DNA of 64,000 nt from the NCBI RefSeq assembly GCF_015291705.1, contig NZ_CP030050.1, forward strand, positions 7,564,001 to 7,628,000. The letters are read 5' to 3'. The notes below the pieces were generated by a model. That model was not told the DNA's origin and did no database searches. It was given only the letters and a program-made list of their open reading frames with translations. The number at the start of each line of letters is the position of its first letter. Within the stretch, counting starts at the first letter, position 1. The stretch is from Bradyrhizobium arachidis. GTDB taxonomy: Bacteria > Pseudomonadota > Alphaproteobacteria > Rhizobiales > Xanthobacteraceae. Position numbers and translations under genes: made by a program. Shown piece by piece: positions 1 through 64,000 of the stretch.

Positions 1-162
1 CTGCATGGCGATGAGAAAATCGTCTTCGACGATCAGGACCGCGTGGGACTGATCAACACGATCGCTCGCTTCGTCGGCGGCGGGCGCCATCTTTTTATCA
101 GGCGGATGATCGGTCGGAGCGGCTAGTTCATGGCTATCGGACATGCTCGGCTGCGTCATCAT
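1..162 (-). CDS. Response regulator receiver protein (partial, runs off left edge)
   Basis: Only the first 54 codons are in the window. After a 40-residue polar N-terminal tail the protein enters a receiver-domain first strand and acidic pocket (VLIVEDDFLIAMQ), where the paired Asp residues bind Mg2+. The phosphoacceptor Asp lies outside the window. The ATG overlaps the TGA of the upstream histidine kinase (ATGA), so the two are translationally coupled and this is the likely partner of that kinase. Known: CheY-like receivers accept phosphate from HWE-type kinases. Inference: it is a single-domain receiver, but an output domain cannot be excluded. Confidence 0.85.
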   Translation of the reverse strand, partial: MMTQPSMSDSHELAAPTDHPPDKKMAPAADEASDRVDQSHAVLIVEDDFLIAMQ

Positions 163-2870
163 GCACCTCGCGATGCGCCGAAACGAAGCGTAGCGCGCGA
201 TGGCGATCGGCTCACGGCAAGCTCGGCATGGAGCTGGCGGGCCAGGCCAAGTACCAGACGAAGGCCCGACGAGGTTTGCCGCGCCGCATTCAAGTCAAAT
301 CCGGGCCCGTCATCCTCGACATGAAGCTCGAACTGTCCATCATGCTCAACAAGGCTGACGCGAATGCTGTCGGCGGCTGGATCGCGGATCCCGTGCTTGG
401 CTGCGTTGGTCAGCAATTCATTGAGGATCAGGGCGAGCGGCATGGCAATATCATTGGACAGAGCACCGGTTGCCTGCGTACGCGTGATCTTGATTCTCGC
501 TGGCAGCGTCTGCTGGATCGTTTCGACCACTGCGCCAAGAAACTCATCCGCCGCGAAGCTGGTCGCGTCGGTGGTGCCATAAAGAACACGCTGGGCAGCG
601 GCCATGGCGGCAATCCGGCTACAGGCATCGTCAAGCACACGCCGGGCCTCCTCGCTCCGGGCGCTGCGGGCCGCCGTGTACAGGAGCCCCTGGAGCATCT
701 GCATGTTGTTCTTGGTGCGGTGGTTGAGTTCATTGAGCAGCAGGCGCTGCTGGGTCTCAGCCTGCTTTCGCTCGCTCAAATCAACCAGCATGTTGATGGC
801 GCCGGTGACCCGGCCGGATGCATCGAACAGGGGCGTCGGGAACGGGATGAACGGAACGCGTGTGCCATCCGGCCGCTCGGCAATAGCCTCGACCCCGCGC
901 ACCGGACGGCCTTCCTTGAGGGCGACGGCCATCGGGCACTGGTCATGCGGCAACGGCGTGCCGTCGGGGAGATAGAGCTTCCAGGTCACGCACCATTCGT
1001 CGCTGCCGAGCAACGGTGTCCGGCCGGCGAATTCGACGGCAGTCTGGTTGAAATAGGTGATCCTTCCGTCGGCGTCGGTCGTGTAGATGGCGGCCGGTAT
1101 GGCGTCGAGCAATTCCTGCAACCGCTGTTCGCTCTCCTGCAATCTCCTTTCGGAGAGCTTGCGCTCTGTGATATCGCGGGCGATCTTCGAGGCTCCAATG
1201 ACGCGCCCCATGCGATCGCGGATCGGCGAGATTGTCAGCGAAATGTCGACTAGACTGCCATCTTTGCGGCGACGCACGGTCTCGAAATGATCCACGCGCT
1301 CGCCGGCTTTGATCTTGGCCAGAATGCGCGGCTCCTCATCCTGCCGGTCCGGCGGAATAAGCATCGTGATCGATCGGCCGACAGCCTCATCTCGGCTGTA
1401 GCCGAACAGACGCCGCGCACCATCATTCCAGGTCTGGATTATGCCATCGAGATTCTTGCTGACGATGGCATCGGCTGACGATTCAACGATGGCCGCCAGT
1501 TGCTGGGCATCGCGCTCGGCCAGGCGGCGGGCTTCATCGCCGGAAAGGCGCGCAAGGGCAAAGCCGAGCAGGCGTGCCAGCGTGAGCGCGGTGTCGAGCT
1601 CGGACGGCGTGAAATGATGGGGCTCATCATGGTAGGCCATGAACTTGCCGGCAAGCCGGCCATCCTGGACAATGGGCGTAAAGGCCGTGGCTTGAATGCC
1701 TTCGTTGAGGATTGTCTGTTTCAGATCATCCGGCAGGTCGCTGCGGGCAGCATCTTCGATGCAAACAGGCGCCGGCCTTGTCTCATTGCGGTCCCACGGG
1801 GAATGTCCTTCCACCGCCTTCCGGTAGGCTTCCGAAAGGTCGCGCCAAGCCGCGAACCGCATGATGTCGGCCTGGTCATAGAGTAGGATCGAGGCCCGCG
1901 TACAGCCCAGCGCGCGCGTGATAGCATCAAGCGCGGCCTGGTGTATTTGCTCGGCCGATTGGCAGTGCTGAAGTCGCTCCGAGAAAGCGAACAAGGCGGC
2001 TTGCTCTTCCATGCGCCGAGCGAGCGCCTGTTCGGCGCGCTTGCGGTCCGTAATATCGTGCTGCACACGGACGGCGTAAAGAAACTTGCCGGCGGCGTCG
2101 CGAATGCTCGATGACGTGACGGCCGCCCAGATATGTCCGCCATCCTTGCAATAAATGCGTTTCTCAATGCTGTAGCGATCGAATTCGCCCGCGATCTGGC
2201 GGGTGAATTGCGCGCGATCCTCGGCAATATCTTCGGGCAGCGTCTCCTCGAAGATCGTTCGTCCCAAAAGCTCGGAAGCCATATATCCGGTCAGCCGGCA
2301 AAGCTGCTGGTTGACCCGTAGCATGCGGCCGTCGCGATCGATTTCGACGATGCCGGCGCCGACATGCTCATAGGTGGCGGCAAGTCGTTCGTCGCGGGCC
2401 TGCATCCAGTCGTCGGAACGGGCGTCGCACATTTCGACTCGGCCGCCGATGCGCTCGTGAAAGCAGTTGATGGCCCCGGCCAGGACACCGTCCTCATCGA
2501 AGACCGGCGCAATATGGATGGTGACCCAGACGTGTGAGCCATCGGGCCTTTCCAGGCGACCTTCGAGGCCACGGACCGGAGTTCCGGTCCGCAGCACTTC
2601 GGCCGTTGGCGTTAGCTCGCGCGAGATCGGCCGTCCATCAAGGAAGAGCTTGTAGGAGCCGCAGAAGAGTTCGCTATCATCTCCAACCCGCGGTGCGCGG
2701 CCCCACAAGTCCGCCGCGCGTGAATTGAACCAAAGAATGCGACCCTCCGCGTCACAGGCGTGGATCGCGATGGGAAGCTGCGCGAGGAAAGCGGGTGACG
2801 GGCTTTGCAAACCGAGCGCTGCGAGCGGCTCGAGACTGTCAAGATCGACCGCCGTCTGCTGAATATTCAT
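159..2870 (-). CDS. Multi-PAS/GAF sensor histidine kinase, HWE/HisKA_2 type
   Basis: A soluble sensor kinase of about 903 residues. Reading from the N-terminus there is a PAS domain (IHACDAEGRILWFNSRAADL), a second PAS with a PAC tail ending DITDRKRAEQ, a GAF domain (about 300-450), a third PAS (ESSADAIVSKNLDGIIQTWN), a fourth PAS (LDAIPAAIYTTDADGRITYF), then the kinase core with H-box LNHRTKNNMQMLQG and N-box LNELLTNAAKHG. No membrane segment is seen. An upstream in-frame ATG at 2993 exists, but an EcfG-like promoter lies across it, so the ATG at 2870 (MNIQQTAVDL) is preferred. It is coupled by ATGA to a response regulator. Known: such kinases feed alphaproteobacterial stress or light responses. 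The signal is unknown. Confidence 0.88.
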   Translation of the reverse strand: MNIQQTAVDLDSLEPLAALGLQSPSPAFLAQLPIAIHACDAEGRILWFNSRAADLWGRAPRVGDDSELFCGSYKLFLDGRPISRELTPTAEVLRTGTPVRGLEGRLERPDGSHVWVTIHIAPVFDEDGVLAGAINCFHERIGGRVEMCDARSDDWMQARDERLAATYEHVGAGIVEIDRDGRMLRVNQQLCRLTGYMASELLGRTIFEETLPEDIAEDRAQFTRQIAGEFDRYSIEKRIYCKDGGHIWAAVTSSSIRDAAGKFLYAVRVQHDITDRKRAEQALARRMEEQAALFAFSERLQHCQSAEQIHQAALDAITRALGCTRASILLYDQADIMRFAAWRDLSEAYRKAVEGHSPWDRNETRPAPVCIEDAARSDLPDDLKQTILNEGIQATAFTPIVQDGRLAGKFMAYHDEPHHFTPSELDTALTLARLLGFALARLSGDEARRLAERDAQQLAAIVESSADAIVSKNLDGIIQTWNDGARRLFGYSRDEAVGRSITMLIPPDRQDEEPRILAKIKAGERVDHFETVRRRKDGSLVDISLTISPIRDRMGRVIGASKIARDITERKLSERRLQESEQRLQELLDAIPAAIYTTDADGRITYFNQTAVEFAGRTPLLGSDEWCVTWKLYLPDGTPLPHDQCPMAVALKEGRPVRGVEAIAERPDGTRVPFIPFPTPLFDASGRVTGAINMLVDLSERKQAETQQRLLLNELNHRTKNNMQMLQGLLYTAARSARSEEARRVLDDACSRIAAMAAAQRVLYGTTDATSFAADEFLGAVVETIQQTLPARIKITRTQATGALSNDIAMPLALILNELLTNAAKHGIRDPAADSIRVSLVEHDGQFELHVEDDGPGFDLNAARQTSSGLRLVLGLARQLHAELAVSRSPSRATLRFGASRGA

Positions 2871-2974
2871 AGGCCTCATCCCCCGCGCCAGGACCAAGAG
2901 GGGTGCGGCACCATTGTTCTTCCTGCCCCTGGTCGCCTTGGCCGGTTGGTTCCCGACTCCGCGAAACATGCCTA

Positions 2975-3000
2975 AACGCCCGGCCGAGATCAAAAGTTCC
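2975..3000 (-). promoter_or_regulatory. EcfG-type promoter of the multi-PAS kinase operon
   Basis: On the minus strand GGAAC is followed by 17 bases and then CGTT, the exact -35/-10 pattern recognised by the alphaproteobacterial general-stress sigma factor EcfG. It ends about 105 bases before the preferred ATG at 2870. Because it overlaps the longest possible reading frame it argues for the shorter protein. Confidence 0.65.
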
Positions 3001-3219
3001 TAAATCGGGTCTTCCGTAGGGCACACGCGAAGACGAACCATTACGCTACGATAAGCGGAGTCGCTGGGGCTTGCTCTCCGTCTTTCGTCTCAGGCGCCGA
3101 GGCAGGCTTCCGCCGATGGTTCACTTCACCACAACGGCTTCATGGTGAAGGACAGAACGGTGGAGGAACGACTGGGCATCCATGAGCTTGGCTTGTTGGA
3201 TAAGCCGGAGGAGGATCAA

Positions 3220-3420
3220 ATGGACAGCGAAGACGCCTTGGCAAAAGTGAAGGACGTTTCGGAAGGCGTGCGTGAGACCGCCCGCACGGTGAGGCAAAGC
3301 TTCGAAGAAGGACAGCCGCCCGGCCAGGCGCTCGCCTTCCTGCGGGATGTGGTGCGAGAGGCCCCGCTGCCCTCGCTGCTCGTCGCCTTCATGCTGGGCT
3401 GCCTGATCGCGCGTCGTTAG
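3220..3420 (+). CDS. Small C-tail-anchored stress protein
   Basis: A protein of 66 residues with a charged helical N-terminal part (DALAKVKDVSEGVRETARTV) and a single C-terminal membrane segment (PSLLVAFMLGCLIARR). The ATG at 3220 is chosen because a strong GGAGGAGG ribosome-binding site precedes it; another ATG at 3142 would add 26 residues. The C-terminal REAPL-SLLVAF-LG-IARR signature recurs in the broken gene at 28507-28751, so the two are paralogues. Its TAG overlaps the TAA of the convergent oxidoreductase gene. Function unknown; the layout resembles DUF883/ElaB-like ribosome- or membrane-associated proteins (inference). Confidence 0.65.
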   Translation: MDSEDALAKVKDVSEGVRETARTVRQSFEEGQPPGQALAFLRDVVREAPLPSLLVAFMLGCLIARR

Positions 3421-4751
3421 CCGGGAATATCGCGGTCAATCGCAAGATCATCGAGCAGCGGCGAAGAGCCTCCGGCAAGCAACGCAGCCAGAAGTTCCGC
3501 CGCGAGGAAGCTAAAGGTAATTCCGTTGCCGCCATAGCCAAAGGCGGCAAAGATATTCTTGCAGCCGGGCACCGCGCCGATCAACGGCAGGCCGTCATGG
3601 GTGGTATCGAAAGCGCCGGACCAGGCGAAGTCGACCCGGTCCGATGCCTGCGGCCAAAGTGTCTTCAGATAATCCTTGAGCGCCGCAACCTTTGTCGGTG
3701 TGGCATGATTTCGAGCCTCGGGCTCGATCAACGCGTGATCATCCTCGCCACCAAGGATGATGCGGCCATCAGCGGTGGTCCGTCCATAATGATAGTTCCG
3801 GCTCGCTTCCCAGATCAGCGCCTGTTCGGGCCACAGATGGCTCGGCTGCCGGCGGGTCGCGATAGCCCAACTGGAGGCTGGTCGGGCTTTGAGCTTCACG
3901 ATGTCGGGTACCACATAGCCGGTCGCGAGCACGGCATGGCGCGCCTCGATCGAAAGCCCGCTTTCAAGGCCAACGATGACGCTCTGGGCGGCGCTATCAA
4001 AGGCAACCGCATTGTCCTTGAGAAGGCGGGCGCCGCGTCGGACGGAGATATCAAGCAAGCCATGCGTGAGGAGCACCGGATCGGCATCCGCCGCGTCTGC
4101 TGACAAAAGGGCGCCCGCCCGCCTGATGCCGAAGCGCCTCAGCAGCGCGGCATGATCGAGATAGAGGGATGGCAGATCGGCACGACGCCTCAGCGCATAT
4201 TCATCCTGAACAAGCTTCCGACTGTCATCGATGGCGAGATAGAGCGATAGACGTGGCCGCATCTCGCAGGCAATTCCATGCTGCGCAACCAGGGACAGCA
4301 GGCCTTGCGCAGCATGGTGGCTGGCTCGATAGCAACGCGCCGCCCTCTCGAAGCCATAGAGCTGCGCGAGTTCGAACAGCGGCCGGTCGATTTCCCAGAG
4401 TAGCATGGCGGTGCTGGCCGCCGTGCTACCGAGACTCGGAAGCTCGCGATCGATAATGACAACTTGATGGCCTTGCCGTGTCAGACGCTCGGCCACCAGC
4501 GCGCCGGTGATGCCGGCGCCGATGATCAGAACCTCGCATCGAAAGCTGTCAGCTATCGGTTCAATCGGCGGCGGCGGCAGGACGGCCCACGGTGCGCGCG
4601 GGCTGCGCAGATCGTCCTGCTCGATGTCATCATTTTTGAAGATGGAACGCTCCCAGGTGCCTTGACCCGCTAGACTTTCACCGGGCGCAAGGCCGACACG
4701 GCCGGTGCATTGATCGGCTGTCCGTTGGGGGCAAAGATCGAACCGTGGCAC
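3417..4751 (-). CDS. FAD-dependent oxidoreductase (DAO family)
   Basis: A protein of 444 residues with an FAD-binding Rossmann motif at about residue 75 (VLIIGAGITGALVAERL), an acidic residue after the second strand (VVIIDRE), and a C-terminal FAD motif (GLPLIGAVPGCKNIFAAFGYGGNG) typical of the D-amino-acid oxidase/glycine oxidase family. Substrate unknown. The only usual start codon in frame lies 82 bases inside the upstream Rieske-FAD gene, so either the overlap is real or translation begins at an unusual codon nearer 4670. It forms an operon with that gene, which belongs to the same fold family. Convergent with and overlapping the small gene ending at 3420. Confidence 0.82.
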   Translation of the reverse strand: MPRFDLCPQRTADQCTGRVGLAPGESLAGQGTWERSIFKNDDIEQDDLRSPRAPWAVLPPPPIEPIADSFRCEVLIIGAGITGALVAERLTRQGHQVVIIDRELPSLGSTAASTAMLLWEIDRPLFELAQLYGFERAARCYRASHHAAQGLLSLVAQHGIACEMRPRLSLYLAIDDSRKLVQDEYALRRRADLPSLYLDHAALLRRFGIRRAGALLSADAADADPVLLTHGLLDISVRRGARLLKDNAVAFDSAAQSVIVGLESGLSIEARHAVLATGYVVPDIVKLKARPASSWAIATRRQPSHLWPEQALIWEASRNYHYGRTTADGRIILGGEDDHALIEPEARNHATPTKVAALKDYLKTLWPQASDRVDFAWSGAFDTTHDGLPLIGAVPGCKNIFAAFGYGGNGITFSFLAAELLAALLAGGSSPLLDDLAIDRDIPG

Positions 4752-6175
4752 GGGCAGTCCCAGCAGCTCTCAAAGCTGTTCCAGAGCAGATGACAGCCGA
4801 TATGGGTGCAACTGGCCGAATGAAGATGCAGTTCGCCGGCCTTGTCCTTGTAGGCGGCGATCTTTTCGAGACCACGGCGCAGGATGGCGCCCTCACCCGG
4901 CTGAAGCTCTTCCAGCGAGGCGATTTCACCCGGCGCCACGTATTCGGCGAGGTTTTGCAGGATCGTCACGTTCTCGCGCAGGAAATTCTTGGCCGCTGCC
5001 AACGGCTTGCGATCCGGCGCATAGACGGACTGCCATGGATGATCTTCACCGAGAATGAGCGCCGTGTTCAGCATCGCGCCCATCACGCCATGGGTCAGAC
5101 CCTGGCCCGAATCGCCCATCGCAAGGTAGATGCGCTCGCTGCCGGGCTGGCGGCCGATGAAGCCGGCATAGTCGATCGTATCGAGAATCTGGCCCGACCA
5201 GCGGTGCGTGATGCGCCCAAGGGCCGGAATCAGGTCGCGTGCCCAGCTCTCCAGACGTGTAAAGCGTTTGTCGGCGTCGTTGGCTTCGCCGCTTTTATGG
5301 TCTTCGCCGCCGACAAGAACGAAATCATGATCGTCTGGGCCGGTTTGCAGCCGTACATAGTGGTAGGGATCTTCGGTGTCCCAATAGAGCGCATCGGGAA
5401 GTTCGCCCCGTTCAATGGCGAAAGCGAGGACATACGTGCGATAGGGAGCCACCTTCGTGTGCAGTTGAAAGCGATCGGCGATGGATGCGTTGGTCGCGAT
5501 CACGGCGTGGCTGGCCGTGACCTGCCCTTGCGATGTTCGCAGCGTGACAGCGCCGTCCTGCTCGGCAACTTCTTCCACTGGACTGTTGGCAAAGAAACGA
5601 ACGCCGCCGCTCTCGCAAACGGCCGCAAGTCCGGCGAGATATTTAAGGGGGTGGAATTTTGCTTGGCGTGGATATCGAAGGACATGCCGGTTCTCGCAGC
5701 CTTTGAGCGGCACGCCGACCAGCCGATGAACGGGAGCGCCGACCTCGCGCACCGCTTCGAGCTCCTCATCGAATATATCGGCCGGCATGCCGTTACCCTG
5801 AAAAAGATAGCCGTCAGTACGGAGGAAGTCGCAGGCAATATTCTCGCCGGCCTGGATGTCCTCGATCCGGTCGACGGCGGCAGCCTGACTTTCGTAGAAC
5901 AGCTTGGCGGCATCGGCGCCGCGCAGCTTCTTGAATTCGCTCATCAGATCATCGCAAAGCGGCGCAAGATGCGCCGACGTGCGCGCCGTCATACCGCTTG
6001 CGATGCCTTTGCGATCAATGACGACGACTGACCGGCCGCGCTTCATGAGTTCGTACGCCGTCGAGAGCCCGGCGACGCCGGAGCCGACCACGGCGACATC
6101 GCAGTGCACATCACCTCCAAGCGCCCCCGCCTCCGGCAGGATCTCGGTCTCCATCCAGAGCGAGGTGCTGACCAT
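4670..6175 (-). CDS. FAD-dependent oxidoreductase with C-terminal Rieske [2Fe-2S] domain
   Basis: About 501 residues. The N-terminus carries a dinucleotide-binding motif (VAVVGSGVAGLSTAYELMKRG) followed by an acidic strand end (VVVIDRKG). The C-terminal 80 residues form a Rieske domain with both ligand pairs visible: C-T-H-I-G-C-H and C-P-C-H-G-S. Known: DAO-Rieske fusions pass electrons from flavin chemistry to or from a [2Fe-2S] centre; the substrate is usually unassigned. The ATG at 6175 is chosen for the GGTGGAG just upstream; one other ATG lies 24 bases earlier. First gene of a two-gene operon with the second FAD oxidoreductase. Confidence 0.9.
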   Translation of the reverse strand: MVSTSLWMETEILPEAGALGGDVHCDVAVVGSGVAGLSTAYELMKRGRSVVVIDRKGIASGMTARTSAHLAPLCDDLMSEFKKLRGADAAKLFYESQAAAVDRIEDIQAGENIACDFLRTDGYLFQGNGMPADIFDEELEAVREVGAPVHRLVGVPLKGCENRHVLRYPRQAKFHPLKYLAGLAAVCESGGVRFFANSPVEEVAEQDGAVTLRTSQGQVTASHAVIATNASIADRFQLHTKVAPYRTYVLAFAIERGELPDALYWDTEDPYHYVRLQTGPDDHDFVLVGGEDHKSGEANDADKRFTRLESWARDLIPALGRITHRWSGQILDTIDYAGFIGRQPGSERIYLAMGDSGQGLTHGVMGAMLNTALILGEDHPWQSVYAPDRKPLAAAKNFLRENVTILQNLAEYVAPGEIASLEELQPGEGAILRRGLEKIAAYKDKAGELHLHSASCTHIGCHLLWNSFESCWDCPCHGSIFAPNGQPINAPAVSALRPVKV

Positions 6176-6310
6176 GTTGAACTCCACCCAAAGAGGCAAA
6201 ACGCGGGCTGTTGTCGCGGGTTCCTGCGAAGGCGCGGGAAGCCAGTCGCTGTGGAAGGCCGCTCACGCTCGGGGACCGCATTCGCCCGTCCGGTAGCGGC
6301 AAACGCGCGA

Positions 6311-6335
6311 GGAACAAAGCCGTCGCGCCGCCGTT
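6311..6335 (+). promoter_or_regulatory. EcfG-type promoter of the DUF892 gene
   Basis: GGAAC, 16 bases, CGTT, ending 29 bases before the ATG at 6365. This matches the general-stress promoter pattern of alphaproteobacteria and fits the stress role of DUF892 ferritin-like proteins. Confidence 0.7.
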
Positions 6336-6364
6336 CCATCGCTTTGAATTGGAGGAGCGACGTC

Positions 6365-6880
6365 ATGGGAATTTTCACAAAGGACATCAAGACGATGGAT
6401 GACCTGCTGCTGCATGGCTTGCAGGACATCTATTATGCAGAGCAGCAGATCACCAAGGCCCTGCCGAAAATGATCGACAAGGCCACCAACCGTGATCTGG
6501 CAACGGGCCTCAAGAATCATCTCGAGGAGACCAACAAGCAGATCGAGCGTCTCGAAAAGGTCTTCGAGAAACTTGGCCAGTCGCCAAGCGGCACGCAATG
6601 CCCGGCCATCGACGGCATCATCAAGGAAGCCGACGAAACGGCCGGCGAGATCGAAGACAAGACGGTGCTGGATGCAGCGATCGTCGCCAACGCGCAGGCC
6701 GTCGAGCATTACGAGATTTGCCGCTATGGCACACTGATCGCCTGGGCGGAAGAGCTCGGCCACGACGATATCGTGCGCTTCCTGACGACGAACCTCAACG
6801 AAGAGAAGGCGGCGAACACCAAGCTCAACACAGTCGCGTTGCGCAAGGGCGTCAACAAGAAGGCCTCCACCGCCGCATGA
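6365..6880 (+). CDS. Ferritin-like DUF892 (YciE/YciF) protein
   Basis: 171 residues, all-helical, with the family signatures LLLHGLQDIYYAEQQI near the N-terminus and AVEHYEICRYGTLIAWAEELG near residue 120, whose Glu and His residues make the presumed di-iron site. Known: the YciE/YciF family forms ferritin-like bundles linked to osmotic and oxidative stress; the biochemical role is unproven. The start follows GGAGGAG. A paralogue lies at 40695-41201. An EcfG-type promoter sits just upstream and a hairpin just downstream, so it is probably a single-gene stress transcript. Confidence 0.92.
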   Translation: MGIFTKDIKTMDDLLLHGLQDIYYAEQQITKALPKMIDKATNRDLATGLKNHLEETNKQIERLEKVFEKLGQSPSGTQCPAIDGIIKEADETAGEIEDKTVLDAAIVANAQAVEHYEICRYGTLIAWAEELGHDDIVRFLTTNLNEEKAANTKLNTVALRKGVNKKASTAA

Positions 6881-6884
6881 TCCG

Positions 6885-6919
6885 GCAGGGCCCGACGGAT
6901 CGTTTTCCATCGGGCCTGC
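6885..6919 (+). terminator. Probable hairpin terminator after the DUF892 gene
   Basis: GCAGGGCCCGA and TCGGGCCTGC form a stem (one bulged base) with a T-rich loop, directly after the stop at 6880. There is only a weak T tract afterwards. Confidence 0.4.
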
Positions 6920-6946
6920 TACTCCTTTCGAGGCCAAGTCATCCGT

Positions 6947-7462
6947 ATGACCAATCTGACAGAACTGCCGAGTTGGGCTGACGATAACAACATCTTCGCC
7001 GTGGTCGAGACGCCGCGCGGCAGTTCGTGCAAGCTCGAATTCGATCCTAAGCTCGGTGCTTTTGCTCTGGCGAAGCCGTTGATGGCGGGCCTGACCTATC
7101 CCTACGATTGGGGTTTCATTCCCTCGACCAAGGCCGAGGATGGCGATCCACTGGATGTGCTGATCCTGCACGACGCGCAAACCTATCCCGGTATTGTGCT
7201 ACGCTGTCGGCCGATCGGCATTCTCGAAGTCGAGCAGAAGAAAAAGGGCAAGAGCGAGCGAAACGACCGCATTTTTGCGGTACCGGACCGGTCACCGCTC
7301 GAAACGGATCTCAAGGATATCCGCAATCTTCCATCGCATGCGCGCGATGATCTCGAACAGTTCTTCCTGGCAACGAATGCCCTGGAGAACAAGGATCTGA
7401 AGTTTCTCGGCTGGCATGGGCCAAACCGTGCGACCAAGGCCATCAAACGGCTGGCCCGCTGA
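6947..7462 (+). CDS. Inorganic pyrophosphatase, family I
   Basis: 171 residues, the usual length for soluble family I pyrophosphatases, which hydrolyse PPi to two phosphates. The core motif EDGDPLDVLIL carries the metal-binding acidic residues, and the preceding YPYDWGFIPSTKAEDGDP matches the family YD-GFIP block. Compared with housekeeping enzymes the N-terminal part is divergent (ETPRGSSCKLEFDP in place of a typical IEI-K-S-KYE region), so this may be a second, accessory enzyme. The gene follows the DUF892 gene by 66 bases with a hairpin between. Confidence 0.88.
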   Translation: MTNLTELPSWADDNNIFAVVETPRGSSCKLEFDPKLGAFALAKPLMAGLTYPYDWGFIPSTKAEDGDPLDVLILHDAQTYPGIVLRCRPIGILEVEQKKKGKSERNDRIFAVPDRSPLETDLKDIRNLPSHARDDLEQFFLATNALENKDLKFLGWHGPNRATKAIKRLAR

Positions 7463-7862
7463 GCTGCACTCTCAGTCATCGCCATCGAACTCATCACTGG
7501 TGACTAGAGCGTGTATCTTGCTGATCCGTCGCCCGGCTAAGCTGTGTGGCGACACATTTCGATGGCGCGGGCAAATTCCAAGGTACAGCTCCGCGCATCC
7601 GACCTGGCACGCGCTGAATAGGATTGACCGCATAGGAACGCCGCCAGATGTTGCATGATTGATGGCGTGGAGTACCCTTGATCGATGCGCCGCACCAGAA
7701 CTCAGCTGAAGCAACAGATGTCCGACCGAGTCCGCCGACGCAGTTGGCGGCTGAGTACTGAGGAAGACGACGAAGGCATCGAGGATTGGATGGTCGGTGG
7801 GGGTGACAGCCCGCCGTCTTGACAACGTCTGTCGTTATCCGAACACGGAAAGGAAGAAACCC
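7463..7862. other. Intergenic stretch without a convincing gene
   Basis: About 400 bases between the pyrophosphatase and the DUF6496 gene. A 45-codon frame from the ATG at 7685 (start MRRTRTQLKQQMSDR) is open but has no clear ribosome-binding site or recognised relative. No promoter of the EcfG type is seen. Confidence 0.4.
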
Positions 7863-8069
7863 ATGGCAAAGAAAGCAAAGAAGAAGCGTCGCACCTCGAA
7901 GAGCTCGGGCTCGGACGTCAAGAGCGAGATGCGACGGTACAAGAAGGGGACCGCCAAAAGCGGCCGTGGCGGAAAGGGCGGCAAGGTGAAAAGCAAGAAG
8001 CAGGCAATCGCGATCGGCCTCTCCAAGGCCCGCAAAAAAGGCAAGAAGGTCCCCAAGAAAAAGAAGTAA
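7863..8069 (+). CDS. Lys-rich DUF6496-type small basic protein
   Basis: 68 residues, about one third Lys/Arg. The second half has the DUF6496 pattern: a basic Gly/Ser linker (SGRGGKGGKVKSKKQ) followed by the helix AIAIGLSKARKKGKKVPKKKK. The ATG at 7863 follows GGAAAGGAAG and begins MAKKAKKKRR; a longer frame from 7797 is unlikely. Function unknown; such charge suggests nucleic-acid binding (inference). Confidence 0.75.
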   Translation: MAKKAKKKRRTSKSSGSDVKSEMRRYKKGTAKSGRGGKGGKVKSKKQAIAIGLSKARKKGKKVPKKKK

Positions 8070-8162
8070 CGGGGCAATATGCAGGCACTCCGCAGTCACG
8101 CGTCATTCGGGCCGTCTCGACGTTCCCTGCCACGCGTGGCGCCAGGTTTCCAGGCACATGGC

Positions 8163-9563
8163 TCAAAACTTCAGGGTCGTTCGCAGGCCAAGCACGGTCG
8201 CATTGTGAAGCGCCTTGCCGGGCATTGCACTGGAAGGGCTGGTGGCACCTCCACCCGGATGAATGATGTATTGAAGATTGGGCTGTAACGTCCACCCGTC
8301 CCTGATCTGATATTGATACACGGCTGTCAGAAGGCCTTCGAAACTTCGCATCGGCCAGGTTGGATCGACAAATGTTCGATAATCTGCATCGAGCGCCTGT
8401 GCGCGCTTCGATACATGTGCGTAGCCGGCTGCAATTCCGAACTTGTCGTCGGGACGGCGGTCGTCGAGTCCGATGAATTCGATGCCGGCGTCGGCGTAGC
8501 GATCAATAAGATTGCGGTCGGCAGGCGCCCCCGAGATACGCGCAAAGATGCCAATGCCACGGTCGTCGCTTTTCGGCACACGATAGAGCTTCTGCTCGAA
8601 TACCATCCAACCGCCGACATCACCGGACAAGAGCAGAGGTTCGCCGCTGCTAACGGGTGAAGCGAGTGAGACGCCATTGGACGCCAATCTCTGATCGGCG
8701 AAAGACCCAAAATGGCGCCAGCCGCCAAACTTGATCTGGCCGGCCGGGTTCGGATCGCCCTTCGTGTTATTCCAGGCATACTGGATCTGGCCGAGCAGGA
8801 GGGGCGGATCGTTGACGCGGAAGTTGACGCCATAGCGGTTACGCTCCTGCGGATCCCCGGGGCCGGGCCCAGCCTGATCGCCATCGAAGATGCCGCCAAG
8901 AACGGACAACTGCTCAGTGACATTCACCAGAAGCCGGGCTCCCATGGCAGCCAAGGGAGGCGACGGACCGCCGCTGGGCAAATCAAGCGAGGTGATCGCC
9001 GGCCAGCCCATCGAGGCGTTGGTCAAGACGTCGGTATATTTGGTATTGAAGAACTCGCTGTCGGCCGCGGGTTGTCCCACTTTGAGCGAGACTTTCTCGC
9101 TGCCCCACTGCTTTTCAAAATACGCCTCGTAAAGACGCGTGGACGGCAATGCCTCGATGCCGCTGACGACCAAATAGTTCTGTAGACTGCCGCGCGACAA
9201 CCCGCCGCCGTGGATCTGGAACATGTTGGCATGGAATGTCAGCTGATCGAGGCCGGCGAGCTTTTGCAGGTCTAGGTCCACGGCGAGATTCAACCGACCT
9301 TCGTAGACCGAACCCTGTTTCAGTCCGCCCGAAGGGTTGCCCAGCACTTCGCCGATATAGGTGGCTGCGAATTTGACGCCGTATTTTTGGAAAGGGTTGG
9401 GAAGGAGACCCAGCGTCTTTTCCTCCAAGGTACTTTCGCCCGTATCGGGATCGACCGGCTTATCGTCGTCGGTCTTCTTGTTTTCCTGGGCGGCCGCTGC
9501 CCCCGCCGCCAGCAGCGCGGCGGCGAGAAGCAATTGGTAAAGGCGCCCTTTGGTACGGCTCAC
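8163..9563 (-). CDS. Carbohydrate porin, OprB family
   Basis: About 466 residues starting at a GTG (9563), which gives an ideal Sec signal peptide (SRTKGRLYQLLLAAALLAAG, then AAAAQ). An in-frame ATG at 9605 would place 14 residues before it. The mature part has alternating amphipathic strands and OprB-like segments (LTFHANMFQIHGGG, LSVLGGIFDGDQAGPG, GVNFRVNDPPLLLGQIQYAW) and ends in Phe (LRTTLKF), as outer-membrane barrels do. Known: OprB porins admit sugars. No sugar catabolic genes lie next to it. Monocistronic on the minus strand. Confidence 0.88.
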   Translation of the reverse strand: MSRTKGRLYQLLLAAALLAAGAAAAQENKKTDDDKPVDPDTGESTLEEKTLGLLPNPFQKYGVKFAATYIGEVLGNPSGGLKQGSVYEGRLNLAVDLDLQKLAGLDQLTFHANMFQIHGGGLSRGSLQNYLVVSGIEALPSTRLYEAYFEKQWGSEKVSLKVGQPAADSEFFNTKYTDVLTNASMGWPAITSLDLPSGGPSPPLAAMGARLLVNVTEQLSVLGGIFDGDQAGPGPGDPQERNRYGVNFRVNDPPLLLGQIQYAWNNTKGDPNPAGQIKFGGWRHFGSFADQRLASNGVSLASPVSSGEPLLLSGDVGGWMVFEQKLYRVPKSDDRGIGIFARISGAPADRNLIDRYADAGIEFIGLDDRRPDDKFGIAAGYAHVSKRAQALDADYRTFVDPTWPMRSFEGLLTAVYQYQIRDGWTLQPNLQYIIHPGGGATSPSSAMPGKALHNATVLGLRTTLKF

Positions 9564-9707
9564 AGTTTCGATCCTGATTGGCGGAACGCCCACCCATCGG
9601 GCCATGTGATCGGCTTCAATTCAAGCCCGTTGATCGAAGTGCTTGCTTTGCAAGCGCAAGTCTAACCTATGTTAAGCGCGCCCTAGAAGTACCATCATCC
9701 TACGCGC

Positions 9708-10316
9708 TCAATCATCGACCGCCCAACTCGCTAGAATGCGGTCAACCGATGCCACTTCGATCTGCAGGCTGAAGCGCTTGGTATAGAGCTCGATCAGCGC
9801 GTCGTGGCTCTCATCGGATGAGCTGCATAGCGCGTCTTCGGCAAGGATCACGCGGTAGCCAATATCGACCGCGGCAAGCACGGTGGCCAGCACACAAACA
9901 TCAGTCTCACCGCCGGAAACGATCAGCGTATCCACCTGATGCCCATCAAGGAAGCCGTGCAGCCGCCCATTGGCGAAAGCGCAGTAGGTTTGGCGGTCGA
10001 TGACCGTGGCAGGCGGCACGAAGCGTAGCAGGGCCGGCATCAGCTCCAGCAGCGCCGGATCGACCCTATCACGTGTTACGCATTCCCATTTCTCGTAATA
10101 GGCCTTCCAGACGCCGCGCGCCTCGGCCTTGTTGCGGACCGGTATAAATCGCGTGAACACGGTACGCTGTGGCGCATGTGCAATCAGCCTGACCGCCCCG
10201 GGTAGCGCACGTTCCATCCAGGGCGTTGCCCATGCAGCGCCGGGCGCGAACAATCCTTGCATGTCGATGCAGAGATGGACGGCATGCGGGCCAGGCGGCG
10301 AGAGCAATTGGCCCAT
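9708..10316 (-). CDS. Isochorismatase-like cysteine hydrolase
   Basis: 202 residues with the family triad visible: Asp in HLCIDMQGLFAPG, a Lys/Arg region, and the nucleophile Cys in SGGETDVCVLATVLAAVDIG. Known: the fold covers isochorismatases, nicotinamidases and N-carbamoyl amidases; the substrate cannot be assigned here. It follows the PAP2 gene by two bases on the same strand, so the two form an operon. Confidence 0.88.
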   Translation of the reverse strand: MGQLLSPPGPHAVHLCIDMQGLFAPGAAWATPWMERALPGAVRLIAHAPQRTVFTRFIPVRNKAEARGVWKAYYEKWECVTRDRVDPALLELMPALLRFVPPATVIDRQTYCAFANGRLHGFLDGHQVDTLIVSGGETDVCVLATVLAAVDIGYRVILAEDALCSSSDESHDALIELYTKRFSLQIEVASVDRILASWAVDD

Positions 10317-10318
10317 GA

Positions 10319-10873
10319 CTAGCCCGACCTTCCAAAGCCGGTCAGCCGCCGCATCAGGCGCTCGAGGACCGCGCCGATCGCCAGTCCCGCGATCACGTCG
10401 CTTGCCCAGTGCGCGAGCAAAACGATGCGCGTCGAGACGAGAACGGCACCAATGGCCCAGACAAGGTTTCTCTTGGCTGGCCGCAACTCGGTTGCGGCGG
10501 AAGCAAGGGCGCCGACATGCACAGCGTGCCCCGAAGGAAACGCATCAAGCGCCTTGCCCGAGAGCGGAATGCCATGAAGATGGCCGCGCACGGTCCGGCG
10601 ATCGGGCCGCACCTGATCGAACTGCGTTTTCAAAAGGTGAGGCAGCAGAACCGCCGCGAACGTCGTCAGCAGCACATGATCGCCCGCCCGTCGCTGTGCT
10701 GGTGACTTGGAACGCGACCAGAGCCACCATCCGACGGCGAGCGCCGTCAGGACATGTCCATCGGCTCCCCAAGTGATGATCGAGGATACGTCTTCAGGCA
10801 GAGGCCGTGTGTTGCGCGCGATTATGCGTGCGAGCGCGGTGTCGGCTGGCAAAGGGTGCACGCGTATTGTCAT
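10319..10873 (-). CDS. PAP2-family membrane phosphatase
   Basis: 184 residues from the ATG at 10873 (MTIRVHPLPAD). All three PAP2 motifs are present: K-T-Q-F-D-Q-V-R-P-D-R, P-S-G-H-A-V-H, and R-I-V-L-L-A-H-W-A-S-D, with several hydrophobic helices between. Known: members dephosphorylate lipid phosphates such as undecaprenyl-PP or phosphatidate at the membrane surface. A longer frame reaching 11110 overlaps a divergent promoter and small gene and is not favoured. Upstream, GGAAC-N16-GATT on this strand is a weak EcfG-like match. Operon with the isochorismatase-like gene. Confidence 0.85.
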   Translation of the reverse strand: MTIRVHPLPADTALARIIARNTRPLPEDVSSIITWGADGHVLTALAVGWWLWSRSKSPAQRRAGDHVLLTTFAAVLLPHLLKTQFDQVRPDRRTVRGHLHGIPLSGKALDAFPSGHAVHVGALASAATELRPAKRNLVWAIGAVLVSTRIVLLAHWASDVIAGLAIGAVLERLMRRLTGFGRSG

Positions 10874-10994
10874 CGATAGCCTTGACCTCCTTTCCACGAT
10901 CGGCCTTGCCGCAATCCCCATAAAATAGCGATTGGCAAGCGGAGCAGGTCGTCTCGGTCTCTCAATCGACAGCCGCGAAAACCGTTCCCAGCGA

Positions 10995-11020
10995 GGAACT
11001 GTGCGGCGGACGGTGGCGTT
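10995..11020 (+). promoter_or_regulatory. EcfG-type promoter of the 28-aa membrane peptide gene
   Basis: GGAAC, 17 bases, CGTT, ending 34 bases before the ATG at 11055. An exact match to the general-stress promoter pattern. Confidence 0.7.
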
Positions 11021-11054
11021 GAAAGCGTGGGACAGATGATTGGAGGAAAGAGCC

Positions 11055-11141
11055 ATGGGTTTTGGACGAGGCGCATTGTTATGGTTGCTGGGCATCCCGC
11101 TGCCGATCATTCTGCTGTTGGCGATCTTCTGGCACCATTAG
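11055..11141 (+). CDS. 28-aa single-span membrane peptide
   Basis: The peptide is almost entirely one hydrophobic helix: an N-terminal MGFGRGALLWLLG, a Pro kink (IPLPIILLLAIF) and a C-terminal WHH. GGAGG sits nine bases before the ATG and an EcfG-type promoter lies just upstream, which together make it a credible gene despite its length. Function unknown; possibly a membrane-stress or transporter-modulating peptide (inference). Confidence 0.65.
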   Translation: MGFGRGALLWLLGIPLPIILLLAIFWHH

Positions 11142-11268
11142 GCTGGCGAGCCCGCGTCCCCGGCGGCGCGGGCGTCCCCTGTCGCGCGTTGAACTTTGAC
11201 CGGAGAAGTCCTCATTGCTTCTTGACGTGGCAAACGGGACGCTGCGCAGCCCTGATCCCGAGGAGCAC

Positions 11269-12579
11269 ATGGCAAAAGCCGAGGCCAAAACGCCGGATGA
11301 CAAAAAGCCGGATGAGAAGAATGGCCTTCTGAAACGGCTCGGTCCTGGACTGATTACGGGCGCATCGGACGATGATCCTTCCGGCATCGGCACTTACAGC
11401 CAGGCCGGCGCGCAGCTTGGTTTTGGCATCGGCTGGACGATGCTTCTCAGCTATCCATTAATGGTAGCGATCCAGGAGATTTCGGGCCGGATCGGAAGGG
11501 TGACCGGTCACGGCATCGCCGGCAATGTCTGCCGCAATTATCCCAGCTGGGTGATTTGGTCGCTCGTCGGTCTTCTCTTTGTCGCCAACACGATCAATGT
11601 TGCGGCCGATCTCGGCGCCATGGCGGATGCCGCGAAGCTGGTGATTGGCGGCTCGGCGATCATCTATGTCGTTGCCTTTGCGGTCGTCTCGGTACTGGCG
11701 CAGATCTTCATCGCCTACAAGCGCTATGTCGCGATCCTCAAATGGCTGACGCTGGTGCTTTTTGCTTATGTGGTTGCGCTGGCGGTCGTCAAAGTGCCCT
11801 GGCCTGACGCGCTCAAGGGACTGTTCATCCCGAAGGTCGAATGGAGCGGCGCCTTTCTGACGACGCTGGTCGCCATCCTCGGCACCACGATCTCGCCGTA
11901 CCTGTTTATCTGGCAATCCTCGCAGGAAGCCGAGGAGCAGCGCATTCATCCCGACAAGAAACCGCTCAAGGAGGACGCGCGTACTGAAGAGCGCGAGCTT
12001 TGGCGCATTCGCCTCGACACGATGATTGGCATGGCCTTCTCGAATATCATTGCGATCGCGATCATCATGACGACAGCCGCCACGCTGCATCAGCGGGGGG
12101 TGACCGATGTGCAGTCATCGGCTCAGGCGGCCGCCGCCTTGAAGCCGATCGCGGGGCCGCTGGCCGAACTGGTTTTTGCGCTCGGCATCATTGGCACGGG
12201 TTTGCTCGCCGTGCCGGTGCTGGCCGGATCGACCGCCTATGCCATCGGCGAAGGCCGCAAATGGCCGGTTGGTCTCGCGCGCAAACCGAAGCAGGCGGTG
12301 GCTTTCTATTCGGTTCTTGCCCTCTCGGTCGGCCTCGGTGTTGCGCTCAATTTCACACCCATCGATCCGATCAAGGCGCTTTACTGGAGCGCGGTCATCA
12401 ATGGCGTGCTGGCGGCGCCGGTGATGACCATGCTGATGCTGCTGGTCAGGCGCCGTGACGTCATGGGCAAGCTTGTCGTCGAAGGCTGGCTGTACTGGCT
12501 TGGCTGGGCATCCACGGCCGCGATGGCTCTTTGCATCGTGGGCATGGCCGTCAGCATGCTGATGCCTACAACATCCTAG
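11269..12579 (+). CDS. Nramp-like divalent metal transporter
   Basis: About 436 residues with eleven or so membrane helices. The first helix carries GASDDDPSGIGTYSQAGAQ, the Nramp helix-1 region, but the canonical Asp-Pro-Gly-Asn is Asp-Pro-Ser-Gly. In helix 6 the usual Met-Pro-His is absent (MGMAFSNIIAIAIIMTTAA). Known: those residues coordinate Mn2+/Fe2+ in Nramp, and Nramp-related proteins lacking them have been linked to Mg2+ or other substrates. Metal identity is therefore open. The ATG at 11269 follows AGGAG. A GTG-started small membrane gene follows after 22 bases, suggesting an operon. Confidence 0.85.
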   Translation: MAKAEAKTPDDKKPDEKNGLLKRLGPGLITGASDDDPSGIGTYSQAGAQLGFGIGWTMLLSYPLMVAIQEISGRIGRVTGHGIAGNVCRNYPSWVIWSLVGLLFVANTINVAADLGAMADAAKLVIGGSAIIYVVAFAVVSVLAQIFIAYKRYVAILKWLTLVLFAYVVALAVVKVPWPDALKGLFIPKVEWSGAFLTTLVAILGTTISPYLFIWQSSQEAEEQRIHPDKKPLKEDARTEERELWRIRLDTMIGMAFSNIIAIAIIMTTAATLHQRGVTDVQSSAQAAAALKPIAGPLAELVFALGIIGTGLLAVPVLAGSTAYAIGEGRKWPVGLARKPKQAVAFYSVLALSVGLGVALNFTPIDPIKALYWSAVINGVLAAPVMTMLMLLVRRRDVMGKLVVEGWLYWLGWASTAAMALCIVGMAVSMLMPTTS

Positions 12580-12601
12580 AAGCGACAAGCAAGGAGGTGT
12601 C

Positions 12602-12940
12602 GTGGATTACGCTTTGCGCTTCATCATCGGCGGCCTTGTGGTCTCACTGTTTGCGGTCATAGGCGACGTGCTGCGACCCAAGAGTTTCGCGGGATTGTTT
12701 GGCGCCGCGCCCTCCGTTGCGCTTGCCACGCTCGGCCTCGCTTTCTGGAAGCACGGCGGCGACTATGTGGCGATCGAAGGCCGCTCGATGATCCTGGGTT
12801 CGATCGCGCTGGCGGCTTATAGCATGGTTGTGTGTCAGTTGCTGATGCGGGCCGACTGGTCGGCGCTGAAGGCCACCCTCGCCGCTCTTGCCGTCTGGCT
12901 TGTGGTGGCGGCAGGCCTCAAGCAAGTCTTGATCGGGTGA
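12602..12940 (+). CDS. DUF3147-type small membrane protein
   Basis: 112 residues, about four helices (LRFIIGGLVVSLFAVIGDVL; GAAPSVALATLGLAFW; ILGSIALAAYSMVVCQLL; LAALAVWLVVAAGLKQVLIG). The start is GTG, preceded by AAGGAGG. DUF3147 members are small integral membrane proteins of unknown function. It lies between the Nramp-like gene and another small membrane protein with a related opening, so the three probably form one transcript. Confidence 0.75.
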   Translation: MDYALRFIIGGLVVSLFAVIGDVLRPKSFAGLFGAAPSVALATLGLAFWKHGGDYVAIEGRSMILGSIALAAYSMVVCQLLMRADWSALKATLAALAVWLVVAAGLKQVLIG

Positions 12941-12945
12941 CAATT

Positions 12946-13389
12946 ATGGCCGTACGCTTCAAACTTTCGGCGCTAAAGCAGGGACATACTTACGAGTACA
13001 TCGTGCGTTTTGCGCTGGGCGGATTGGCGACTGTCGTTGCCGGTCTGGTGGCAGACTGGGCAGGGCCTGAGGCCGGCGGATTGATGCTCGCCTTCCCGGC
13101 AATTTTCTGCGCCAGCGCGACTTTAATCGAGAAGCATGAACGTGAACGCAAGCAACAAAGGGGCCTGCTTGGCGAGCAGCGGGGCAAGGGGGCGGCCGCG
13201 CTTGATGCCGCCGGAGCCGGCTGGGGTAGCATCGGCATGGCCAGCTTCGCACTGATGATCTCGTGGCAGGCCCCCGGTCTCAATCCGCCGCTCTGCCTAG
13301 CTGCCGCCTCTCTGGTTTGGTTCGCCGTCGCCGTGTGTATGTGGCGGCTGCGGCGCGCGTTGCCCAAGCCCGGCATCGCTACTCAGTAA
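12946..13389 (+). CDS. Small membrane protein related to its DUF3147 neighbour
   Basis: 147 residues. The opening YIVRFALGGLATVVAGLVAD resembles that of the preceding gene, followed by a second helix (GGLMLAFPAIFCASATLI), a charged linker (EKHERERKQQRGLLGEQRGKG) and two C-terminal helices. The ATG lies five bases after the previous stop. Its last 11 bases overlap the convergent DUF2934 gene. Function unknown. Confidence 0.72.
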   Translation: MAVRFKLSALKQGHTYEYIVRFALGGLATVVAGLVADWAGPEAGGLMLAFPAIFCASATLIEKHERERKQQRGLLGEQRGKGAAALDAAGAGWGSIGMASFALMISWQAPGLNPPLCLAAASLVWFAVAVCMWRLRRALPKPGIATQ

Positions 13390-13549
13390 AGGTGCCAGAA
13401 TTCTCATCGGTATTCATGGCGGGATCTTGCTGCATGAGCTCGCGCTCGGCTTCAAACCAAAACCGATCTTGCTGCCCTTCAGTCTCTCCCGCGGCTTGCC
13501 ACAGCAAGTGAGCGCGCTCCCGACTCTGTTCGTCCGTCGGCTTTTCCAT
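13379..13549 (-). CDS. DUF2934 small protein
   Basis: 56 residues. The core ERAHLLWQAAGETEGQQDRF followed by WFEAEREL is the DUF2934 signature (R-A--LWE--G-PEG---HWL-AEREL). A GGGAGGA ribosome-binding site precedes the ATG, and an EcfG-type promoter lies 30 bases further upstream. Function unknown; DUF2934 genes are common in rhizobial stress loci. Confidence 0.8.
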   Translation of the reverse strand: MEKPTDEQSRERAHLLWQAAGETEGQQDRFWFEAERELMQQDPAMNTDENSGTFTE

Positions 13550-13579
13550 GCTGTCCTCCCACTACATATTGCGGAGCGC

Positions 13580-13604
13580 AACGCGGCCCTCTGTCGCGGG
13601 TTCC
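13580..13604 (-). promoter_or_regulatory. EcfG-type promoter of the DUF2934 gene
   Basis: On the minus strand GGAAC, 16 bases, CGTT, ending 30 bases before the start at 13549. Confidence 0.7.
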
Positions 13605-13882
13605 AACTTGACACCGTTCAAGTGTTCGCTTCCACGATTATCTCGTCAGAGGAGGTTGCTAGCTGTACAGTGCAGCCTTTTGCGAGATGCGCCTAGCGTC
13701 AAGGCCGTCGCACTTGAAAATGGCTTCTGGCATCGCGGTGATTCTGCGCGCATCGGACCTTGTTCGGCGGACTGTCATCGCAGACACGGTCGCGCGTCGC
13801 GCTCGGAGAAACCGCGGATCTATCTTCAAAACACCCTGCGGCGTGCGACGACTGTTGCGCACCGTGAAAACGTCGTGGCCTC
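13605..13882. other. Intergenic stretch of unclear content
   Basis: About 280 bases. Both strands are open for 70-110 codons (plus from 13687, minus 13895-13659), but neither frame shows a recognisable domain or ribosome-binding site. I see no confident gene. Confidence 0.35.
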
Positions 13883-14292
13883 TTACCGTCGCCAAGGAAC
13901 GACAAATCGGTCGGCTTCGTAGTTTTCAAGGAGATCGCTGTGATAGGCGCCGCCGGCCAGTTCGCGCGATTTCAAATAAACAAAGGCCCGGACCGGCTGG
14001 CCGACGCCAAGTGGGACGACCTCTATAGCGACCCGGAAGTTGCCCGGCTTGCCGAGCGATTCCAACCGGTCGAGCTTTTGAAGACGGCCGACATCAATGC
14101 GATAAACTTCGCCGAAGACCCGATGTCCACGACCGGGCTCATTGAACATCATCGGCGCAAACCATGGCCCGGCAATGACAAGGGGAAAAGGCTCGACCGT
14201 CTGATACACGCCCAGCGGAAACGCCCCATCCAGACCGCACGTATGAAGGGGCGTCCTCTTTTCAACGTGCCGAATACGAAGACGTGCGGCAT
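13883..14292 (-). pseudogene. Gamma-glutamylcyclotransferase-like protein, frameshifted near the N-terminus
   Basis: The start (ATG at 14292) reads MPHVFVFGTLKRG, the family nucleotide-free YGTL-type loop, but the frame then breaks. The rest (PLHTCGLDGAFPLG ... VFGEVYRIDVGRLQKLDRLE ... AFVYLKSRE) continues in the next frame to 13883. Adding one base near 14248 (next to a CCCC run) restores the expected KRG-x-PLH junction. Known: the fold covers AIG2/GGCT/BtrG enzymes acting on gamma-glutamyl amines. Either a fresh pseudogene or a sequencing error; the body is otherwise well preserved. Confidence 0.75.
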
Positions 14293-14382
14293 GAGACGCT
14301 AGCTCTCTTTCGCGCGCCAAATCGCGTGGATCATTAAGCCGACTTGCGGCTCGCCGACTCACGCTGTGGATCAGCTTCTGGG

Positions 14383-14478
14383 CTATCGCTTTTCGGAAAA
14401 GATGATCGTCGCCGTGCGGCAGGCATTCTCGAGGGCGGCATCACGTATGGTTTTGGTAGGCTCATCGAGCTGTTTCAT
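14383..14478 (-). CDS. Possible 31-aa peptide
   Basis: A short frame (opening MKQLDEPTKTIRDAALENA) with a G-rich stretch (CGGGGGAT) eight bases upstream. No relative recognised. It may be a small gene or a remnant. Confidence 0.3.
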   Translation of the reverse strand: MKQLDEPTKTIRDAALENACRTATIIFSEKR

Positions 14479-14525
14479 GCAATCCCCCGACGGGACGCTT
14501 GGCCGAATTGCGGGTCAATTCTCTA

Positions 14526-14550
14526 GGAACCGCGATGTTCCTAAACCGTT
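14526..14550 (+). promoter_or_regulatory. EcfG-type promoter of the 67-aa helical protein
   Basis: GGAAC, 16 bases, CGTT, ending 28 bases before the GTG at 14579. It supports that start over the longer upstream reading frame. Confidence 0.7.
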
Positions 14551-14578
14551 AGGGGACCAGAAACTGGAGATTTCAGTC

Positions 14579-14782
14579 GTGTCAGTCAAACGTAACCGCA
14601 GCCGCCCCCCAGGTTCGCTGCAAGAGCGCCTTTTGGCGATGGCGAAGCTGGCCAGGCGGCGGGCGGAAGAGGCTCCGGAAGGCGAAGAACGCAAGAGGCT
14701 GCTTCGGAAGGCCGAGCTGACTGAGCGTTCGGCCAAGATTGAGGCCTGGTTAGCGCCCTCGGTGTCGTCGAAGTCGCCGTAG
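14579..14782 (+). CDS. Small helical protein of the LLRKA-x-WL family
   Basis: 67 residues from a GTG: PPGSLQERLLAMAKLARRRA, then EEAPEGEERKRLLRKAEL and SAKIEAWLAPS. The pattern ARxxPxGxERxxLLRKAxxxxxAxxIxxWL recurs in the genes at 18056, 23972, 31890 (broken) and, in part, 61853. The position directly downstream of an EcfG-type promoter argues for this start. Function unknown; predicted helical and highly charged. Confidence 0.65.
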   Translation: MSVKRNRSRPPGSLQERLLAMAKLARRRAEEAPEGEERKRLLRKAELTERSAKIEAWLAPSVSSKSP

Positions 14783-14950
14783 CTGCGCGGGACGACGCTG
14801 ATGGAGAAGGCGGGCACACACCGAGCGAGCTTGGAAGGTCAACCATCTCATTCAGCATCCTCATTGCGCAAAATCGAACACTGGCACATCGTTTCGAGCT
14901 TTTTTGATTTGGGTCAGTGGTCCCGCTCGGTTGAGCGGAACTTTCTTCCC

Positions 14951-15094
14951 ATGAACCAGCCCGACGAGCGAGGTCCGGTGAGGAAGACGCCGAAGGCCAA
15001 GCCGTCGCGCGTGGCGGAGACCCGGCGAGCTATCGGGGAGTACGCGAACGATCTATGGGAGATCATCAAGAGACTCCGCATGCAGTTGCATTGA
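14951..15094 (+). CDS. Small conserved hypothetical protein
   Basis: 47 residues: a basic Pro-rich head (ERGPVRKTPKAKPSRV) and an amphipathic helix (ETRRAIGEYANDLWEIIKRL). The second part resembles a motif (EEYANDLREIIKKLRR) I associate with small Bradyrhizobium proteins. No strong ribosome-binding site. Function unknown. Confidence 0.5.
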   Translation: MNQPDERGPVRKTPKAKPSRVAETRRAIGEYANDLWEIIKRLRMQLH

Positions 15095-15262
15095 GGCCCC
15101 GATCGCATGTCCGCGGCGACGCCTTCCAACCGACCTGTCAGGATCCGCTTGGCATCGCCGCGGACGAAGCCGTCGCTCAAATTAGCGTGGCGCTGGCTTC
15201 GCTTTGGGACAGCTGTCCGAAGCTCAGGGCTTCGAAAGAAGGCAGCTGATGCGAGGCACCAA

Positions 15263-15442
15263 TCAGGCGGCAGACCGATCCGGAAAGTTACCTTGGAGCT
15301 GATCGAGCAGCCGTTGCTCCCGGTCGATGCGGGTCTGATAGAGCTGACGCTCGCTGTCAGTTTTGGCGCTCGCCAGCAACAGCCGGTAGTGCCCGATGAC
15401 CTTCTCGCTGCCGCGGATCAGGAGGCCGCGGATGTCGCTCAT
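15263..15442 (-). CDS. Small coiled-coil-like protein (second of a paralogous pair)
   Basis: 59 residues (MSDIRGLLIRGSEKVIGHYR, then LLLASAKTDSERQLYQTRID). Its ATG overlaps the TGA of the preceding gene (ATGA). The two products align: x-R-x-x-x-x-I-x-x-YR-LL--K--SER---x-RI--EQ--LD-L. Predicted helical; function unknown. Probably a coupled pair that associates (inference). Confidence 0.6.
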   Translation of the reverse strand: MSDIRGLLIRGSEKVIGHYRLLLASAKTDSERQLYQTRIDREQRLLDQLQGNFPDRSAA

Positions 15443-15663
15443 GGCTCGGCCCCCGCCCCTTCGGAGCCAGCCGAACCTTTCGGCATCGCAAACGCGACGG
15501 GGAAGGTATCGGCGGTCAGCGCATCGAGTGCGGTCTGCTCCTCGGCGAGGCGCCGTTCGATGAACTGGCGTTCCAACTCCGAGACCTTCGTCCGAAGCAG
15601 TCGCCGATAGCGATGGATATTGTTGCGGTGCGCACGGATGCGGGCCAGATCTTCGTCGAGCAT
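15439..15663 (-). CDS. Small coiled-coil-like protein (first of a paralogous pair)
   Basis: 74 residues with a long charged helix (MLDEDLARIRAHRNNIHRYR, then LLRTKVSELERQFIERRLAE) and a Pro/Gly-rich tail. CAGGAGAG precedes the ATG. It overlaps the start of its paralogue at 15442 by four bases. It lies upstream of and divergent from the hsp20 pair. Function unknown. Confidence 0.6.
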   Translation of the reverse strand: MLDEDLARIRAHRNNIHRYRRLLRTKVSELERQFIERRLAEEQTALDALTADTFPVAFAMPKGSAGSEGAGAEP

Positions 15664-15894
15664 CGTCGTCTCTCCTGACGGTCGTCACGGTCCTTTTCGG
15701 TGTTGAGAAAACCGGGAAAGCGAATTCCCGACGCAAAATATCCGGGCTCGAATAACTGTCAAGCGCCTCTGTCGTCCCGGGCACGGGTCGACGGGCACGC
15801 AGCCACCCGCAATTTTTTTCGGCCACCTCTTGAAAGGCCTTTGCGCTTTTCTAAGTCATTTTTCGCCGCGAGAGCGGTGTGCCGGGCGCCTTCA

Positions 15895-15987
15895 CGGGTC
15901 CGGCGCGGGCGCCGGGCCGGTATCAGACCCGCTCTGACTCCTGCCTTGCGCTCCTTGTATCCAGCTTGCTCTTTGGAGGACTTGGTT
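15895..15987 (+). promoter_or_regulatory. ROSE-like RNA thermometer upstream of hsp20
   Basis: The leader contains GC-rich inverted repeats (around 15900-15935) and ends with TTGCTCTTTGGAGGACTTGG just before the ATG. Known: ROSE elements of rhizobial small heat-shock genes end in a hairpin in which U(U/C)GCU pairs imperfectly with the GGAGG ribosome-binding site, melting on heat. The motif and spacing match. The upper hairpins were judged by eye only. Confidence 0.7.
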
Positions 15988-16449
15988 ATGAGGACCACCT
16001 TTGACTTCGCGCCCCTGTGGCGCTCCACCATCGGCTTCGACCACCTGGCCGACCTCGTCGACAGCACGTTGCGCCAGGCAAGCGAAGAGCACTATCCCCC
16101 CTACAACATCGAACGCTCCGGTGAAGACCACTACCGGATCTCGCTCGCCGTCGCCGGTTTCGGCCCGGACGACATCGCCGTGACGGCCGAGCAGAACGCG
16201 CTGACCATCGAGGGCAGGAAGCCTGAGAAGGCGGCCGGCGAGTACCTGTATCAGGGCATCGCCGCAAGGCCGTTCCGGCGCGTGTTCAACCTGGCCGACT
16301 ACGTTCAGGTGAACGAGGCTTCCTTCCGCGATGGACTGCTGATCATCGATCTAGTCCGCGAGGTGCCGGAAGCCATGAAGCCGCGCCGGATCCAGATTGG
16401 GAGCGGCGCCTCTCCCGCCTCGCAGATCGAGCAGAAGAAGGCGGCCTGA
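15988..16449 (+). CDS. Small heat-shock protein, Hsp20 class A (IbpA-like)
   Basis: 153 residues. An N-terminal region (FAPLWRSTIGFDHLADLVDS) with the Phe-Asp pattern of IbpA-like proteins is followed by the alpha-crystallin domain (YPPYNIERSGEDHYRISLAV to LLIIDLVREVPE) and a C-terminal tail with the I-Q-I anchoring motif (RRIQIGSG). Known: ATP-independent holdase that keeps unfolding proteins soluble. Expression is probably gated by the ROSE-like leader just upstream. A second, different Hsp20 follows after 81 bases. Confidence 0.92.
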   Translation: MRTTFDFAPLWRSTIGFDHLADLVDSTLRQASEEHYPPYNIERSGEDHYRISLAVAGFGPDDIAVTAEQNALTIEGRKPEKAAGEYLYQGIAARPFRRVFNLADYVQVNEASFRDGLLIIDLVREVPEAMKPRRIQIGSGASPASQIEQKKAA

Positions 16450-16530
16450 CACCGGATCAGGTTCGACAGCGGAACGCGGTGCGCGCAAGCGTGGCCGCGC
16501 TCCCTGGCTCATGCAACGAAGGAGAAAACC

Positions 16531-17022
16531 ATGGCAGTTCGTGATCTCATTCCCTGGTCGAGAAACCAGGAGCTTGCGCCGGCGCGCGGCCCCCACGATC
16601 CGTTCATGACGCTGCATCGCGAAATGAACCGAATGTTCGACGATGTCATCCGCGGCTTCGGCGGGACGGGCCTGTCGCCGTTCATGGAAGGGCAATTCGG
16701 CTGGCCCAAGATCGAGCTCAGCGAGACCGACAAGGCGCTGACCATCTCGGCCGAGCTTCCCGGCATGACGGAGAATGACGTCCAGATCGAAATCGCGAAC
16801 GGGGTGCTGACCATCCGAGGCGAGAAAAAGAGCGAGCAGAAGGACGAAGGCAGATACTTCACCGAGCGCCACTACGGCTCGTTCCAGCGGCAGATCGCCC
16901 TTGAGGACGTCGAGGAGGACAGGGCCGAGGCGTCGTTCAAGAACGGCGTCCTGACGATCTCCCTCCCGAAGTCCGAGAACCCGCGCGCCGGGGTCAAACG
17001 CATCGCGATCAACAAGCAGTAA
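16531..17022 (+). CDS. Small heat-shock protein, Hsp20 class C (HSP17/18-like)
   Basis: 163 residues. The N-terminal arm (IPWSRNQELAPARGPHDPF, MTLHREMNRMFDDVIRGFG) is typical of the second rhizobial Hsp20 class; the alpha-crystallin domain spans about 50-150 with ELPGMTENDVQIEIANGVLT and ends with ASFKNGVLTISLPK. A GAAGGAG ribosome-binding site precedes the ATG. Same transcript as the preceding Hsp20 is likely. Different-class Hsp20 pairs can form separate oligomers. Confidence 0.92.
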   Translation: MAVRDLIPWSRNQELAPARGPHDPFMTLHREMNRMFDDVIRGFGGTGLSPFMEGQFGWPKIELSETDKALTISAELPGMTENDVQIEIANGVLTIRGEKKSEQKDEGRYFTERHYGSFQRQIALEDVEEDRAEASFKNGVLTISLPKSENPRAGVKRIAINKQ

Positions 17023-17028
17023 CGACCA

Positions 17029-17057
17029 GTTCGGGCGACGGTCGTCGCCGCCCGAAC
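17029..17057 (+). terminator. Hairpin after the hsp20 pair
   Basis: GTTCGGGCG and CGCCCGAAC form a perfect 9-bp stem with an 11-base loop, seven bases after the stop. No T tract follows, so it may act as an mRNA end stabiliser rather than a terminator. Confidence 0.4.
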
Positions 17058-17101
17058 CGAAAGCGATCTCGAGAAAAGGAGCGTAAAGGGGAGCCCAACC
17101 G

Positions 17102-17494
17102 ATGAGCAACGCCAACACGAACACCGGAAATCTCAATCCATTCTTCCATCCGGCCGCGCACTATGCGTCTCCGGAGGATGTCCTGAACGACAACGAACTC
17201 TCCGCACCGGAGAAGCGGATCATCTTGTCGTCCTGGGCGTCCGACATGTTCGCGGTCGAATCCTGCCCCGCGCTACGCGAGATCCCCGGCATGGGCCACA
17301 CGATCCGGCTCGCCGACATCCTCGCCGCGCTGCGTCGCCTCGACGGAGACGACGACGAGCCACCGCCGCGCGGCGGGGTGCCGATGCGGTTGCGGCGGCC
17401 TTGGGCCGCCGCGTTGTGGAGTCGGCATGACGTTCACGCAGGGGATGCCAACGGCGAGGTTCTTGAGACGATCCAAGCGCCCGGCAAGAACTAG
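17102..17494 (+). CDS. Conserved hypothetical rhizobial protein
   Basis: 130 residues. The conserved part is the first 80 residues: SPEDVLNDNELSAPEKRIIL, SSWASDMFAVESCPALREIP and DILAALRRLD, a pattern I associate with rhizobial hypothetical proteins placed near chaperone genes. The C-terminal 50 residues are less conserved-looking. AGGAGCG lies upstream. Function unknown; likely co-transcribed with the hsp20 pair. Confidence 0.7.
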   Translation: MSNANTNTGNLNPFFHPAAHYASPEDVLNDNELSAPEKRIILSSWASDMFAVESCPALREIPGMGHTIRLADILAALRRLDGDDDEPPPRGGVPMRLRRPWAAALWSRHDVHAGDANGEVLETIQAPGKN

Positions 17495-17559
17495 GCGCGA
17501 TCTGGATGCGGCGCAGCGTGAAGCCATGCGCGCGACTGGATGCGAGAGGATGCCAGGTC

Positions 17560-17790
17560 CTACTGCTTCGTCGTGCTTCTATCGAAGATGAACGCGGCTT
17601 GGAACACGCGCTCAATATCCGTTCGCACTTCGACGGCAACGTCTTGCTGTATCGAGGCAAACTCCCTAGCCAAGCCTGCCAGTGACTGGGCGGCCTCCAC
17701 CTCTGCCTCTTGCTGAGTATCGAACTCCAAGCCTTCCTCATCCGGCCAAAGGCCGGCGTCGTCCCGGATGTCGAAGTAGTACCGGGTCAT
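17560..17790 (-). CDS. DUF6894 small protein
   Basis: 76 residues starting MTRYYFDIRDDAGLWPDEEG, the exact DUF6894 N-terminal pattern (YYF-D-xx-G-xxD-EG-E), then a helix EAEVEAAQSLAGLAREFASI and a strand pair (VEVRTD--RVFQAAFIFD). Function unknown; many copies are typical of Bradyrhizobium and Methylobacterium. Confidence 0.8.
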   Translation of the reverse strand: MTRYYFDIRDDAGLWPDEEGLEFDTQQEAEVEAAQSLAGLAREFASIQQDVAVEVRTDIERVFQAAFIFDRSTTKQ

Positions 17791-17816
17791 GCTTGGCCCT
17801 TTCGCTTAGGAAGGGC

Positions 17817-17841
17817 AATGCAACCGTTGTTACGTCGTTCC
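17817..17841 (-). promoter_or_regulatory. Possible EcfG-like promoter of the DUF6894 gene
   Basis: Minus strand GGAAC, 16 bases, CATT (consensus CGTT), 27 bases before the start at 17790. One mismatch in the -10, so less certain than the others. Confidence 0.35.
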
Positions 17842-18055
17842 TCGCGGAGGCCTTCTGCGTGACTGCGGCTATATCAGTCGGCCGCTGGACATCGCATTCA
17901 ATGGCTTTCCATCGCAAGCAAAAACGCCGCCCGCTTAAATAAAGCGCAGGCGGCGGCTTACCAGCCCCGGGAAGGTGAGAGTAAAATCCCGATAAAGGTT
18001 GGTCTCCGCATGGCGTGCTGAAGTTCATCACGTCGGACAAGAACGAGACCAAAAT

Positions 18056-18256
18056 TCAAGATGGCGGCTGCAGTCCCGGCGAGGTTAGCCACTTGTTGAT
18101 GTCCCCGGCAACATCGATCTGCCGGGCTTTTCGCAGAAGCTCCGTGCGGCGGACGCCAGCGGGCATTCCCCTGGCCTGTAGGCGGAGATTGATCGCCTCT
18201 TGCGCGAGGCGGTATTCGAATGTCGAGGATTGTTCTAGGGACCGTTGAGCCGGCAT
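18056..18256 (-). CDS. Small helical protein of the LLRKA-x-WL family
   Basis: 66 residues: FEYRLAQEAINLRLQARGMP, then AGVRRTELLRKARQIDVAGD and INKWLTSPGLQPPS. This is the clearest member of the family also seen at 14579, 23972 and 31890. It is preceded by the weakest copy of the repeated leader motif, in which CGCTCC can pair with the GGAGCG ahead of the ATG. Function unknown. Confidence 0.65.
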   Translation of the reverse strand: MPAQRSLEQSSTFEYRLAQEAINLRLQARGMPAGVRRTELLRKARQIDVAGDINKWLTSPGLQPPS

Positions 18257-18319
18257 GTATGACGCTCCGCTGCGGGGTTGAGCGGGAGCGCAACTTGCGT
18301 TCACACCACCGATAGATGC
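18257..18319 (-). promoter_or_regulatory. Repeated leader motif, copy L1
   Basis: Reads (minus strand) ATCGGTGGTG...GAACGCAAGTTGCGCTCCCGC then a GGAGCG before the ATG. The first box is partly degenerate, but the second box, its hairpin (CGCAA/TTGCG) and the pairing with the ribosome-binding site are kept. Confidence 0.5.
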
Positions 18320-18565
18320 TATGGGCCGTTCGATGGCAGTGGGACAGTGCGCCTTTATCTGTCGAATAGCGAGCGCTTTGTTCGGTTCCTGGCAGGAACT
18401 ATTTGCGAAGTGCCGGAAGCTAGTCGATGGTCTGCAATGCAGTACTGGCAGGGAGCAACTCTCTTGCAATTCTCCGCCCTGGCGCCGACCTTTCTGTGAT
18501 CAGCACTTGCGCCTTACGACAGAGGCCAAATTCAAATTGAAGCAGGAGCTGCACACCGAGCGCTT

Positions 18566-18745
18566 CTATTGGCGTTGCTGATCTCTGAGCGATCGGCTGA
18601 TCGCTCGTTCAGCTGCGCTGACAGCCTCCACTCGATTGAAGGCAATTCCGGTTCGGGGTGACCGACCGTCTCGCTCAAACGACCATTTCCAGCCGGGCGG
18701 ATTGATCGTCTGGACCACCGTATATTTAATGCCCTGATGTTCCAT
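18566..18745 (-). CDS. Small conserved hypothetical protein
   Basis: 59 residues: MEHQGIKYTVVQTINPPGWK followed by WSFERDGRSPRTGIAFNRVE. The pattern Y-T-V-V-Q-T-x-N-P-x-GWKW-x-x--D-G-x-x-RTG is typical of a rhizobial small-protein family of unknown function with an apparent short beta-sheet and a C-terminal helix. No clear promoter is seen. Confidence 0.6.
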   Translation of the reverse strand: MEHQGIKYTVVQTINPPGWKWSFERDGRSPRTGIAFNRVEAVSAAERAISRSLRDQQRQ

Positions 18746-18896
18746 ACGCGATCACGACTATGGGGCTAAAGCAACCGTACGCGGCGACAAACCTCGGTTA
18801 CTCAGCATCGCTTGAAGTCTCTTCGAACGATCGACGCGGACCGCTTTGAATTCCGCTGGCCCGTCAAGCAGGCGCTGCTTTCTGGCCGATGGGTCC

Positions 18897-18992
18897 TTAG
18901 AATCGCAGAGTGGTCTGCCCTCCCATCCAAAGCCGTGCCCGCCAGATGAAGAGCGCGCTTTCGTTGGCGGCCCACTCGGCGATCTTTAGCAT
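18897..18992 (-). CDS. Possible 31-aa peptide
   Basis: A short frame reading MLKIAEWAANESALFIWRAR then LWMGGQTTLRF. It has a plausible amphipathic helix but only weak start signals. Included because its composition is protein-like, unlike the overlapping longer frame. Confidence 0.35.
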   Translation of the reverse strand: MLKIAEWAANESALFIWRARLWMGGQTTLRF

Positions 18993-19044
18993 CGTTCGTC
19001 ATCTTATAGGTCTCTTAATTGGCGCGCATGTTCGGAAGCGAAAC

Positions 19045-19317
19045 TCAGCAACCGCGGCAAATATTCTTGAGCTTCGCGGCGGTTCGGGCTTCTTCCGCAA
19101 GAAATGGATCCTTGTAGCCTGACGATGAGTCGATGCCGGCTTCGGCGGGCTTCCTGGCTTTTGGAGGAAATGCCGCATCGTAACAGGAAAGGCGGGCGCT
19201 GGTGCTTTCGATCGCACGGCAATTCGGCTCCGCGGCAACAGCTGCTGGCGTGAATGTGCCCAGTGCGGATGTCAGCAAAAGCGCCGCGGTCCATCTGCCT
19301 GTTCGAACCATCCTCAT
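19045..19317 (-). CDS. Secreted small protein with RLxCYD motif
   Basis: 90 residues with a clear signal peptide (RTGRWTAALLLTSALGTFTP, cleavage after AAVAA) and a mature part starting EPNCRAIESTSARLSCYDAA. The C-x(10-12)-RL-CYD-xxPP element is found in several small periplasmic proteins; two Cys may form a disulphide. Ends KLKNICRGC. Start chosen at 19317 because the signal peptide begins there. Function unknown. Confidence 0.65.
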   Translation of the reverse strand: MRMVRTGRWTAALLLTSALGTFTPAAVAAEPNCRAIESTSARLSCYDAAFPPKARKPAEAGIDSSSGYKDPFLAEEARTAAKLKNICRGC

Positions 19318-19333
19318 GCTGAGCACTCCATAG

Positions 19334-19528
19334 CTATTTGGTTTTACTCGCCCAGGTGGGGCTCTCGCCGGTCCAGGCCGGAAGAGCATCCCATTCGGAC
19401 CAACGCATCCGGCGCTCCTCACCTCCGACCCTCACGAAGACAAAGGGCGCATCGTCCCGGCCAGTCTTCGAACCAACGAAGATTGCCGGAACCCCGTAGG
19501 CATCCCTGATGATTGCCGTGTTTGCCAT
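19334..19528 (-). CDS. Small conserved hypothetical protein
   Basis: 64 residues: NTAIIRDAYGVPAIFVGSKT, then GRDDAPFVFVRVGGEERRMR and WSEWDALPAW. Strand-rich, with a pattern I associate with rhizobial small proteins. It lies 16 bases upstream of the secreted small gene on the same strand, so co-transcription is likely. Function unknown. Confidence 0.5.
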   Translation of the reverse strand: MANTAIIRDAYGVPAIFVGSKTGRDDAPFVFVRVGGEERRMRWSEWDALPAWTGESPTWASKTK

Positions 19529-19607
19529 TTTGGGCTCCCGTTTGGCCTGAACTGGCTCAACGCCCCGGTTTGCAGTTCTGACGCATCGTGCTTGAACGGA
19601 TTTACCG

Positions 19608-19709
19608 CTATAAAATGGCCGTCACCGCAATCAGCAGTACGAGGAAGACCGGTACCAACAAGGGTGGTACGAGCCACTCACGAATGTCGAATTTGTCGGA
19701 ATTTGACAT
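19608..19709 (-). CDS. 33-aa membrane peptide of the leader-linked family
   Basis: Sequence MSNSDKFDIREWLVPPLLVP then VFLVLLIAVTAIL: a short polar head with the REWLVPP motif and one membrane helix. Closely related peptides are encoded at 23871 and 57440 and a more distant one at 52334. Each follows the same leader. Too short for usual gene callers. Function unknown. Confidence 0.7.
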   Translation of the reverse strand: MSNSDKFDIREWLVPPLLVPVFLVLLIAVTAIL

Positions 19710-19769
19710 CTGACCGCCTTCTCTTGGGTTGAGGCGGGAGCGCAACGCTCTCAGTCACCGATAACAGCC
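19710..19769 (-). promoter_or_regulatory. Repeated leader motif, copy L2
   Basis: Minus strand: GTTATCGGTGACTGAGAGC, short loop, GCTCCCGCC, then AAGGCGG ahead of the ATG. GAGCG-TTG-CGCTC forms a hairpin, and CCGCC can pair with the GGCGG that serves as ribosome-binding site. Confidence 0.65.
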
Positions 19770-19866
19770 ACGTAGCGCGCGGTGATGTGAACTGTGTAGC
19801 AGCCTTCTAACCAATTAGCGAGATCAATCTCAGCCGCCTGGTAGCCAATCGCCCAAGGCGAGCCCT

Positions 19867-20105
19867 TTACACACGCTCATCAGTCCGCACCTTGAAGCTG
19901 ACGAGCGTGTTGGGTCGAAAGTTTGGGCGATCGGAACATCCGCCGCATCGCGGCCTTGCGCGATCAGGACGCGGCCGAATCGCGGAGTGCTGTTGCCTGC
20001 ATCGAATGTGTACCAGCGGCGCCAAGATAGGCTTCGAACCAGCCTGCAAAGTCCCCGGGCGGCGTGGGACGCCGGGATGCCGATGTCGCCGAGACAGCCG
20101 GTGCA
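19867..20105 (-). pseudogene. Transglutaminase-like protein, 3'-end remnant
   Basis: Across two or more frames the minus strand encodes LGDIGIP, GDFAGWFEAYLG, YTFDAGN-TPRFGRVLIAQG and FRPNTLVSFKVRTDE, matching the last third of the intact proteins at 30866 and 59176. Frameshifts separate the segments. This is a third, decayed copy lying outside the integrase end of the island. Confidence 0.8.
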
Positions 20106-20134
20106 ACAGCGCGAGGACGCCTTAGTTGGCGGAC

Positions 20135-20302
20135 TTACTCGACAGCGGCGCTCTTGATCTGATGGATATATTTGACCGCAAGATCGCCGCGACGTTGAGC
20201 CGTCACTGGATCATCAACTTGGTTTGCCCTGCGGCACTGCTCAACTTTCGCGATGATCGCGGCCTGCAATTGCCGATCGACGCCTAGGATCCGTTCCGTC
20301 AT
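20135..20302 (-). CDS. Hypothetical 55-aa protein
   Basis: MTERILGVDRQLQAAIIAKV then EQCRRANQVDDPVTAQRRGD; helical, charged, ending KSAAVE. The frame stays open 15 codons further upstream without a start codon, so it may be the end of a truncated gene at the island edge. No relative recognised. Confidence 0.35.
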   Translation of the reverse strand: MTERILGVDRQLQAAIIAKVEQCRRANQVDDPVTAQRRGDLAVKYIHQIKSAAVE

Positions 20303-20372
20303 CCCAACAAACTGCTGAGTGTCGCGCGACGCCCCTCTTTATCGGGCGCTGTTGGCCGTTGGTTTGAAAAAG

Positions 20373-20402
20373 ACCGTTTGAAAAATCAGACGCTCAAACG
20401 GT
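20373..20402. repeat. Inverted ACCGTTTGA repeat beside the attachment site
   Basis: ACCGTTTGA (20373-20381) and TCAAACGGT (20394-20402) are perfect inverted 9-mers. The same word occurs twice more on the other side of the tRNA fragment. Could be integrase arm sites or a terminator with a T-rich end. Confidence 0.5.
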
Positions 20403-20424
20403 TTTGCCCGCTAAACTACTGATT

Positions 20425-20471
20425 TGGTGGGGCGCACCAGGGCTCGAACCTGGGACCCGCTGATTAAGAGT
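20425..20471 (-). other. tRNA-Lys(CTT) 3' fragment: attachment-site remnant
   Basis: On the minus strand it contains the 3' side of the anticodon arm with anticodon CTT (ACTCTTAATCAG), the variable loop, a proper T-arm (CCAGG TTCGAGC CCTGG) and an encoded CCA end. The 5' half is absent and the acceptor strand has one extra C (TGCGCCCC), so it cannot be a working tRNA. Known: tyrosine integrases recombine at tRNA 3' ends. The integrase gene begins 180 bases away, so this marks the island boundary. Confidence 0.75.
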
Positions 20472-20611
20472 TCAAAACCGGCGCCTCTCTGCGATTTCTG
20501 AATCTGCGCCACACTACGATGAAGTCGAGAAAGGTCTTTTATTTATAGAGACTTGTCGCATAGCTTCGCAGCCCAGCGAACCCTGACCTTCAAACACCTC
20601 AGTTCGCCAAA

Positions 20612-20630
20612 ACCGTTTGAAAACCGTTTT
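20612..20630 (+). repeat. Direct ACCGTTT repeats before the integrase gene
   Basis: ACCGTTTGA followed after one base by AACCGTTTT, 20 bases before the integrase ATG. They repeat the word found at 20373-20402, as expected for arm-type binding sites flanking an att core. Confidence 0.45.
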
Positions 20631-20650
20631 AGCAGTTCACGTCGACCCTC

Positions 20651-22009
20651 ATGACCGACATTCGCATTGCTCTCAGCGATAAGGCCATCGCTCAGCTGCC
20701 GACTCCTGAAGATGGCTGGTATTTGGCTCGCGACACCGAGTTGAAAGGCTTCTTCGTGGTCGTCGGGAAGCGAAAAAGGACCTTCACTGTTCAAGGTGAT
20801 CTTAGACAACGAGGAAAGCGGGCCTCCTCCATCAGAGTATCGATCGGTGACGCCAGCGAGTTGACGACCAGGGCAGCCCGCGCGATTGCCAAGGAATATC
20901 TTGCTCAGATCAGCAAGGGACAGCACCCGAAAGCGAGGGAGAACGGAAACTCAGAACAAGCCGCGACCGATGGGAATGGTGCTGTAGGGGCCGCTACCCT
21001 GGAGCAGACTTGGCAACGCTACCTGGAAGCCCACTTGATCCGAAAAGGCCGTAGCGAGAAAACGATCAGCGGGTATCGCGATCACGTTGAACGCCTCTTT
21101 TCGGAATGGCTGAAGACCCCTTTGCTGGATCTTGCGAATGATCCCGCTCGCGTCGCCAAAAAGCATGATCAGCTTACTAAGGAGAACGGTCCCTACATCG
21201 CGAATGGCAGCATGCGGACGCTGCGGGCCATCTACAATCATGCGCGGAAGACCAATCGATCGCTGCCGCGTGACAACCCCGCAGATGCTGTCGATTGGAA
21301 TCAGGAAGAGCGCAGGAATACTGGTATGGGGACCGGCGATTTGAAAGGATGGTTTTTCGAACTGGCCAATCTAGAGAACCCAATCCGGCGCGAATTCCAT
21401 CTTTTAGCATTGCTGTGTGGATCTAGACCCACCGCCTTGCAGCAGGCCAGACCCGAACACATAAATTTTCGACGGCGTACGCTTCACATCCCAAAGCCCA
21501 AAGGAGGCAGCAAGCGAGCGTTCGACATCCCGCTATCTCGGCAAATGATCCTGTGTCTCATTCGGGTGCTTCGTTTCGGCAGGCAAATGCAGCCGTCTCA
21601 GGCGCAAAAGTGGTTGTTCCCCGCTGAGAGCGCCTCTGGACACTTAGCGGAAACAAAGGAAGATCGAGAGGTCTTGTCAAAATGGGGCAATGACCTTCGT
21701 CAAACATTTCGGACGATTGCGACCGCTGCCGGCGTTTCCGAATTCGATGCTAAGCTCCTCATGAACCATTCTATCCCTGGCGTGAACGCAGGCTATGTCA
21801 CTCGGCACAAGCTGGTTGAAGACCACCTGCGCAGCCAACAGCAAGCTATCAGTACCGTCGTGTTTTCCGCACTTGGTGAGTCGCTAAAGGAACATAAAGC
21901 TCTGATCAATTGGCTCGGTCCCGGGGCTAGCCGAAGCACCGTTACCCAAGTCCGATTGGAGCCAAACACTCTGGGCGAGGGGCAAGAACGAACTCAGCAG
22001 GTAGCATGA
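20651..22009 (+). CDS. int: Tyrosine-type site-specific integrase
   Basis: 452 residues. An N-terminal arm-binding-type domain (about 1-100: DGWYLARDTELKGFFVVVGK) and a SAM-like core-binding domain (about 115-210) precede the catalytic domain. Catalytic residues visible: Arg in ALLCGSRPTALQQ, Lys region in PKPKGGSKRAFDIPLS, Arg in NDLRQTFRTIA, His in LMNHSIPG, and the nucleophile Tyr in NAGYVTRHK. The first His of the usual H-D-L-R box is Asn. Known: integrates and excises mobile islands at tRNA genes; here the target was tRNA-Lys(CTT). Confidence 0.92.
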   Translation: MTDIRIALSDKAIAQLPTPEDGWYLARDTELKGFFVVVGKRKRTFTVQGDLRQRGKRASSIRVSIGDASELTTRAARAIAKEYLAQISKGQHPKARENGNSEQAATDGNGAVGAATLEQTWQRYLEAHLIRKGRSEKTISGYRDHVERLFSEWLKTPLLDLANDPARVAKKHDQLTKENGPYIANGSMRTLRAIYNHARKTNRSLPRDNPADAVDWNQEERRNTGMGTGDLKGWFFELANLENPIRREFHLLALLCGSRPTALQQARPEHINFRRRTLHIPKPKGGSKRAFDIPLSRQMILCLIRVLRFGRQMQPSQAQKWLFPAESASGHLAETKEDREVLSKWGNDLRQTFRTIATAAGVSEFDAKLLMNHSIPGVNAGYVTRHKLVEDHLRSQQQAISTVVFSALGESLKEHKALINWLGPGASRSTVTQVRLEPNTLGEGQERTQQVA

Positions 22010-22299
22010 CTTCGAACTGGCCGCCTGAGGAGTGTGACAGTGTAACTCGGGAGACTGTTCTGGACGGTGTGCCGAGAGTTAGCAGCGGTTTCCAAACGCC
22101 CCCAAGGACCCGCGCCTACCGGCCTTCTGTACGTAACGAACTCACGGGCTTAAGCGTCCTTTTGAGGGCAACGGATCAGAATCCGAATGGCGGAATCAAA
22201 AACCTGCTTGATTATTCAACGATTTCAAAGCGCGTTTGGAAAAAAATAGCCGAATTCGCCGCTAGTAACATCAATTGCTTAGCAAGCATTTCCAAATAA
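22006..22299 (+). CDS. Hypothetical protein overlapping the integrase end
   Basis: 97-codon frame whose ATG overlaps the integrase TGA (ATGA). No recognised domain; rich in Pro, Arg and Ser in the first half. It could be a small excision-related or unrelated protein, or chance frame. Weak. Confidence 0.3.
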   Translation: MTSNWPPEECDSVTRETVLDGVPRVSSGFQTPPRTRAYRPSVRNELTGLSVLLRATDQNPNGGIKNLLDYSTISKRVWKKIAEFAASNINCLASISK

Positions 22300-22692
22300 T
22301 GAAGCTCCTCTCCCAGTGAAGATAGGGTCCGAACGCCACCGGGGTTGCGGGCGTGGCAGCGGGTTACTGGCGGCAGATCGATGCATCCAAGGGTCGGGGG
22401 GTTCGTGCGCCATCATTGCGGTCTAATATGATCGCGAGCAGGCTCAAATCCCGGAGACGTAATCACCGATACCGACTTCCAGTCTAGGTCGCGATTAACC
22501 GAGGGGCCCCGCGCCCCTTCGCGTCCGACGTCAGGCGGGTTTTCTCGGGTGTGGGTATCAAGCCGCCATCAACTTGGAAACCCTGCTCCTCGCCTGCACC
22601 TGCGTTGAAAATATTCACAGTCGAGCTCCTGGAACCATCCTGTCGCGAGCCTATTGGCTCACTGACACAATCACTTTTGGAGAAATGCTATT
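22300..22692. other. Intergenic stretch, nothing recognised
   Basis: About 390 bases with no frame of protein-like composition. A GC-rich inverted repeat (GGGGCCCCGCGCCCC region near 22502) is the only structure seen. Confidence 0.4.
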
Positions 22693-23007
22693 ATGAAAAC
22701 CTTCGCAATCGCTCTGGCAGCCGCCGCAAGTACACTTATTGTGACCGCCGCTTCAGCCGCCCCGCTTTTCGCCAGTGTATCGATTGCACCGGAGAGCAAC
22801 ATTCAAAACGTTCGCATGGTCTGCAATGAAGATGGTCGCTGCTGGCGTGAACGCGGCGAACGCCATGTTATCATCCGCGACGGGCGCGATGCTTACGGAT
22901 ACGCTCCACGCGAGCGTTACATCGAGCGGCGCGGCTATGACGACCGTGCCGGCGTCGGCTTCCGCGCTCCCGGCGTGAGCGTCGGAATCGGGACCGACCG
23001 CTACTGA
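22693..23007 (+). CDS. Secreted basic small protein
   Basis: 104 residues with a signal peptide (KTFAIALAAAASTLIVTAAS, cleavage near ASAAP). The mature part has one Cys pair region (VRMVCNEDGRCWRERGERHV) and an Arg/Tyr/Gly-rich tail, a layout common in rhizobial periplasmic proteins of unknown function. A palindromic terminator follows 23 bases after the stop, so this is a single-gene transcript. Confidence 0.7.
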   Translation: MKTFAIALAAAASTLIVTAASAAPLFASVSIAPESNIQNVRMVCNEDGRCWRERGERHVIIRDGRDAYGYAPRERYIERRGYDDRAGVGFRAPGVSVGIGTDRY

Positions 23008-23030
23008 GAGACGACGGGATATCTATGAAT

Positions 23031-23056
23031 GGCCGCGGAGTACTCCGCGGCCATTT
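23031..23056 (+). terminator. Intrinsic terminator
   Basis: GGCCGCGGAGT/ACTCCGCGGCC is a perfect 22-base palindrome followed by ATTTTC, 23 bases after the secreted-protein stop. Confidence 0.75.
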
Positions 23057-23230
23057 TCATTGAGGCCATCTTCAAATGGCATAGATCGAACGCTTCACTC
23101 GGCGTCTGACGCTCAGTCTCGGTTAAACTCTGCCGCTACCCCTCGTGGTCAGTCGAGAGTATTCAGATGGCCAGATCGAAGCACATCAAGCAGTTTCGCC
23201 GATCAGGCGAAATCCAGAAGCACGATCGGT

Positions 23231-23491
23231 TCAAAAATTTGCGGCGACCAGGTCGTAAGAGCCCCTGCTGCCGCGGACGTACATCTTGGCAGCGGCGGCG
23301 CATATCAAGTCACGATTGGAATCGAATGCGCGGAGGAAGCCCGGCTCATCGCAACCGATATCCGGTTGAATTCGCTTCAGCGCATTTTCGTTGATGAAGA
23401 ACGATGCCTCAATAGCGCTGTCGTGTCCCCAGAATCGGACGGCACGCCGCGTGCGGTCATAAGACCGGCTATGGTTCGGAAACTCGATCAT
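23231..23491 (-). CDS. DUF1488 protein (block A copy)
   Basis: 86 residues: MIEFPNHSRSYDRTRRAVRF, WGHDSAIEASFFI, LKRIQPD, AFDSNRDLICAAAAKMYVRG and a final SYDLVAANF. All are DUF1488 hallmarks (F-P-N-x-SRS-D-T---VRFWG-D-A-E--FF; AFD-NR--I---A-K-Y-RG--GSY-L). Function unknown. The near-identical copy is at 56852-57112. Start chosen at the conserved MIEFPN. Confidence 0.85.
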   Translation of the reverse strand: MIEFPNHSRSYDRTRRAVRFWGHDSAIEASFFINENALKRIQPDIGCDEPGFLRAFDSNRDLICAAAAKMYVRGSRGSYDLVAANF

Positions 23492-23812
23492 GTTGTCGGG
23501 GCCGATCAGTTGTCGGAGCACGAGACCTCCGTGCCGGCTGCACGCGATTTGCGTCGCGGCATATTCGATGGCGATAGCCGATCCTGTCTCCGACGCACTT
23601 GCGTGCAACCGGTCGATACGCTGACAAGATGTGCGGTAGCCAAAGCTTGGCGCGAAGGGAGGGAGTTTGGAGCGATCCGGTTGCGCCACCCTCCAAATTG
23701 CTATGCTGGAAGCGGATTACCACCCCGCTCGATCCTGTCACAGCAAATAGTTGCGCCTGGCCTCGTAATTCTGCGGATCGGCACTATATCCTAGACATCA
23801 CCGCCCGCCCCT

Positions 23813-23870
23813 CGGCTGTTATCGGTGACTGAGAGCATTGTGCTCCCGCCGCGACCTAGAGGCGGTTACT
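23813..23870 (+). promoter_or_regulatory. Repeated leader motif, copy L3
   Basis: CGGCTGTTATCGGTGACTGAGAGC, ATTGT, GCTCCCGCC, ten bases, GAGGCGG, then the ATG. GAGAGC pairs with most of GCTCCC, and CCGCC can instead pair with the GGCGG of the ribosome-binding site. Confidence 0.7.
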
Positions 23871-23978
23871 ATGTCAGATATCTCCAAATTCAGCGTTCGC
23901 GAGTGGCTGGTGCCTCCGGTACTGCTGCCGATCTTCTTTGTGCTGCTGATCGCTGCTGCGATGCTTATTCAGTGGTAA
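23871..23978 (+). CDS. 35-aa membrane peptide of the leader-linked family (block A)
   Basis: MSDISKFSVREWLVPPVLLP then IFFVLLIAAAMLIQW: polar head, WLVPP motif, single membrane helix. The block B copy at 57440 has the same length. Its stop overlaps a possible GTG start of the next gene (GTGGTAA). Confidence 0.72.
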   Translation: MSDISKFSVREWLVPPVLLPIFFVLLIAAAMLIQW

Positions 23979-24217
23979 TTTCCCTCGTTGGGCCCGCGCC
24001 GTCTGCTGAAGCCAACCGCTCATTCCGGCCAGTCAAGCGAGTCCAATCGTCGTTAGCTTGCAAGCTGAACATCCGGGCGGCAGACGCCCTGGATGGAGCC
24101 CGCAAGATGCCGCCGGGAGACGAGCGCGCGGAGGCGATGAAAATGGCTACGATCCTGGAGAACGCCGCTGAAATGCTCGAGCATTTCAGCGGCAGGGTCG
24201 GCGTGCCAGCAAAATGA
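23972..24217 (+). CDS. Small helical protein of the LLRKA-like family
   Basis: From a GTG overlapping the stop of the membrane peptide the frame gives about 81 residues; the conserved part is LNIRAADALDGARKMPPGDE then RAEAMKMATILENAAEMLEH. It fits the ARxxPPGxERxEAxxxAxxLxxAA pattern of the genes at 14579 and 18056. The start is uncertain. No copy of this gene is present in block B. Confidence 0.45.
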   Translation: MVISLVGPAPSAEANRSFRPVKRVQSSLACKLNIRAADALDGARKMPPGDERAEAMKMATILENAAEMLEHFSGRVGVPAK

Positions 24218-24361
24218 CGGTTGAGAGCTATCTTCTTTTCGCGCTCCACCGCTCAGGCCCAAACTCGGATATTTAGGAAAACAGCACCCGGGCATGGATC
24301 GTAGGGGCACCGAGATGCTTGTCTCAGATCAATCGCTTGTTTCAGTCACACCCGTTTTCCC

Positions 24362-24760
24362 GTGGATGCCCATCCGATGGTGCACGATCTTTCGCGCAGT
24401 CCGGCCGTCGTTCTCATTGTCGAGGACGAGACGATGCTCCGCATGCACGCGGTCGACATGGTGGAAGACGCCGGTTACACGCCGATTGAAGCCCTGGATA
24501 CCGACGACGCCGTCGCAATCCTGGAATCCAGGTCCGACGTCGCACTCATATACACCGACATTCAGTTGCCCGGCGGCATGGACGGCCTGGGTCTTGCGCA
24601 TACCGTGCATAAGCGTTGGCCGGCGATCAAGATCATCCTGGTGTCGGGCCAATTGAACCCATCGAGCATCGATCTTCCCCCCTGCAGCAGATTTTTTGGC
24701 AAACCACTCCAAGCCTGGCAGATCATAGCTGAGTTACGCAGCATGATTGGTCACGCCTGA
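24362..24760 (+). CDS. Single-domain response regulator (block A)
   Basis: 132 residues, one receiver domain: acidic pocket in VVLIVEDETMLRMHAVDMVE, phosphoacceptor Asp in IYTDIQLPGGMDG, conserved Lys in FFGKPLQ. The C-terminal side has an unusual SIDLPPCSRFFGKP in place of the common P-F form. No output domain. It precedes an HWE kinase by 74 bases, the likely partner. A diverged copy lies at 57694. Confidence 0.9.
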   Translation: MDAHPMVHDLSRSPAVVLIVEDETMLRMHAVDMVEDAGYTPIEALDTDDAVAILESRSDVALIYTDIQLPGGMDGLGLAHTVHKRWPAIKIILVSGQLNPSSIDLPPCSRFFGKPLQAWQIIAELRSMIGHA

Positions 24761-24834
24761 ATCTCGTCGTTCTTGGCGCTGGATGCCGCCAGAGGGAACG
24801 CTCGGCCGAATTCAAGTGCGGCACCCAGCCCAAG

Positions 24835-25626
24835 GTGATACAGTTGCAAATGCTTGAAGTTGATCTCCGTACGGACAATCGCCCCGGCGGCGCAGAATTC
24901 CACCAGGACTTTCTGGCGGCGGAGAATGTCAGCCTGCGACTACTCCTGGCGCAGGCTGAGATCAATACGAGGAGCCTGCTTGCCAAGGCCGGTATCGATG
25001 CCAAAGAACGCGAGGCATCCGACAAGCTGCAGAAGCTGATCCTCGAAGAGCTGCATCACCGCATCAAGAACACGCTCGCGACCGTCGCCGCAATCGTCTC
25101 CCAGAGCCTGCGCAACCTGCAGGGGGTTGAGCACGCGCAGCGCGCCATCGAGGGCCGGCTCCTGGCACTCGGTCGGGCGCACGATCTCCTTCTGCAGGCA
25201 AAATGGTCCAGCGCCGATCTTGGCACGGTCGTTCGCAGCGCCATCGAAGCCTTCGACAATCCCGACGAATCGAAATTCTCGATCACGGGGCCCGATATCC
25301 GGATGGCGTCGGGTGCCGTCATCGCCGTCGCGATGACGCTCAACGAGCTTTGCACGAATACCACGAAGTTCGGCGCCCTGTCGGTCCCGGAGGGACGCGT
25401 CGACATCATCTGGACGGTGGACCAAGCGACACAACGCTTGCACCTCACCTGGACCGAAAAGAATGGCCCGGTCGTCCAGCCGCCCGCAAAGCGCAGCTTC
25501 GGAACACGGCTGATCGAAACCCTGGGCAAGCAGTTGCGGGGTGACGTGCAACTAGCCTATGCGTCGACGGGGTTTTCGTACACGTTCGACGTGCCAATAG
25601 CCGCGCTGAGCACCCCGGCCACATAG
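24835..25626 (+). CDS. HWE-family histidine kinase lacking a sensor domain
   Basis: 263 residues. Short N-terminal coiled region, then the H-box ELHHRIKNTLATVAAIVSQS, N-box TLNELCTNTTKFGALS, and the WxE motif LTWTEKNGP that names the family. No PAS, GAF or membrane segment is seen before the kinase core. Known: HWE kinases often act on single-domain receivers and on PhyR in the general stress response. Paired with the response regulator just upstream. Confidence 0.9.
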   Translation: MIQLQMLEVDLRTDNRPGGAEFHQDFLAAENVSLRLLLAQAEINTRSLLAKAGIDAKEREASDKLQKLILEELHHRIKNTLATVAAIVSQSLRNLQGVEHAQRAIEGRLLALGRAHDLLLQAKWSSADLGTVVRSAIEAFDNPDESKFSITGPDIRMASGAVIAVAMTLNELCTNTTKFGALSVPEGRVDIIWTVDQATQRLHLTWTEKNGPVVQPPAKRSFGTRLIETLGKQLRGDVQLAYASTGFSYTFDVPIAALSTPAT

Positions 25627-25682
25627 CTTGTGCGCGACGTATCGCGTGACGTGAGTGGACTCCCTTTTCGGGCTTCGGGCCC

Positions 25683-25883
25683 TTAGGTCTTGAGTGATTT
25701 TACTTGTTCATCTGCCGGCAGCCGGCAGACGAGCTCGCAATTGGAGCATTCGAAAGTCCGCAGGTCAGGATTGCCGTGGTCGGATTCGATCCGGGTCAGC
25801 GTCATGCGGCCCTGGCACTTCGGACAGCGCGGTCGTGCGATCGGAATAAGCGAGGGCTCGGGGCGCGCGAAGATTTCGGGCAT
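25683..25883 (-). CDS. Zinc-ribbon small protein
   Basis: 66 residues with two Cys pairs, CPKCQGRMTLTRIESDHGNP and FECSNCE, forming a probable zinc ribbon. The same C-P-K-C ... F-x-C-x-x-C layout is in the gene at 53757. AAGGAGCATCAC precedes the ATG. Function unknown. Confidence 0.7.
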   Translation of the reverse strand: MPEIFARPEPSLIPIARPRCPKCQGRMTLTRIESDHGNPDLRTFECSNCELVCRLPADEQVKSLKT

Positions 25884-25971
25884 GTGATGCTCCTTCCGGG
25901 TCGGGGCCGTTCACCTATGGTCGTGAAGCGAATCGGACGGCACCAAAATCGCGCACCACCTGACCGGCTGC

Positions 25972-25987
25972 TGATCAATATTGCTCA
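25972..25987. promoter_or_regulatory. Palindromic operator candidate, site P1
   Basis: TGATCAATATTGCTCA, one or two bases from the perfect palindrome TGAGCAATATTGCTCA. The 5-6-5 layout resembles Crp/Fnr-family sites. Lies between the divergent zinc-ribbon gene and desaturase gene. Confidence 0.55.
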
Positions 25988-26110
25988 CATTTTCCGAGAA
26001 GTGATTGCAAGATCGGTCAAGGAGTCCGGCCCGCATTCGCCGCATCCCGAAAGCGTACACCCCGTAGCCTCGATCAACCCGCGTCCTTTCTGAAGTGCCG
26101 GCTCCCGGAC

Positions 26111-26126
26111 TGAGCAATATTGCTCA
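26111..26126. promoter_or_regulatory. Palindromic operator candidate, site P2 (perfect)
   Basis: TGAGCAATATTGCTCA is a perfect 16-base palindrome, 205 bases before the desaturase start. The reference copy for the set at 25972, 32280, 39035, 44408, 61181 and 61812. Confidence 0.6.
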
Positions 26127-26315
26127 GCAAGACATCCGGACGCGGATTAGCATTGGGTTCGATCATCGCATGTCCTGCGGTAGCCCGCGTCGCTTATCGG
26201 CGCGGTGCTCGGTGTCATGGGTTACCTCGTGCCGAACCCGGGCTCGTCGTGATCATTCCGGTCGTCGATGATGTCGCGGCCTGGCTTTGGCGGCTCACTC
26301 CGAAAGCAGTTAGAC

Positions 26316-27393
26316 ATGGTTCAATATCCACCGGAAGCCCGCTCGCTCGCAGCGCTGCTCGCCCGGTATCGCCAACCCGATGACGCGCGCGGCATTTTCG
26401 AGCTGGTGATCACGGCAGTACCCTTTTCTGTCATCTGGGCTCTGATGCTCGTCGGCGTTGTCCGCCGCCATGGGATTGGCCTGCTGCTGGCCGTGCCCGC
26501 GGCAGGCCTGCTCGTTCGTCTCTTCATGATCCAGCATGACTGCGGCCACGGGTCTTTCTTTCGCAGCCGACTTGCAAACGATTGGATCGGCCGAGCCATC
26601 GGCGTTGTCACTTTAACTCCCTACGATTTTTGGCGGCGCAACCATGCGCGGCATCACGCGAGTTCAGGCAATCTCGATCATAGAGGCTCGGGCGACATCG
26701 ATACATTGACCGTGAGTGAGTTTGCCGCACGGTCTCGATGGCGCCAGATCCTCTATCGCCTGTACCGGCATCCGATCGTCATGTTTGGCGTGGGCCCGAC
26801 ATATCTGTTCATCTTGCGGCATCGATTGCCGATTGGGATGATGCGTAACGGCTGGCAGCCATGGCTGAGCACGATGGGCACGAACGTCGCCATCGCGGTT
26901 CTGATCGTCGGCATGATCCGGCTGGTAGGCCCTGGGCCATTCCTGCTGGTGCATCTGCCGATCATGGTTCTGGCTGCGTCGATCGGCGTCTGGCTGTTCT
27001 ATGTCCAACACCAGTTCGAGAACACCTCATGGTCATGCGATGAAGCCTGGAGCTTTCACGAAGCTGCGCTCTATGGCAGTTCGCACTATCACTTGCCGTG
27101 GGTTCTTGCGCTGGTTCACCGCGAACATCGGCGTCCACCACGTCCATCATCTATGCAGTCGAATTCCCTGCTATCGGCTGCCGGACGTGCTCCGGGATCA
27201 TCCGGAGCTCGCAAATGTGGGCCGAATCACCCTCGTCCAGAGCTTGCGATGTGTGCCGAAGGCCTTGTGGGACGAGAAGGAGCGACGGCTCATTTCGTTC
27301 CGAGACGCCAAAATAGGTCTGGTCGCGCGCCATAAGGGGACGCAGAGCAATGGTTCCGTTGCGGGTCCTGGAATTCGCCGCTTGAATTCGTGA
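26316..27393 (+). pseudogene. Fatty acid desaturase, frameshifted before the third His box
   Basis: The first frame (MVQYPPEARSLAALLARYRQ on) carries His boxes 1 (HDCGH) and 2 (HARHH) and membrane helices; box 3 (HVHHL, in TANIGVHHVHHLCSRIPC) is only found in the next frame. The join SSHYHLPWVL / RWFTANIG shows one extra base near 27100-27110, next to TGGGTTCTT. Known: the three His boxes bind the di-iron centre of acyl-lipid desaturases. Without box 3 the product would be inactive. Could be a sequencing error. Confidence 0.8.
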
Positions 27394-27950
27394 ACTTAAC
27401 GATGGGTTCGCGCTTGGTTCATTGGAGAACCCGCTTGAGCCGCATGTTCAAACCCTTTGTGTTTCTGATCGCAGCCATCTACTTCCTGGTGGACGCGGTC
27501 TTTTTCACTCTCTTCAAACCTGTCTTTCGCCGGTTGGCGAACTGCTGGTTTTTCGAGCGCGTGCGAGCGTGGATCGAGTCGCTTCGCCCGTATCCGGCTC
27601 TGGCACTGTTCCTCGTGCCGGTCATCTTGCTTGAACCTGTCAAGCCTCTTGCGGCTTACCTGACGGCGACCGGGCACATCGGTCGCGGGTTTGCGCTCCT
27701 CATCGTCGGCGAGCTTCTCAAACTCCTGCTCATCGAGCGGCTCTTCTGCGTCAACCGCGACAAGCTGATGTCAATTCCTGCTTTCGCCTGGTGCCACGAT
27801 AGGTTTTGCCAAGGCCAGGACTGGGTCGCGTCCCTGCCGGCATGGCAACTCGTGCGTCGTTGGAGCTTCAATGCCAAGCACGCCGTTCAACGACATGCCC
27901 TGGAATTCAAGGCTGCGCAGAAGCGAAAGCGGCTTTCCTGGCGATCTTGA
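27390..27950 (+). CDS. Conserved integral membrane protein
   Basis: 186 residues with about three membrane helices (FKPFVFLIAAIYFLVDAVFF; ALALFLVPVILLEPVKPL; GFALLIVGELLKLLLIERLF) and a basic C-terminal tail. No named domain recognised. The frame starts at a GTG overlapping the desaturase end; ATG at 27444 is an alternative. Co-transcribed with the desaturase. Confidence 0.65.
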   Translation: MNLTMGSRLVHWRTRLSRMFKPFVFLIAAIYFLVDAVFFTLFKPVFRRLANCWFFERVRAWIESLRPYPALALFLVPVILLEPVKPLAAYLTATGHIGRGFALLIVGELLKLLLIERLFCVNRDKLMSIPAFAWCHDRFCQGQDWVASLPAWQLVRRWSFNAKHAVQRHALEFKAAQKRKRLSWRS

Positions 27951-28039
27951 TCCGTCTCTTCGGCGCGGTCGAGCGGCAGGCGTGGACTGCTGGGAGCTCA
28001 GATCGCAACCACATTTGCAGGCCGCGCTCTGTGCGCGCA

Positions 28040-28064
28040 GGAACGCCGCGTGATCCCACCAGTT
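28040..28064 (+). promoter_or_regulatory. EcfG-like promoter of the CsbD gene
   Basis: GGAAC, 16 bases, AGTT (consensus CGTT), ending 36 bases before the ATG at 28101. Confidence 0.5.
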
Positions 28065-28100
28065 AGCTCTCCGAGACTTTCACCCCAGGGAGTATCCGCT

Positions 28101-28454
28101 ATGGAGAACGATCGCATTGCCGGCTCGGCGAAGGAATTCGCCGGTAAGCTCGAGGGCACCGTCGGCGATATCGCCGGCGATGCAAAGAGCCAGGCAGCGG
28201 GCCGGTTCCGCGAGGCGAAGGGCACCGCGCAGAACCTGTACGGCCAAGCCAAGGACGCCGCGCGCGACGTTACGGATGCCGCCGCCGACTACGCCAAGGA
28301 CGCCTATGAGAACAGCGGCGATACCTTCCGCGAGGGCACACAAGCGATCGCCAGGAAGGTGCAGGATAATCCGCTCGGTTCGATGCTGATCGCCGGCGCG
28401 ATCGGATTTGTGTTGGCGCAATGGCTGGCGCGCCCGACGCGGCGCACGCGATAG
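28101..28454 (+). CDS. CsbD-family stress protein with C-terminal membrane anchor
   Basis: 117 residues. The N-terminal half is a CsbD-like repeat (NDRIAGSAKEFAGKLEGTVG, DIAGDAKSQAAGRFREAKGT); the second half is a charged helix leading to a C-terminal membrane segment (NPLGSMLIAGAIGFVLAQWL). CAGGGAG lies before the ATG. Known: CsbD proteins are general-stress-induced in many bacteria, with unknown activity. An EcfG-like promoter fits. Confidence 0.85.
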   Translation: MENDRIAGSAKEFAGKLEGTVGDIAGDAKSQAAGRFREAKGTAQNLYGQAKDAARDVTDAAADYAKDAYENSGDTFREGTQAIARKVQDNPLGSMLIAGAIGFVLAQWLARPTRRTR

Positions 28455-28506
28455 CGTTTGGGACGGGTGCAGCCGAGCAATTGCTGGATTGGAGATTGAA
28501 TCATGA

Positions 28507-28751
28507 GTGACCACATCCCGCTCGCCCCCCTTCCCGCACGAAGGCCTGGATCCTGCTTCAGAGCCGAAATCTCCTATCGCGGAAGTCTCCCACGCCGTGA
28601 AGGGGACGGCCAATCGGGTTGCGGGCGCGATAAAGGCTGGACGAAAGCCAGGAATGCCGCTGAGCATCCTGAGCAATATCGCGCGCGAAGCCCTCTTGGC
28701 TCTCTGCTGGTCGCCTTCCTGCTGGGAGTTGCCATCGCCCGCCGTCGATGA
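28507..28751 (+). pseudogene. Small C-tail-anchored stress protein, frameshifted
   Basis: One frame encodes SEPKSPIAEVSHAVKGTANR and GMPLSILSNIAREA; the matching tail PLGSLLVAFLLGVAIARRR is in the next frame. One missing base near 28690 (GAAGCCCTCTT) would rejoin them. The tail matches that of the intact gene at 3220-3420. The N-terminus starts at a GTG (28507) or, in the other frame, an ATG (28503). Confidence 0.65.
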
Positions 28752-28791
28752 CGGCTTGCGCAGCTCGAGTGATGGTTCAATCGGAGAAAGC

Positions 28792-28816
28792 GGAACTCTA
28801 GGAGGTCGGAGCCGTT
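28792..28816 (+). promoter_or_regulatory. EcfG-type promoter of the DUF1236 gene
   Basis: GGAAC, 16 bases, CGTT, 55 bases before the ATG at 28871. Confidence 0.7.
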
Positions 28817-28870
28817 GCACCCTATGGCCGGCGTCCGTCGGCATAGATTGAATTTGAATTGGAAAATCAG

Positions 28871-29618
28871 ATGAGAAAGTCACTAATGGTTTCTGCGGCC
28901 GTTGCGGCCCTATTGGCCACCACCGGGTTTGCGACAGCTCAAGGCGCCAACCAAGGAGCGGCGAAGGACTCTCCGACGGCCGCTTCGCCGAAAGGTGATC
29001 CTGCGGCGCCGATGAATGCACCGGCGGCAAAGGGAGTCGAGAAGGCTACCCCAGGTGCTGGGTCAAAGGAGATGGCGCCCCAACAAGCGCAGGGCAAGCC
29101 GGATGCGAAAACGACCGGTGGCCGATGGCAAGTCGAAGGCCTCGGAGTCAACGACGCCGGCCGCCACGAAGGACCTGAAGAATCCGGCCGCCGAAACGAC
29201 GTCGCCTTCGGGCGGCAAGGCGGCGAGCGAGATGAAAGCCGAAAGCAAGACGAAATCGTCTGATTCGGCCGCGACCTCGAAGGACTTGAAGACTCCGACT
29301 GCCGAGACCAAGCCCTCGACCTCGGACAACAAGACGACCGGCAACGCCGCAGCCGCAGCGACAGCGACGCCTCCCGCCGAGAAGCGCACCCAGATCAGTT
29401 CGGCGATGAAGCAAGAGAAGGTCGAGGAAGTTGCAAACGTGAACTTCAACCTCTCGATCGGAACGGCCGTGCCGGCGGGCGTCCGTTATTACCCGATGCC
29501 AGCACGTATCGTCGAGATCTATCCGGAATGGCGTGGATACGATTTCATCCTCGTGCACGGAAGGTACATTGTTCTTCGCCCGCGCACCCACGAGATCGTC
29601 TACATCATCGAAGGCTAG
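28871..29618 (+). pseudogene. Secreted DUF1236 protein, frameshifted
   Basis: A signal peptide (RKSLMVSAAVAALLATTGFA, cleavage near TAQ) and an Ala/Pro/Lys-rich repeat region with SKDLK/TKDLKNPAAE-type units precede the DUF1236 C-terminus (YYPMPARIVEIYPEWRGYDF ... RPRTHEIVYIIEG). The signal peptide and the DUF are in different frames; the shift lies near 29110-29120 (ACCGGTGGCCGATGGC). Known: DUF1236 proteins are periplasmic, function unknown. EcfG-type promoter upstream. Confidence 0.75.
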
Positions 29619-29845
29619 GCGACCACGCCAGGCGTATGACAGGCAGTTACGAGGGCGGCTCGAGAGCCGCCCTTATTGTCTGATCCCACCAGACGTGCGA
29701 CCCTGCCCTGGCATCACTTGCGCCACGGCCTTGCGAAGATTTCGCCAGTTGCTGGCAAATCCAGCTACCATTCCCGTCGGAATGCGATCCGTCTCCATCA
29801 TTCGAGCGGATCGTAAGCCCTTAACCCTCGTCGACCGGCGACATC

Positions 29846-30739
29846 ATGGCGATCTTCATCGTCCGGCATAGTACAACGTACCGGTACGAGCGCGAGGTAA
29901 GGCTCGGCCGGCATCAGCTAATGGCACGTCCGAGGGACAGCTTCGATCAACGACTGATTGACTTCTCGCTCGATGTGACGCCGAAGCCCTCAGAGGTGAG
30001 ATGGCTTCATGATGTCTTTGGGAATTGCGTCGCGCACATCGAATTTGACCGCGCGAGCGATTACTTGCGATTCGACTGTGAAATCAAGGTTGACCACACT
30101 CCGGAGAACGCCCCGGACTTTAGGATTGAGGACTACGCGAAGGACCATCCATTCACGTATCATGACGAAGAGGCGCCTGACCTGGCACCTTATGTTCAGA
30201 GATGGTTCTCCGACCCGGAAGATCATGTTGGCCGGTGGCTGGACACCTTTCTCACGCGGGGGACGAAACGTCCGACGGGCCAGCTCCTGATGACCCTCAA
30301 TGAAGCAATCTCGGATGGCTTCGCATATGACCGCCGCACGGCGCCAGGAACTCAAATTCCCTCCACCACACTTGAACTGAGGAAAGGCACCTGCAGGGAC
30401 TTTGCCATTTTGATGATTGAAGCCGCACGCAGTCTGGGCTTCGCCGCGCGCTTTATCACGGGCTACATCTACGTACCGGATCGCGATGGACCTACCTGGC
30501 TGGGTGGGGGAGCCACTCATGCCTGGTGCCAGATTTACGTCCCCGGTTCGGGCTGGGTCGAGTTCGATCCGACCAACGGCATCGTCGGAAACCGGGACTT
30601 AATTCGCGTCGCGGTGGCCAGAATCCCGAGCCAGGCCATTCCCCTGTTCGGCACCTATTGGGGAAGTCGCGAGGACGAGCTTGGAATGAATGTGGAGGTC
30701 AACGTCAAAACGGCGTCGGCTCTATTTTTGCTGCTGTGA
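29846..30739 (+). CDS. Transglutaminase-like cysteine protease-fold protein, type 1 (block A)
   Basis: 297 residues. N-terminal beta domain (MAIFIVRHSTTYRYEREVRL, the transglutaminase N-terminal type), then the catalytic core with Cys in LRKGTCRDFAILMIEAARSL, His in GGGATHAWCQIYVPG and Asp in WVEFDPTNG: an intact Cys-His-Asp triad. Known: bacterial members cleave or ligate peptide/amide bonds; substrates are mostly unknown. It is followed after 126 bases by a second, different transglutaminase-like gene; both are duplicated in block B, where this one is frameshifted. Confidence 0.9.
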   Translation: MAIFIVRHSTTYRYEREVRLGRHQLMARPRDSFDQRLIDFSLDVTPKPSEVRWLHDVFGNCVAHIEFDRASDYLRFDCEIKVDHTPENAPDFRIEDYAKDHPFTYHDEEAPDLAPYVQRWFSDPEDHVGRWLDTFLTRGTKRPTGQLLMTLNEAISDGFAYDRRTAPGTQIPSTTLELRKGTCRDFAILMIEAARSLGFAARFITGYIYVPDRDGPTWLGGGATHAWCQIYVPGSGWVEFDPTNGIVGNRDLIRVAVARIPSQAIPLFGTYWGSREDELGMNVEVNVKTASALFLLL

Positions 30740-30865
30740 TGAAGTGGCTGGAACACAAGCACCACCAGGGCGTTGGGGTTCGCGCCGCGCCGTGTCGCGA
30801 GTGTAGGGTGAGCACACACAAGATCGAAGTAGTCGAGCAGCCTTCTCGACTTTGGAGGACGCCGA

Positions 30866-31675
30866 GTGAAGATCCGGGTCGGCTATGAGATGGTCTACGA
30901 GTTTCCGCAACCCACACCCATGATCATGGTCCTGGGCGTTCATTTTACCCGGGCTTCCGACGTTATCGTGCCTGACTATCTGACCACTGATCCTCCGGTG
31001 GCGATCAACCCATACCGCGATGGCTTCGGTAACTGGTGCAGCCGTATCGTTGCTCCAGCCGGTCGACTGCGGCTGGCGGCTGATGGCATCATTCGCGACA
31101 CGGGCTTGCCGGACGCCACCGTGCCCTCGGCTTCCCAACACGCGGTCGAGGACTTGCCGGCAGAGACGATTGTGTATCTTCTCGGCAGTCGCTATTGCGA
31201 AACCGACCAGCTATCCGACACCGCGTGGAAGCTCTTCGAGAAGCAGCCGCCCGGATGGGCGCGCGTTCAGGCGATCTGCGATTTCGTCCACAATCACATT
31301 CAATTCGGCTACGAGCACGCGCGCGCCACCAAGACCTCCCGGGAAGTGTACCACGAGGGCAAGGGCGTTTGTCGCGACTTTGCGCATCTGGCCATTACGT
31401 TCTGCCGCTGCATGAACATTCCGGCAAGGTACTGCACCGGCTATTTGGGCGACATCGGCATGCCGCCCCCCTATGCGCCAGGAGACTTCGCCGGATGGTT
31501 CGAGGCCTACATTGGCGGACGTTGGTACACGTTCGATCCGCGCAACAACGTGCCACGGATTGGACGTATCCTGATTGCGCGGGGACGTGACGCCGCTGAC
31601 GTCCCGATTACGCAGACGTTCGGGCCCAACACCCTGGTGAGCTTCAAGGTGTGGACCGACGAGATCACTTCCTAG
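30866..31675 (+). CDS. Transglutaminase-like protein, type 2, catalytic His replaced (block A)
   Basis: 269 residues. Core Cys in EGKGVCRDFAHLAITFCRCM and Asp in WYTFDPRNN are present, but the position usually holding His (D-F-H-A-W in the family) reads GDFAGWFEAYIGG, so no His is available there. Ends TFGPNTLVSFKVWTDEITS. The same change is found in the copy at 59176 and in the remnant at 19867, so it is a shared trait and not a recent defect. It may be a non-catalytic or altered partner of the type 1 protein (inference). A terminator follows. Confidence 0.88.
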   Translation: MKIRVGYEMVYEFPQPTPMIMVLGVHFTRASDVIVPDYLTTDPPVAINPYRDGFGNWCSRIVAPAGRLRLAADGIIRDTGLPDATVPSASQHAVEDLPAETIVYLLGSRYCETDQLSDTAWKLFEKQPPGWARVQAICDFVHNHIQFGYEHARATKTSREVYHEGKGVCRDFAHLAITFCRCMNIPARYCTGYLGDIGMPPPYAPGDFAGWFEAYIGGRWYTFDPRNNVPRIGRILIARGRDAADVPITQTFGPNTLVSFKVWTDEITS

Positions 31676-31768
31676 CATCGCGACTTGGGCATTTCCTGGA
31701 ACGAATGTCTGCGGCGTTACTTGGTGACGGCGACCGGATGCATGTGCCCCCACGCATCCGATGAAATG

Positions 31769-31802
31769 ACGGCCCCAGCGCGCCCCCACGCTCTGGGGCC
31801 GT
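31769..31802 (+). terminator. Terminator after the transglutaminase pair (block A)
   Basis: ACGGCCCCAG and CTGGGGCCGT form a perfect 10-bp stem followed by TCCTTT. A similar hairpin lies at the same place in block B (about 60159-60193). Confidence 0.65.
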
Positions 31803-31820
31803 TCCTTTAGGAGTGCCCTT

Positions 31821-31862
31821 CTGATCTGCTCTCTGGGCCGGAGCTTCTCACGCAAAGCAGCA
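31821..31862 (-). pseudogene. Remnant of a Crp/Fnr gene 3' end
   Basis: Minus strand reads SAALREKLRPREQI, matching the last residues SAVLHEKPVLRERD of the intact regulator at 60207. The position right after the transglutaminase terminator is the same in both blocks, so block A has lost its Crp/Fnr gene and kept only this tail. Confidence 0.55.
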
Positions 31863-31889
31863 CTTTACTCTTCGAAACTGAGATCGCCG

Positions 31890-32094
31890 TCAGCCAGTCC
31901 GTTTCGGGGCGCGGTTGGGCTTCTTCGGTATCAGCCATTTCCTCATCTCAGCGGCAAAGCCAAGTTGCTCGGCTTTTCTGATGGCTTCGAATCGGATCGC
32001 TCCAAGCCGGCAACTGCCTTGCTTGCGCAAGAGCCTCGGATGCCCGGGTAGCCCAATCGTGACAGTCCAGATCGTTGCGCGGCAGCGTTGTCAT
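31890..32094 (-). pseudogene. Small helical protein of the LLRKA-x-WL family, frameshifted
   Basis: Starts MTTLPRNDLDCHDWATRASE then ALAQARQLPA; after a frame change near 32000 it continues EAIRKAEQLGFAAEMRKWLI and PKKPNRAPKRTG. The joined pattern ARxLPxxxxRxEAIRKAxxLxxAxxMRKWL fits the family at 14579 and 18056. Confidence 0.6.
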
Positions 32095-32279
32095 TTCATC
32101 GTCCTCACCTTGCACTCCAAAGGCAGCACTGGTCGCCACATCGCGCGAGGCGTTAGGGGCCCTGGCTTGTGACCCGAGCACGCTCGCCCCCTGCGGAATA
32201 AGGGCAGCGGCACTATCGAACTCTCACCGATCGGCGTCCACGGCGATCGCAGCAGTATGGACCCGGCAGCGCCGCCCGC

Positions 32280-32295
32280 TGGTCAATATTGCTCA
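32280..32295. promoter_or_regulatory. Palindromic operator candidate, site P3
   Basis: TGGTCAATATTGCTCA, in the gap before the gene at 32511. Block B has the equivalent site at 61181. The rest of the 32095-32510 gap shows nothing else recognisable. Confidence 0.55.
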
Positions 32296-32510
32296 CGACC
32301 GGGAGTTTGACGGGATCACCGCAGTCCGCTGTCGCGGCAATGCTCTTTGCACGACGCAACTGGACGCCAAACGATGCCAACTATCGTGCAAGTTTATTTG
32401 GACTTTGGGCTCGTTGTCCGGACCTTTGATCCCCATATCTATTTGAGTCTGATCACCCCATCGGGGGTTGTTCGGAAGGGGCCGCGACTTTCAACGAAAG
32501 GGGGCCCGGA

Positions 32511-32912
32511 ATGTTTAGATCTCAGCAATCTCGGGCGAGAGAAGCCAAGCACGGCGAACTGACCAAGCACCCGCCCGCTCCGGATGAGAACCGTTCGTAC
32601 GGTGCAGCCCTTGCGGCCCGAGAAGAACGTGTTTTGCGGTGTCTGGGCGCGGCCATCATCATACGATGGAACGCCCTGCCGACAACGCTGCAACGGCAGA
32701 TCTTCAACACTGCGGGGTCGGTCGGCAAGTTACTGGCGACATCGGCGCTCCGCAGCCAAATCGCCCGGTTTCTCCACAACCACAAGGATGATGCCGGTCG
32801 CGGCAAATTGCCGGTGACAGAAGACTCGCCTGCCGATGCAAGATCAAGTGCCCTGGCGCTGTCGCGATGGGACAACGAGGGAGGAGCAGTCCACGACTGC
32901 CCGCCGATGTAG
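32511..32912 (+). CDS. Conserved hypothetical protein (shortened paralogue of 51452-51874)
   Basis: 133 residues. The core REERVLRCLGAAIIIRWNAL then PTTLQRQIFNTAGSVGKLLA and IARFLHNHK matches the protein encoded at 51452-51874, but the 50-residue segment following the MF-S-QQ/KQYR start in that protein is missing here and the C-terminal 35 residues differ. Function unknown. The gene follows site P3 by 215 bases. Confidence 0.55.
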   Translation: MFRSQQSRAREAKHGELTKHPPAPDENRSYGAALAAREERVLRCLGAAIIIRWNALPTTLQRQIFNTAGSVGKLLATSALRSQIARFLHNHKDDAGRGKLPVTEDSPADARSSALALSRWDNEGGAVHDCPPM

Positions 32913-32939
32913 ATGGACGCCGATAACAGGAGGACTCCC

Positions 32940-33311
32940 ATGTCGCTTACACAGTTTCGGGTCGATGACGGACCACACGTCATGGATGGACTAAGGCTTC
33001 TCGCTCAGGATGGAAATGATGGCGTGGAGGCGTTCATTGGGCGGAAGGTGATGGACGTCTGGGCGGATTCCATCGAGCATCGTGGAGGGCGACAAAGCCT
33101 GTTTCGCGATCAATACAATGCGCTTGGCAGACTGAACCTTCCCGCACTTCAGCGGATCGTGAGCGCGAAATACCAGCGAGGCGCGGTATTCAACCGACAG
33201 CATCCCTTCGTCGAGGTTCTATTCTCCGACATTGCGGACAGCGGGGAGGCGCTGGATCTGAGTCAACTGGTTCGAGAGACGTTGCCACCGGCATTTCACA
33301 GGATGGCCTGA
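32940..33311 (+). CDS. Conserved hypothetical protein (block A copy)
   Basis: 123 residues: MSLTQFRVDDGPHVMDGLRL, QDGNDGVEAFIGRKVMDVWA, LFRDQYNALGRLNLPALQRI, KYQRGAVFNRQHPFVEVLFS, LPPAFHRMA. A compact mixed alpha/beta protein, strongly conserved with the copy at 61370. ACAGGAGGA precedes the ATG. I know it only as a rhizobial hypothetical family; function unknown. Confidence 0.75.
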   Translation: MSLTQFRVDDGPHVMDGLRLLAQDGNDGVEAFIGRKVMDVWADSIEHRGGRQSLFRDQYNALGRLNLPALQRIVSAKYQRGAVFNRQHPFVEVLFSDIADSGEALDLSQLVRETLPPAFHRMA

Positions 33312-33354
33312 GTCTCTGATTCCGAGAATGCTGCGACGTTGGCAGCGTCGCCGC

Positions 33355-33379
33355 GGAACCCTCTCAAGGCTGGGCCGTT
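33355..33379 (+). promoter_or_regulatory. EcfG-type promoter of the response regulator
   Basis: GGAAC, 16 bases, CGTT, ending 41 bases before the GTG at 33421; it supports that start. Confidence 0.7.
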
Positions 33380-33420
33380 CCAGACTTGCAACGGTCGTCA
33401 AGAGTATTGAGGAGCCACCG

Positions 33421-33789
33421 GTGCGAATACTTATGGTCGAGGACGATCCACTTGTCCGCGAATTGGTGGTCGACGCTCTGCGCGAGGAAGGCTACGAGGT
33501 CTTTCACGCCTCCAATGGTGAGCAAGCGCTGGCATTGTGCAAGAGGCAGATCGCGGACGTTCTGGTCACCGACATCAGGCTGCCCGGCGGAGTTGACGGG
33601 TGGCAGATCGCCGAACGTTGTCGGGAGCATGATCCCCAGCTGCAGGTGATCTACGCGACCGGCTTCTCGCCCGTCGAGGCCCGTCCGGTGCCTGGCAGTC
33701 TCACCTTGCACAAGCCCTACCAACCCGACCGCATCGTCGAAGCGGTCAGACAAATGGGAAAAGAAAGACGGCCTCCTTCCATCAGCTGA
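33421..33789 (+). CDS. Single-domain response regulator
   Basis: 122 residues from a GTG. Acidic pocket in RILMVEDDPLVRELVVDALR, phosphoacceptor Asp in VLVTDIRLPGGVDG, Thr in IYATGFS, Lys in LTLHKPYQ: a complete receiver without output domain. Typical of the receivers that join HWE or hybrid kinases in stress signalling. An EcfG-type promoter makes it part of the general stress regulon (inference). No block B copy is visible. Confidence 0.9.
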   Translation: MRILMVEDDPLVRELVVDALREEGYEVFHASNGEQALALCKRQIADVLVTDIRLPGGVDGWQIAERCREHDPQLQVIYATGFSPVEARPVPGSLTLHKPYQPDRIVEAVRQMGKERRPPSIS

Positions 33790-33875
33790 CGGCGCTCCTT
33801 GCGGTCCGTCGATCGCCAATAGCTGACTTGCAGACATCTGCGGTGTGGCTTCCGCTTCGCCAAGGAAATCATTCA

Positions 33876-34274
33876 ATGCGCGCAAATCTGCCCATAGGCT
33901 CTACGTCCGCGAATGCTCAGCCAAGCGGCAATTGGTTCGCCCGGCTGGCAGTTGCGACCTCGCGCATTTCCGGCCGACCGACGACCTTTCTGCTGGCAGT
34001 TACCGTCGTACTCGTGTGGGCGATCACAGGTCCCTTATTCGGCTTCAGCGATACCTGGCAGCTCGTCATCAACACGGGCACGACAATCGTGACGTTCCTG
34101 ATGGTCTTTCTGATCCAGGCAACGCAGAACCGCGACACGCTGGCCTTGCAGTTGAAACTCGACGAATTGATCCTGGCGACAAAGGCCGCAAGCAACCGCA
34201 TTGCGGGCATCGAGGAGGCGTCGGATGAAGAAATCAAGCAAGCGAAAGTCGAGATGCTCGAGCGCGCCGGCTGA
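33876..34274 (+). CDS. Low-affinity iron permease family protein
   Basis: 132 residues. Two membrane segments (RPTTFLLAVTVVLVWAITGP; QLVINTGTTIVTFLMVFLIQ) followed by ATQNRDTLALQLKLDELILA, the diagnostic signature of the family, and a helical tail. Known: the family was named from yeast Fet4-like data; the bacterial role is poorly tested. Block B holds only a decayed piece at 62946. Confidence 0.85.
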   Translation: MRANLPIGSTSANAQPSGNWFARLAVATSRISGRPTTFLLAVTVVLVWAITGPLFGFSDTWQLVINTGTTIVTFLMVFLIQATQNRDTLALQLKLDELILATKAASNRIAGIEEASDEEIKQAKVEMLERAG

Positions 34275-34388
34275 TCCGGATCGGCTCGCAGGACCGGGCA
34301 TCTCCACTGCATTCAGGCCTCGCAAACCAGACCGCGGCCCGGCGACGTTAGAGGAACTGCACGATAAAGGGCGGTTCAGGGAGTCCTG

Positions 34389-35180
34389 ATGGCAGGCACA
34401 ATCAAACGAAATAACGTTCGCGTTCGCGGCGCCGGCCACCGGACGATGATCTTCGCACACGGCTTCGGGTGCGACCAGAACATGTGGCGCTTTGTGGCTC
34501 CCGCGTTCGAAAAGGATTTCATGACCGTTGTGTTCGACCACGTCGGCGCCGGCGGCTCCGACCTCTCGGCCTACGACAGCGCCAAATATTCGACCCTGTC
34601 CGGCTACGCCAAAGACGTGGTCGAAATCGGCACGGAGCTCGGATTGAAGGATTCCGTCTTCGTAGGACATTCCGTCAGCAGCATGATCGGCGTGATGGCC
34701 GCCCGACAAGCCCCCGGGATGTTCGGCAAGCTTGTACTGATCGGTCCGTCACCCCGTTACATCGACGACGACGGCTACGTTGGTGGGTTCAGCGCTCAGC
34801 AGATCGAGGAATTGCTCAGGTTTCTCGACTCGAACCACATGGGTTGGTCGATGCAGATGGCGCCGATGATCATGGGCAATCCCGATCGACCGGAACTAGG
34901 TCAGGAGCTAACCAATAGCTTCTGCAGCACGGATCCCGAAATCGCCAAAGCGTTCGCCCGGGTGACCTTCACCTCCGACAACCGCGAAGACCTCGCGGAG
35001 GTCTCCCTTCCGACCCTCGTTCTCCAGTGCAGCGAGGATATTATCGCCCCTCCGGAGGTCGGCGAGTTTGTCGCCCGCAATATTCCCAACAGCCGGATGA
35101 TAGTCCTGGACGCGACCGGGCATTGCCCAAATCTGAGCGCGCCGGAAGAGGTCGTCGCGGCGATGCGACCTTTTGTCTAG
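34389..35180 (+). CDS. RsbQ/KAI2-like alpha/beta hydrolase (block A)
   Basis: 263 residues. Oxyanion/lid start VRGAGHRTMIFAHGFGCDQN, nucleophile Ser in FVGHSVSSMIGVMAARQAP, Asp in LQCSEDIIAP, His in DATGHCPNLSAP. Segments such as GPSPRYIDDDGYVGGF, MGNPDRPELGQEL and FCSTDPEIAKAFARVTFTSD closely follow Bacillus RsbQ. Known: RsbQ works with the PAS phosphatase RsbP to signal energy stress; plant KAI2/D14 are relatives that sense small ligands. The stop (TAG) overlaps the GTG of a PAS histidine kinase, so here the hydrolase is coupled to a kinase. Duplicated at 63129. Confidence 0.93.
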   Translation: MAGTIKRNNVRVRGAGHRTMIFAHGFGCDQNMWRFVAPAFEKDFMTVVFDHVGAGGSDLSAYDSAKYSTLSGYAKDVVEIGTELGLKDSVFVGHSVSSMIGVMAARQAPGMFGKLVLIGPSPRYIDDDGYVGGFSAQQIEELLRFLDSNHMGWSMQMAPMIMGNPDRPELGQELTNSFCSTDPEIAKAFARVTFTSDNREDLAEVSLPTLVLQCSEDIIAPPEVGEFVARNIPNSRMIVLDATGHCPNLSAPEEVVAAMRPFV

Positions 35181-36418
35181 TGCGCGCCTCCGATTCCCAG
35201 TTCAAGGACATGATCGACAACGCGCCCTGCGGTTACGTCACCCTGCTGCCGAACGGCCGGATCGAGTACGTCAACCTCACCTTCCTGGAATGGAGCGGAC
35301 ATACGGCGCCACGGATGATCGGGAAGCGCTTCAGCGATTTCCTGACCATGCCGGGCCGCATCTATTACGAAACCCATATCGCGCCGCTGCTCCGAATGCA
35401 GGGATCCTTCGACGAATTCGCCATCGACGTGTTAACCGCCGCCGGTACGCCACTGCAGATGATCGCCAACGCGAACGAGCGCCGCGATCCGGAAGGAAGG
35501 CTGCTGCTCATCCGTCTAGCCCTGATCAAGGCGACGGATCGGCGGCGCTACGAGCACGAGCTTCTGGCCGCCCGAGAATTGGCGATTGGCGCCGAGAAGG
35601 CGACGCAAGAACTGCTGCGGCTCGAGCACGAAACCTCCGAGTTGCGCGAACAGTTCATCGCCGTGCTCGGTCACGATCTTCGCAATCCTCTCGCCTCCAT
35701 TAGCGCCGGCGCGAGAATTCTCGACCGAACCGTCCATAGCGAAAAGGAACACCAGATCATCGCCATGATGCAGACCACGGTCATGCGAATGGCCTCGATG
35801 ATCGACAACGTTCTCGACTTCGCGCGCGGTCGGCTGGGCGGCGGCATTGCCCTGGAACGCGATGCAAGAGCGCCGCTCGAACCTGCCCTTGCCCAGGTGG
35901 TCGACGAACTGAGACTGGCCTCACCCGGCCGGGTCATCGAAACCGAATTTGCCATCTACGAGCCGGTGAATTGCGATCGCATCCGCATCGGCCAGCTCCT
36001 CTCCAACCTTCTCGGCAACGCGGTGACGCACGGAGCAACCGACAAACCCATCGTCGTTCACGCCGAGACGCGAAAGGGATCGTTCGAACTCTGGGTAGCC
36101 AATGCGGGTGAGGCGATTCCGGAAACGGTGATGGAGAAGTTGTTCGAACCGTTCTTCCGCGGCAAAGCTCGTGCGAGCAAGCAGGGGCTTGGATTGGGGC
36201 TCTACATCGCCTCTCAGATCGCAAAGGCCCATGGGGGGCGCTTTGACCGTCGCATCGAACTCCGCTGGAACCCGCTTCACCTTCTCTATGCCTCTTTCGT
36301 AGCCTGCCAGCACTGGCCGTGCCCCGCCGGCGGTACGTCCTCAATCCATCACCAAGACGCTGCGATTATCCTTCGAGGACGTGCCCCAAAGCCTTTAGCG
36401 GACGGACGCGATCGCTGA
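35180..36418 (+). CDS. PAS histidine kinase coupled to the RsbQ-like hydrolase; C-terminus frameshifted
   Basis: Starts at a GTG overlapping the hydrolase stop. PAS domain of the RsbP type (FKDMIDNAPCGYVTLLPNGR ... GRIYYETHIAPLLRMQGSFD), then HisKA with H-box FIAVLGHDLRNPLASISAGA, N-box LLSNLLGNAVTHG and G-box GLGLGLYIASQIAKAHGG. After a six-G run (36233-36238) the frame goes wrong: one G fewer gives ALTVASNSAGTRFTFSMPLS and a stop at 36302, a normal kinase end. As written the frame runs to 36418 and overlaps the next gene. Known RsbP is a PP2C phosphatase; here the output is a histidine kinase. Confidence 0.85.
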   Translation: MRASDSQFKDMIDNAPCGYVTLLPNGRIEYVNLTFLEWSGHTAPRMIGKRFSDFLTMPGRIYYETHIAPLLRMQGSFDEFAIDVLTAAGTPLQMIANANERRDPEGRLLLIRLALIKATDRRRYEHELLAARELAIGAEKATQELLRLEHETSELREQFIAVLGHDLRNPLASISAGARILDRTVHSEKEHQIIAMMQTTVMRMASMIDNVLDFARGRLGGGIALERDARAPLEPALAQVVDELRLASPGRVIETEFAIYEPVNCDRIRIGQLLSNLLGNAVTHGATDKPIVVHAETRKGSFELWVANAGEAIPETVMEKLFEPFFRGKARASKQGLGLGLYIASQIAKAHGGRFDRRIELRWNPLHLLYASFVACQHWPCPAGGTSSIHHQDAAIILRGRAPKPLADGRDR

Positions 36419-37544
36419 CGATCTTCAGGATGGCCAGCATTGGAACGGCCAGGATTGCGCCAGGCACCCCCCACATCCAGAACCAGAACACTAGCGACAG
36501 GATGATCAGCACGGGATTCAGGGTGAAGCGTCGCGCAAGCAGCATGGGAGTCAGGGTCTCGCCCTCGGCGAGGTGGATGCAGAAGTAAAGAATCGCCGGC
36601 AGCAAGGCCCACCACAAGCTGTCGAAACTCAACATTCCGGCGAGCAGGAAGATGACGGTTCCCAACAACGGCCCCAGAATTGGAACGTAGTTGAGCAGGA
36701 AAGCAGCGGCTCCCCACAACAAGGGATCTCCAAGCCCGCAGAGGTACATCGCAGCCGCCGTCGCAATTCCCACCGCAGCATTCATGGCCGTGATCGTGAG
36801 CAGATAGGCCGATATGTCCGCTTCGATCTGCTGGAAGATGTCCACGGCCTGCCTCTTGTCGGCAAAATTCGGCAGCACCTCGACGATGCGTCGCAGAAAA
36901 ATGTCGCCTGCGACCAGAAGGAAATAGAGCACCAGAACCGTCGTGAACAGGCCGTCGAGCACGGCGCGCGTTCCGGCAAAGAGCACGCCGGTCAGACCGA
37001 GATCGCGGCGAACCGAAACGGTGGGCTCCTTTTTCCCGGGAGAGTCCGCGACGTGCTCCGCCTGCTGGACAACCTTTTGCAGCGCTTCGATCGGGCGCTT
37101 CAGGACGACCAGATGAGTTTCCAGGCGCGGTAAGCCGTCCGGCAACTTCTCCGCCCACGACGCGGCGGGTACTGACAAGGCTGCCACGAAGCCCACGAGC
37201 GCTCCCACGACCAGCAGGATCGCCAAGAGCGCGCCGACGGCACGGGGTAGGCCGATACGCTCGAGAAGATCCACGGCAGGTTGCAGAATGAGTTGCAACA
37301 CGAAGGCGAGCACCACGGGCAATATGATCGAGCTTGCCACGTACACGGCCGCTAGGACGGCCAGTGTCAACAGGCTACCGAGAAAGAACGTCTGCGGACT
37401 GGACGGCAGCGGCATCTCGACATTGTCGACCGCCTGCGTTGGCAGGGCCTCCGATTCCGACGCGCCGGCGTCCTGCCCTGGCGACGATGGGGACTCCTCC
37501 GGCAACATCGAAAGCGAAACCAAGGCGTTTCCTCCATCCTCCAC
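36366..37544 (-). CDS. AI-2E family transporter (PerM/DUF20)
   Basis: 392 residues with a polar Pro/Ser-rich N-terminus (about 45 residues) and about eight membrane helices. The family blocks are visible: IILPVVLAFVLQLILQPAVD, the long periplasmic segment, and YVPILGPLLGTVIFLLAGML near the C-terminus. Known: the family includes AI-2 exporters and Na+/H+ antiporters; the substrate cannot be told. Monocistronic. Its 3' end overlaps the misframed end of the kinase gene. Confidence 0.9.
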   Translation of the reverse strand: MEDGGNALVSLSMLPEESPSSPGQDAGASESEALPTQAVDNVEMPLPSSPQTFFLGSLLTLAVLAAVYVASSIILPVVLAFVLQLILQPAVDLLERIGLPRAVGALLAILLVVGALVGFVAALSVPAASWAEKLPDGLPRLETHLVVLKRPIEALQKVVQQAEHVADSPGKKEPTVSVRRDLGLTGVLFAGTRAVLDGLFTTVLVLYFLLVAGDIFLRRIVEVLPNFADKRQAVDIFQQIEADISAYLLTITAMNAAVGIATAAAMYLCGLGDPLLWGAAAFLLNYVPILGPLLGTVIFLLAGMLSFDSLWWALLPAILYFCIHLAEGETLTPMLLARRFTLNPVLIILSLVFWFWMWGVPGAILAVPMLAILKIVSDRVRPLKALGHVLEG

Positions 37545-37637
37545 GCAAATCTGTCCTGCCGGAGCCCGGACCCAGCCAGGTAGCCCTGCGCGGTCATGGC
37601 GAGCGGTACGCGCCAGCGCATCGCCGCATCCGATGGA

Positions 37638-38642
37638 CTAGTGCAGGGTCTCGGCAGCGGCTTCGTCGATAGCCGCCATTAGATCTCGCGTGGCAGATTG
37701 CTGGATCATATGTCCGGCTCCGGCAATGCGGTGCAGCTTGCTCTGCTTGACCTCGTCATGCAGCCTGGCCGATTGCTCATCGATATCGATCAAACGATCA
37801 TTCTCGCCCGCGAGTATGATCGTCGGCATGTCGAGTTCGCCGTAGGTCTTCGAGGAAGCAAATGCAGCGGGGACCATCAACGTCGATTCCCCCGCACTGG
37901 CGCGGAGCTGTGATGGCCGGACGGCCATTTCCTTCGGAAAGCCGGCGAATTTGCCGGGGATTGGTTGCGGGCCAAACACCTTGCGCAACATTGCCGGCCA
38001 CATCAATCGACCCAGGATCGGAGAGACGGTGTAGCTGATGATATCGCCAAGCGCGGGTGTAGCGGATAGAGATGAGGCCACTGCGTCGGCTCGCGCGGTC
38101 GGAAAATAGTATCCCGATGCCAGCACCAGCGCTTCGACGAAGGAAGGATGCCTTATCGCCAGCGCAACCGCGACCGACGCCCCCCACGAATGCCCGAGTA
38201 CGATGGCTCGCTGAACGCCCAGCCCATCAAATGCCTTCCTGAACAGGTCCGCCTGTGCCTCCGGCGTCCAAACCACGTTTCGCGGCCGCAGGCTATGCCC
38301 GAATCCCGGTCGGTCGAACACGATCACCCGGTAATTCTCGGCTGCCAGATCGATCAGGCCGCTCGACTCGAAATCCTGGATCATGCTGCCATTGCCGTGG
38401 AAGAGAACCAGCGGCCGGCCATTGCCGCGCTCCACATAGTGCAGCCGAACCCCGTCGACGTCGATGAACCGACCCCGTGGCGGGTTATCACGCTGCGCTT
38501 TATCGGCAAGATGCCGGTTCGCGATCGCCGTCGCCGCCACAAGAGTAGCGGCCCCAGCAAAGGCGGCGATGGCGGGATATCGCCTGAAGGCGGCCAGACA
38601 GTCGGATAGGAATGCTGAAGAACGTGTTTGCGAAAAAGCCAT
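37638..38642 (-). CDS. Alpha/beta hydrolase with N-terminal membrane segment
   Basis: 334 residues from the ATG at 38642. A hydrophobic segment (YPAIAAFAGAATLVAATAIA) anchors or exports it. The fold follows: oxyanion region VLFHGNGSMIQDFE, nucleophile Ser in IVLGHSWGASVAVALAIRHP, Asp in ILAGENDRLIDI, His in RIAGAGHMIQQSA. Substrate unknown. Distinct from the RsbQ-like hydrolases. Minus-strand single gene downstream of the AI-2E gene. Confidence 0.88.
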   Translation of the reverse strand: MAFSQTRSSAFLSDCLAAFRRYPAIAAFAGAATLVAATAIANRHLADKAQRDNPPRGRFIDVDGVRLHYVERGNGRPLVLFHGNGSMIQDFESSGLIDLAAENYRVIVFDRPGFGHSLRPRNVVWTPEAQADLFRKAFDGLGVQRAIVLGHSWGASVAVALAIRHPSFVEALVLASGYYFPTARADAVASSLSATPALGDIISYTVSPILGRLMWPAMLRKVFGPQPIPGKFAGFPKEMAVRPSQLRASAGESTLMVPAAFASSKTYGELDMPTIILAGENDRLIDIDEQSARLHDEVKQSKLHRIAGAGHMIQQSATRDLMAAIDEAAAETLH

Positions 38643-38753
38643 GTGCAACACCTCAAGTGGTCTGCACGACGCCTCACGCCAATGAGAAATGTTGCAGGTT
38701 ATGCTCAACGGGGACGAGCGAGCTTTCGTTCCACGCGATAGATCGCAGCTTTG

Positions 38754-38778
38754 GGAACATAGAGACCTCGGTCCCGTT
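38754..38778 (+). promoter_or_regulatory. EcfG-type promoter of the 53-aa protein
   Basis: GGAAC, 16 bases, CGTT, 36 bases before the ATG at 38815. Confidence 0.7.
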
Positions 38779-38814
38779 CAACATTGTTACTCTTACCAAG
38801 GAGTGACTGGTCCA

Positions 38815-38976
38815 ATGACTAACAACAAGAATCCAACTGAGAAGCAGCCCGGCGAGAATCCGGATGGCAAGTACCATTTCAATCCCGGAAACATGGCAGG
38901 GAAAACGCCGGGGGATGCCGAGCAGACTGACGAAAATCGTGGCACGCCGCATGAGAAGGAAAAGCCAGCCGGTTAG
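38815..38976 (+). CDS. Small hydrophilic Asn/Gly/Pro-rich stress protein
   Basis: 53 residues, highly hydrophilic and probably disordered (NNKNPTEKQPGENPDGKYHF, NPGNMAGKTPGDAEQTDENR). AAGGAG lies 11 bases before the ATG and an EcfG-type promoter just upstream. The composition resembles hydrophilins (inference). A longer upstream frame has no support. Confidence 0.65.
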   Translation: MTNNKNPTEKQPGENPDGKYHFNPGNMAGKTPGDAEQTDENRGTPHEKEKPAG

Positions 38977-39034
38977 CAGTGGTCGATGAGACCGCCAGCT
39001 GGCTGCGTTGCTGCGCCGACAGGAACAGATGCTG

Positions 39035-39050
39035 TGATCAATTTTGCTCA
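39035..39050. promoter_or_regulatory. Palindromic operator candidate, site P4
   Basis: TGATCAATTTTGCTCA, 174 bases before the MFS transporter start. One base in the centre departs from the palindrome. Confidence 0.45.
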
Positions 39051-39223
39051 GACTCAGACTGACGATCGTTTCACACTATCTTTGCCGTGCGGAGTGAGGC
39101 GGCGCGAATGATCGAAGCGTTTGTTCGCCAGATCGACGCCACGAGGCGTGCCAGTCCTGTCGGCTGGCGACGCTACCGCTTAATGGGACATGGAGCTCAA
39201 ACTACCAAGCGAGAGGCTGCGCC

Positions 39224-40549
39224 ATGCAAGACGTCGAGAAACGTGTCATCGGCAAGGTGATGTGGCGGCTCATTCCGTTCCTGATCCTGTGTTACTTCGT
39301 GGCTTATCTCGACCGGGTCAATGTCAGCTTTGCCAAGCTGCACATGAACGAGGCGCTCGGCTTGAGTGAAGCAGCCTTTGGATTGGGCGCAGGCCTGTTC
39401 TTCGTCGGTTATTTTCTGTTTGAAGTACCGTCCAACATCTTTCTGGAGAAGGTCGGCGCGCGCGTGTGGATCGCCCGCATCATGATCACGTGGGGGATCG
39501 TCTCGGCGGCCTTCGCGTTCATCCCATCGATATCGGCGGCGACCGGAATTCCGACGACGGGCGTCTTCTACTCGCTCCGTCTGCTGCTCGGCGCCTGCGA
39601 GGCAGGCTTCTTTCCGGGCATCATCTTCTATTTGACCCTGTGGTTCCCGGCGGTTTACCGCGCCAGGGTCATCAGCCTGTTCATGCTGGCGATCCCGATA
39701 TCATCCATCATCGGATCGCCAATCTCCGGGATGCTGCTAGGCCTGACCGGCTGGGGACTGGACGGCTGGCAGTGGCTGTTCATTCTCGAGGCGCTGCCAT
39801 CGGTTCTGGTGGGCATCGGCGTCCTGATCTACCTGACCGATTTGCCGCGCCAGGCGCGTTGGCTGCAACGGGATGAAATTGCGTGGCTGGAGAACGTGCA
39901 GGCGACCGAGAAGCTGAACAAGGAAAAGGTCGAGCACCTGTCCCTGGGGCAGGCGCTCACGGATCCGCGCATTCTCATGTGCGCGTTGGTGTATTTCTGC
40001 CTGAATGCCGCAAGCTACGGAGTGGCGTTCTTCCTGCCGACCATCATCAAGGGGTTTGGCGTCAGCGATACCCAGACCGGATTGCTTGCGGCGCTGCCCT
40101 TTGTCTTCGGCGCCGTGGGCATGGTGCTGCTCGGTCGTCATTCGGATCGGACCATGGAACGAAAGGGTCACGTCGCGGTGGCACTGCTCATGGCCGCGAT
40201 TGGAATCGGATTGGCAGGGTTCGTCTCAAACGCCGTCGTCGTCATGGCGCTGCTTTGTTTTGCACAGATCGGCGTCTCCGCGGTACCCCCGATGTTCTGG
40301 CCGCTGCCGGCGAGTTTCCTGACGGGCGCATCGGCCGCCGCCGGCATTGCCGCGATCAACTCGCTCGGAAATCTTTCGGGTTTCGCCGGTCCCTACGCGA
40401 TGGGCTATCTGAAGGATCTGACCGGCAACTTTACCGCCGGCCTTCTCCTGCTGGCGGGGTGCGCGCTGGCGGGCGCGATCGTTGTCGTGATGTTGCGGAT
40501 TGATGCAAGGCGCGAGCATTTGTCGGGTGAGATCGCGATGGCGCACTAA
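39224..40549 (+). CDS. MFS transporter, anion:cation symporter (ACS) family
   Basis: 441 residues, twelve membrane helices. N-terminal KVMWRLIPFLILCYFVAYLD then RVNVSFAKL is the ACS signature, with the LFFVGYFLFEVPSNIFLEKV loop following and RVISLFMLAIPISSIIGSPI in the middle. Known substrates in the family are organic acids such as phthalate, tartrate or glucarate. No catabolic genes lie nearby, so the substrate is not inferable. An operator-like palindrome lies upstream. Confidence 0.92.
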   Translation: MQDVEKRVIGKVMWRLIPFLILCYFVAYLDRVNVSFAKLHMNEALGLSEAAFGLGAGLFFVGYFLFEVPSNIFLEKVGARVWIARIMITWGIVSAAFAFIPSISAATGIPTTGVFYSLRLLLGACEAGFFPGIIFYLTLWFPAVYRARVISLFMLAIPISSIIGSPISGMLLGLTGWGLDGWQWLFILEALPSVLVGIGVLIYLTDLPRQARWLQRDEIAWLENVQATEKLNKEKVEHLSLGQALTDPRILMCALVYFCLNAASYGVAFFLPTIIKGFGVSDTQTGLLAALPFVFGAVGMVLLGRHSDRTMERKGHVAVALLMAAIGIGLAGFVSNAVVVMALLCFAQIGVSAVPPMFWPLPASFLTGASAAAGIAAINSLGNLSGFAGPYAMGYLKDLTGNFTAGLLLLAGCALAGAIVVVMLRIDARREHLSGEIAMAH

Positions 40550-40589
40550 TGCGCGAATCGTCATACGCCCCTAAAATGAGGGACGTCTT

Positions 40590-40619
40590 CGTTCGGCAGC
40601 GGTGAAAGCGTGCCGAACG
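40590..40619. terminator. Hairpin between convergent genes
   Basis: CGTTCGGCA and TGCCGAACG form a perfect 9-bp stem with a 12-base loop between the MFS gene and the DUF892 gene. No T tract on either side. Confidence 0.4.
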
Positions 40620-40694
40620 AAGTGGAGCGAGCCTGCAGCCGACATGTTGAGATAACGGACGCCGCCGCATTCGGTCGGGCCGCGCCCCGCTCAC

Positions 40695-41201
40695 TCACGC
40701 TGCTTCGTCTTGCTCAGCGTCCAGGTTGATGACGGCTTTCGCAAGCTTGGTCAGCGCGGCGTCAGTCGCACGTTCCTGGTCGAGGGTCTGCTGGAGCAAC
40801 TTGACCGACTTGGTGTAACCGAGTTCCTCGGCCCAGGTACGAAGCGTGCCGTAGCGGCTCATCTCGTAGTGTTCGACGGCCTGCGCAGCGGCGAGCAACC
40901 CGGCATCGTGGGCGGGCATGCCCTCGTACTCGTCCATGATCTCCTGCCCTTCCTTCGCGATACCCACGATGGCATCACAGGTCTTGCCCTGGGGCTTCTT
41001 GTCGATTTCGGCGAACACCTGCTCTAGGCGCTCGATCTGACCTTCGGTCTCGCCAAGGTGTTTCTCGAAAGCGGCCTTGAGGTCGGCATGCTGCGCAGCC
41101 TTCATCATTTTCGGCAGGGTCGCGAGAATCTTCTTCTCGGCGAAATAGACGTCCTTGAGAGTGTCGTGAAACAGGTCTTCGAGCTTCTTCATTTTCGCCA
41201 T
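40695..41201 (-). CDS. Ferritin-like DUF892 (YciE/YciF) protein
   Basis: 168 residues from the ATG at 41201: KKLEDLFHDTLKDVYFAEKK, then ATLPKMMKAAQHADLKAAFE, and AVEHYEMSRYGTLRTWAEEL, the latter holding the presumed iron ligands. Same family as the gene at 6365 but in a different subgroup (extra Lys-rich start and acidic DAEQDEAA end). Known to be stress-linked. A weak GGAAC-N16-GATT lies upstream on this strand. Confidence 0.92.
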   Translation of the reverse strand: MAKMKKLEDLFHDTLKDVYFAEKKILATLPKMMKAAQHADLKAAFEKHLGETEGQIERLEQVFAEIDKKPQGKTCDAIVGIAKEGQEIMDEYEGMPAHDAGLLAAAQAVEHYEMSRYGTLRTWAEELGYTKSVKLLQQTLDQERATDAALTKLAKAVINLDAEQDEAA

Positions 41202-41430
41202 GGTCCATCTCCGCGATGTGGGGGGGGGATTGTGGGAGGCAATCCCGCGCGTCCGGCTAAGTTCCTCAAGCGTCAGTTGACGAGTCGTCGCAACCTCCGG
41301 CGCGATACGCGACCGCGTTCCCGGCAACTGAAGCGCTACCTAGCCGCCGCGGAACTCCACTTACGCTGCGGCGCGAGGAACTAACGCGGCGACGAGAGAT
41401 TGGGCTCCCACCTGAACACTGGAGAAAACT

Positions 41431-41748
41431 ATGAAACGTTCACTTCTGCTCATTTGCATTGGATTATTGGCGGCCACCACGGCTTCGGCGCAAAATCCGC
41501 CCGCGCAGTCGGGGCCGAACAACAGCGCCGTCAATAGCCCCGGTCAAAACAACTCCAACGCTCCCGTCGCCGGTCGTAACAGTTTCACCGAAGGACAAGC
41601 CAAGTCGAAGATCGAGGATGCCGGCTACACCAACGTCACCGAGTTGAAGAAGGACGACAATGGTGTCTGGCGCGGCAAGGCGAGCAAGAGCGGCTCAGTC
41701 GCTGCGGTCAGCGTCGATTTTCAGGGCAACGTCAATAGCGCCAAGTAA
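41431..41748 (+). CDS. Secreted PepSY-like small protein
   Basis: 105 residues. Signal peptide KRSLLLICIGLLAATTASA, an Asn/Pro/Ser-rich linker, then SFTEGQAKSKIEDAGYTNVT and ELKKDDNGVWRGKASKSGSV-AAVSVDFQGNV, a PepSY-type fold (helix followed by strands). Function unknown; such proteins may inhibit peptidases. GGAAC-N16-GATT at 41377 is a weak promoter candidate. It precedes the glycine-zipper gene by 26 bases. Confidence 0.8.
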   Translation: MKRSLLLICIGLLAATTASAQNPPAQSGPNNSAVNSPGQNNSNAPVAGRNSFTEGQAKSKIEDAGYTNVTELKKDDNGVWRGKASKSGSVAAVSVDFQGNVNSAK

Positions 41749-41773
41749 TAGCGCGAAGTAAGGAAGGCTCAGC

Positions 41774-42394
41774 ATGACCGTTACAATTTCTCGTCTTTAC
41801 GACAACCACAATGATGCCCAGCAGGCTGTTCGACGCCTGGAAGCCGCAGGCGTGCCGCACTCGGACATCAGCATCGTCGCCAACAATTCAGACAGCTGGT
41901 TCAACACCGACAAGAAGGTGGACCGCGACGGCGATGGGGTCGACGATCGCGCCGAGGGTGCCGGGACAGGCGCCGGCATTGGTGCGGGCGTGGGTGGCAC
42001 GGCCGGCCTTCTTGCCGGGCTCGGCCTGCTGGCGATCCCCGGCCTCGGGCCCGTTGTCGCAGCCGGCTGGCTGGCCGCGACGGCGGTCGGCGCAGCCGCA
42101 GGTGCAGCTACCGGCGGAATTGTCGGAGCGCTGACGCAGGCTGGCGTTTCGGAAGAGGACGCGCACTCCTATGCCGAGGGCGTCCGTCGTGGCGGCACGC
42201 TGGTGTCGGCACGCGTGGCCGATGCAGACCAGTCTCGCTTCGATGCAATATTGAACGAGTCGGCCATCAACCTGCGTGACCGCAGCGCTGCCTGGCAAAA
42301 GGCCGGGTGGAAATCATTCGATCCGGCCAGCAAGCCCTACGGCGCCGAGGAGATTCGCAAGGAGCGGCAGCAATACGGTGGCGCGCTTCGCTAG
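41774..42394 (+). CDS. General-stress-type protein with glycine zipper
   Basis: 206 residues. The N-terminal part (SRLYDNHNDAQQAVRRLEAA, VPHSDISIVAN) matches the GSP17M/YflT-like stress domain; the centre is a Gly/Ala-rich hydrophobic zipper (GAGTGAGIGAGVGGTAGLLA, LGLLAIPGLGPVVAAGWLAA); the C-terminal part repeats the fold (GVRRGGTLVSARVADADQSR). A DRDGDGVDD stretch could bind Ca2+. It probably inserts into or associates with membrane. Ends at a strong terminator, same transcript as the PepSY-like gene. Confidence 0.85.
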   Translation: MTVTISRLYDNHNDAQQAVRRLEAAGVPHSDISIVANNSDSWFNTDKKVDRDGDGVDDRAEGAGTGAGIGAGVGGTAGLLAGLGLLAIPGLGPVVAAGWLAATAVGAAAGAATGGIVGALTQAGVSEEDAHSYAEGVRRGGTLVSARVADADQSRFDAILNESAINLRDRSAAWQKAGWKSFDPASKPYGAEEIRKERQQYGGALR

Positions 42395-42403
42395 GCAACA
42401 TTC

Positions 42404-42428
42404 AAAGGCCCGCTCCGGCGGGCCTTTT
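42404..42428 (+). terminator. Intrinsic terminator
   Basis: AAAGGCCCGC, four-base loop, GCGGGCCTTTT, then CTTTC: a strong hairpin ten bases after the stop of the glycine-zipper gene. Confidence 0.85.
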
Positions 42429-42751
42429 CTTTCGACCTACGTGGAGAAACTCTTTCGAAGCAAACCCCCTGGAATGGATCTCAGATCGATGGAGCCGGAA
42501 CGAAAAGCCCGGCCGCGAGGGCCGGGCTGATCGGAAGTATGATTTCAAGTCAGGCAATTCAAGAATAGAGCGCGGGTAGACTGCGCTGTCTGTTCAAATA
42601 GGCACACAACGCGGGCGGGGGCATGCGGCACATCTGTGCCCATCCGAGTTGGGCCTCCACACGCCGAATGAGCAATTTGGTACAGCCGCCCAGCGATCGA
42701 CATGCTTGGCTTCCTCAAGCTATCTCGATCCTCTCAGTCAAAGGCGACATC
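42429..42751. other. Intergenic stretch
   Basis: About 320 bases. A hairpin (GCCCGGCCGCGAGGGCCGGGC, 42508-42528) lies within it, possibly a second terminator or a structured leader. No gene seen. Confidence 0.4.
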
Positions 42752-43135
42752 ATGGACATCTCCCGGGAGACAAAGGCGACCGCGCGCTCCGTTCTGTGGG
42801 GTGCTGTGGCTGGGGCGATGGCCCTGGCGATCGTTGGCTTCAGCTGGGGCGGCTGGGTGACCGGTGGGTCCGCAGAGACCCTCGCTGCAAGCCGCGCTGC
42901 GACGGCCGTCGTCGCAGCTCTCACACCCATCTGCGTTGAAAAGTTTCGACAGACCGCTGATGCCTCGGCGAACCTGACCGAAATGAAGAAGGCGACCTAT
43001 GTATCGGAACAAGGCAAGTTCGTCGAAAAGGGAGGTTGGGCCACGATGCCGGGAAGCACCGAGCCAAACTCGGCCGTTGCACGGGCTTGTGCCGAATCGC
43101 TCGGCCGCGAAAAAGCGGTGGAGCAACGCGGATAG
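42752..43135 (+). CDS. Conserved small membrane/periplasmic protein
   Basis: 127 residues with one N-terminal membrane segment (VLWGAVAGAMALAIVGFSWG) and a soluble part with two Cys (TPICVEKFRQ; VARACAESL). The conserved core is SAETLAASRAATAVVAALTP then ICVEKFRQTADASANLTEMK. ATG chosen for MDISRETKATARS. I recognise this as a rhizobial hypothetical family; function unknown. Confidence 0.75.
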   Translation: MDISRETKATARSVLWGAVAGAMALAIVGFSWGGWVTGGSAETLAASRAATAVVAALTPICVEKFRQTADASANLTEMKKATYVSEQGKFVEKGGWATMPGSTEPNSAVARACAESLGREKAVEQRG

Positions 43136-43317
43136 CCGGCGAACCTGCGCAGGGCGCGATCTGCGCAGTATTTCGGGATGTCCATACCTGGCCCCCCCTT
43201 GCGGGCCGGAATTCCCTGATGTGATTTCCGTTCCCGCTCTCCCGCGCTGCGCCTTCCACGAATCGGACATTCTGCTAATATTACGGGGCACTACACCTAG
43301 GGAATGAGAGCGTCCAT

Positions 43318-43995
43318 TCGGCCAAGCCCGCGAAGGACAAGTTTGATCCCAAGACCTTCCTCGCCAAGGTTGGGGCAGGAAAATCGATCTCAAAGCTTGG
43401 CAAGGGTCAGAACGTGTTCGTGCAGGGAGATGTCGCGGACGCGGTTTTCTACATTCAAAAAGGAAAGATCAAGCTCACGGTCGTTTCCGACCAGGGCAAG
43501 GAAGCCGTCGTCGGGATGTTGGAGCCGGGACAATTCTTTGGTGAAGGTTGTCTCAACGGCCAGCCATTGCGTATCGCGACGACTACGGCAATGGAAGACA
43601 GCATCATCACTAGAATATCGAAACTGGCAATGATTTCAGCGCTCGAAGGCAGGCCCAAGTTCTCCCAATTGTTCATGGCGTACCTGCTCACGCGCAATAG
43701 CCGAATTGAAGAAGATCTGATCGACCAACTATTCAACTCCAGCGAAAAACGTCTGGCGCGGCTGTTGCTTCTGCTCGCGAATTTCGGCAAGGAAACCAGC
43801 CCGCAGCCTATTGGGGTCAAGATCAGCCAGGAAACACTTGCCGAAATGATCGGCGCGACCCGATCGCGGGTTAGTTTCTTCATGAATAAATTCCGCAGGC
43901 TTGGCTTCATCAGCTACAATGGAAAAATCGAGGTCCATAGCTCGCTCCTGAACGCCGTTCTGATTGAGAAGTCGGAGCTGGGCCGGAAGGACTGA
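43318..43995 (+). CDS. Crp/Fnr-family regulator with missing start codon
   Basis: Cyclic-nucleotide-binding-type domain (VFVQGDVADAVFYIQKGKIK ... LEPGQFFGEGCLNGQPLRIA) and a helix-turn-helix (SQETLAEMIGATRSRVSFFM). The gene at 60207 is the same length, but where that one has its GTG this one has TCG; an out-of-frame ATG lies 14 bases upstream. As written the first usable start is a GTG at 43414, which would remove 32 residues of the sensor domain. No Cys cluster for an Fe-S centre is seen. It may bind the palindromes in this island (inference). Confidence 0.8.
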   Translation, partial: SAKPAKDKFDPKTFLAKVGAGKSISKLGKGQNVFVQGDVADAVFYIQKGKIKLTVVSDQGKEAVVGMLEPGQFFGEGCLNGQPLRIATTTAMEDSIITRISKLAMISALEGRPKFSQLFMAYLLTRNSRIEEDLIDQLFNSSEKRLARLLLLLANFGKETSPQPIGVKISQETLAEMIGATRSRVSFFMNKFRRLGFISYNGKIEVHSSLLNAVLIEKSELGRKD

Positions 43996-44237
43996 CCGGC
44001 GCGCGACCGGTCGATTGATCGACTGCAGATGCGTGGCATCGCCATTTGGAGGTCGGGCACGTCGGCCCCCTCGCCGGTCTTTGGCATTCGCCCTCTCGCC
44101 GGATCGCTGCGATGCTGATCGCGATCCAGTATGGTTGTCATTTGGTATGATCGCGGCAGCATCGCTGCCGAGCGCGATCGAGATCGAGATCAAGCCGAGG
44201 GAAGTCGCTTCAAGGTCGATCAAGCAAGGTGATGCGC

Positions 44238-44350
44238 TGAATGCATTCAGCATACAGATCACGCATCGAGACGATTCCGCCGAACGAACACGGCGAGGAC
44301 GGTCGGCCGACGTTTCAATTCGAAGGCACCTCAGACCGGTCTTACCTCGC
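44238..44350 (+). pseudogene. 5' remnant of the gene family at 46373
   Basis: Reads NAFSIQIT, then after a frame change RIETIPPNEHGEDGRPTFQF EG. The intact gene at 46373 reads NMFEITIARIEVILPNERGE DIRLTFQFE. The start codon is CTG here. A decayed duplicate. Confidence 0.6.
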
Positions 44351-44407
44351 GTGCCCGGCATCAGGGCGCGTGAGCAGGTGGGGACCAACAAGTGGCGCGT
44401 CGAAGAG

Positions 44408-44423
44408 TGAGCAAAATTGCACA
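44408..44423. promoter_or_regulatory. Half-conserved palindrome, site P5
   Basis: TGAGCAAAATTGCACA keeps one half-site of the palindrome set and departs in the other by one base. Low certainty. Confidence 0.3.
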
Positions 44424-44649
44424 GCGACCGCGAGCTGGATGTGATCGGATGACGCCGGGCGTCGCGGGCCGCCCCCGCGCCGTTCGGGCGGCCCGAGATC
44501 TCGACCAGTGCCGAACTCGGGCCGCTCTTGTTTGGCTTGGTGCAGGAGCGCGAGAAGCAGGACGGACCGCTGAAGCGTGATCGATCATGGAAGCGCGCGA
44601 TCTGTAATGAAATTGTTGGCCGCAGATCCGCGGAACCTGAAAGGTCGAT

Positions 44650-44799
44650 ATGACGCTAAAGATCAAAGAGCATACCTGCCCTGGATGCAGCGGAACGGGC
44701 TTCGCTCCGACGATGCAGCCGGTGGAACCGGGCCGAAAGATCTACCCAGCGAAATGCCAGTCATGCAAAGGCAAGGGCAGGATCACGGACGCCGACTAA
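44650..44799 (+). CDS. 49-aa DnaJ-type zinc-finger protein
   Basis: MTLKIKEHTCPGCSGTGFAP then TMQPVEPGRKIYPAKCQSCK and GKGRITDAD. Two CxxCxGxG-type motifs (CPGCSGTG, CQSCKGKG), the repeat found in the DnaJ zinc finger, make one zinc site. AAGGTCG precedes the ATG. Known relatives are free-standing small zinc fingers common in Bradyrhizobium; role unknown. Confidence 0.75.
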   Translation: MTLKIKEHTCPGCSGTGFAPTMQPVEPGRKIYPAKCQSCKGKGRITDAD

Positions 44800-44965
44800 G
44801 GCAAGGCTCATTCCTATCCGCTCGCGGCGCGTATGTCGGAGTGCGCAGGCCGGCCGGCGCGGGCCGATCACGGAAATTGATTCCGCCAAGCCTCGTTCTT
44901 CCGCTCACATGCGCTGCCTGGCACCACCGCGCCCCTCAGCCGTTATCGGTGTACAAGTGTACAAG

Positions 44966-45982
44966 ATGGAAGCAAAGCGGATGTCGTCCGATAAGATATC
45001 GATGCCGGTTTGGAATGAAAAGCACTTGCGTGCTGCGACCGACGCCGCCGGCGTGGCCTTGTGGGCCTGGAACGTGGATACGGACGCTATTACGATGGAC
45101 GAACGCGCCTACGACCTGTGGGACGTTCCGAAGAGTGAAAAACACATCACATTCGAGATCTTGTCCAGGAACATCCATCCTGCTGATCTGGAACGAGTCA
45201 GGTCTGCGTTTGCCGCTACTCGCGCAATAGTAGGCGCTTACGAGATTGACTTTCGCATCTTGTTCGACGGCGACATCCGTTGGATCTCCGCGCGCGGGCA
45301 AGGCGACGATGCGGACATCGCCGATCGAACCATGTTTGGCATCTTCCTCGATGTTACCCAACGCAAGCAAGCCGAAGAAGCGAACGAGTTGCTTGCCGGT
45401 GAGATGAGCCATCGCGTGAAGAACCTTCTGACTATCGCGACCGCGCTTACTCAATTTACATCGCGTTCGGCCGCAACCAAAGAAGACATGGCCCACGAGC
45501 TAACAAATCGGCTGATGGCCTTGGGACGTGCACAGGATCTCATTCGCCCCATACCGGGAAGGAAGAGCGAACGAGCGCTTCTTGGTGACCTCGTCTCCAT
45601 CTTGCTCGCGCCTTACGACGAAAGAGAGGCGAGCGTCCGCATTCGCGTTTCGGTGCCGAAGATGAATGTCGGCGAGATGTCGAGTACAACGCTCGCTCTT
45701 GTGCTGCACGAACTGGCAACGAACTCGGCGAAATACGGTTCGCTATCGCTGGCAAGCGGCACCTTGGACGTGTCGTGCAATGCCCATGGCGACGAAGTCG
45801 TCGTGACCTGGACCGAGCGGGGCGGCCCGCCTCTTAAGGCTCCCGCAAGGCTCGATGGCTTTGGAAGCAAATTGGTGCAGCGGAGCATGGCGGCCCAACT
45901 CGGTGGCTCCATCGCATTCGACTGGTCGGAAGAGGGGCTGGTCGTTACGCTGATCATGAGCAAAGATCGCCTGGCAAGGTGA
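44966..45982 (+). CDS. PAS-HWE histidine kinase
   Basis: About 338 residues. An N-terminal PAS domain (RAATDAAGVALWAWNVDTDA ... GIFLDVTQRKQAEE) is followed by the kinase core: H-box LAGEMSHRVKNLLTIATALT, N-box LVLHELATNSAKYGSLSL, WxE motif VVTWTERGGP. ATG at 44966 or 44981. No receiver lies beside it, so the partner is elsewhere, perhaps the single-domain receivers in this window or PhyR. GTTATCGGTG at 44942 repeats the first box of the leader family, but the rest is absent. Confidence 0.9.
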   Translation: MEAKRMSSDKISMPVWNEKHLRAATDAAGVALWAWNVDTDAITMDERAYDLWDVPKSEKHITFEILSRNIHPADLERVRSAFAATRAIVGAYEIDFRILFDGDIRWISARGQGDDADIADRTMFGIFLDVTQRKQAEEANELLAGEMSHRVKNLLTIATALTQFTSRSAATKEDMAHELTNRLMALGRAQDLIRPIPGRKSERALLGDLVSILLAPYDEREASVRIRVSVPKMNVGEMSSTTLALVLHELATNSAKYGSLSLASGTLDVSCNAHGDEVVVTWTERGGPPLKAPARLDGFGSKLVQRSMAAQLGGSIAFDWSEEGLVVTLIMSKDRLAR

Positions 45983-46372
45983 GGAACCTTGAGACCTTCG
46001 CACAGTAGCGTCCGGCGCAACGCGGAGCCTGGAAGACAGAGATCAGGTCCGCCCTCCGGAGTGGCCGGCACTTCCGGGAGACTGCATGGGGCGGCCTCGC
46101 ACAATGCCCATCCGCTCGACCTCTGCGGCCAGCGCCTGCGCCTAACCCGGCAATCCGCCCGAAAGGCCAGCCCGGGACGCTGCGGATATGCCGCTTCCCG
46201 TGGACGACGCCAAGGCGTTGCCCACCATGCCACAGCAACCGCAGCACGAAGCACAACAGTTTCAAGCCGCAATTCCAATTGACCGCGCCGGCTCGCGCAT
46301 GCCGGAGAGCAGCCAGAACGCTTCGCTCCCGGGCGAGACCAACTTGGAAAGGTGGGCGACAAGGAGATGCGC
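45983..46372. other. Intergenic stretch, nothing recognised
   Basis: About 390 bases after the HWE kinase; no frame of protein-like composition and no promoter match. Confidence 0.4.
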
Positions 46373-46666
46373 ATGAATATGTTCGAGATTACGATCGCAC
46401 GCATCGAGGTGATTCTGCCGAATGAACGTGGCGAGGACATTCGCCTGACGTTTCAGTTCGAAAGCCGTCAGACCAGTTTTACCTTGCCAATTTTCCTGAA
46501 GTCTTGCGAATTCGACGATACCGAGATCGTCAGGGTAGCCCGAAGCCAATTACACGACGTTTTCGCGCAGCTTTGCAGCCAGTGCGAGGATTGGCAGCTG
46601 ACAGAGGACGAGCGTCGCGAGCTCGCAAGGATAAGCGTGCGGCCTGGCGTCAAGGCGCAGGAGTAG
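46373..46666 (+). CDS. Hypothetical protein (intact copy of a duplicated family)
   Basis: 97 residues: NMFEITIARIEVILPNERGE, LTFQFESRQTSFTLPIFLKS, then a helical C-terminus (EIVRVARSQLHDVFAQLCSQ). AAGGAG lies six bases before the ATG. A decayed relative is at 44238. Alpha/beta, function unknown. Confidence 0.65.
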   Translation: MNMFEITIARIEVILPNERGEDIRLTFQFESRQTSFTLPIFLKSCEFDDTEIVRVARSQLHDVFAQLCSQCEDWQLTEDERRELARISVRPGVKAQE

Positions 46667-46726
46667 CTCGGGAACAAAAGCAGCTATTGAACTGGATGTA
46701 TGCTCCTGAGATCAGCTGGCCGCGCC

Positions 46727-48061
46727 CTAGCATTTCATCGCGTTTATGAGCTCGGAAATCTCGATCGTTGCGAAATTTGAGAATGTGTCGGACACGGCAT
46801 ATGGCAGGATGATCTGGTTATTGTGCCGCATCCCGCCGCACGTATAAACGACGTTAGGGACGTATCCTTCACGCTCGGATGGTTCAGGCCGCAATAGCGG
46901 CTCGCGCGAACGTGCCAGCACCTTGGATGGGTCGTGCTTGTCGAGCAGCGCCGCACCGATCGAGTATTTGCGGACCGGGCCGACACCGTGCGTCAGCAGC
47001 AGCCAACCCTCATCGAGTTCGATCGGCGACCCGCAATTGCCGATCTGGACGAACTCCCAGGGAAACTGCGGTTTCAAAATGGCTTGACCGCCATCCCACG
47101 TGTGGAGGTCGTCTGAATAGATTAGATACAGGTTCTCATTGTCCTGCCTCGCGATCATGGCATACTGGCCGCCGATCTTGCGCGGGAACAGTGCCATGCC
47201 CTTGTTCCGAGCCGCAGCCCCTCGTAGGGGCGCCAGTCGAAACGACGTGAAATCACTGGTCTCGATTAATTCGGAGCGGATGGCTCGACCGCTGTAAGCG
47301 GTATAGGTCGCGTAATACGTCTTTCGATCGCCGTCGCTGAATTCGACAAAGCGCGCGTCCTCTATGCCGTTCGATTGGGATTCTGTGACGGGAAAGATGA
47401 CGCGCTCGGTCAGGTCTTCTTCGGGCTTGAAAATCAGCTCGACACGCTCGCCGTCCGGCCCCGATATGCGATGGCAAATCCTCGGAATCGACGCGAGCCG
47501 AGCCGTCGGATCAACAGCCAGACTGCCGTCAGCCGCAATGGTCCCGGTTCGAAACGTCAGTGACGATACATGCCCTTCGCCTATGGCACGGAGACTGAGG
47601 ATGAAGCGCACGCCGCCCTTCGGCGCTCCCGATTGATCGGGGTGCGCCACGATGCTCGGATTGAACAAGGCAGAGGCTTCGAATGAATACTCATTGAGGA
47701 AATAGGCGCCGACCAGCTGGCGCTGCTTCTTTGAGAAGACGCCATGCGTCGCGAAAGCGTCCTCCATTTCGTCCGCGCGGGCCTCGAATCTTTCCAACAG
47801 GTTGCGATGCCGCCCCTTGAAATTGTCCAGGACGTCCGCGAGCTGAGCGGCAACGGCTTCCTGATCGAGTGCGAGAACTCGCTCGACGATATGATTTGCG
47901 CGCATCTTGTCGGTGGGGTTGAGATCGCGCGGTTCAGTCGCCGGCTTGAATGGCCGCACGATAACTCGCGCGGGATCGGGACGCAGATGAAGCGCCTGCC
48001 GGTTCAGGAAGGTAGCTTGTGACACGGTATCCTCAGGTCGCTGGATGAAAGGGAAATTCAA
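46727..48061 (-). CDS. Glycoside hydrolase family 130 protein (beta-mannoside phosphorylase type)
   Basis: 444 residues from a TTG that overlaps the TGA of the glycosyltransferase gene. GH130-like blocks: SALFNPSIVAHPDQSG, NGIEDARFVEFSDGDRKTYY, RNKGMALFPRKIGGQYAMIA, IGNCGSPIELDEGWLLLTHG, and YVPNVVYTCGG at the end. Known: GH130 enzymes phosphorolyse beta-mannosides to mannose 1-phosphate, or hydrolyse beta-1,2-mannosides. Third gene of the manA-GT-GH130 operon. Confidence 0.9.
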   Translation of the reverse strand: MNFPFIQRPEDTVSQATFLNRQALHLRPDPARVIVRPFKPATEPRDLNPTDKMRANHIVERVLALDQEAVAAQLADVLDNFKGRHRNLLERFEARADEMEDAFATHGVFSKKQRQLVGAYFLNEYSFEASALFNPSIVAHPDQSGAPKGGVRFILSLRAIGEGHVSSLTFRTGTIAADGSLAVDPTARLASIPRICHRISGPDGERVELIFKPEEDLTERVIFPVTESQSNGIEDARFVEFSDGDRKTYYATYTAYSGRAIRSELIETSDFTSFRLAPLRGAAARNKGMALFPRKIGGQYAMIARQDNENLYLIYSDDLHTWDGGQAILKPQFPWEFVQIGNCGSPIELDEGWLLLTHGVGPVRKYSIGAALLDKHDPSKVLARSREPLLRPEPSEREGYVPNVVYTCGGMRHNNQIILPYAVSDTFSNFATIEISELINAMKC

Positions 48062-50343
48062 GCGCCCACGGCGCGTAAGGACGTGGGCTTGTTCAGGCTG
48101 GTGTTGACGCGCGCGAGCTGACGAATCTCCGCAAGTCCAAGCAAATAGCAGACGACCGACTCGCCTCCACGGTTTTCGTTGGCGCGATCGGGATGCAATC
48201 CATCGCGGCAGCTCCCGGTGTGCGGATCGACCAGTGCTACGGACAGATCATTGCTGCCCAGAAACCAGCCAAAGGCGCGCATGGCCATGGTTTTCCACTC
48301 GGCATCGCCGTCCGCACGCCACGCCGTCAGGCAGGCAGCGATTGTTGCCGTGGCTTCCACGGGTTGCTGATCGAAGGCGCGGGGATGTTGCCGCTGTTCG
48401 CCGAAGCTGGCGGTGCCCACCGGCCGGAAATGACCTGCCACGCTCGTCTGCTGCGTCATCAGCCAGCGCAATGAGCGCAATCCGGCATCGCGGTATTGCG
48501 GCGTTTGAGTCGTCATCCCTGTCAGCATCAAGGCTTGCGGCAATCGCGCGTTGTCGTAAGCGAGCCCTTCCTCGAACCACACCCAGTCCGGCGTCTCTAC
48601 CGACGCAAGACAGGACATCAACCTGTCAGCAAGCGCATGCCGGACTTCCCTCGCGTGGAGATCATCCGGAGCAACAGTGCAATAAGCGTCCAGACCTAGC
48701 AGCATGAACGCCCACGCGCGGGGCGAGCTGAAGCTCTCGGCCGTCGACAAAGCCTGGGCGAACAAATCGGTGGCCCACCTGCGCCGCGACGGGCTTGCGT
48801 CTCCGCGCGCCGCCTCGCCCAATGCCCATAGCGTCCGCCCGTGACTGTCTTCCGAGCCTCTGTCCTCGAGCCATGTTCGGTTGAAGCCCATGAAGTTGCG
48901 AAATCGCCTGATGTCGGGATTCCACGCATGCTGCACGAACGCCGCAAAGCGGGTCGTCAGGATTTCCGGCAACGCCTGTTCGCCGGGATTGTTGAGGGCG
49001 CAGGCCAAGAGCAACGCCCGGGCATTGTCATCGACGCAATAGCCGTGCGAGCGATCCGGCACCGACTGAACCGCGTGCTGGAACAAGCCGATGTCGTCGC
49101 ACATCGTCATGAAATGGCCGATCTGCATGTCGGGCGCAGCGGGGCCGCGTGGTTCCGGCGCGCCGGAATCGGGACGCGCAAAGACCTTGAGCCGATGACC
49201 CTGCCGCGCGGCCTCGAAGGCGGACATGTAACGCTCGGCCGTGCGTTCCCACGTCATCATCCGGCTCATGGCGTATGCGCGTTGGCCCATCTCTTGCCGG
49301 CGCGGGTCGTCGGTGAGCAGTTTGGCAATTTCACCGCCGATCGCCGCCGCATCGCCGAATGGTACCAGAACTCCGCATCCGTCAGTAAGCAGCTCGCGTG
49401 CGTGCCAGTAGGGCGTCGACACCACCGCCTTCCCGAGCCCAAAACTGTAAGCCAAGGTTCCAGAGGTCATCTGGGCCTCGTTGAGATAGGGCGTGACATA
49501 GACGTCGCACATCGAGATGAATTCGAGCAGCGTGGCCTGATCTACGAACCGGTCGAGGAACACCACGTGGTCCTCGACGCCCAGCGCGCGGACCCGCGCC
49601 ATCAGACTTTCACGATAGGCTTCGCCCTGGTCTCGAACCAGATTGGGGTGCGTTGCGCCGAGCACGACATACACCGCATTCGCGCGGTGTTTCAGAATCG
49701 AGGGCATTGCATCGATCATGACTTCGATGCCCTTGTTGGGGGACAGCAGCCCGAACGTCAGAATGACCGACTTGCCGTCAAATCCGAGCCTGGCCTTCGC
49801 CGCATCGGGCCCGGCAAAGGCGACATCGGGAATGCCGTGGGCGATCACCTCGATCTTGTCGTCCGGCACGAGGTAGACGCTGCGCAGTAGCTCGCGAGCC
49901 TTGTTGGCCATCACCACCACCTTCGACGACGCATCGACGATGCGCTCCATGACCGCGCGTTGCTTGGCTGACGGGTTGGCCAATACGGTATGAAGCGTCG
50001 TTACGACCGGCATGGTCAGGCGCGCCAGCAGCGGGAGGATATGGGCGCCGGCTTCGCCGCCGAAAATGCCGAATTCGTGCTGCAGGCACACGGTATCGAA
50101 CCGGCCGGCATTCAGGAAATCCGCTGCACGCAGGTAGTCTTCGACATTGTCGTCCTTGATCTGGAAAGCGACCGCCGGCGGATACTCGTAGGCCTGGCCG
50201 CGATCGGTCATCGCCACGATGCAGGTTTCCAGATCAGGGCGTGACGCCGATATCGCTCTCTGCAGGTCCGTCGTGAAGGTTGCGATTCCGCAACGGCGAG
50301 GCAGCGAGTTGCCGATAAGGGCGATGCGGCGGAGCGACGTCAT
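48058..50343 (-). CDS. GT4-type glycosyltransferase fused to an alpha/alpha-barrel-like domain
   Basis: 761 residues. Residues about 1-380 are a GT-B glycosyltransferase (RIALIGNSLPRRCGIATFTT; HEFGIFGG; FGLLSPNKGIEVMIDAMPSI; YLNEAQMTSGTLAYSFGLGK). Residues about 400-750 are helical with repeated signatures (HGYCVDDNARALLLACAL; SEDSHGRTLWALGEAARG; WFEEGLAYDNARLPQALM), the look of an (alpha/alpha)6 glycosidase-like barrel. ATGA overlap with manA upstream and TTGA overlap with GH130 downstream. Inference: one polypeptide may build and another recycle a mannoside. Confidence 0.88.
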   Translation of the reverse strand: MTSLRRIALIGNSLPRRCGIATFTTDLQRAISASRPDLETCIVAMTDRGQAYEYPPAVAFQIKDDNVEDYLRAADFLNAGRFDTVCLQHEFGIFGGEAGAHILPLLARLTMPVVTTLHTVLANPSAKQRAVMERIVDASSKVVVMANKARELLRSVYLVPDDKIEVIAHGIPDVAFAGPDAAKARLGFDGKSVILTFGLLSPNKGIEVMIDAMPSILKHRANAVYVVLGATHPNLVRDQGEAYRESLMARVRALGVEDHVVFLDRFVDQATLLEFISMCDVYVTPYLNEAQMTSGTLAYSFGLGKAVVSTPYWHARELLTDGCGVLVPFGDAAAIGGEIAKLLTDDPRRQEMGQRAYAMSRMMTWERTAERYMSAFEAARQGHRLKVFARPDSGAPEPRGPAAPDMQIGHFMTMCDDIGLFQHAVQSVPDRSHGYCVDDNARALLLACALNNPGEQALPEILTTRFAAFVQHAWNPDIRRFRNFMGFNRTWLEDRGSEDSHGRTLWALGEAARGDASPSRRRWATDLFAQALSTAESFSSPRAWAFMLLGLDAYCTVAPDDLHAREVRHALADRLMSCLASVETPDWVWFEEGLAYDNARLPQALMLTGMTTQTPQYRDAGLRSLRWLMTQQTSVAGHFRPVGTASFGEQRQHPRAFDQQPVEATATIAACLTAWRADGDAEWKTMAMRAFGWFLGSNDLSVALVDPHTGSCRDGLHPDRANENRGGESVVCYLLGLAEIRQLARVNTSLNKPTSLRAVGA

Positions 50344-51278
50344 GTCTGTGCCTCGATGATCTTGCCCGATTTCCTGGAGCCCGTGCCGGTGGATGCATCG
50401 GGAGACTTGGTCGCTCGTCCGGTGCAGTCCTGCATCAGCGAAACCATGGGATCCGGTCCCGGATAGGCGACCAGGCCGCTCATTCCGTCCGGGCCAATCG
50501 CGATGCCGGCGCTGTCTGCCTCAATGAAGATCGCGTCACCGACGGTCGCATCCGTATGCCCGATGCGCCCCTTCCCCTCGATCACGAGCATCCAGGTTTC
50601 CCGGTTGGCATCGAGCGCCCACTGCGAATTGGCCTGGAAATCGACCCGCTCGAGCACGAATTGTGGGCTCGCGACGAGAATTCTTCGTGCGTCCGTGAGA
50701 CGCCGCGGAGCGGATTGAGCCTGGGATGGCCCGGCGACGGAAGCGGCCACCGCGTCGTCTTCGTGCAGCTCGCGGTGCCTGCCAAAGTCGAACAGGCGGA
50801 ATGTCGTATCGCTGCGTTGCTGAATCTCGGCGAGCACGATACCGGCGCCGATGGCGTGGATTGTGCCGCCGGGGACGCAGATGAAGTCGCCCTTCGCAAC
50901 AGGGCGCCATTGCACGAGACCGGCGATCGAGCCGTCCCTGATCGCTGCGCGCAACGCCTGCGGCGTGAGGCGCCGCGTCAGTCCCAGCGCTACCCGCGCG
51001 CCCGGCGCTGCTGACAGGATGTACCATGCCTCGGTCTTCCCGTTCGGCAAATCGATGGCGTGCGCGAATTCATCGTTGGGGTGGACCTGGATCGACAGAG
51101 GTTGGCTGGTAAACAGGAGCTTGAGCAGCAGGGCGGAGCCTGGTGCATCTTTATCGATGCGCTCGAACCACAACTCCCCGACGGGGTCGCCCGAAACGTC
51201 GATGCAGCTCCATGGTCGGATGTCTGCGACCCCCCATGGTTTGCGCGCAACCTGCACCGAGGCATGTTCGATGGTCAT
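50340..51278 (-). CDS. manA: Class I mannose-6-phosphate isomerase
   Basis: 312 residues. The type I Zn site is visible: SIQVHPNDEFAH (Gln, His, Glu region) and NGKTEAWYIL, then PGGTIHAIGAGIVLAEIQQR with the final His. Known: interconverts fructose 6-phosphate and mannose 6-phosphate, the entry to GDP-mannose. First gene of the operon with the glycosyltransferase and GH130 protein (ATGA overlap), so it probably supplies or recovers mannose for them. Confidence 0.9.
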   Translation of the reverse strand: MTIEHASVQVARKPWGVADIRPWSCIDVSGDPVGELWFERIDKDAPGSALLLKLLFTSQPLSIQVHPNDEFAHAIDLPNGKTEAWYILSAAPGARVALGLTRRLTPQALRAAIRDGSIAGLVQWRPVAKGDFICVPGGTIHAIGAGIVLAEIQQRSDTTFRLFDFGRHRELHEDDAVAASVAGPSQAQSAPRRLTDARRILVASPQFVLERVDFQANSQWALDANRETWMLVIEGKGRIGHTDATVGDAIFIEADSAGIAIGPDGMSGLVAYPGPDPMVSLMQDCTGRATKSPDASTGTGSRKSGKIIEAQT

Positions 51279-51451
51279 GGATTGTCCTTACCCTTGACGC
51301 GCATCTCGAAGCGACTGCTGTTGGTCGGTGCGGTCGGTAAGATCTGGCGTGGCTAAAAAAACGTCGCGCTCGCGACGCGCGCTGTCACCGCGATCCGATC
51401 GTGTCCTCCATCAGGTGGCTACTCCGGCATCCGATAACAACCTTTGCGCGT

Positions 51452-51874
51452 TCATAAAGACGGGCGTGCCTTCATCAATGTTCGTTGCCGTTCATTCTTG
51501 TGCTTGTGCAGAAATCGCGCGATCTGCCCACGAAGCTCCGCCGTCTCCAGCAACTTGCCGACCGATCCAGCGGTGTCGAAGATCTCCCGCTGCAACGTCG
51601 TCGGCAGAGCGTTCCATTGCATGATGACAGCCGCGCCAAGACAGCGCAGAACGCGTTCCTCTTCGCTTGCAAGGGCCGCGCCGCGAGATTGGTCCGGGCC
51701 TATGACATGAACTGCGTCGTGGTAGTCGTCCGCCAGTCTCTGCTCGTTATCAGCAAGCGAGACGAGGCGGTCCTGCAGTTCCTGAAGTTTGCGGCCTTCA
51801 TCCAGATCGGTCGAACCCTTGACCCGTTCGCCGTATTTGGCCGCTTCTGCACGATATTGTTTAGACTTGAACAT
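51452..51874 (-). CDS. Conserved hypothetical helical protein
   Basis: 140 residues: MFKSKQYRAEAAKYGERVKG, then STDLDEGRKLQELQDRLVSL ADNEQRLADDY, and EERVLRCLGAAVIMQWNALP TTLQREIFDTAGSVGKLLE. The full-length relative of the gene at 32511. The central KLQELQDRLVSLADNEQRLA resembles small rhizobial proteins with an ADNEQWLA-type motif. Function unknown. Confidence 0.7.
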   Translation of the reverse strand: MFKSKQYRAEAAKYGERVKGSTDLDEGRKLQELQDRLVSLADNEQRLADDYHDAVHVIGPDQSRGAALASEEERVLRCLGAAVIMQWNALPTTLQREIFDTAGSVGKLLETAELRGQIARFLHKHKNERQRTLMKARPSL

Positions 51875-52143
51875 GTCCGGCCTTTCATAGGCGCAGCCAT
51901 CCATTACGATCAAACTCGATAGTCGACCAGAACAGACACGGCGGCGTTGCCGCAAAATCCGAGTTGCTGTTGCAAAGCGGCAGCGACGCGTCGACAGCGC
52001 GCTCCTCGACTAAGGTCGCCGTCTCTTTGTCCAGCTGCCTTTCCGCACAATATTCACGCCGATCATCCCGCAACGTTTTCTTTCTGCCGAGGCGAAAACC
52101 GTCTGCCCGCCGTTTGCTCTGGCGCGGCAGCACAGCTGTTCCC

Positions 52144-52323
52144 TCAGGCTTCGAGCTTATCGAACTCGTCAGGCAGCAGGATCTGGCCTCGCGGCGTGCA
52201 GATCCGCACGTCCATATAGCCTTCCTGCAAGAGCTCCCGCGCCTTCTTCAAGGCGGCAGCCACCGTGTCGCGACTCAGATTGACGCGGCCGGCTCCATTG
52301 TGGCCGCCAACCAGGTATTGCAT
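52144..52323 (-). CDS. Small conserved hypothetical protein
   Basis: 59 residues from MQYLVGGHNGAGRVNLSRDT, then VAAALKKARELLQEGYMDVR and ICTPRGQILLPDEFDKLEA. A rhizobial family with a beta-alpha-beta look. It follows the leader-linked membrane peptide by ten bases and so is part of its transcript. Function unknown. Confidence 0.7.
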   Translation of the reverse strand: MQYLVGGHNGAGRVNLSRDTVAAALKKARELLQEGYMDVRICTPRGQILLPDEFDKLEA

Positions 52324-52333
52324 TCGTGTTGCG

Positions 52334-52435
52334 CTATCCACGCGGGACAACCGCTGCAAATACCAGGAGCACAGGAAACAGCAGGAAGATCACCGGCGAC
52401 ACGATCCAGTCGGCTGCCAAACGAGATCGAGACAT
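52334..52435 (-). CDS. 33-aa membrane peptide, distant member of the leader-linked family
   Basis: MSRSRLAADWIVSPVIFLLF then PVLLVFAAVVPRG. Length, W-x-V-x-P motif and single helix match the peptides at 19608, 23871 and 57440, though the sequence is otherwise diverged. GAGGAGCG precedes the ATG and can pair with CGCTCC of the leader. Confidence 0.6.
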   Translation of the reverse strand: MSRSRLAADWIVSPVIFLLFPVLLVFAAVVPRG

Positions 52436-52498
52436 CCACGCTCCTCTTCCTTTCTTTCGGCGGGAGCGTTCGTTACCCTCAGTCACCGGTGAAAGCCG
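52436..52498 (-). promoter_or_regulatory. Repeated leader motif, copy L4
   Basis: Minus strand: ACCGGTGACTGAGGG, TAACGAA, CGCTCCCGCC, 14 bases, GAGGAGCG, four bases, ATG. Pairing of CGCTCC with GGAGCG replaces the CCGCC/GGCGG pairing of L2, L3 and L6, a compensating change. Confidence 0.6.
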
Positions 52499-52502
52499 CA
52501 GG

Positions 52503-52652
52503 ATGGGCGGTGATGAGCAACTCTACGCTTACGTCCTGGGAATAGCGAGCGCTAAAACGTCGAGGAACAGCAGCGAGAGCGAATTTGCAGGGCTCTCCGC
52601 CTCGGAGTGCCGGGCGATGCTTCTTGCACAAAGCGACGAGGTCATCGAGTGA
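52503..52652 (+). CDS. Possible 49-aa protein
   Basis: MGGDEQLYAYVLGIASAKTS then RNSSESEFAGLSASECRAML. Protein-like composition but weak start signals; it lies head-to-head with the L4 leader. Confidence 0.25.
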   Translation: MGGDEQLYAYVLGIASAKTSRNSSESEFAGLSASECRAMLLAQSDEVIE

Positions 52653-53225
52653 TGCGAGTCGTTGGCTCGAATTCGAAGTCCGGAGCAGCTTCCACGAACG
52701 TCCCGAATGGCGATTGAGGTTCGCTCCACAACCAAGCAACTGTTCTGCGCCTCCCTGATCTATCGAAATAGGGACCCCGCAGCATTGAGGCTGCCTCCGT
52801 TGGCGGTCGTCGCCCTCGCCGTACCCGCAGAGTTGAATTGAATCGTTCACTCCCATGAGGCGACGACGAAACAAAGTCAGACTTCTCAGCCGGCACGTGC
52901 TATGAGCCATGAAGAGATTGTTCGTGGCGCTGATCGTTGCAGGGTCGCCACCACAGCCCAGACGATCGACCCGTCGACTGCTCCGGAAGAGGAGCCTTCC
53001 TTGCGCGAATTAGGCCGCCCGCGCCGAACAGAAGGCGGATGATGCCGGTGGCCCTAGAGAACGCTGTTGGGACTGAGGCACCGATGGGCGCGACATTGAG
53101 ATACGCCCGTGAAACCATCGGACGGGTTTGCAAAGCCCTAAGCGGGCGCCTTCCTGCCCTCAACCGAGCGCCTAATGAGGTCCGCTAACCGTTCCAAGCC
53201 GCATGTCGAGGCCGGAGACCATAAG
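52653..53225. other. Intergenic stretch
   Basis: About 570 bases. Overlapping minus-strand frames of 70-140 codons lack recognisable features. No gene supported. Confidence 0.4.
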
Positions 53226-53453
53226 ATGAGTGACGATCGGGAACTTCATCGCGCTGCCAAAGCGAACCGAGAGCGCCTTGCGGTCGCGCATCGCGAGGTG
53301 GTCTTGCAAGAAGAGGCAAAAAATGCCGTTGATATTCGCGAAAACATGGCGCGCCTCAAGGAACTGAGATTGGCCAAGGAAGCACGAGAGACTCGAACGC
53401 AAATCTCCAAAGCGAACCAGCGCCCGGCGCCTAAGCCGGGACGATCCAGATAA
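53226..53453 (+). CDS. Small charged helical protein
   Basis: 75 residues: DDRELHRAAKANRERLAVAH, VVLQEEAKNAVDIRENMARL, KELRLAKEARETRTQISKAN. One long charged helix. The ATG at 53226 begins MSDD; a longer frame from 53175 is less likely. Resembles rhizobial small proteins; function unknown. Confidence 0.6.
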   Translation: MSDDRELHRAAKANRERLAVAHREVVLQEEAKNAVDIRENMARLKELRLAKEARETRTQISKANQRPAPKPGRSR

Positions 53454-53700
53454 AGCTGATCAGTTAGCGGGTCTTCCTGTTCAGGTGCGCCTTTCGCCGC
53501 CTTGCGTGAGCAGCCAGCTGCTGGCAGTCGCTCATTCTGCGCGACCCGCGCTTCTGCTTTTCCGCACCCATGACGCGCGGTAGCTCGCGCGCGCCACGGT
53601 GCCCCCGTGAAAAGCCCGCCAGCGGTTGGTGCCAGGGCTCGAATTAGCTCGCGTTTGACTTCCCTGGGGCGCATAGTTGCACCATCACCGGTCCCGCACT

Positions 53701-53756
53701 CGGCATTACCGGTGACCGAGAGTTTTGTGCTCCCGCCTATTTGTGGGGAAGCACCC
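53701..53756 (+). promoter_or_regulatory. Repeated leader motif, copy L5
   Basis: ATTACCGGTGACCGAGAG, TTTT, GTGCTCCCGCC, then GGGGAAGCACCC before the ATG. Here GTGCT pairs with AGCAC so the GGGGAAG ribosome-binding site is again in the stem. Confidence 0.6.
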
Positions 53757-54005
53757 ATGGCCCAATCTCAGCACCTGTCGTCCGCCGTTCTTCCGGCTCC
53801 ATTTGAGCGCCCCGCCTGTCCGAAGTGCTACGCCGCGATGATGCTCGTCAGCATCGAGCCAGACCCCGCCAGGGACCTCGACTTGCATACGTTCAAATGC
53901 GCTGTCTGCAATCAGGTCTTTGAGACCCTTGCTGCATATGAAGACCCCATGAAGTCCAAGGCCCTTGGCCGCTGGCTTCAAGGCGATTTGCACCCATCGA
54001 GGTGA
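53757..54005 (+). CDS. Zinc-ribbon small protein
   Basis: 82 residues with CPKCYAAMMLVSIEPDPARD, LHTFKCAVCNQVFE: a two-pair zinc ribbon matching the gene at 25683. The ATG is set by the leader L5. C-terminal tail AYEDPMKSKALGRWLQGD. Function unknown. Confidence 0.7.
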   Translation: MAQSQHLSSAVLPAPFERPACPKCYAAMMLVSIEPDPARDLDLHTFKCAVCNQVFETLAAYEDPMKSKALGRWLQGDLHPSR

Positions 54006-54163
54006 TTTCGTGGGAAAGATGAAGCCCGCCGGAAGGGGCAGCCAGCCGCTGCCGGTCGCGCTTCATGTGAATTCGCCGCCAGCGCTTCATGCCGGACGCC
54101 CCTCGCGCTTCCATCGTGTCGGATGCGCCTGTTGACGTAATTGACGGCACATCTCCTGCGGCG

Positions 54164-54922
54164 TCATCTCCACCTCCTCGACGATCTCCTGAGGAGAAGG
54201 CGGCCCTTGAGGCGCGGTGCGGACGCGCTCTGGAAGTCGACGATGTTACCTTTCGACGAGCTTGAAATACCGGGGACGACTTCCGTGGAGCTCGAGAACG
54301 CAGCGACCTTTCCGGCGTCCACATAGGGCTTGAGAGTCTTGATCGCCTCGTCGAAGTATTTGCGGTCGTAACCTGACTCGGCGGAATTCGCCGGGTTCAG
54401 GAAGAAGTCGACATCCGGCTTTCCGACACGGACCGTCGCGTTCGCAAATACGATCCTCTGGCCTTCGACCAGGCCACCGCTGTGGTCGGTGTGGACGTGG
54501 GTGATCAGAATGTCGGTGATCTGCTCCGGCCGGTAGCCGGCCGCCGCAAGACTGGATAGGAGCTTGCCACCGTTTCCTGGCCCAAAGAGCTCGCCAGAAC
54601 CTGTATCGACGAGCACGAGGCGATCAGGCAGCGCGATCAGGAACACGTTGATCGACGCCTCGATCGGATTGCGCAGAAAGCTCACCTCGAGAAGGGCGTC
54701 CGTCTTCGCTTGAGTGGTGTTGGTCAGCAGGGCATACAGGTCCTGCGGCACCGTGCCGTCTGACAAGGCGATGACGTTGACCGCACCGACCCGGAAGCGA
54801 TAGAGATCGGCGCCCTGCACCGCGACGTGCGGTATTGGCGCCATCGACTGAGCCAAGCTCGGCGACGTTCCGTAGAGAAATACTTGAAGAACAAGGGCAA
54901 TTGGCAGGCGTATTTTGCGCAT
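54164..54922 (-). pseudogene. Secreted MBL-fold hydrolase, 3' part broken
   Basis: Signal peptide (RKIRLPIALVLQVFLYGTSP, cleavage near SLAQ), then the metallo-beta-lactamase fold with the zinc motif ITHVHTDHSGGL and RLVLVDTGSGE. After STEVVPGIS the normal G-H-T-P-G-H-T zinc segment is missing: a short deletion joins it to SKGNIV and the rest is out of family. About 252 residues against about 310 expected. Known: this subgroup includes quorum-quenching lactonase-like and aryl hydrolases. Probably inactive. Confidence 0.75.
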
Positions 54923-55195
54923 AGATATCTCCTGAGGTTGGATAGGTGATGATCTAGGCGGGCGCCCACACCTCGCGGAGACCCATGGCGTCGATTGGAG
55001 GCATCGACGCTGGCTATGCCCTCCGCGTAGTGGTGGATATGAGCCCGAAGCTCGTGATCGCCGCTCGCGTGCCGACATACGGATTGTTCGTTGCCTTACG
55101 GGTAACGTGCCGATGCCGAGCTTGCTTCTATTATCGCTTACCGAATTGAGCTTCAGTGGCGAAGCCCATACCCCAAGCACGACGAGCGTGAACAC

Positions 55196-56137
55196 ATGAC
55201 TCCGATCAGGACGTTTGATGGTCACAATGACGCCCTCCTGCGGCTATTGAGATCGACGTCTGTTGATCCGGTCGGAGAATTTCTCGCTGGCGGACCCAAG
55301 GGTCACATCGACCTGCCAAAGGCGGCAGCGGGGCATTTTGTCGGCGGCTTCTTTGCACTCTATTCGCCCTCGGTGGCGGCCCCAACCGACTTCAACAACA
55401 TGACGGGAGAAAGTTACGCTCTCGACATGCCACCCCGATTGACGCTGGGCGAAGCCCAGCCTCCAATTTTCGCGATGATTGCCACGTTGATGCGTGTCAT
55501 CCGCAGATCGAACGGACGGGTCGCGCTTTGCACGACATCGTCCGACATTGAAGCGGCGATCGATCGCCAGTCACTCGCCGTGATCCTTCATCTCGAGGGC
55601 GCAGATGCGATCGACGAGGATTTGCATCTGCTTGAGGTTGCAGCCGGCAGGCGCCTTGTTCAGGCCTGTAACGAGCTGAAGATTATGGTCGACCTCTCGC
55701 ACATCACCGAAAAGGGATTCTTCGACGTCGCACGACTCTCGAAGGCTCCACTTGTCGCGACCCACTCCAATGCCCACGCCCTTTGCCCGTCTCCACGCAA
55801 TCTCACTGACCGCCAGCTTGCCGCCATTCGCGACAGCGGAGGCATGCTAGGCTTGAACTTTGCGACCTGCTTCCTGCGCAGCGACGGGCAGATGCGCCCC
55901 GATACGCCGATCGACCTCATGGTTCGCCAACTTGATTATCTGCTCGAGAAGCTCGGCGAGGACCACGTCGGACTGGGGTCCGACTTCGACGGCGCCATCG
56001 TCCCCGAAGAAATCGGCTCCGCGGCAGGACTTGGGGCACTCTATGCGGCCCTCGAAGGACACGGTTACTCGCGCGAGCTCCTGACCAAGATCGGCTCGAC
56101 GAACTGGATCGACGTGATCAGGAGAACGATCGGGTGA
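55196..56137 (+). CDS. Membrane dipeptidase (peptidase M19) with internal deletion
   Basis: 313 residues. Zn ligands of the renal-dipeptidase family: His and Asp in TFDGHNDALLRL, Glu in ILHLEGADAI, His in VATHSNAHAL, and Asp in VGLGSDFDGAIVP. Between LLEVAAG and ACNELKIMVDLSHI the usual 40-residue stretch (Y-x-x-G-x-R-x-x--WS) is absent in frame, and the His of VDLSHI remains. Activity is uncertain. Known: M19 enzymes cleave dipeptides and some beta-lactams. Confidence 0.82.
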   Translation: MTPIRTFDGHNDALLRLLRSTSVDPVGEFLAGGPKGHIDLPKAAAGHFVGGFFALYSPSVAAPTDFNNMTGESYALDMPPRLTLGEAQPPIFAMIATLMRVIRRSNGRVALCTTSSDIEAAIDRQSLAVILHLEGADAIDEDLHLLEVAAGRRLVQACNELKIMVDLSHITEKGFFDVARLSKAPLVATHSNAHALCPSPRNLTDRQLAAIRDSGGMLGLNFATCFLRSDGQMRPDTPIDLMVRQLDYLLEKLGEDHVGLGSDFDGAIVPEEIGSAAGLGALYAALEGHGYSRELLTKIGSTNWIDVIRRTIG

Positions 56138-56851
56138 CGGCTATCGATGCTCATCGCGAACATCGATAGGAGATATCAACGATTTCATTGGCTGAAGCTC
56201 GCCGTATCGACTAGTCCCTATCACTACCCTATCCGGATCTCAAAGAATTGCGATCCCGTGCGCCGATCGCATTCATTATCGCTATTTGTACATGGGGTTT
56301 CGGTGGTCAAACGGTGGTCGAGTGCATCAACCGACTGTTGGAGCCCGCCTGAACAACGGGCGGATATGGACTGAGCATGAGGCCGGGGCGAAGACGGCCG
56401 ACCTAGCTCGCAAGCACGGGGTCTCCGAAGCGACTAACCGCGGCCGGATGAAAGTTCGGTGGCAGGTCAGATATGATAGTGGATCCGCCGCGCTCACCCA
56501 TTCAACAAAAACGACGGCTTATCGCACTATTGATTTGCTCTTGTACCACCGTCGATCGGTCGAGGGACATATCCGACCTGCTGAAGCGGGGCGGACACCC
56601 ATGTGCCTGCAGCAAATGCGTTAGCAGTCACTCCTTGACATCTAGGACCGCAGTCCATCGGTCCAGATGCGGCCGGCGTCGAGTGCAAATCACTGCTCGA
56701 GGGCGTTTGCAACTCTCTGGGGCAGACCATTGCCGGGCTAGAAAAGGCTACGCTCCTGCCTTGAAACAGAAAGAGACTCCATCTGCCTATAGGCACAGGC
56801 AGAGGGGTTCATTTGGTTCGGGTGCGAAACCCTTAAAAGGCGCCGATCGGC
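56138..56851. other. Intergenic stretch with IS remnant
   Basis: About 710 bases between the dipeptidase and the block B DUF1488 gene; apart from the transposase fragment at 56366-56463 nothing is recognised. It is the left boundary of block B. Confidence 0.5.
56366..56463 (+). mobile_element. IS3-family OrfA fragment
   Basis: Reads WTEHEAGAKTADLARKHGVS EAT, then after a frame change AKFGG. The EHEAG-K-ADL-RKHGVS-AT-YNWK-KFGG block is the helix-turn-helix of IS3-group OrfA. Only about 100 bases remain. It sits at the edge of block B and may mark an old rearrangement. Confidence 0.6.
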
Positions 56852-57112
56852 TCAAAAATTGCCGGCGACGAGATCGTAAGAGCCCCTGGTACCGCGAACG
56901 TACACCTTGGCGGCGGCGGCGCATATCAAGTCCCGATTGGAATCGAACGCGTGGAGAAGGCTCGACTCGTCGTAGCAGGTATCGGGTTGAATTCGCTTCA
57001 GCGCTTCTTCTTCGATAAAAAACGATGCCTCAATGGCGCTATCGTGTCCCCAGAATCGCACGGCACGCCGCGTGCGGTCGTATGAACGGCTATGGTTTGG
57101 AAACTCGATCAT
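56852..57112 (-). CDS. DUF1488 protein (block B copy)
   Basis: 86 residues, aligned without gaps to the copy at 23231: MIEFPNHSRSYDRTRRAVRF, WGHDSAIEASFFI, AFDSNRDLICAAAAKVYVRG. Differences cluster in LHAF/IEEE positions. Function unknown. Confidence 0.85.
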   Translation of the reverse strand: MIEFPNHSRSYDRTRRAVRFWGHDSAIEASFFIEEEALKRIQPDTCYDESSLLHAFDSNRDLICAAAAKVYVRGTRGSYDLVAGNF

Positions 57113-57381
57113 GTGGCCGGGGCAGATCCGTTGTGGAAAGGGGACTTCCTTGCCTTGCCAGCTCGACGCTATTTGCCTTTTGGACGGCCGATCTGCGACC
57201 GCCCTTACGAGCGACGGTGCCAAACCTGGCGCTGGATGAGCGTTGAGGTCCCGCAAACTCTTAGATGGCTACGTGGAAAGCGAACTACAATCCCGTTCGC
57301 CCCGGTCACAGCAAATAGTTTCTGCCTGACCTCGCTATTCCGCGGACGGGCACCATATCTTGAATATCACCGCGTGCTTCC

Positions 57382-57439
57382 CGGCTGTTATCGGTGACTG
57401 AGAGCATCGTGCTCCCGCCGCGACCAAGAGGCGGTCAAT
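57382..57439 (+). promoter_or_regulatory. Repeated leader motif, copy L6
   Basis: CGGCTGTTATCGGTGACTGAGAGC, ATCGT, GCTCCCGCC, ten bases, GAGGCGG, then the ATG. Same architecture as L3; box sequence unchanged while the flanks have diverged. Confidence 0.7.
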
Positions 57440-57547
57440 ATGTCAAACATCTCCAAATTCGGACTGCGCGCGTGGCTGGTGCCGCCGGTCCTGCTGCCGA
57501 TCTTCTTCGCGTTTGTGATCGCTGGTGCGGTACTCATTCAATGGTAG
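57440..57547 (+). CDS. 35-aa membrane peptide of the leader-linked family (block B)
   Basis: MSNISKFGLRAWLVPPVLLP then IFFAFVIAGAVLIQW. Same length as the block A peptide, with changes mainly in the membrane helix. Confidence 0.72.
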   Translation: MSNISKFGLRAWLVPPVLLPIFFAFVIAGAVLIQW

Positions 57548-57693
57548 CCGCCCGCGGGCCGCAGCGGCGCAACTCTCTGAGATCATGAAATTACATCTCA
57601 ACGGATAAAGGGATGCGGCAGCGAGACGGGAACATAGAGGGGCGTGCCCATCATCGGTGCGCACCCACAGCAGCCGTATGCCGGGGAGTCTCA

Positions 57694-58089
57694 ATGACGT
57701 TCGGTCCATCACGCATTCCAGTCTTCGTTCTCGTCGTAGAAGACGAGATGGTGCTCCGCAGGCGCGCAGTTGGCATGGTGGAAGACGCCGGCTACACGCC
57801 GTTGGAAGCGCTGGATACCGACGAAGCCCTCGCAATCCTGAGCTCCAGATCCGACATCGCGCTCGTTTGCGCCGACATCCAGCTGCCGGGCAGCATGGAC
57901 GGCATAGGCCTTGCGCACACCGTGCGTAGTCGGTGGCCGGCGATCGACGTCATCCTGATGTCCGAGCAATTGAACCCGCCGAGCATCGATCTTCCCCCTT
58001 GCAGCGAGTTCTATGGTAAGCCGCTCCAGGCTTGGCAGATCAAAGCTGGGATTCGTAGGATGATTGGCCACGCCCGAGGCGCGTTATAG
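57694..58089 (+). CDS. Single-domain response regulator (block B)
   Basis: 131 residues. Acidic pocket in VFVLVVEDEMVLRRRAVGMV, phosphoacceptor Asp in VCADIQLPGSMDG, Lys in FYGKPLQ. Diverged copy of the gene at 24362; here no HWE kinase follows, so its partner is elsewhere. Confidence 0.88.
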   Translation: MTFGPSRIPVFVLVVEDEMVLRRRAVGMVEDAGYTPLEALDTDEALAILSSRSDIALVCADIQLPGSMDGIGLAHTVRSRWPAIDVILMSEQLNPPSIDLPPCSEFYGKPLQAWQIKAGIRRMIGHARGAL

Positions 58090-58163
58090 GGCCCAACATC
58101 GTCCGACTCTCCACGTCAAGCGGCCATCGAGCAAGCTCTCACCTCTCGTCGATCGGCGGTACC

Positions 58164-59049
58164 ATGGCGATCTTCCTCGTCCGGCATATCACGACATATC
58201 GGTACCGGCGTGCGGTCCGGCTCGGCCGACATCAATTGATGGCGCGCCCGCGCGATAGTTTCGACCAGCGACTGATTGATTTCTCGCTCGATGTGACGCC
58301 CGAGCCCTCGGAAGTGAGGTGGCTGCACGATGTCTTCGGGAATTGTGTTGCGCAGGTCGAGTTTGGCTGTGACAGCGACAATTTGCGATTCGAGTGCGTC
58401 ATCAAGGTCGATCACACGCCGGAGAATGCGCCCGACTTCAGAATTGAGGACCACGCGAAGGACCATCCGTTTGCATATCAGGCGGAGGAGGCGCCCGACC
58501 TGGCACCCTATGTTCAGAGGTGGTTCTCAGACCCCGAAGACCATCTCGGCCGGTGGCTGGACACGTTTCTTCGTGCGCGGGACCAGACGTCCTACCGGAC
58601 AGGTCCTGATGACCCTCAATGAAGCAATCTCGGATGGCTTCGCCTACGACCGCCGCACGGCGCCAGGAACGCAAAGTCCTTCTACGACACTCGAACGCAG
58701 GAAGGGCACCTGCCGGGATTTTGCCGTCTTGATGATTGAAGCTGCACGAAGCCTCGGCTTCGCCGCACGCTTTATCACCGGCTATATCTACGTACCGGAT
58801 CGCGATGGTCCTGTCTGGCTGGGCGGGGGAGCCACCCATGCCTGGTGCCAGATCTACGTCCCCGGCTCCGGCTGGGTCGAGTTCGATCCGACCAATGGAA
58901 TCGTCGGAAACCGCGATCTGATCCGCGTGGCGGTGGCCAGAGTCCCAAGCCAGGCCATTCCCCTGTTCGGCACTTATTGGGGAGCTCGTGAGGACGAGCT
59001 TGGGATGGATGTGGACGTGAACGTCAAAACAGCGGCGGCTCTGTCGTAA
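58164..59049 (+). pseudogene. Transglutaminase-like protein type 1 (block B), frameshifted
   Basis: First frame MAIFLVRHITTYRYRRAVRL to RWLDTFLRA; the second frame carries RRPTGQVLMTLNEAISDGF and the intact triad segments (RKGTCRDFAVLMIEAARSL; GGGATHAWCQIYVPG; WVEFDPTNG). One extra base near 58571-58577 (TTTCTTCGTGCG) splits them. The whole of block A's protein is represented. Confidence 0.85.
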
Positions 59050-59175
59050 TGTCGCTCAATGAAGAGGCAGGAACACGCCCCCCGCCAGCGCGTTGGAACT
59101 TCCGAACGCCACGCTCGATAGGCACGATCGAGATCGAAGCAGCCGCGGCAATTTGTCGACTTTGGAGGACGCCGA

Positions 59176-59985
59176 GTGAATATCCTGGTCGGCTATGAGA
59201 TGATCTACGACTTTCCGCAGCACACACCCATGATCATGGTCCTGGGCGTTAATTTCTCTCGGGCATCGGACGTCGTCGTGCCCGATTATCTGACCACCAC
59301 GCCCTCCGTTGCGATCGTCCCCTATCGTGACGGCTTCGGTAATTGGTGCAGCCGCATCGTTGCTCCAGCCGGTCGAATGCGCCTGGCGGCTGACGGGATC
59401 GTTCGCGACACCGGCTTGCCGGACGTCGTTGTGCCCTCGGCTACCCAACACGCGGTCGAGGACTTGCCGGCAGAGACGATCGTATATTTGCTCGGCAGCC
59501 GCTATTGCGAAACCGATCATCTGTCCGATGTCGCGTGGAAACTTTTCGGGAAGGTCTCGCCCGGATGGGCCCGTGTTCAGGCGATCTGTGATTTCGTTCA
59601 CAATCACATTCAATTCGGCTACGAACACGCGCGCGCAACCAAGACGGCCCGGGACGTCTTCAACGAAGGCAAGGGCGTTTGCCGAGACTTCGCGCATCTG
59701 GCCATCACGTTCTGTCGCTGCATGAACATTCCCGCCAGATACTGCACTGGCTATCTCGGCGACATCGGCATGCCTCCCCCCTACGCCCCAGGAGACTTCG
59801 CGGGATGGTTCGAAGCCTACATCGGCGGACGTTGGTACACATTCGATCCACGCAACAACGTCCCCCGGATTGGACGTGTTCTGATCGCTCAAGGACGTGA
59901 CGCGGCCGACGTGCCGATTACCCAGACGTTTGGCCCTAACACCTTGGTCAGCTTCAAGGTGTGGACCGACGAGATCCATTCGTGA
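59176..59985 (+). CDS. Transglutaminase-like protein, type 2, catalytic His replaced (block B)
   Basis: 269 residues, collinear with the protein at 30866. Cys in EGKGVCRDFAHLAITFCRCM and Asp in WYTFDPRNN are kept; the His position again reads GDFAGWFEAYIGG. Ends VSFKVWTDEIHS. Its conservation beside a broken type 1 gene suggests that it has its own role or that the break is recent. Confidence 0.88.
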   Translation: MNILVGYEMIYDFPQHTPMIMVLGVNFSRASDVVVPDYLTTTPSVAIVPYRDGFGNWCSRIVAPAGRMRLAADGIVRDTGLPDVVVPSATQHAVEDLPAETIVYLLGSRYCETDHLSDVAWKLFGKVSPGWARVQAICDFVHNHIQFGYEHARATKTARDVFNEGKGVCRDFAHLAITFCRCMNIPARYCTGYLGDIGMPPPYAPGDFAGWFEAYIGGRWYTFDPRNNVPRIGRVLIAQGRDAADVPITQTFGPNTLVSFKVWTDEIHS

Positions 59986-60206
59986 GCACAGGATGAAGTG
60001 AGGCTGAGCCCTGAATCGCTCCAGAGAAATGATCCCGGACTTGCGACTCGACTTGACCGTACGAAAGCGAGTTGAGCTTCTGCCGGAACGAATGTCGGTG
60101 GCGCAACTTGGTAAGGACGACCGGATGCAAACGCCCCCCACAGCATCCGAGGAAATGACGGCCTCATTGCGCCCCCACGCTCTGGGGCCGTCGCTTGGGA
60201 GTCTCT

Positions 60207-60884
60207 CTAGTCGCGCTCTCTGAGCACGGGCTTCTCGTGCAACACCGCACTCAACAACGAGTTGTGGACCTCGATGTGGCCATTATAGCTGATGAGCCCC
60301 AACTTTCGAAATTTGTTCATGAAATAGCTGACCCGCGATCGCGTGGTCCCGATCATCTCAGCCAGTGTCTCCTGATTGATGCTCGCACTGATCGGCTGCG
60401 GACTGCCTTCCTTGCCGAAATTCGCGAGCAGCAACAGCAGGCGAGCCAGCCTCCGTTCGCTGGAATTGAATAGCTGGTCGATCAGGTCCTCCTCGATCCG
60501 GCTGTTTCGGGTCAACAGATACGAAATGAACAGCTGGGAGAATTTCGGCTCTTCACGGATAGCCGACATCATCGCTTCTTTGGTTATCGACGTGATGACG
60601 CAATCTTCCATCGCCGTTGTCGTCGCGATCCGCAGAGGATGACCATTCATGCATCCCTCGCCGAAGAACTGACCGGGCTCGAGAATGGCGACGACTGCCT
60701 CCTTGCCCTGCTCCGAAACGACCGTCAGCTTGACCTTGCCGCTTTGAATGTAGAACACCGAGTCAGCAGCGTCGCCCTGCTGAAACACATGCTGGTTCTT
60801 GCGAAACGTCAGAATGGCTTTGCCGGCGCCCACCTTGCCGAGAAAATGTTGGGGATCGAACGTGTCCTTGGACGGCTTCGCCAC
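60207..60884 (-). CDS. Crp/Fnr-family transcriptional regulator
   Basis: 225 residues from a GTG after AAAGGAG. Sensor domain (VFQQGDAADSVFYIQSGKVK; LEPGQFFGEGCMNGHPLRIA), dimer helix (LFISYLLTRNSRIEEDLIDQ) and helix-turn-helix (NQETLAEMIGTTRSRVSYFM). No N-terminal Cys cluster, so not an Fnr-type oxygen sensor; ligand unknown. Arg-Ser-Arg in the recognition helix differs from E. coli Crp (R-E-T-V-G-R). The gene lies convergent to the transglutaminase pair. A candidate binder of the TGAGCAATATTGCTCA sites. Confidence 0.92.
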   Translation of the reverse strand: MAKPSKDTFDPQHFLGKVGAGKAILTFRKNQHVFQQGDAADSVFYIQSGKVKLTVVSEQGKEAVVAILEPGQFFGEGCMNGHPLRIATTTAMEDCVITSITKEAMMSAIREEPKFSQLFISYLLTRNSRIEEDLIDQLFNSSERRLARLLLLLANFGKEGSPQPISASINQETLAEMIGTTRSRVSYFMNKFRKLGLISYNGHIEVHNSLLSAVLHEKPVLRERD

Positions 60885-61369
60885 GCGTGGACTCCTTTGA
60901 ATCGACCAAACTTGTTCGCTTCGATCGGCTGCCAGGGAACGGCTTTCTTGACCAAGCGACGAACGGTTGCTCCTTGCCGGCCAGACCTTGCGGCAGCGGC
61001 CCTATTGGGCAGAATTTACTCCCTGATTGTTCGCAATTCTAGGGAAGAGCCACTTTCCAAAGGGCGCGGCTCATTGCGCGCCCATCAGCAGGCATTCTCG
61101 GGCGAAGCGACGGTCGCCCTGCGCGTGGCACGACTTTACGATGGAGCATGGAAGTATGCCGACCCGGCGGCACGACGCGCTGGTCAATATAGCTCACCAT
61201 GGAGTTAGGCAGCGCCCGAACTCCTTGCGGGCCCTGCTTTGCACCCCCTCGCTATTCGACGCTTCCATACCCATATCCTGTGTGTCTGATCGGACCATCG
61301 GGCCAATTGAGTGCAACGCCCCGCGACAGGCTGCCGGCCTGAATAGGTCGCCGACAACAGGAGGATTCC
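60885..61369. other. Intergenic stretch carrying site P6
   Basis: About 485 bases. Apart from the palindrome at 61181 nothing recognisable; block A's gene at 32511 is absent here. Confidence 0.4.
61181..61196. promoter_or_regulatory. Palindromic operator candidate, site P6
   Basis: TGGTCAATATAGCTCA, the block B equivalent of the site at 32280, 174 bases before the gene at 61370. Confidence 0.5.
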
Positions 61370-61741
61370 ATGCCACTTGCGCGCTTTCGAATCGATGAAG
61401 GACCGCACACGATGGACGGGCTCCGACTCATTGCACGGGATGGCAACAAGCAGGTCGAGGCATTCATGAGCCGGAAGGTGATGGACGTCTGGGCGGAATC
61501 CGTCGAGCATCTTGGAGGACGTCAAAGTCTTTTCCGAGATCAATACAATGCGCTTGGCAGACTGAACCTCCCCGCACTCCAACGGATTGTGCGCGCGAAA
61601 TACGAGCGAGGTGCCGCGTTCAACCGCCAACATCCCTTCGTGGAGGTCCTGTTCTCTGACATTTCCGAAAGTGGCGAGACCTTGGATCTAAGTGAACTGG
61701 TTCGAGAAGCATTGCCCCCGGCATTTCATAGGCTGACCTAG
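61370..61741 (+). CDS. Conserved hypothetical protein (block B copy)
   Basis: 123 residues, collinear with the protein at 32940: MPLARFRIDEGPHTMDGLRL, KVMDVWAESVEHLGGRQSLF, RDQYNALGRLNLPALQRIV, KYERGAAFNRQHPFVEVLFS. ACAGGAGGATT precedes the ATG. Function unknown. Confidence 0.78.
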   Translation: MPLARFRIDEGPHTMDGLRLIARDGNKQVEAFMSRKVMDVWAESVEHLGGRQSLFRDQYNALGRLNLPALQRIVRAKYERGAAFNRQHPFVEVLFSDISESGETLDLSELVREALPPAFHRLT

Positions 61742-61811
61742 TATCCTGAAGGCAGGCAGCGACCGAAGCGTATGCTTCCGGCTCGCCGGATTCGGCACAT
61801 TTACTTGCGAG

Positions 61812-61827
61812 TGAGCAATATTGACCA
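61812..61827. promoter_or_regulatory. Palindromic operator candidate, site P7
   Basis: TGAGCAATATTGACCA, 25 bases before the ATG at 61853. Close enough to the start to overlap a core promoter or leader. Confidence 0.5.
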
Positions 61828-61852
61828 GCAAGGCGCCAAGCCAGGTTTCAAT

Positions 61853-62089
61853 ATGACTTCCGTAGCTCTCGGTGAAGGAAAGTCAGCGCGCCGCCTGGCC
61901 ATGGTCGATGTCATGTCGTCACTTCTGCGCAAGCGAACAGACAAACAAATCGGCTACAGCGTCTCGCAGCTCGTTCAACTGCGCCATCAGATGCTCCGGT
62001 TTGCTCGGTCGCTCCCCCCAGGACCTGACCGAAATCAGCGGCGGCAAATCGCGTCTTCCTTGCGAAGCCTTGCCAGACGCAAGCGGTGA
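61853..62089 (+). CDS. Small helical protein, partly like the LLRKA family
   Basis: 78 residues; the C-terminal half LVQLRHQMLRFARSLPPGPD then RNQRRQIASSLRSLARRKR keeps the ARxLPPGxxRNxxRQIAxSL pattern seen in rhizobial small proteins. An operator-like palindrome overlaps the upstream region. Start uncertain. Confidence 0.45.
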   Translation: MTSVALGEGKSARRLAMVDVMSSLLRKRTDKQIGYSVSQLVQLRHQMLRFARSLPPGPDRNQRRQIASSLRSLARRKR

Positions 62090-62308
62090 ACCGGCTGTCC
62101 CTGATGACGAAGTCAAGCATTGCAAGACAAGATAAAGTTGGGGGCCGCCAGCTCGTTGCCAGCCGTGCCAGGCGCGGTTCGACAAGCGGGCGATGCGCCT
62201 TACATCGGACGAGGAACGTACGGAGCGCAAGCGTCGACGGACAAGAGGCCCGAATCTCGCCCCGGGGGCTCGACCGCTTCGACCGGCCGAGGAAAAGGAG
62301 TGGTTCAG

Positions 62309-62662
62309 ATGATGGTGCCAGTGAAAACCGAGGAGTTACCTGCGGGCGTGTTCGTGCTGGAGATCGATGGCCAGCCGATCTTAGCGCTCATGGCTGCCAC
62401 GCTTTTCCAGGCCAGAGAACTCGGCCAGGAGCAATGGCTCCTAGAGGACTTGAAGCGAATGACGCTCGGACACAGACCGCTTTGGGATGGGACGTCTCCG
62501 ATTAGGGTGCGTCGCGCCGATCCAGCAGAAGAAGTGTATTACGTCGACGCGAAGACGGAGAGAGCTGCGGACGACTCGCCTTTGGTCTATCTGGTTCGGC
62601 GCGACGATGAAGCGGATGCAAGTGGAGCCGTCACTCGTGGCACATTTCCGCCCAGTAGATGA
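62309..62662 (+). CDS. Conserved hypothetical protein
   Basis: 117 residues from MMVPVKTEELPAGVFVLEID, then ILALMAATLFQARELGQEQW and PIRVRRADPAEEVYYVDAKT. An AAAGGAG lies 8-14 bases before the ATG. Alpha/beta, Cys-free. No block A copy. Function unknown. Confidence 0.6.
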   Translation: MMVPVKTEELPAGVFVLEIDGQPILALMAATLFQARELGQEQWLLEDLKRMTLGHRPLWDGTSPIRVRRADPAEEVYYVDAKTERAADDSPLVYLVRRDDEADASGAVTRGTFPPSR

Positions 62663-62945
62663 TATCGAGATGGCGTGGGGTCTCGTCGGTCAAGCGACAT
62701 TGGGCGCGCCATGACAATGGCTGAGACGTCATCAGTGTGAACAGCAGTCAACTACAGCATCCCAGATGCACCGCCTCGAGATCGAAGATGTGACTTTCGG
62801 ACGCGGAGTGGATCGACAGTTCGCAGGACGCGCGTCGCCAGTCGCGGGCTCTGATCTCGCCAGATCATTCCATTGAAGCGCGGCCAGCTTCCCGCTGGAA
62901 CTGTCCCGGCGTTGGGGCCGTTCGAGATTGCATCAGATGGCTCGA

Positions 62946-63070
62946 GCGATATCCGGCAGCTGGTCATCTACACGGGTAGGAAATCATGATGTTCCTGATG
63001 GTTCTGATCTGGGCGACGCAGAACCGAGACGCTGCCCTGGAGCCAAAGCTCGACGAGTGCTCCTGGCCAG
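62946..63070 (+). pseudogene. Low-affinity iron permease remnant (block B)
   Basis: Nucleotide and broken-frame similarity to 34055-34180: QLVI-TG, MVLIWATQNRD and A-E-KLDE are still readable, but stop codons and frameshifts interrupt. Sits at the position expected from block A, between the 123-aa gene and the RsbQ-like hydrolase. Confidence 0.65.
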
Positions 63071-63128
63071 GGCCGCATTGCGCTTAGCAAAGATAGAAAA
63101 CTGCACGATGATGCGTAAGGGAGGCTTT

Positions 63129-63923
63129 ATGGCAAATGTAACCGAACGGAATAACGTTCACGTTCGTGGCGCGGGCGACCGGGCGATGGTCTTCGCCCAC
63201 GGCTTCGGGTGCGATCAGAACATGTGGCGGTTCGTGGCTCCGGCGTTTGAAAGGGACTTCAGGACGGTTCTATTCGACCACGTCGGCGCCGGCGGATCCG
63301 ATCTGTCGGCCTATGACTGGGCCAAGTATTCAACCTTATCCGGTTACGCCGACGACGTGGTCGAAATCGGCGCCGAGCTAGGTTTGAAGGATTGCGTCTT
63401 CGTCGGGCATTCCGTCAGCAGCATGATCGGCGTGCTGGCGGCGCGACAAGCGCCAGGCATGTTCGGCAAGCTCGTGCTCATCGGCCCTTCAGCCCGCTAC
63501 ATCGACGACGAAGGATATGTTGGCGGGTTCAGTGCCGAGCAGATCGGTGAATTGCTCGCGCTTCTCGAATTCAACCACATGGGTTGGTCAACACAGATTG
63601 CGCCGATGATCATGGGCAATCCCGACCGCCCGGAACTCGGTCAGGAGCTCACGAACAGCTTCTGCCGCACGGACCCCGATATTGCCAAAGCGTTCGCCCG
63701 TGTGACTTTCACCTCCGACAACCGCAAGGATCTCGCGGAAGTTTCCGTTCCAGTCCTCGTCCTCCAATGCAAGGAGGACATCATCGCCTCCCAGGAGGTC
63801 GGCGATTTCGTTGCCCGTAGTATCCCCGGCGGTCGAATGATCGTCCTGAACGCGACCGGGCATTGCCCGAACCTCAGTGCGCCCGACGAGGTCATCGCGG
63901 CGATTCGAGCCTTCGTCTCGTGA
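63129..63923 (+). CDS. RsbQ/KAI2-like alpha/beta hydrolase (block B)
   Basis: 264 residues, collinear with the gene at 34389. Triad intact: Ser in FVGHSVSSMIGVLAARQAPG, Asp in LQCKEDIIASQEV, His in NATGHCPNLSAP. The ligand-pocket and lid segments (VGGFSAEQIGELLALLEFNH; MGNPDRPELGQEL) vary a little, as would fit different ligands (inference). The stop TGA overlaps the GTG of the next kinase (GTGA). Confidence 0.92.
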   Translation: MANVTERNNVHVRGAGDRAMVFAHGFGCDQNMWRFVAPAFERDFRTVLFDHVGAGGSDLSAYDWAKYSTLSGYADDVVEIGAELGLKDCVFVGHSVSSMIGVLAARQAPGMFGKLVLIGPSARYIDDEGYVGGFSAEQIGELLALLEFNHMGWSTQIAPMIMGNPDRPELGQELTNSFCRTDPDIAKAFARVTFTSDNRKDLAEVSVPVLVLQCKEDIIASQEVGDFVARSIPGGRMIVLNATGHCPNLSAPDEVIAAIRAFVS

Positions 63924-64000
63924 GCGTCTCCGGTCCAGACTTCGAGGACATGGTCAACAACGCCCCGTGCGGGTACGTCACCCTGCACCCGAACGGCCGC
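63920..64000 (+). CDS. PAS histidine kinase coupled to RsbQ-like hydrolase (block B, partial)
   Basis: 27 codons before the window ends: VSVSGPDFEDMVNNAPCGYV TLHPNGR, matching the start of the kinase at 35180. It begins at a GTG overlapping the hydrolase stop. Confidence 0.85.
   Translation, partial: MSVSGPDFEDMVNNAPCGYVTLHPNGR

Follow-up and report, generated by a model that had tools for sequence, protein, structure and literature searches.

A recurrent 5' leader that looks like a cis-acting RNA ahead of small-protein genes in Bradyrhizobium

A stretch of 64,000 nucleotides from Bradyrhizobium arachidis (the window) carries several very small genes, each preceded by a similar short sequence, which raises the question of whether these sequences are copies of one RNA element and how such an element might act on the genes behind it. 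A sequence-only reading of the window had proposed six copies of a 5' leader with two shared boxes, the second of which (box 2) could pair with the ribosome-binding site (SD), and had suggested an RNA thermometer, a small-RNA target or a ligand sensor.

Leader copies and the genes behind them

A covariance model was built from the six window copies (L1 to L6) and three further copies. Searching with such a model had been proposed as a check, and the search recovered all six copies in the window at E<1e-6, although the sequences used for building match by construction and the independent evidence therefore comes from the many other copies. The sole other window match listed at E<=1 had an E value of 0.12. 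The six copies lie where they had been located, each ahead of a small gene, and the downstream reading frames are as described (Table 1). The true start of the element is 15-17 nt further upstream than had been given, at ATCACCG or a variant of it, and the boxes are not shared by every copy: L1 lacks ATCGGTGACTGAGAGC, carries ATCGGTGGTGTGAACGC and belongs to a separate subclass.

Table 1. Leader copies in the window and features next to them
Feature	Position	Strand	Evidence
L1 leader core (P1 hairpin, linker, box 2)	18281..18336	-	covariance model, E 9.8e-7; P1 arms visible
L1 subclass: P1 CCATCG/CGGTGG; box 2 ends GCT	18281..18336	-	
66-aa charged small protein, "...SPGLQPPS" family, behind L1	18056..18256	-	ORF; relatives behind other leaders; no Pfam match
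L2 leader core	19733..19785	-	covariance model; predicted +1 at 19786 from family pattern
33-aa peptide, membrane-like by eye, behind L2	19608..19709	-	ORF
TATATC, -10-like, ahead of L3	23785..23790	+	position enriched family-wide
L3 leader core	23798..23850	+	covariance model; predicted +1 at 23797 from family pattern
35-aa peptide, membrane-like by eye, behind L3	23871..23978	+	ORF; no family in Pfam or NCBIfam
L4 leader core	52459..52513	-	covariance model; predicted +1 at 52514 from family pattern
33-aa peptide, membrane-like by eye, behind L4	52334..52435	-	ORF; no family in Pfam or NCBIfam
L5 leader core	53685..53737	+	covariance model; predicted +1 at 53684 from family pattern
82-aa protein, zinc-ribbon-like CxxC pairs, behind L5	53757..54005	+	Zn_ribbon_8, E 0.0021, below its cut-off
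L6 leader core	57367..57419	+	covariance model; predicted +1 at 57366 from family pattern
35-aa peptide, membrane-like by eye, behind L6; paralogue of the peptide at 23871	57440..57547	+	ORF

The six window copies are part of a far larger leader family. The B. arachidis genome contained 42 leader matches (E<=10), and 39 of these were followed by a reading frame that starts 12-32 nt past box 2 and has an SD match of at least 3 bases; 38 of the 39 frames were shorter than 100 aa. Among all copies read, 189 of 207 preceded a frame placed in this way, which was of 100 aa or less in 174 of the 189. The leader was present in 189 of 195 sampled members of the genus and in 131 of 296 members of the taxonomic family, covering 23 of its 47 genera; in other Alphaproteobacteria, copies were sporadic. 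A mobile, REP-like repeat that had spread regardless of the downstream gene is contradicted by the correct placement of frame and SD-like match behind 39 of the 42 copies.

Four of the targets are regulators with a Crp-like HTH domain. Inspection of the targets by eye recognised no biosynthesis or transport gene, and most targets have no family name. A cis-acting RNA family with about 40 members in one genome, nearly all of them ahead of small, mostly unnamed proteins, would be unusual; the leader would give these proteins a common control and, as leader plus start codon, a way to find them.

The leaders tested matched no Rfam family at threshold, in keeping with the earlier reading, which had recognised no named RNA family in them. 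Comparison of the window with Rfam 15 (4227 families) at the gathering threshold returned only ROSE, at 15882-15994, and 14 leader loci of several subclasses gave 0 matches at threshold. For the 1-kb stretch with L6, searched at E<=5, a sub-threshold match to M23 was found outside the leader. No description of the family was found among the matches listed from the open-access literature, and none of six terms looked for is present in PMC11109978.

The 5' hairpin and the predicted transcription start

The ATCACCG-side arm pairs with CGGTGA inside the first box of the sequence-only reading (box 1), forming a 5' hairpin, P1 (UCACCG/CGGUGA), that had been missed. In an alignment of 106 distinct sequences fitted to the covariance model, 98.9% of the P1 cells were paired, and double changes occurred at five of the six pairs. 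None of 500 shuffles reached any of five measures of the whole 11-pair model, and slid versions of the model scored far lower. RNAalifold recovered P1 from plain MAFFT alignments in each of three subclasses. When the P1 arms were anchored by sequence alone, 2, 11, 33, 50 and 51 of 1000 permutations were as good for five pairs, the sixth being almost invariant. The covariation support stems from distant copies, and the first alignment, mostly of one genus, showed a double change at only one of the six pairs; our alignments A4, A5 and A6 have sequences in common. The covariation lies in P1, whereas the compensating change that had been claimed for the helix of box 2 with the ribosome-binding site is not supported as stated.

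At three of its pairs, P1 retains G-U (in 45, 9 and 23 cells), which is explained by an RNA and not by a DNA repeat, and its arms are spaced 11-24 nt apart in 198 of 200 cores. The loop of P1 contained an inner hairpin in 107 of 200, more often than in shuffles (mean 67, maximum 84). A 3-bp contact is possible between GGC in the P1 loop and GCC at the end of box 2, with AGC and GCT in the L1 subclass, which is one lineage; two copies, L161 and L063, contradict it. A possible open state, helix P2 (GAG/CUC), hardly varies. An open state in which box 1 (GGUG...GAG) pairs with box 2 was rejected by eye, because in distant copies GGUG changes in step with the opposite arm of P1 and box 2 does not.

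Among 202 upstream sequences, which include related ones and hence are not independent, a -10-like hexamer occurred at -13 relative to the core in 63 (4.9 expected), and 91% had an A at the predicted +1. The transcript is predicted to start at the A of AUCACCG, the first conserved base of the leader. In 33 of the 202 upstreams a palindrome had its centre at -39.5 to -43.5, and 35 cases had CTCGCTATT-like boxes that begin at -34 to -37, so that unlike promoters, each at a fixed distance, point to the same predicted start. Such fixed upstream signals would place the element downstream of +1, and the leader looks like one that acts as RNA rather than as promoter DNA. In a genome that we take to be that of B. 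diazoefficiens USDA 110, ten strong leader copies have their core starts at 7906930-, 6723369-, 2430993+, 3488651-, 5702514-, 5022176+, 166072+, 8824950+, 6327776+ and 6327462+. For strain USDA 110, dRNA-seq data exist (PMC4842269).

Linker, box 2 and predicted masking of the SD

P1 is followed by a linker that differs by subclass (usually CUGAGAG, with UGAGAACGC and GUGAACGC among the variants) and by box 2, GYGCUCCCGCC, which is almost invariant. In 200 cores, each of the GCUCCCGCC bases in box 2 has an information content of 1.6-2.0 bits, compared with 0.03-0.42 for the bases that follow.

Complementarity and predicted folding suggest that box 2 likely masks the SD. A box 2/SD helix score of at least 14 was reached in 75% of 187 leaders and in 28% with 86 control SDs. 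The median cost of opening the SD was 8.3 kcal/mol, compared with 5.4 when the leader body was shuffled (186 leaders), and the mean probability of an unpaired SD at 37 C was 0.18 in leaders and 0.28 with control SDs. In several copies (e.g. L054 and L047) no more than 4 contiguous pairs join box 2 to the SD, and in some there are 8-11.

The pairing of box 2 with the ribosome-binding site thus exceeds that of control sites, but the leader's own partner barely beats a shuffled one. Swapped partners were equally good in 349 of 5000, 120 of 5000 and 136 of 2000 shuffles in three tests; by subclass, one of four stood out (8 of 3000; 19 leaders), and the others gave 3000, 1741 and 1004 of 3000. A leader's own SD fits only slightly better than that of another copy, so common descent of the SDs could account for part of the masking. 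The differing partners had been read as compensating change. We found instead a near-constant box 2 that meets differing sites in differing registers, with shuffles nearly as good; because box 2 itself hardly changes, this is not compensation in the usual sense, and box 2/SD compensation is weak.

How the leader may be read

We favour a translation-gating leader that is read by a trans-acting factor or a ligand. The leader probably keeps translation in check until some signal lifts the block, and we give an even chance to the full proposal of cis-acting 5' leader RNAs that gate the translation of small proteins and are released by a trans-binder or a ligand. In this mechanism, a leader of about 75-80 nt would gate small, possibly stress-linked proteins. 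The mRNA would begin at its predicted A, and its first bases would fold into the covariation-supported, 5'-terminal P1; linker and box 2 would follow, with the start codon about 20 nt further. By default, box 2 would cover the SD, given the excess complementarity and the predicted folding. The SD would be freed by a trans-acting binder common to the copies, which would read the linker and box 2 and would most likely be an RNA-binding protein or an sRNA with an imperfect match; we infer it because P1 is conserved in structure, but the linker and box 2 in sequence, despite varying SDs. P1, with about one unpaired 5' base, may also shield the message from 5'-end decay. Soybean symbionts belong to this genus, so the signal could be relevant to symbiosis or to life under stress.

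A search of two genomes for exact complements of box 2 revealed no sRNA carrying one. Sites matching GGCGGGAGCRC numbered 46 and 30, leaders included, and the reversed pattern gave 53 and 44. The non-leader sites that were read (37 of 38) all lay inside an open frame, of 109-923 aa, although such a frame is weak evidence of coding; a tRNA-like sequence precedes one non-leader site, L271. Of the 17 non-leader sites in B. arachidis, six have a counterpart in the other genome (87-93% over 174-311 nt).

The main alternative to a trans-binder at the release step would be a small-molecule ligand. It is a tentative suggestion that the leaders form a ligand- or messenger-sensing RNA class, unlisted in Rfam, through which one signal would govern, in Bradyrhizobium and its relatives, a post-transcriptional regulon of dozens of small proteins and some Crp/Fnr-like regulators from any promoter. 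A riboswitch, with an aptamer made up of P1, linker and box 2 and a small molecule or second messenger that moves box 2 off or onto the SD, seems rather unlikely to us. It would suit a compact element in which a conserved box 2 and a largely conserved linker stand beside a covarying P1, the one helix supported by covariation, as well as the translation-level position immediately ahead of the start and the four Crp-like regulators, such as second-messenger systems might have. It fits poorly with a linker that varies by subclass, with targets among which no biosynthesis or transport gene was recognised by eye, although most have no family name, and with the presence in a single genome of about 40 copies ahead of dissimilar small proteins, which is unusual for a metabolite riboswitch. 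The translational riboswitches of Alphaproteobacteria, such as SAM-II (PMC1273637), are likewise compact leaders with conserved bases before the start codon; the present leaders differ in lacking an Rfam match at threshold and a recognised ligand or pathway in their targets.

We regard it as improbable that the leader is only an mRNA stabiliser, with a hairpin that blocks 5'-dependent decay and a box 2/SD complementarity that is inherited and involves no switching. The predicted start one base ahead of the stem agrees with such a role, and 5'-terminal stabilising stem-loops, for example that of ompA, likewise place the hairpin at the very 5' end or one base away. The leader hairpin, however, is followed by a sequence-conserved linker and an anti-SD box, and stabilisation would leave the near-invariant box 2 and the excess SD complementarity unexplained.

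A ROSE-like thermometer, in which warming melts the box 2/SD helix, appears very improbable, and this earlier suggestion is disfavoured. ROSE (RF00435) is itself a 5' leader of this genus that masks the ribosome-binding site, one copy lies in the same window, and the leaders are likewise predicted to mask the SD with a short helix. Their boxes and 5' hairpin differ from those of ROSE, however, and they have mostly unnamed small-protein targets and mostly firmer predicted masking. With a 9-nt window, the opening cost at 37 C (10-90%: 5.1-12.2 kcal/mol around the median above) compares with 5.1 for ROSE; the six window copies cost 6.5-10.1, and at 42 C the cost was 7.7 (median) for leaders and 4.4 for ROSE. 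Costs fall with temperature in both, and about one-tenth of the leaders lie at or below ROSE, so the comparison only ranks the thermometer. Some box 2/SD helices are of the longest class noted above, and a thermometer does not need a near-invariant box 2.

That the boxes are the promoter or operator of one regulon, as the same motif ahead of many genes and the inverted repeat ATCACCG...CGGTGA might suggest and as the sequence-only reading had itself considered, is the least probable explanation and was rejected, since the -10-like hexamers and operator-like sites stand just outside the element at fixed distances upstream, the predicted start precedes the boxes, and P1 covaries, keeps G-U pairs and varies in arm spacing.

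We also considered the BjsR sRNAs, using a genome that we take to be that of USDA 110. At 12 positions from Table 1 of PMC5082802 (BjsR1-7 and 9), no leader was seen by eye, and the BjsR sRNAs were rejected as leaders. Br-REP1, Br-REP2 and the BjsR sRNAs of B. japonicum USDA 110 are, like the leaders, repeated, Bradyrhizobium-centred RNA sequences (PMC5082802), but the Br-REP consensus sequences printed in that paper differ from the leaders. BjsR5a is followed by a leader 0.6 kb further downstream.

Leader family and its distribution

All six repeated leaders (L1 to L6) described by the sequence-only reading ahead of tiny genes were found in the window as described. On the sense strand, the copies share one layout: ATCACCG and CGGTGA, or variants of them, flank a loop and are followed by a linker (usually CTGAGAG), a short spacer, box 2 (GYGCTCCCGCC or a variant), about 20 nt containing the ribosome-binding site (SD), and finally ATG. 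Box 1 of that reading forms the 3' arm of a hairpin, P1 (UCACCG/CGGUGA), the 5' arm of which lies 15-17 nt upstream of where the copies had been taken to begin. A covariance model built from nine copies (R1) recovered the six window copies at E<1e-6, and the sole other window match at E<=1 had an E value of 0.12. An Rfam search of the window gave no match to the six copies at threshold.

Features located in the window and in two further leader loci
Feature	Location	Remark
ROSE thermometer (RF00435)	window 15882-15994	55.2 bits; sole Rfam match in the window
Diverged duplicated block	window 23223-24684	79-88% identical to 56844-59421
Diverged duplicated block	window 29815-31111	79-88% identical to 56844-59421
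Diverged duplicated block	window 56844-59421	
Palindrome close to TGAGCAATATTGACCA	window 25964-25988	
Palindrome close to TGAGCAATATTGACCA	window 32272-32296	
Leader-like copy	L103:451-502	downstream frame begins like an HWE/HisKA_2 histidine kinase (Pfam)
Leader-like copy	L118:451-504	downstream frame resembles a universal stress protein by eye

The long duplicated blocks of the window contain the L3 and L6 leaders plus their peptides.

Covariance-model searches of Bradyrhizobium and its relatives showed that the leader family is real and large. The own genome (9.87 Mb, one contig) gave 42 R1 matches at E<=10, and 28 at E<=0.01 when the filters were tightened. In a sample of 41 genomes (E<=0.01), all 25 members of the genus, the own genome among them, contained a match, and none of the 16 genomes from other families did. 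A broader model, R2, showed the leader to be widespread in the genus (189 of 195 sampled members, E<=0.01), and it matched 131 of 296 sampled members of the family (E<=0.001), which represent 23 of 47 genera. Among 297 genomes sampled from the order, R2 matched 12 (E<=1e-4), including two that lie outside the family. At E<=1e-4, the subsequent model R3 matched 3 of 385 genomes of the class, one of the three outside the order, and 9 of 299 genomes of the phylum, all nine inside the order. Because the filters were strict in scans of more than 40 genomes, with only 14-139 candidates scored per genome, the counts from these scans are lower bounds. When 31 family genomes were scanned again under laxer settings, 25 had a match, and one of seven previously matchless family genomes gained a weak match. 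Scanning named genomes for the leader pattern yielded 105 stretches; the 80 listed include Bradyrhizobium, Methylobacterium, Microvirga, Reyranella, Rhodoplanes and Afipia, with one Sphingomonas and one Phenylobacterium MAG, and the two matches titled Frankia and Armatimonadetes MAG may reflect mislabelling or contamination. An ORF lay behind 77 of the 81 pattern matches read, and an ORF of <130 aa behind 64.

No description of the leader family was found in the open-access text searched, and this family of structured leaders before small genes is apparently undescribed. The nearest published study, which covers small ORFs, sRNAs and repeated elements in USDA 110 (PMC5082802), deals in its accessible portion with elements that differ from the leaders. 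When 12 positions of its BjsR sRNAs (BjsR1-7 and 9, as given in that portion) were checked in the presumed USDA 110 genome, no leader was seen there.

Predicted transcript start and the P1 hairpin

The leader appears to be an RNA element, as judged by the abrupt start of its conserved block, agreeing upstream signals and covariation in P1. Of 202 unique upstreams, 63 had a TATAAT-like TA-hexamer beginning 13 bases ahead of the U in UCACCG, compared with 4.9 in shuffles; the base preceding this U was A in 91%, and the next one upstream C or T in 85%. Given the spacing that is usual in bacterial promoters, the transcript start is predicted at the A of AUCACCG. A palindrome near TGGTCAATATTGACCA (at least 11 of 16 positions) was present in 42 of 202 upstreams, against a rate of 2.2% in shuffles; in 33 of the 42 its centre fell at -39.5 to -43.5, the classical activator distance, and other copies carried CTCGCTATT-like boxes beginning at -34 to -37 (35 cases). 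These unlike signals appear to agree on one predicted start. The TGAGCAATATTGACCA-like palindrome, present in the window and before about a fifth of the leaders (the 42 of 202 above), has its centre mostly near -41.5 relative to the predicted start and is probably bound by an unnamed activator. Promoter-like signals thus seem to sit ahead of the element at fixed distances, arguing against the boxes being promoter DNA upstream of the start. The predicted 5'-UTR of about 75-80 nt differs from the 20-40 nt given as typical in the accessible part of a genome-wide report of transcript starts (PMC4842269).

In an alignment of 106 distinct sequences, which was fitted to the model and so biased towards it, 98.9% of P1 cells were paired, both-side changes occurred at five of six pairs, and none of 500 shuffles attained the values observed for the whole 11-pair model. 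RNAalifold recovered five P1 pairs on the same alignment, and P1 in each of three subclasses on plain MAFFT alignments. When the arms were instead placed using sequence only, which succeeded for 203 of 207 leaders and gave 107 distinct arm pairs, five of the six pairs outscored nearly all permutations; the remaining pair hardly varies. A first alignment, mostly of one genus, had a double change at only one of six P1 pairs, and support rose with the evolutionary distance of the copies; variant arms include CACTGAT/ATCAGTG, CATCGGC/GCCGATG, CGCCG/CGGCG and TCACAG/CTGTGA (copies L177, L176, L179 and L207). The covariation lies in P1, a hairpin that the sequence-only reading had not described. A second hairpin, P2 (GAG/CUC), a candidate open state of the leader, is nearly invariant and receives almost no covariation support. 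The AUCACC in the P1 5' arm of most leaders matches the 3' end of 16S rRNA; because distant copies alter it, this match is probably a coincidence.

Probable masking of the ribosome-binding site and candidate signals

Box 2 hardly varies: its GCUCCCGCC bases carried 1.6-2.0 bits in 200 cores, and the bases following box 2 0.03-0.42. A complementarity score of at least 14 to box 2 was reached by 75% of 187 leader SDs, compared with 28% of 86 control SDs from other genes. The predicted cost of opening the SD at 37 C had a median of 8.3 kcal/mol versus 5.4 with a shuffled body (186 leaders), and was 6.5-10.1 kcal/mol in the six window copies versus 5.1 in the ROSE copy. Given the better-than-control complementarity and higher opening cost, box 2 likely masks the SD, as had been proposed, and the leader likely masks translation. 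The differing partners of box 2 had been read as compensating change, which is not established because exchanging SDs between leaders lowered the fit only slightly (an equally good fit arose in 349 of 5000, 120 of 5000 and 136 of 2000 permutations); inside subclasses, only one of four stood out (8 of 3000), the others giving 3000, 1741 and 1004 of 3000.

What is preserved in P1 is the structure; in box 2 and in most of the linker it is the letters, though the covered sites vary. Since pairing with the SD alone would leave box 2 free to drift with each SD, yet the letters stay, we infer that a common cellular factor may read linker and box 2. A protein, an imperfect sRNA and a ligand remain as candidates for the signal; we rank a trans binder above a ligand, by judgement and not by measurement, because the targets are numerous and varied. 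An sRNA with the exact box 2 complement was not evident in the own genome or in a second genome taken as USDA 110. In both, with leaders counted, the exact complement did not occur more often than the reversed pattern; reading 37 of the 38 sites that lie outside leaders revealed no evident sRNA, though the open frames there are weak proof of coding. Six of the own-genome sites have a similar counterpart in the second genome. An RNA thermometer, also suggested earlier, is disfavoured by both the predicted stability of SD masking and the sequence invariance.

Genes behind the leaders

An ORF with an SD match of at least 3 bases lay 12-32 nt past box 2 in 39 of the 42 own-genome copies (all except L069, L071 and L026:1956), and 38 of these ORFs were <100 aa (66 aa for L1), the sole longer one being at locus L076. 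Across the genomes searched, 207 copies were read, of which 189 passed the same test; 174 of the ORFs were of at most 100 aa, six of 101-998 aa, and nine extended past the sequence read. Targets included peptides of 32-35 aa that look membrane-like on inspection, charged proteins of about 65 aa with an SPGLQPP ending, zinc-ribbon-like proteins, DUF6894 proteins (E 1.4e-17) and PDTFLGRKT proteins. Nine other small targets had no Pfam match above cut-off, and six had none in NCBIfam. A crude pN/pS of 0.51 over 105 non-independent pairs (0.54 for 88 pairs of 32-36-aa peptides) is in line with coding.

A few larger proteins were also among the targets. The first 80 residues of the L118 frame had no Pfam match. 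Six regulator-like ORFs were read: a Crp-like HTH domain was above the Pfam cut-off in four, from several genera (L049, L060, L152 and L177), L076 had only a sub-threshold cyclic-nucleotide domain, and the partial L116 ORF had no Pfam match. The presence of the leader ahead of Crp-like HTH regulators hints at a loop between these regulators and the leader regulon.
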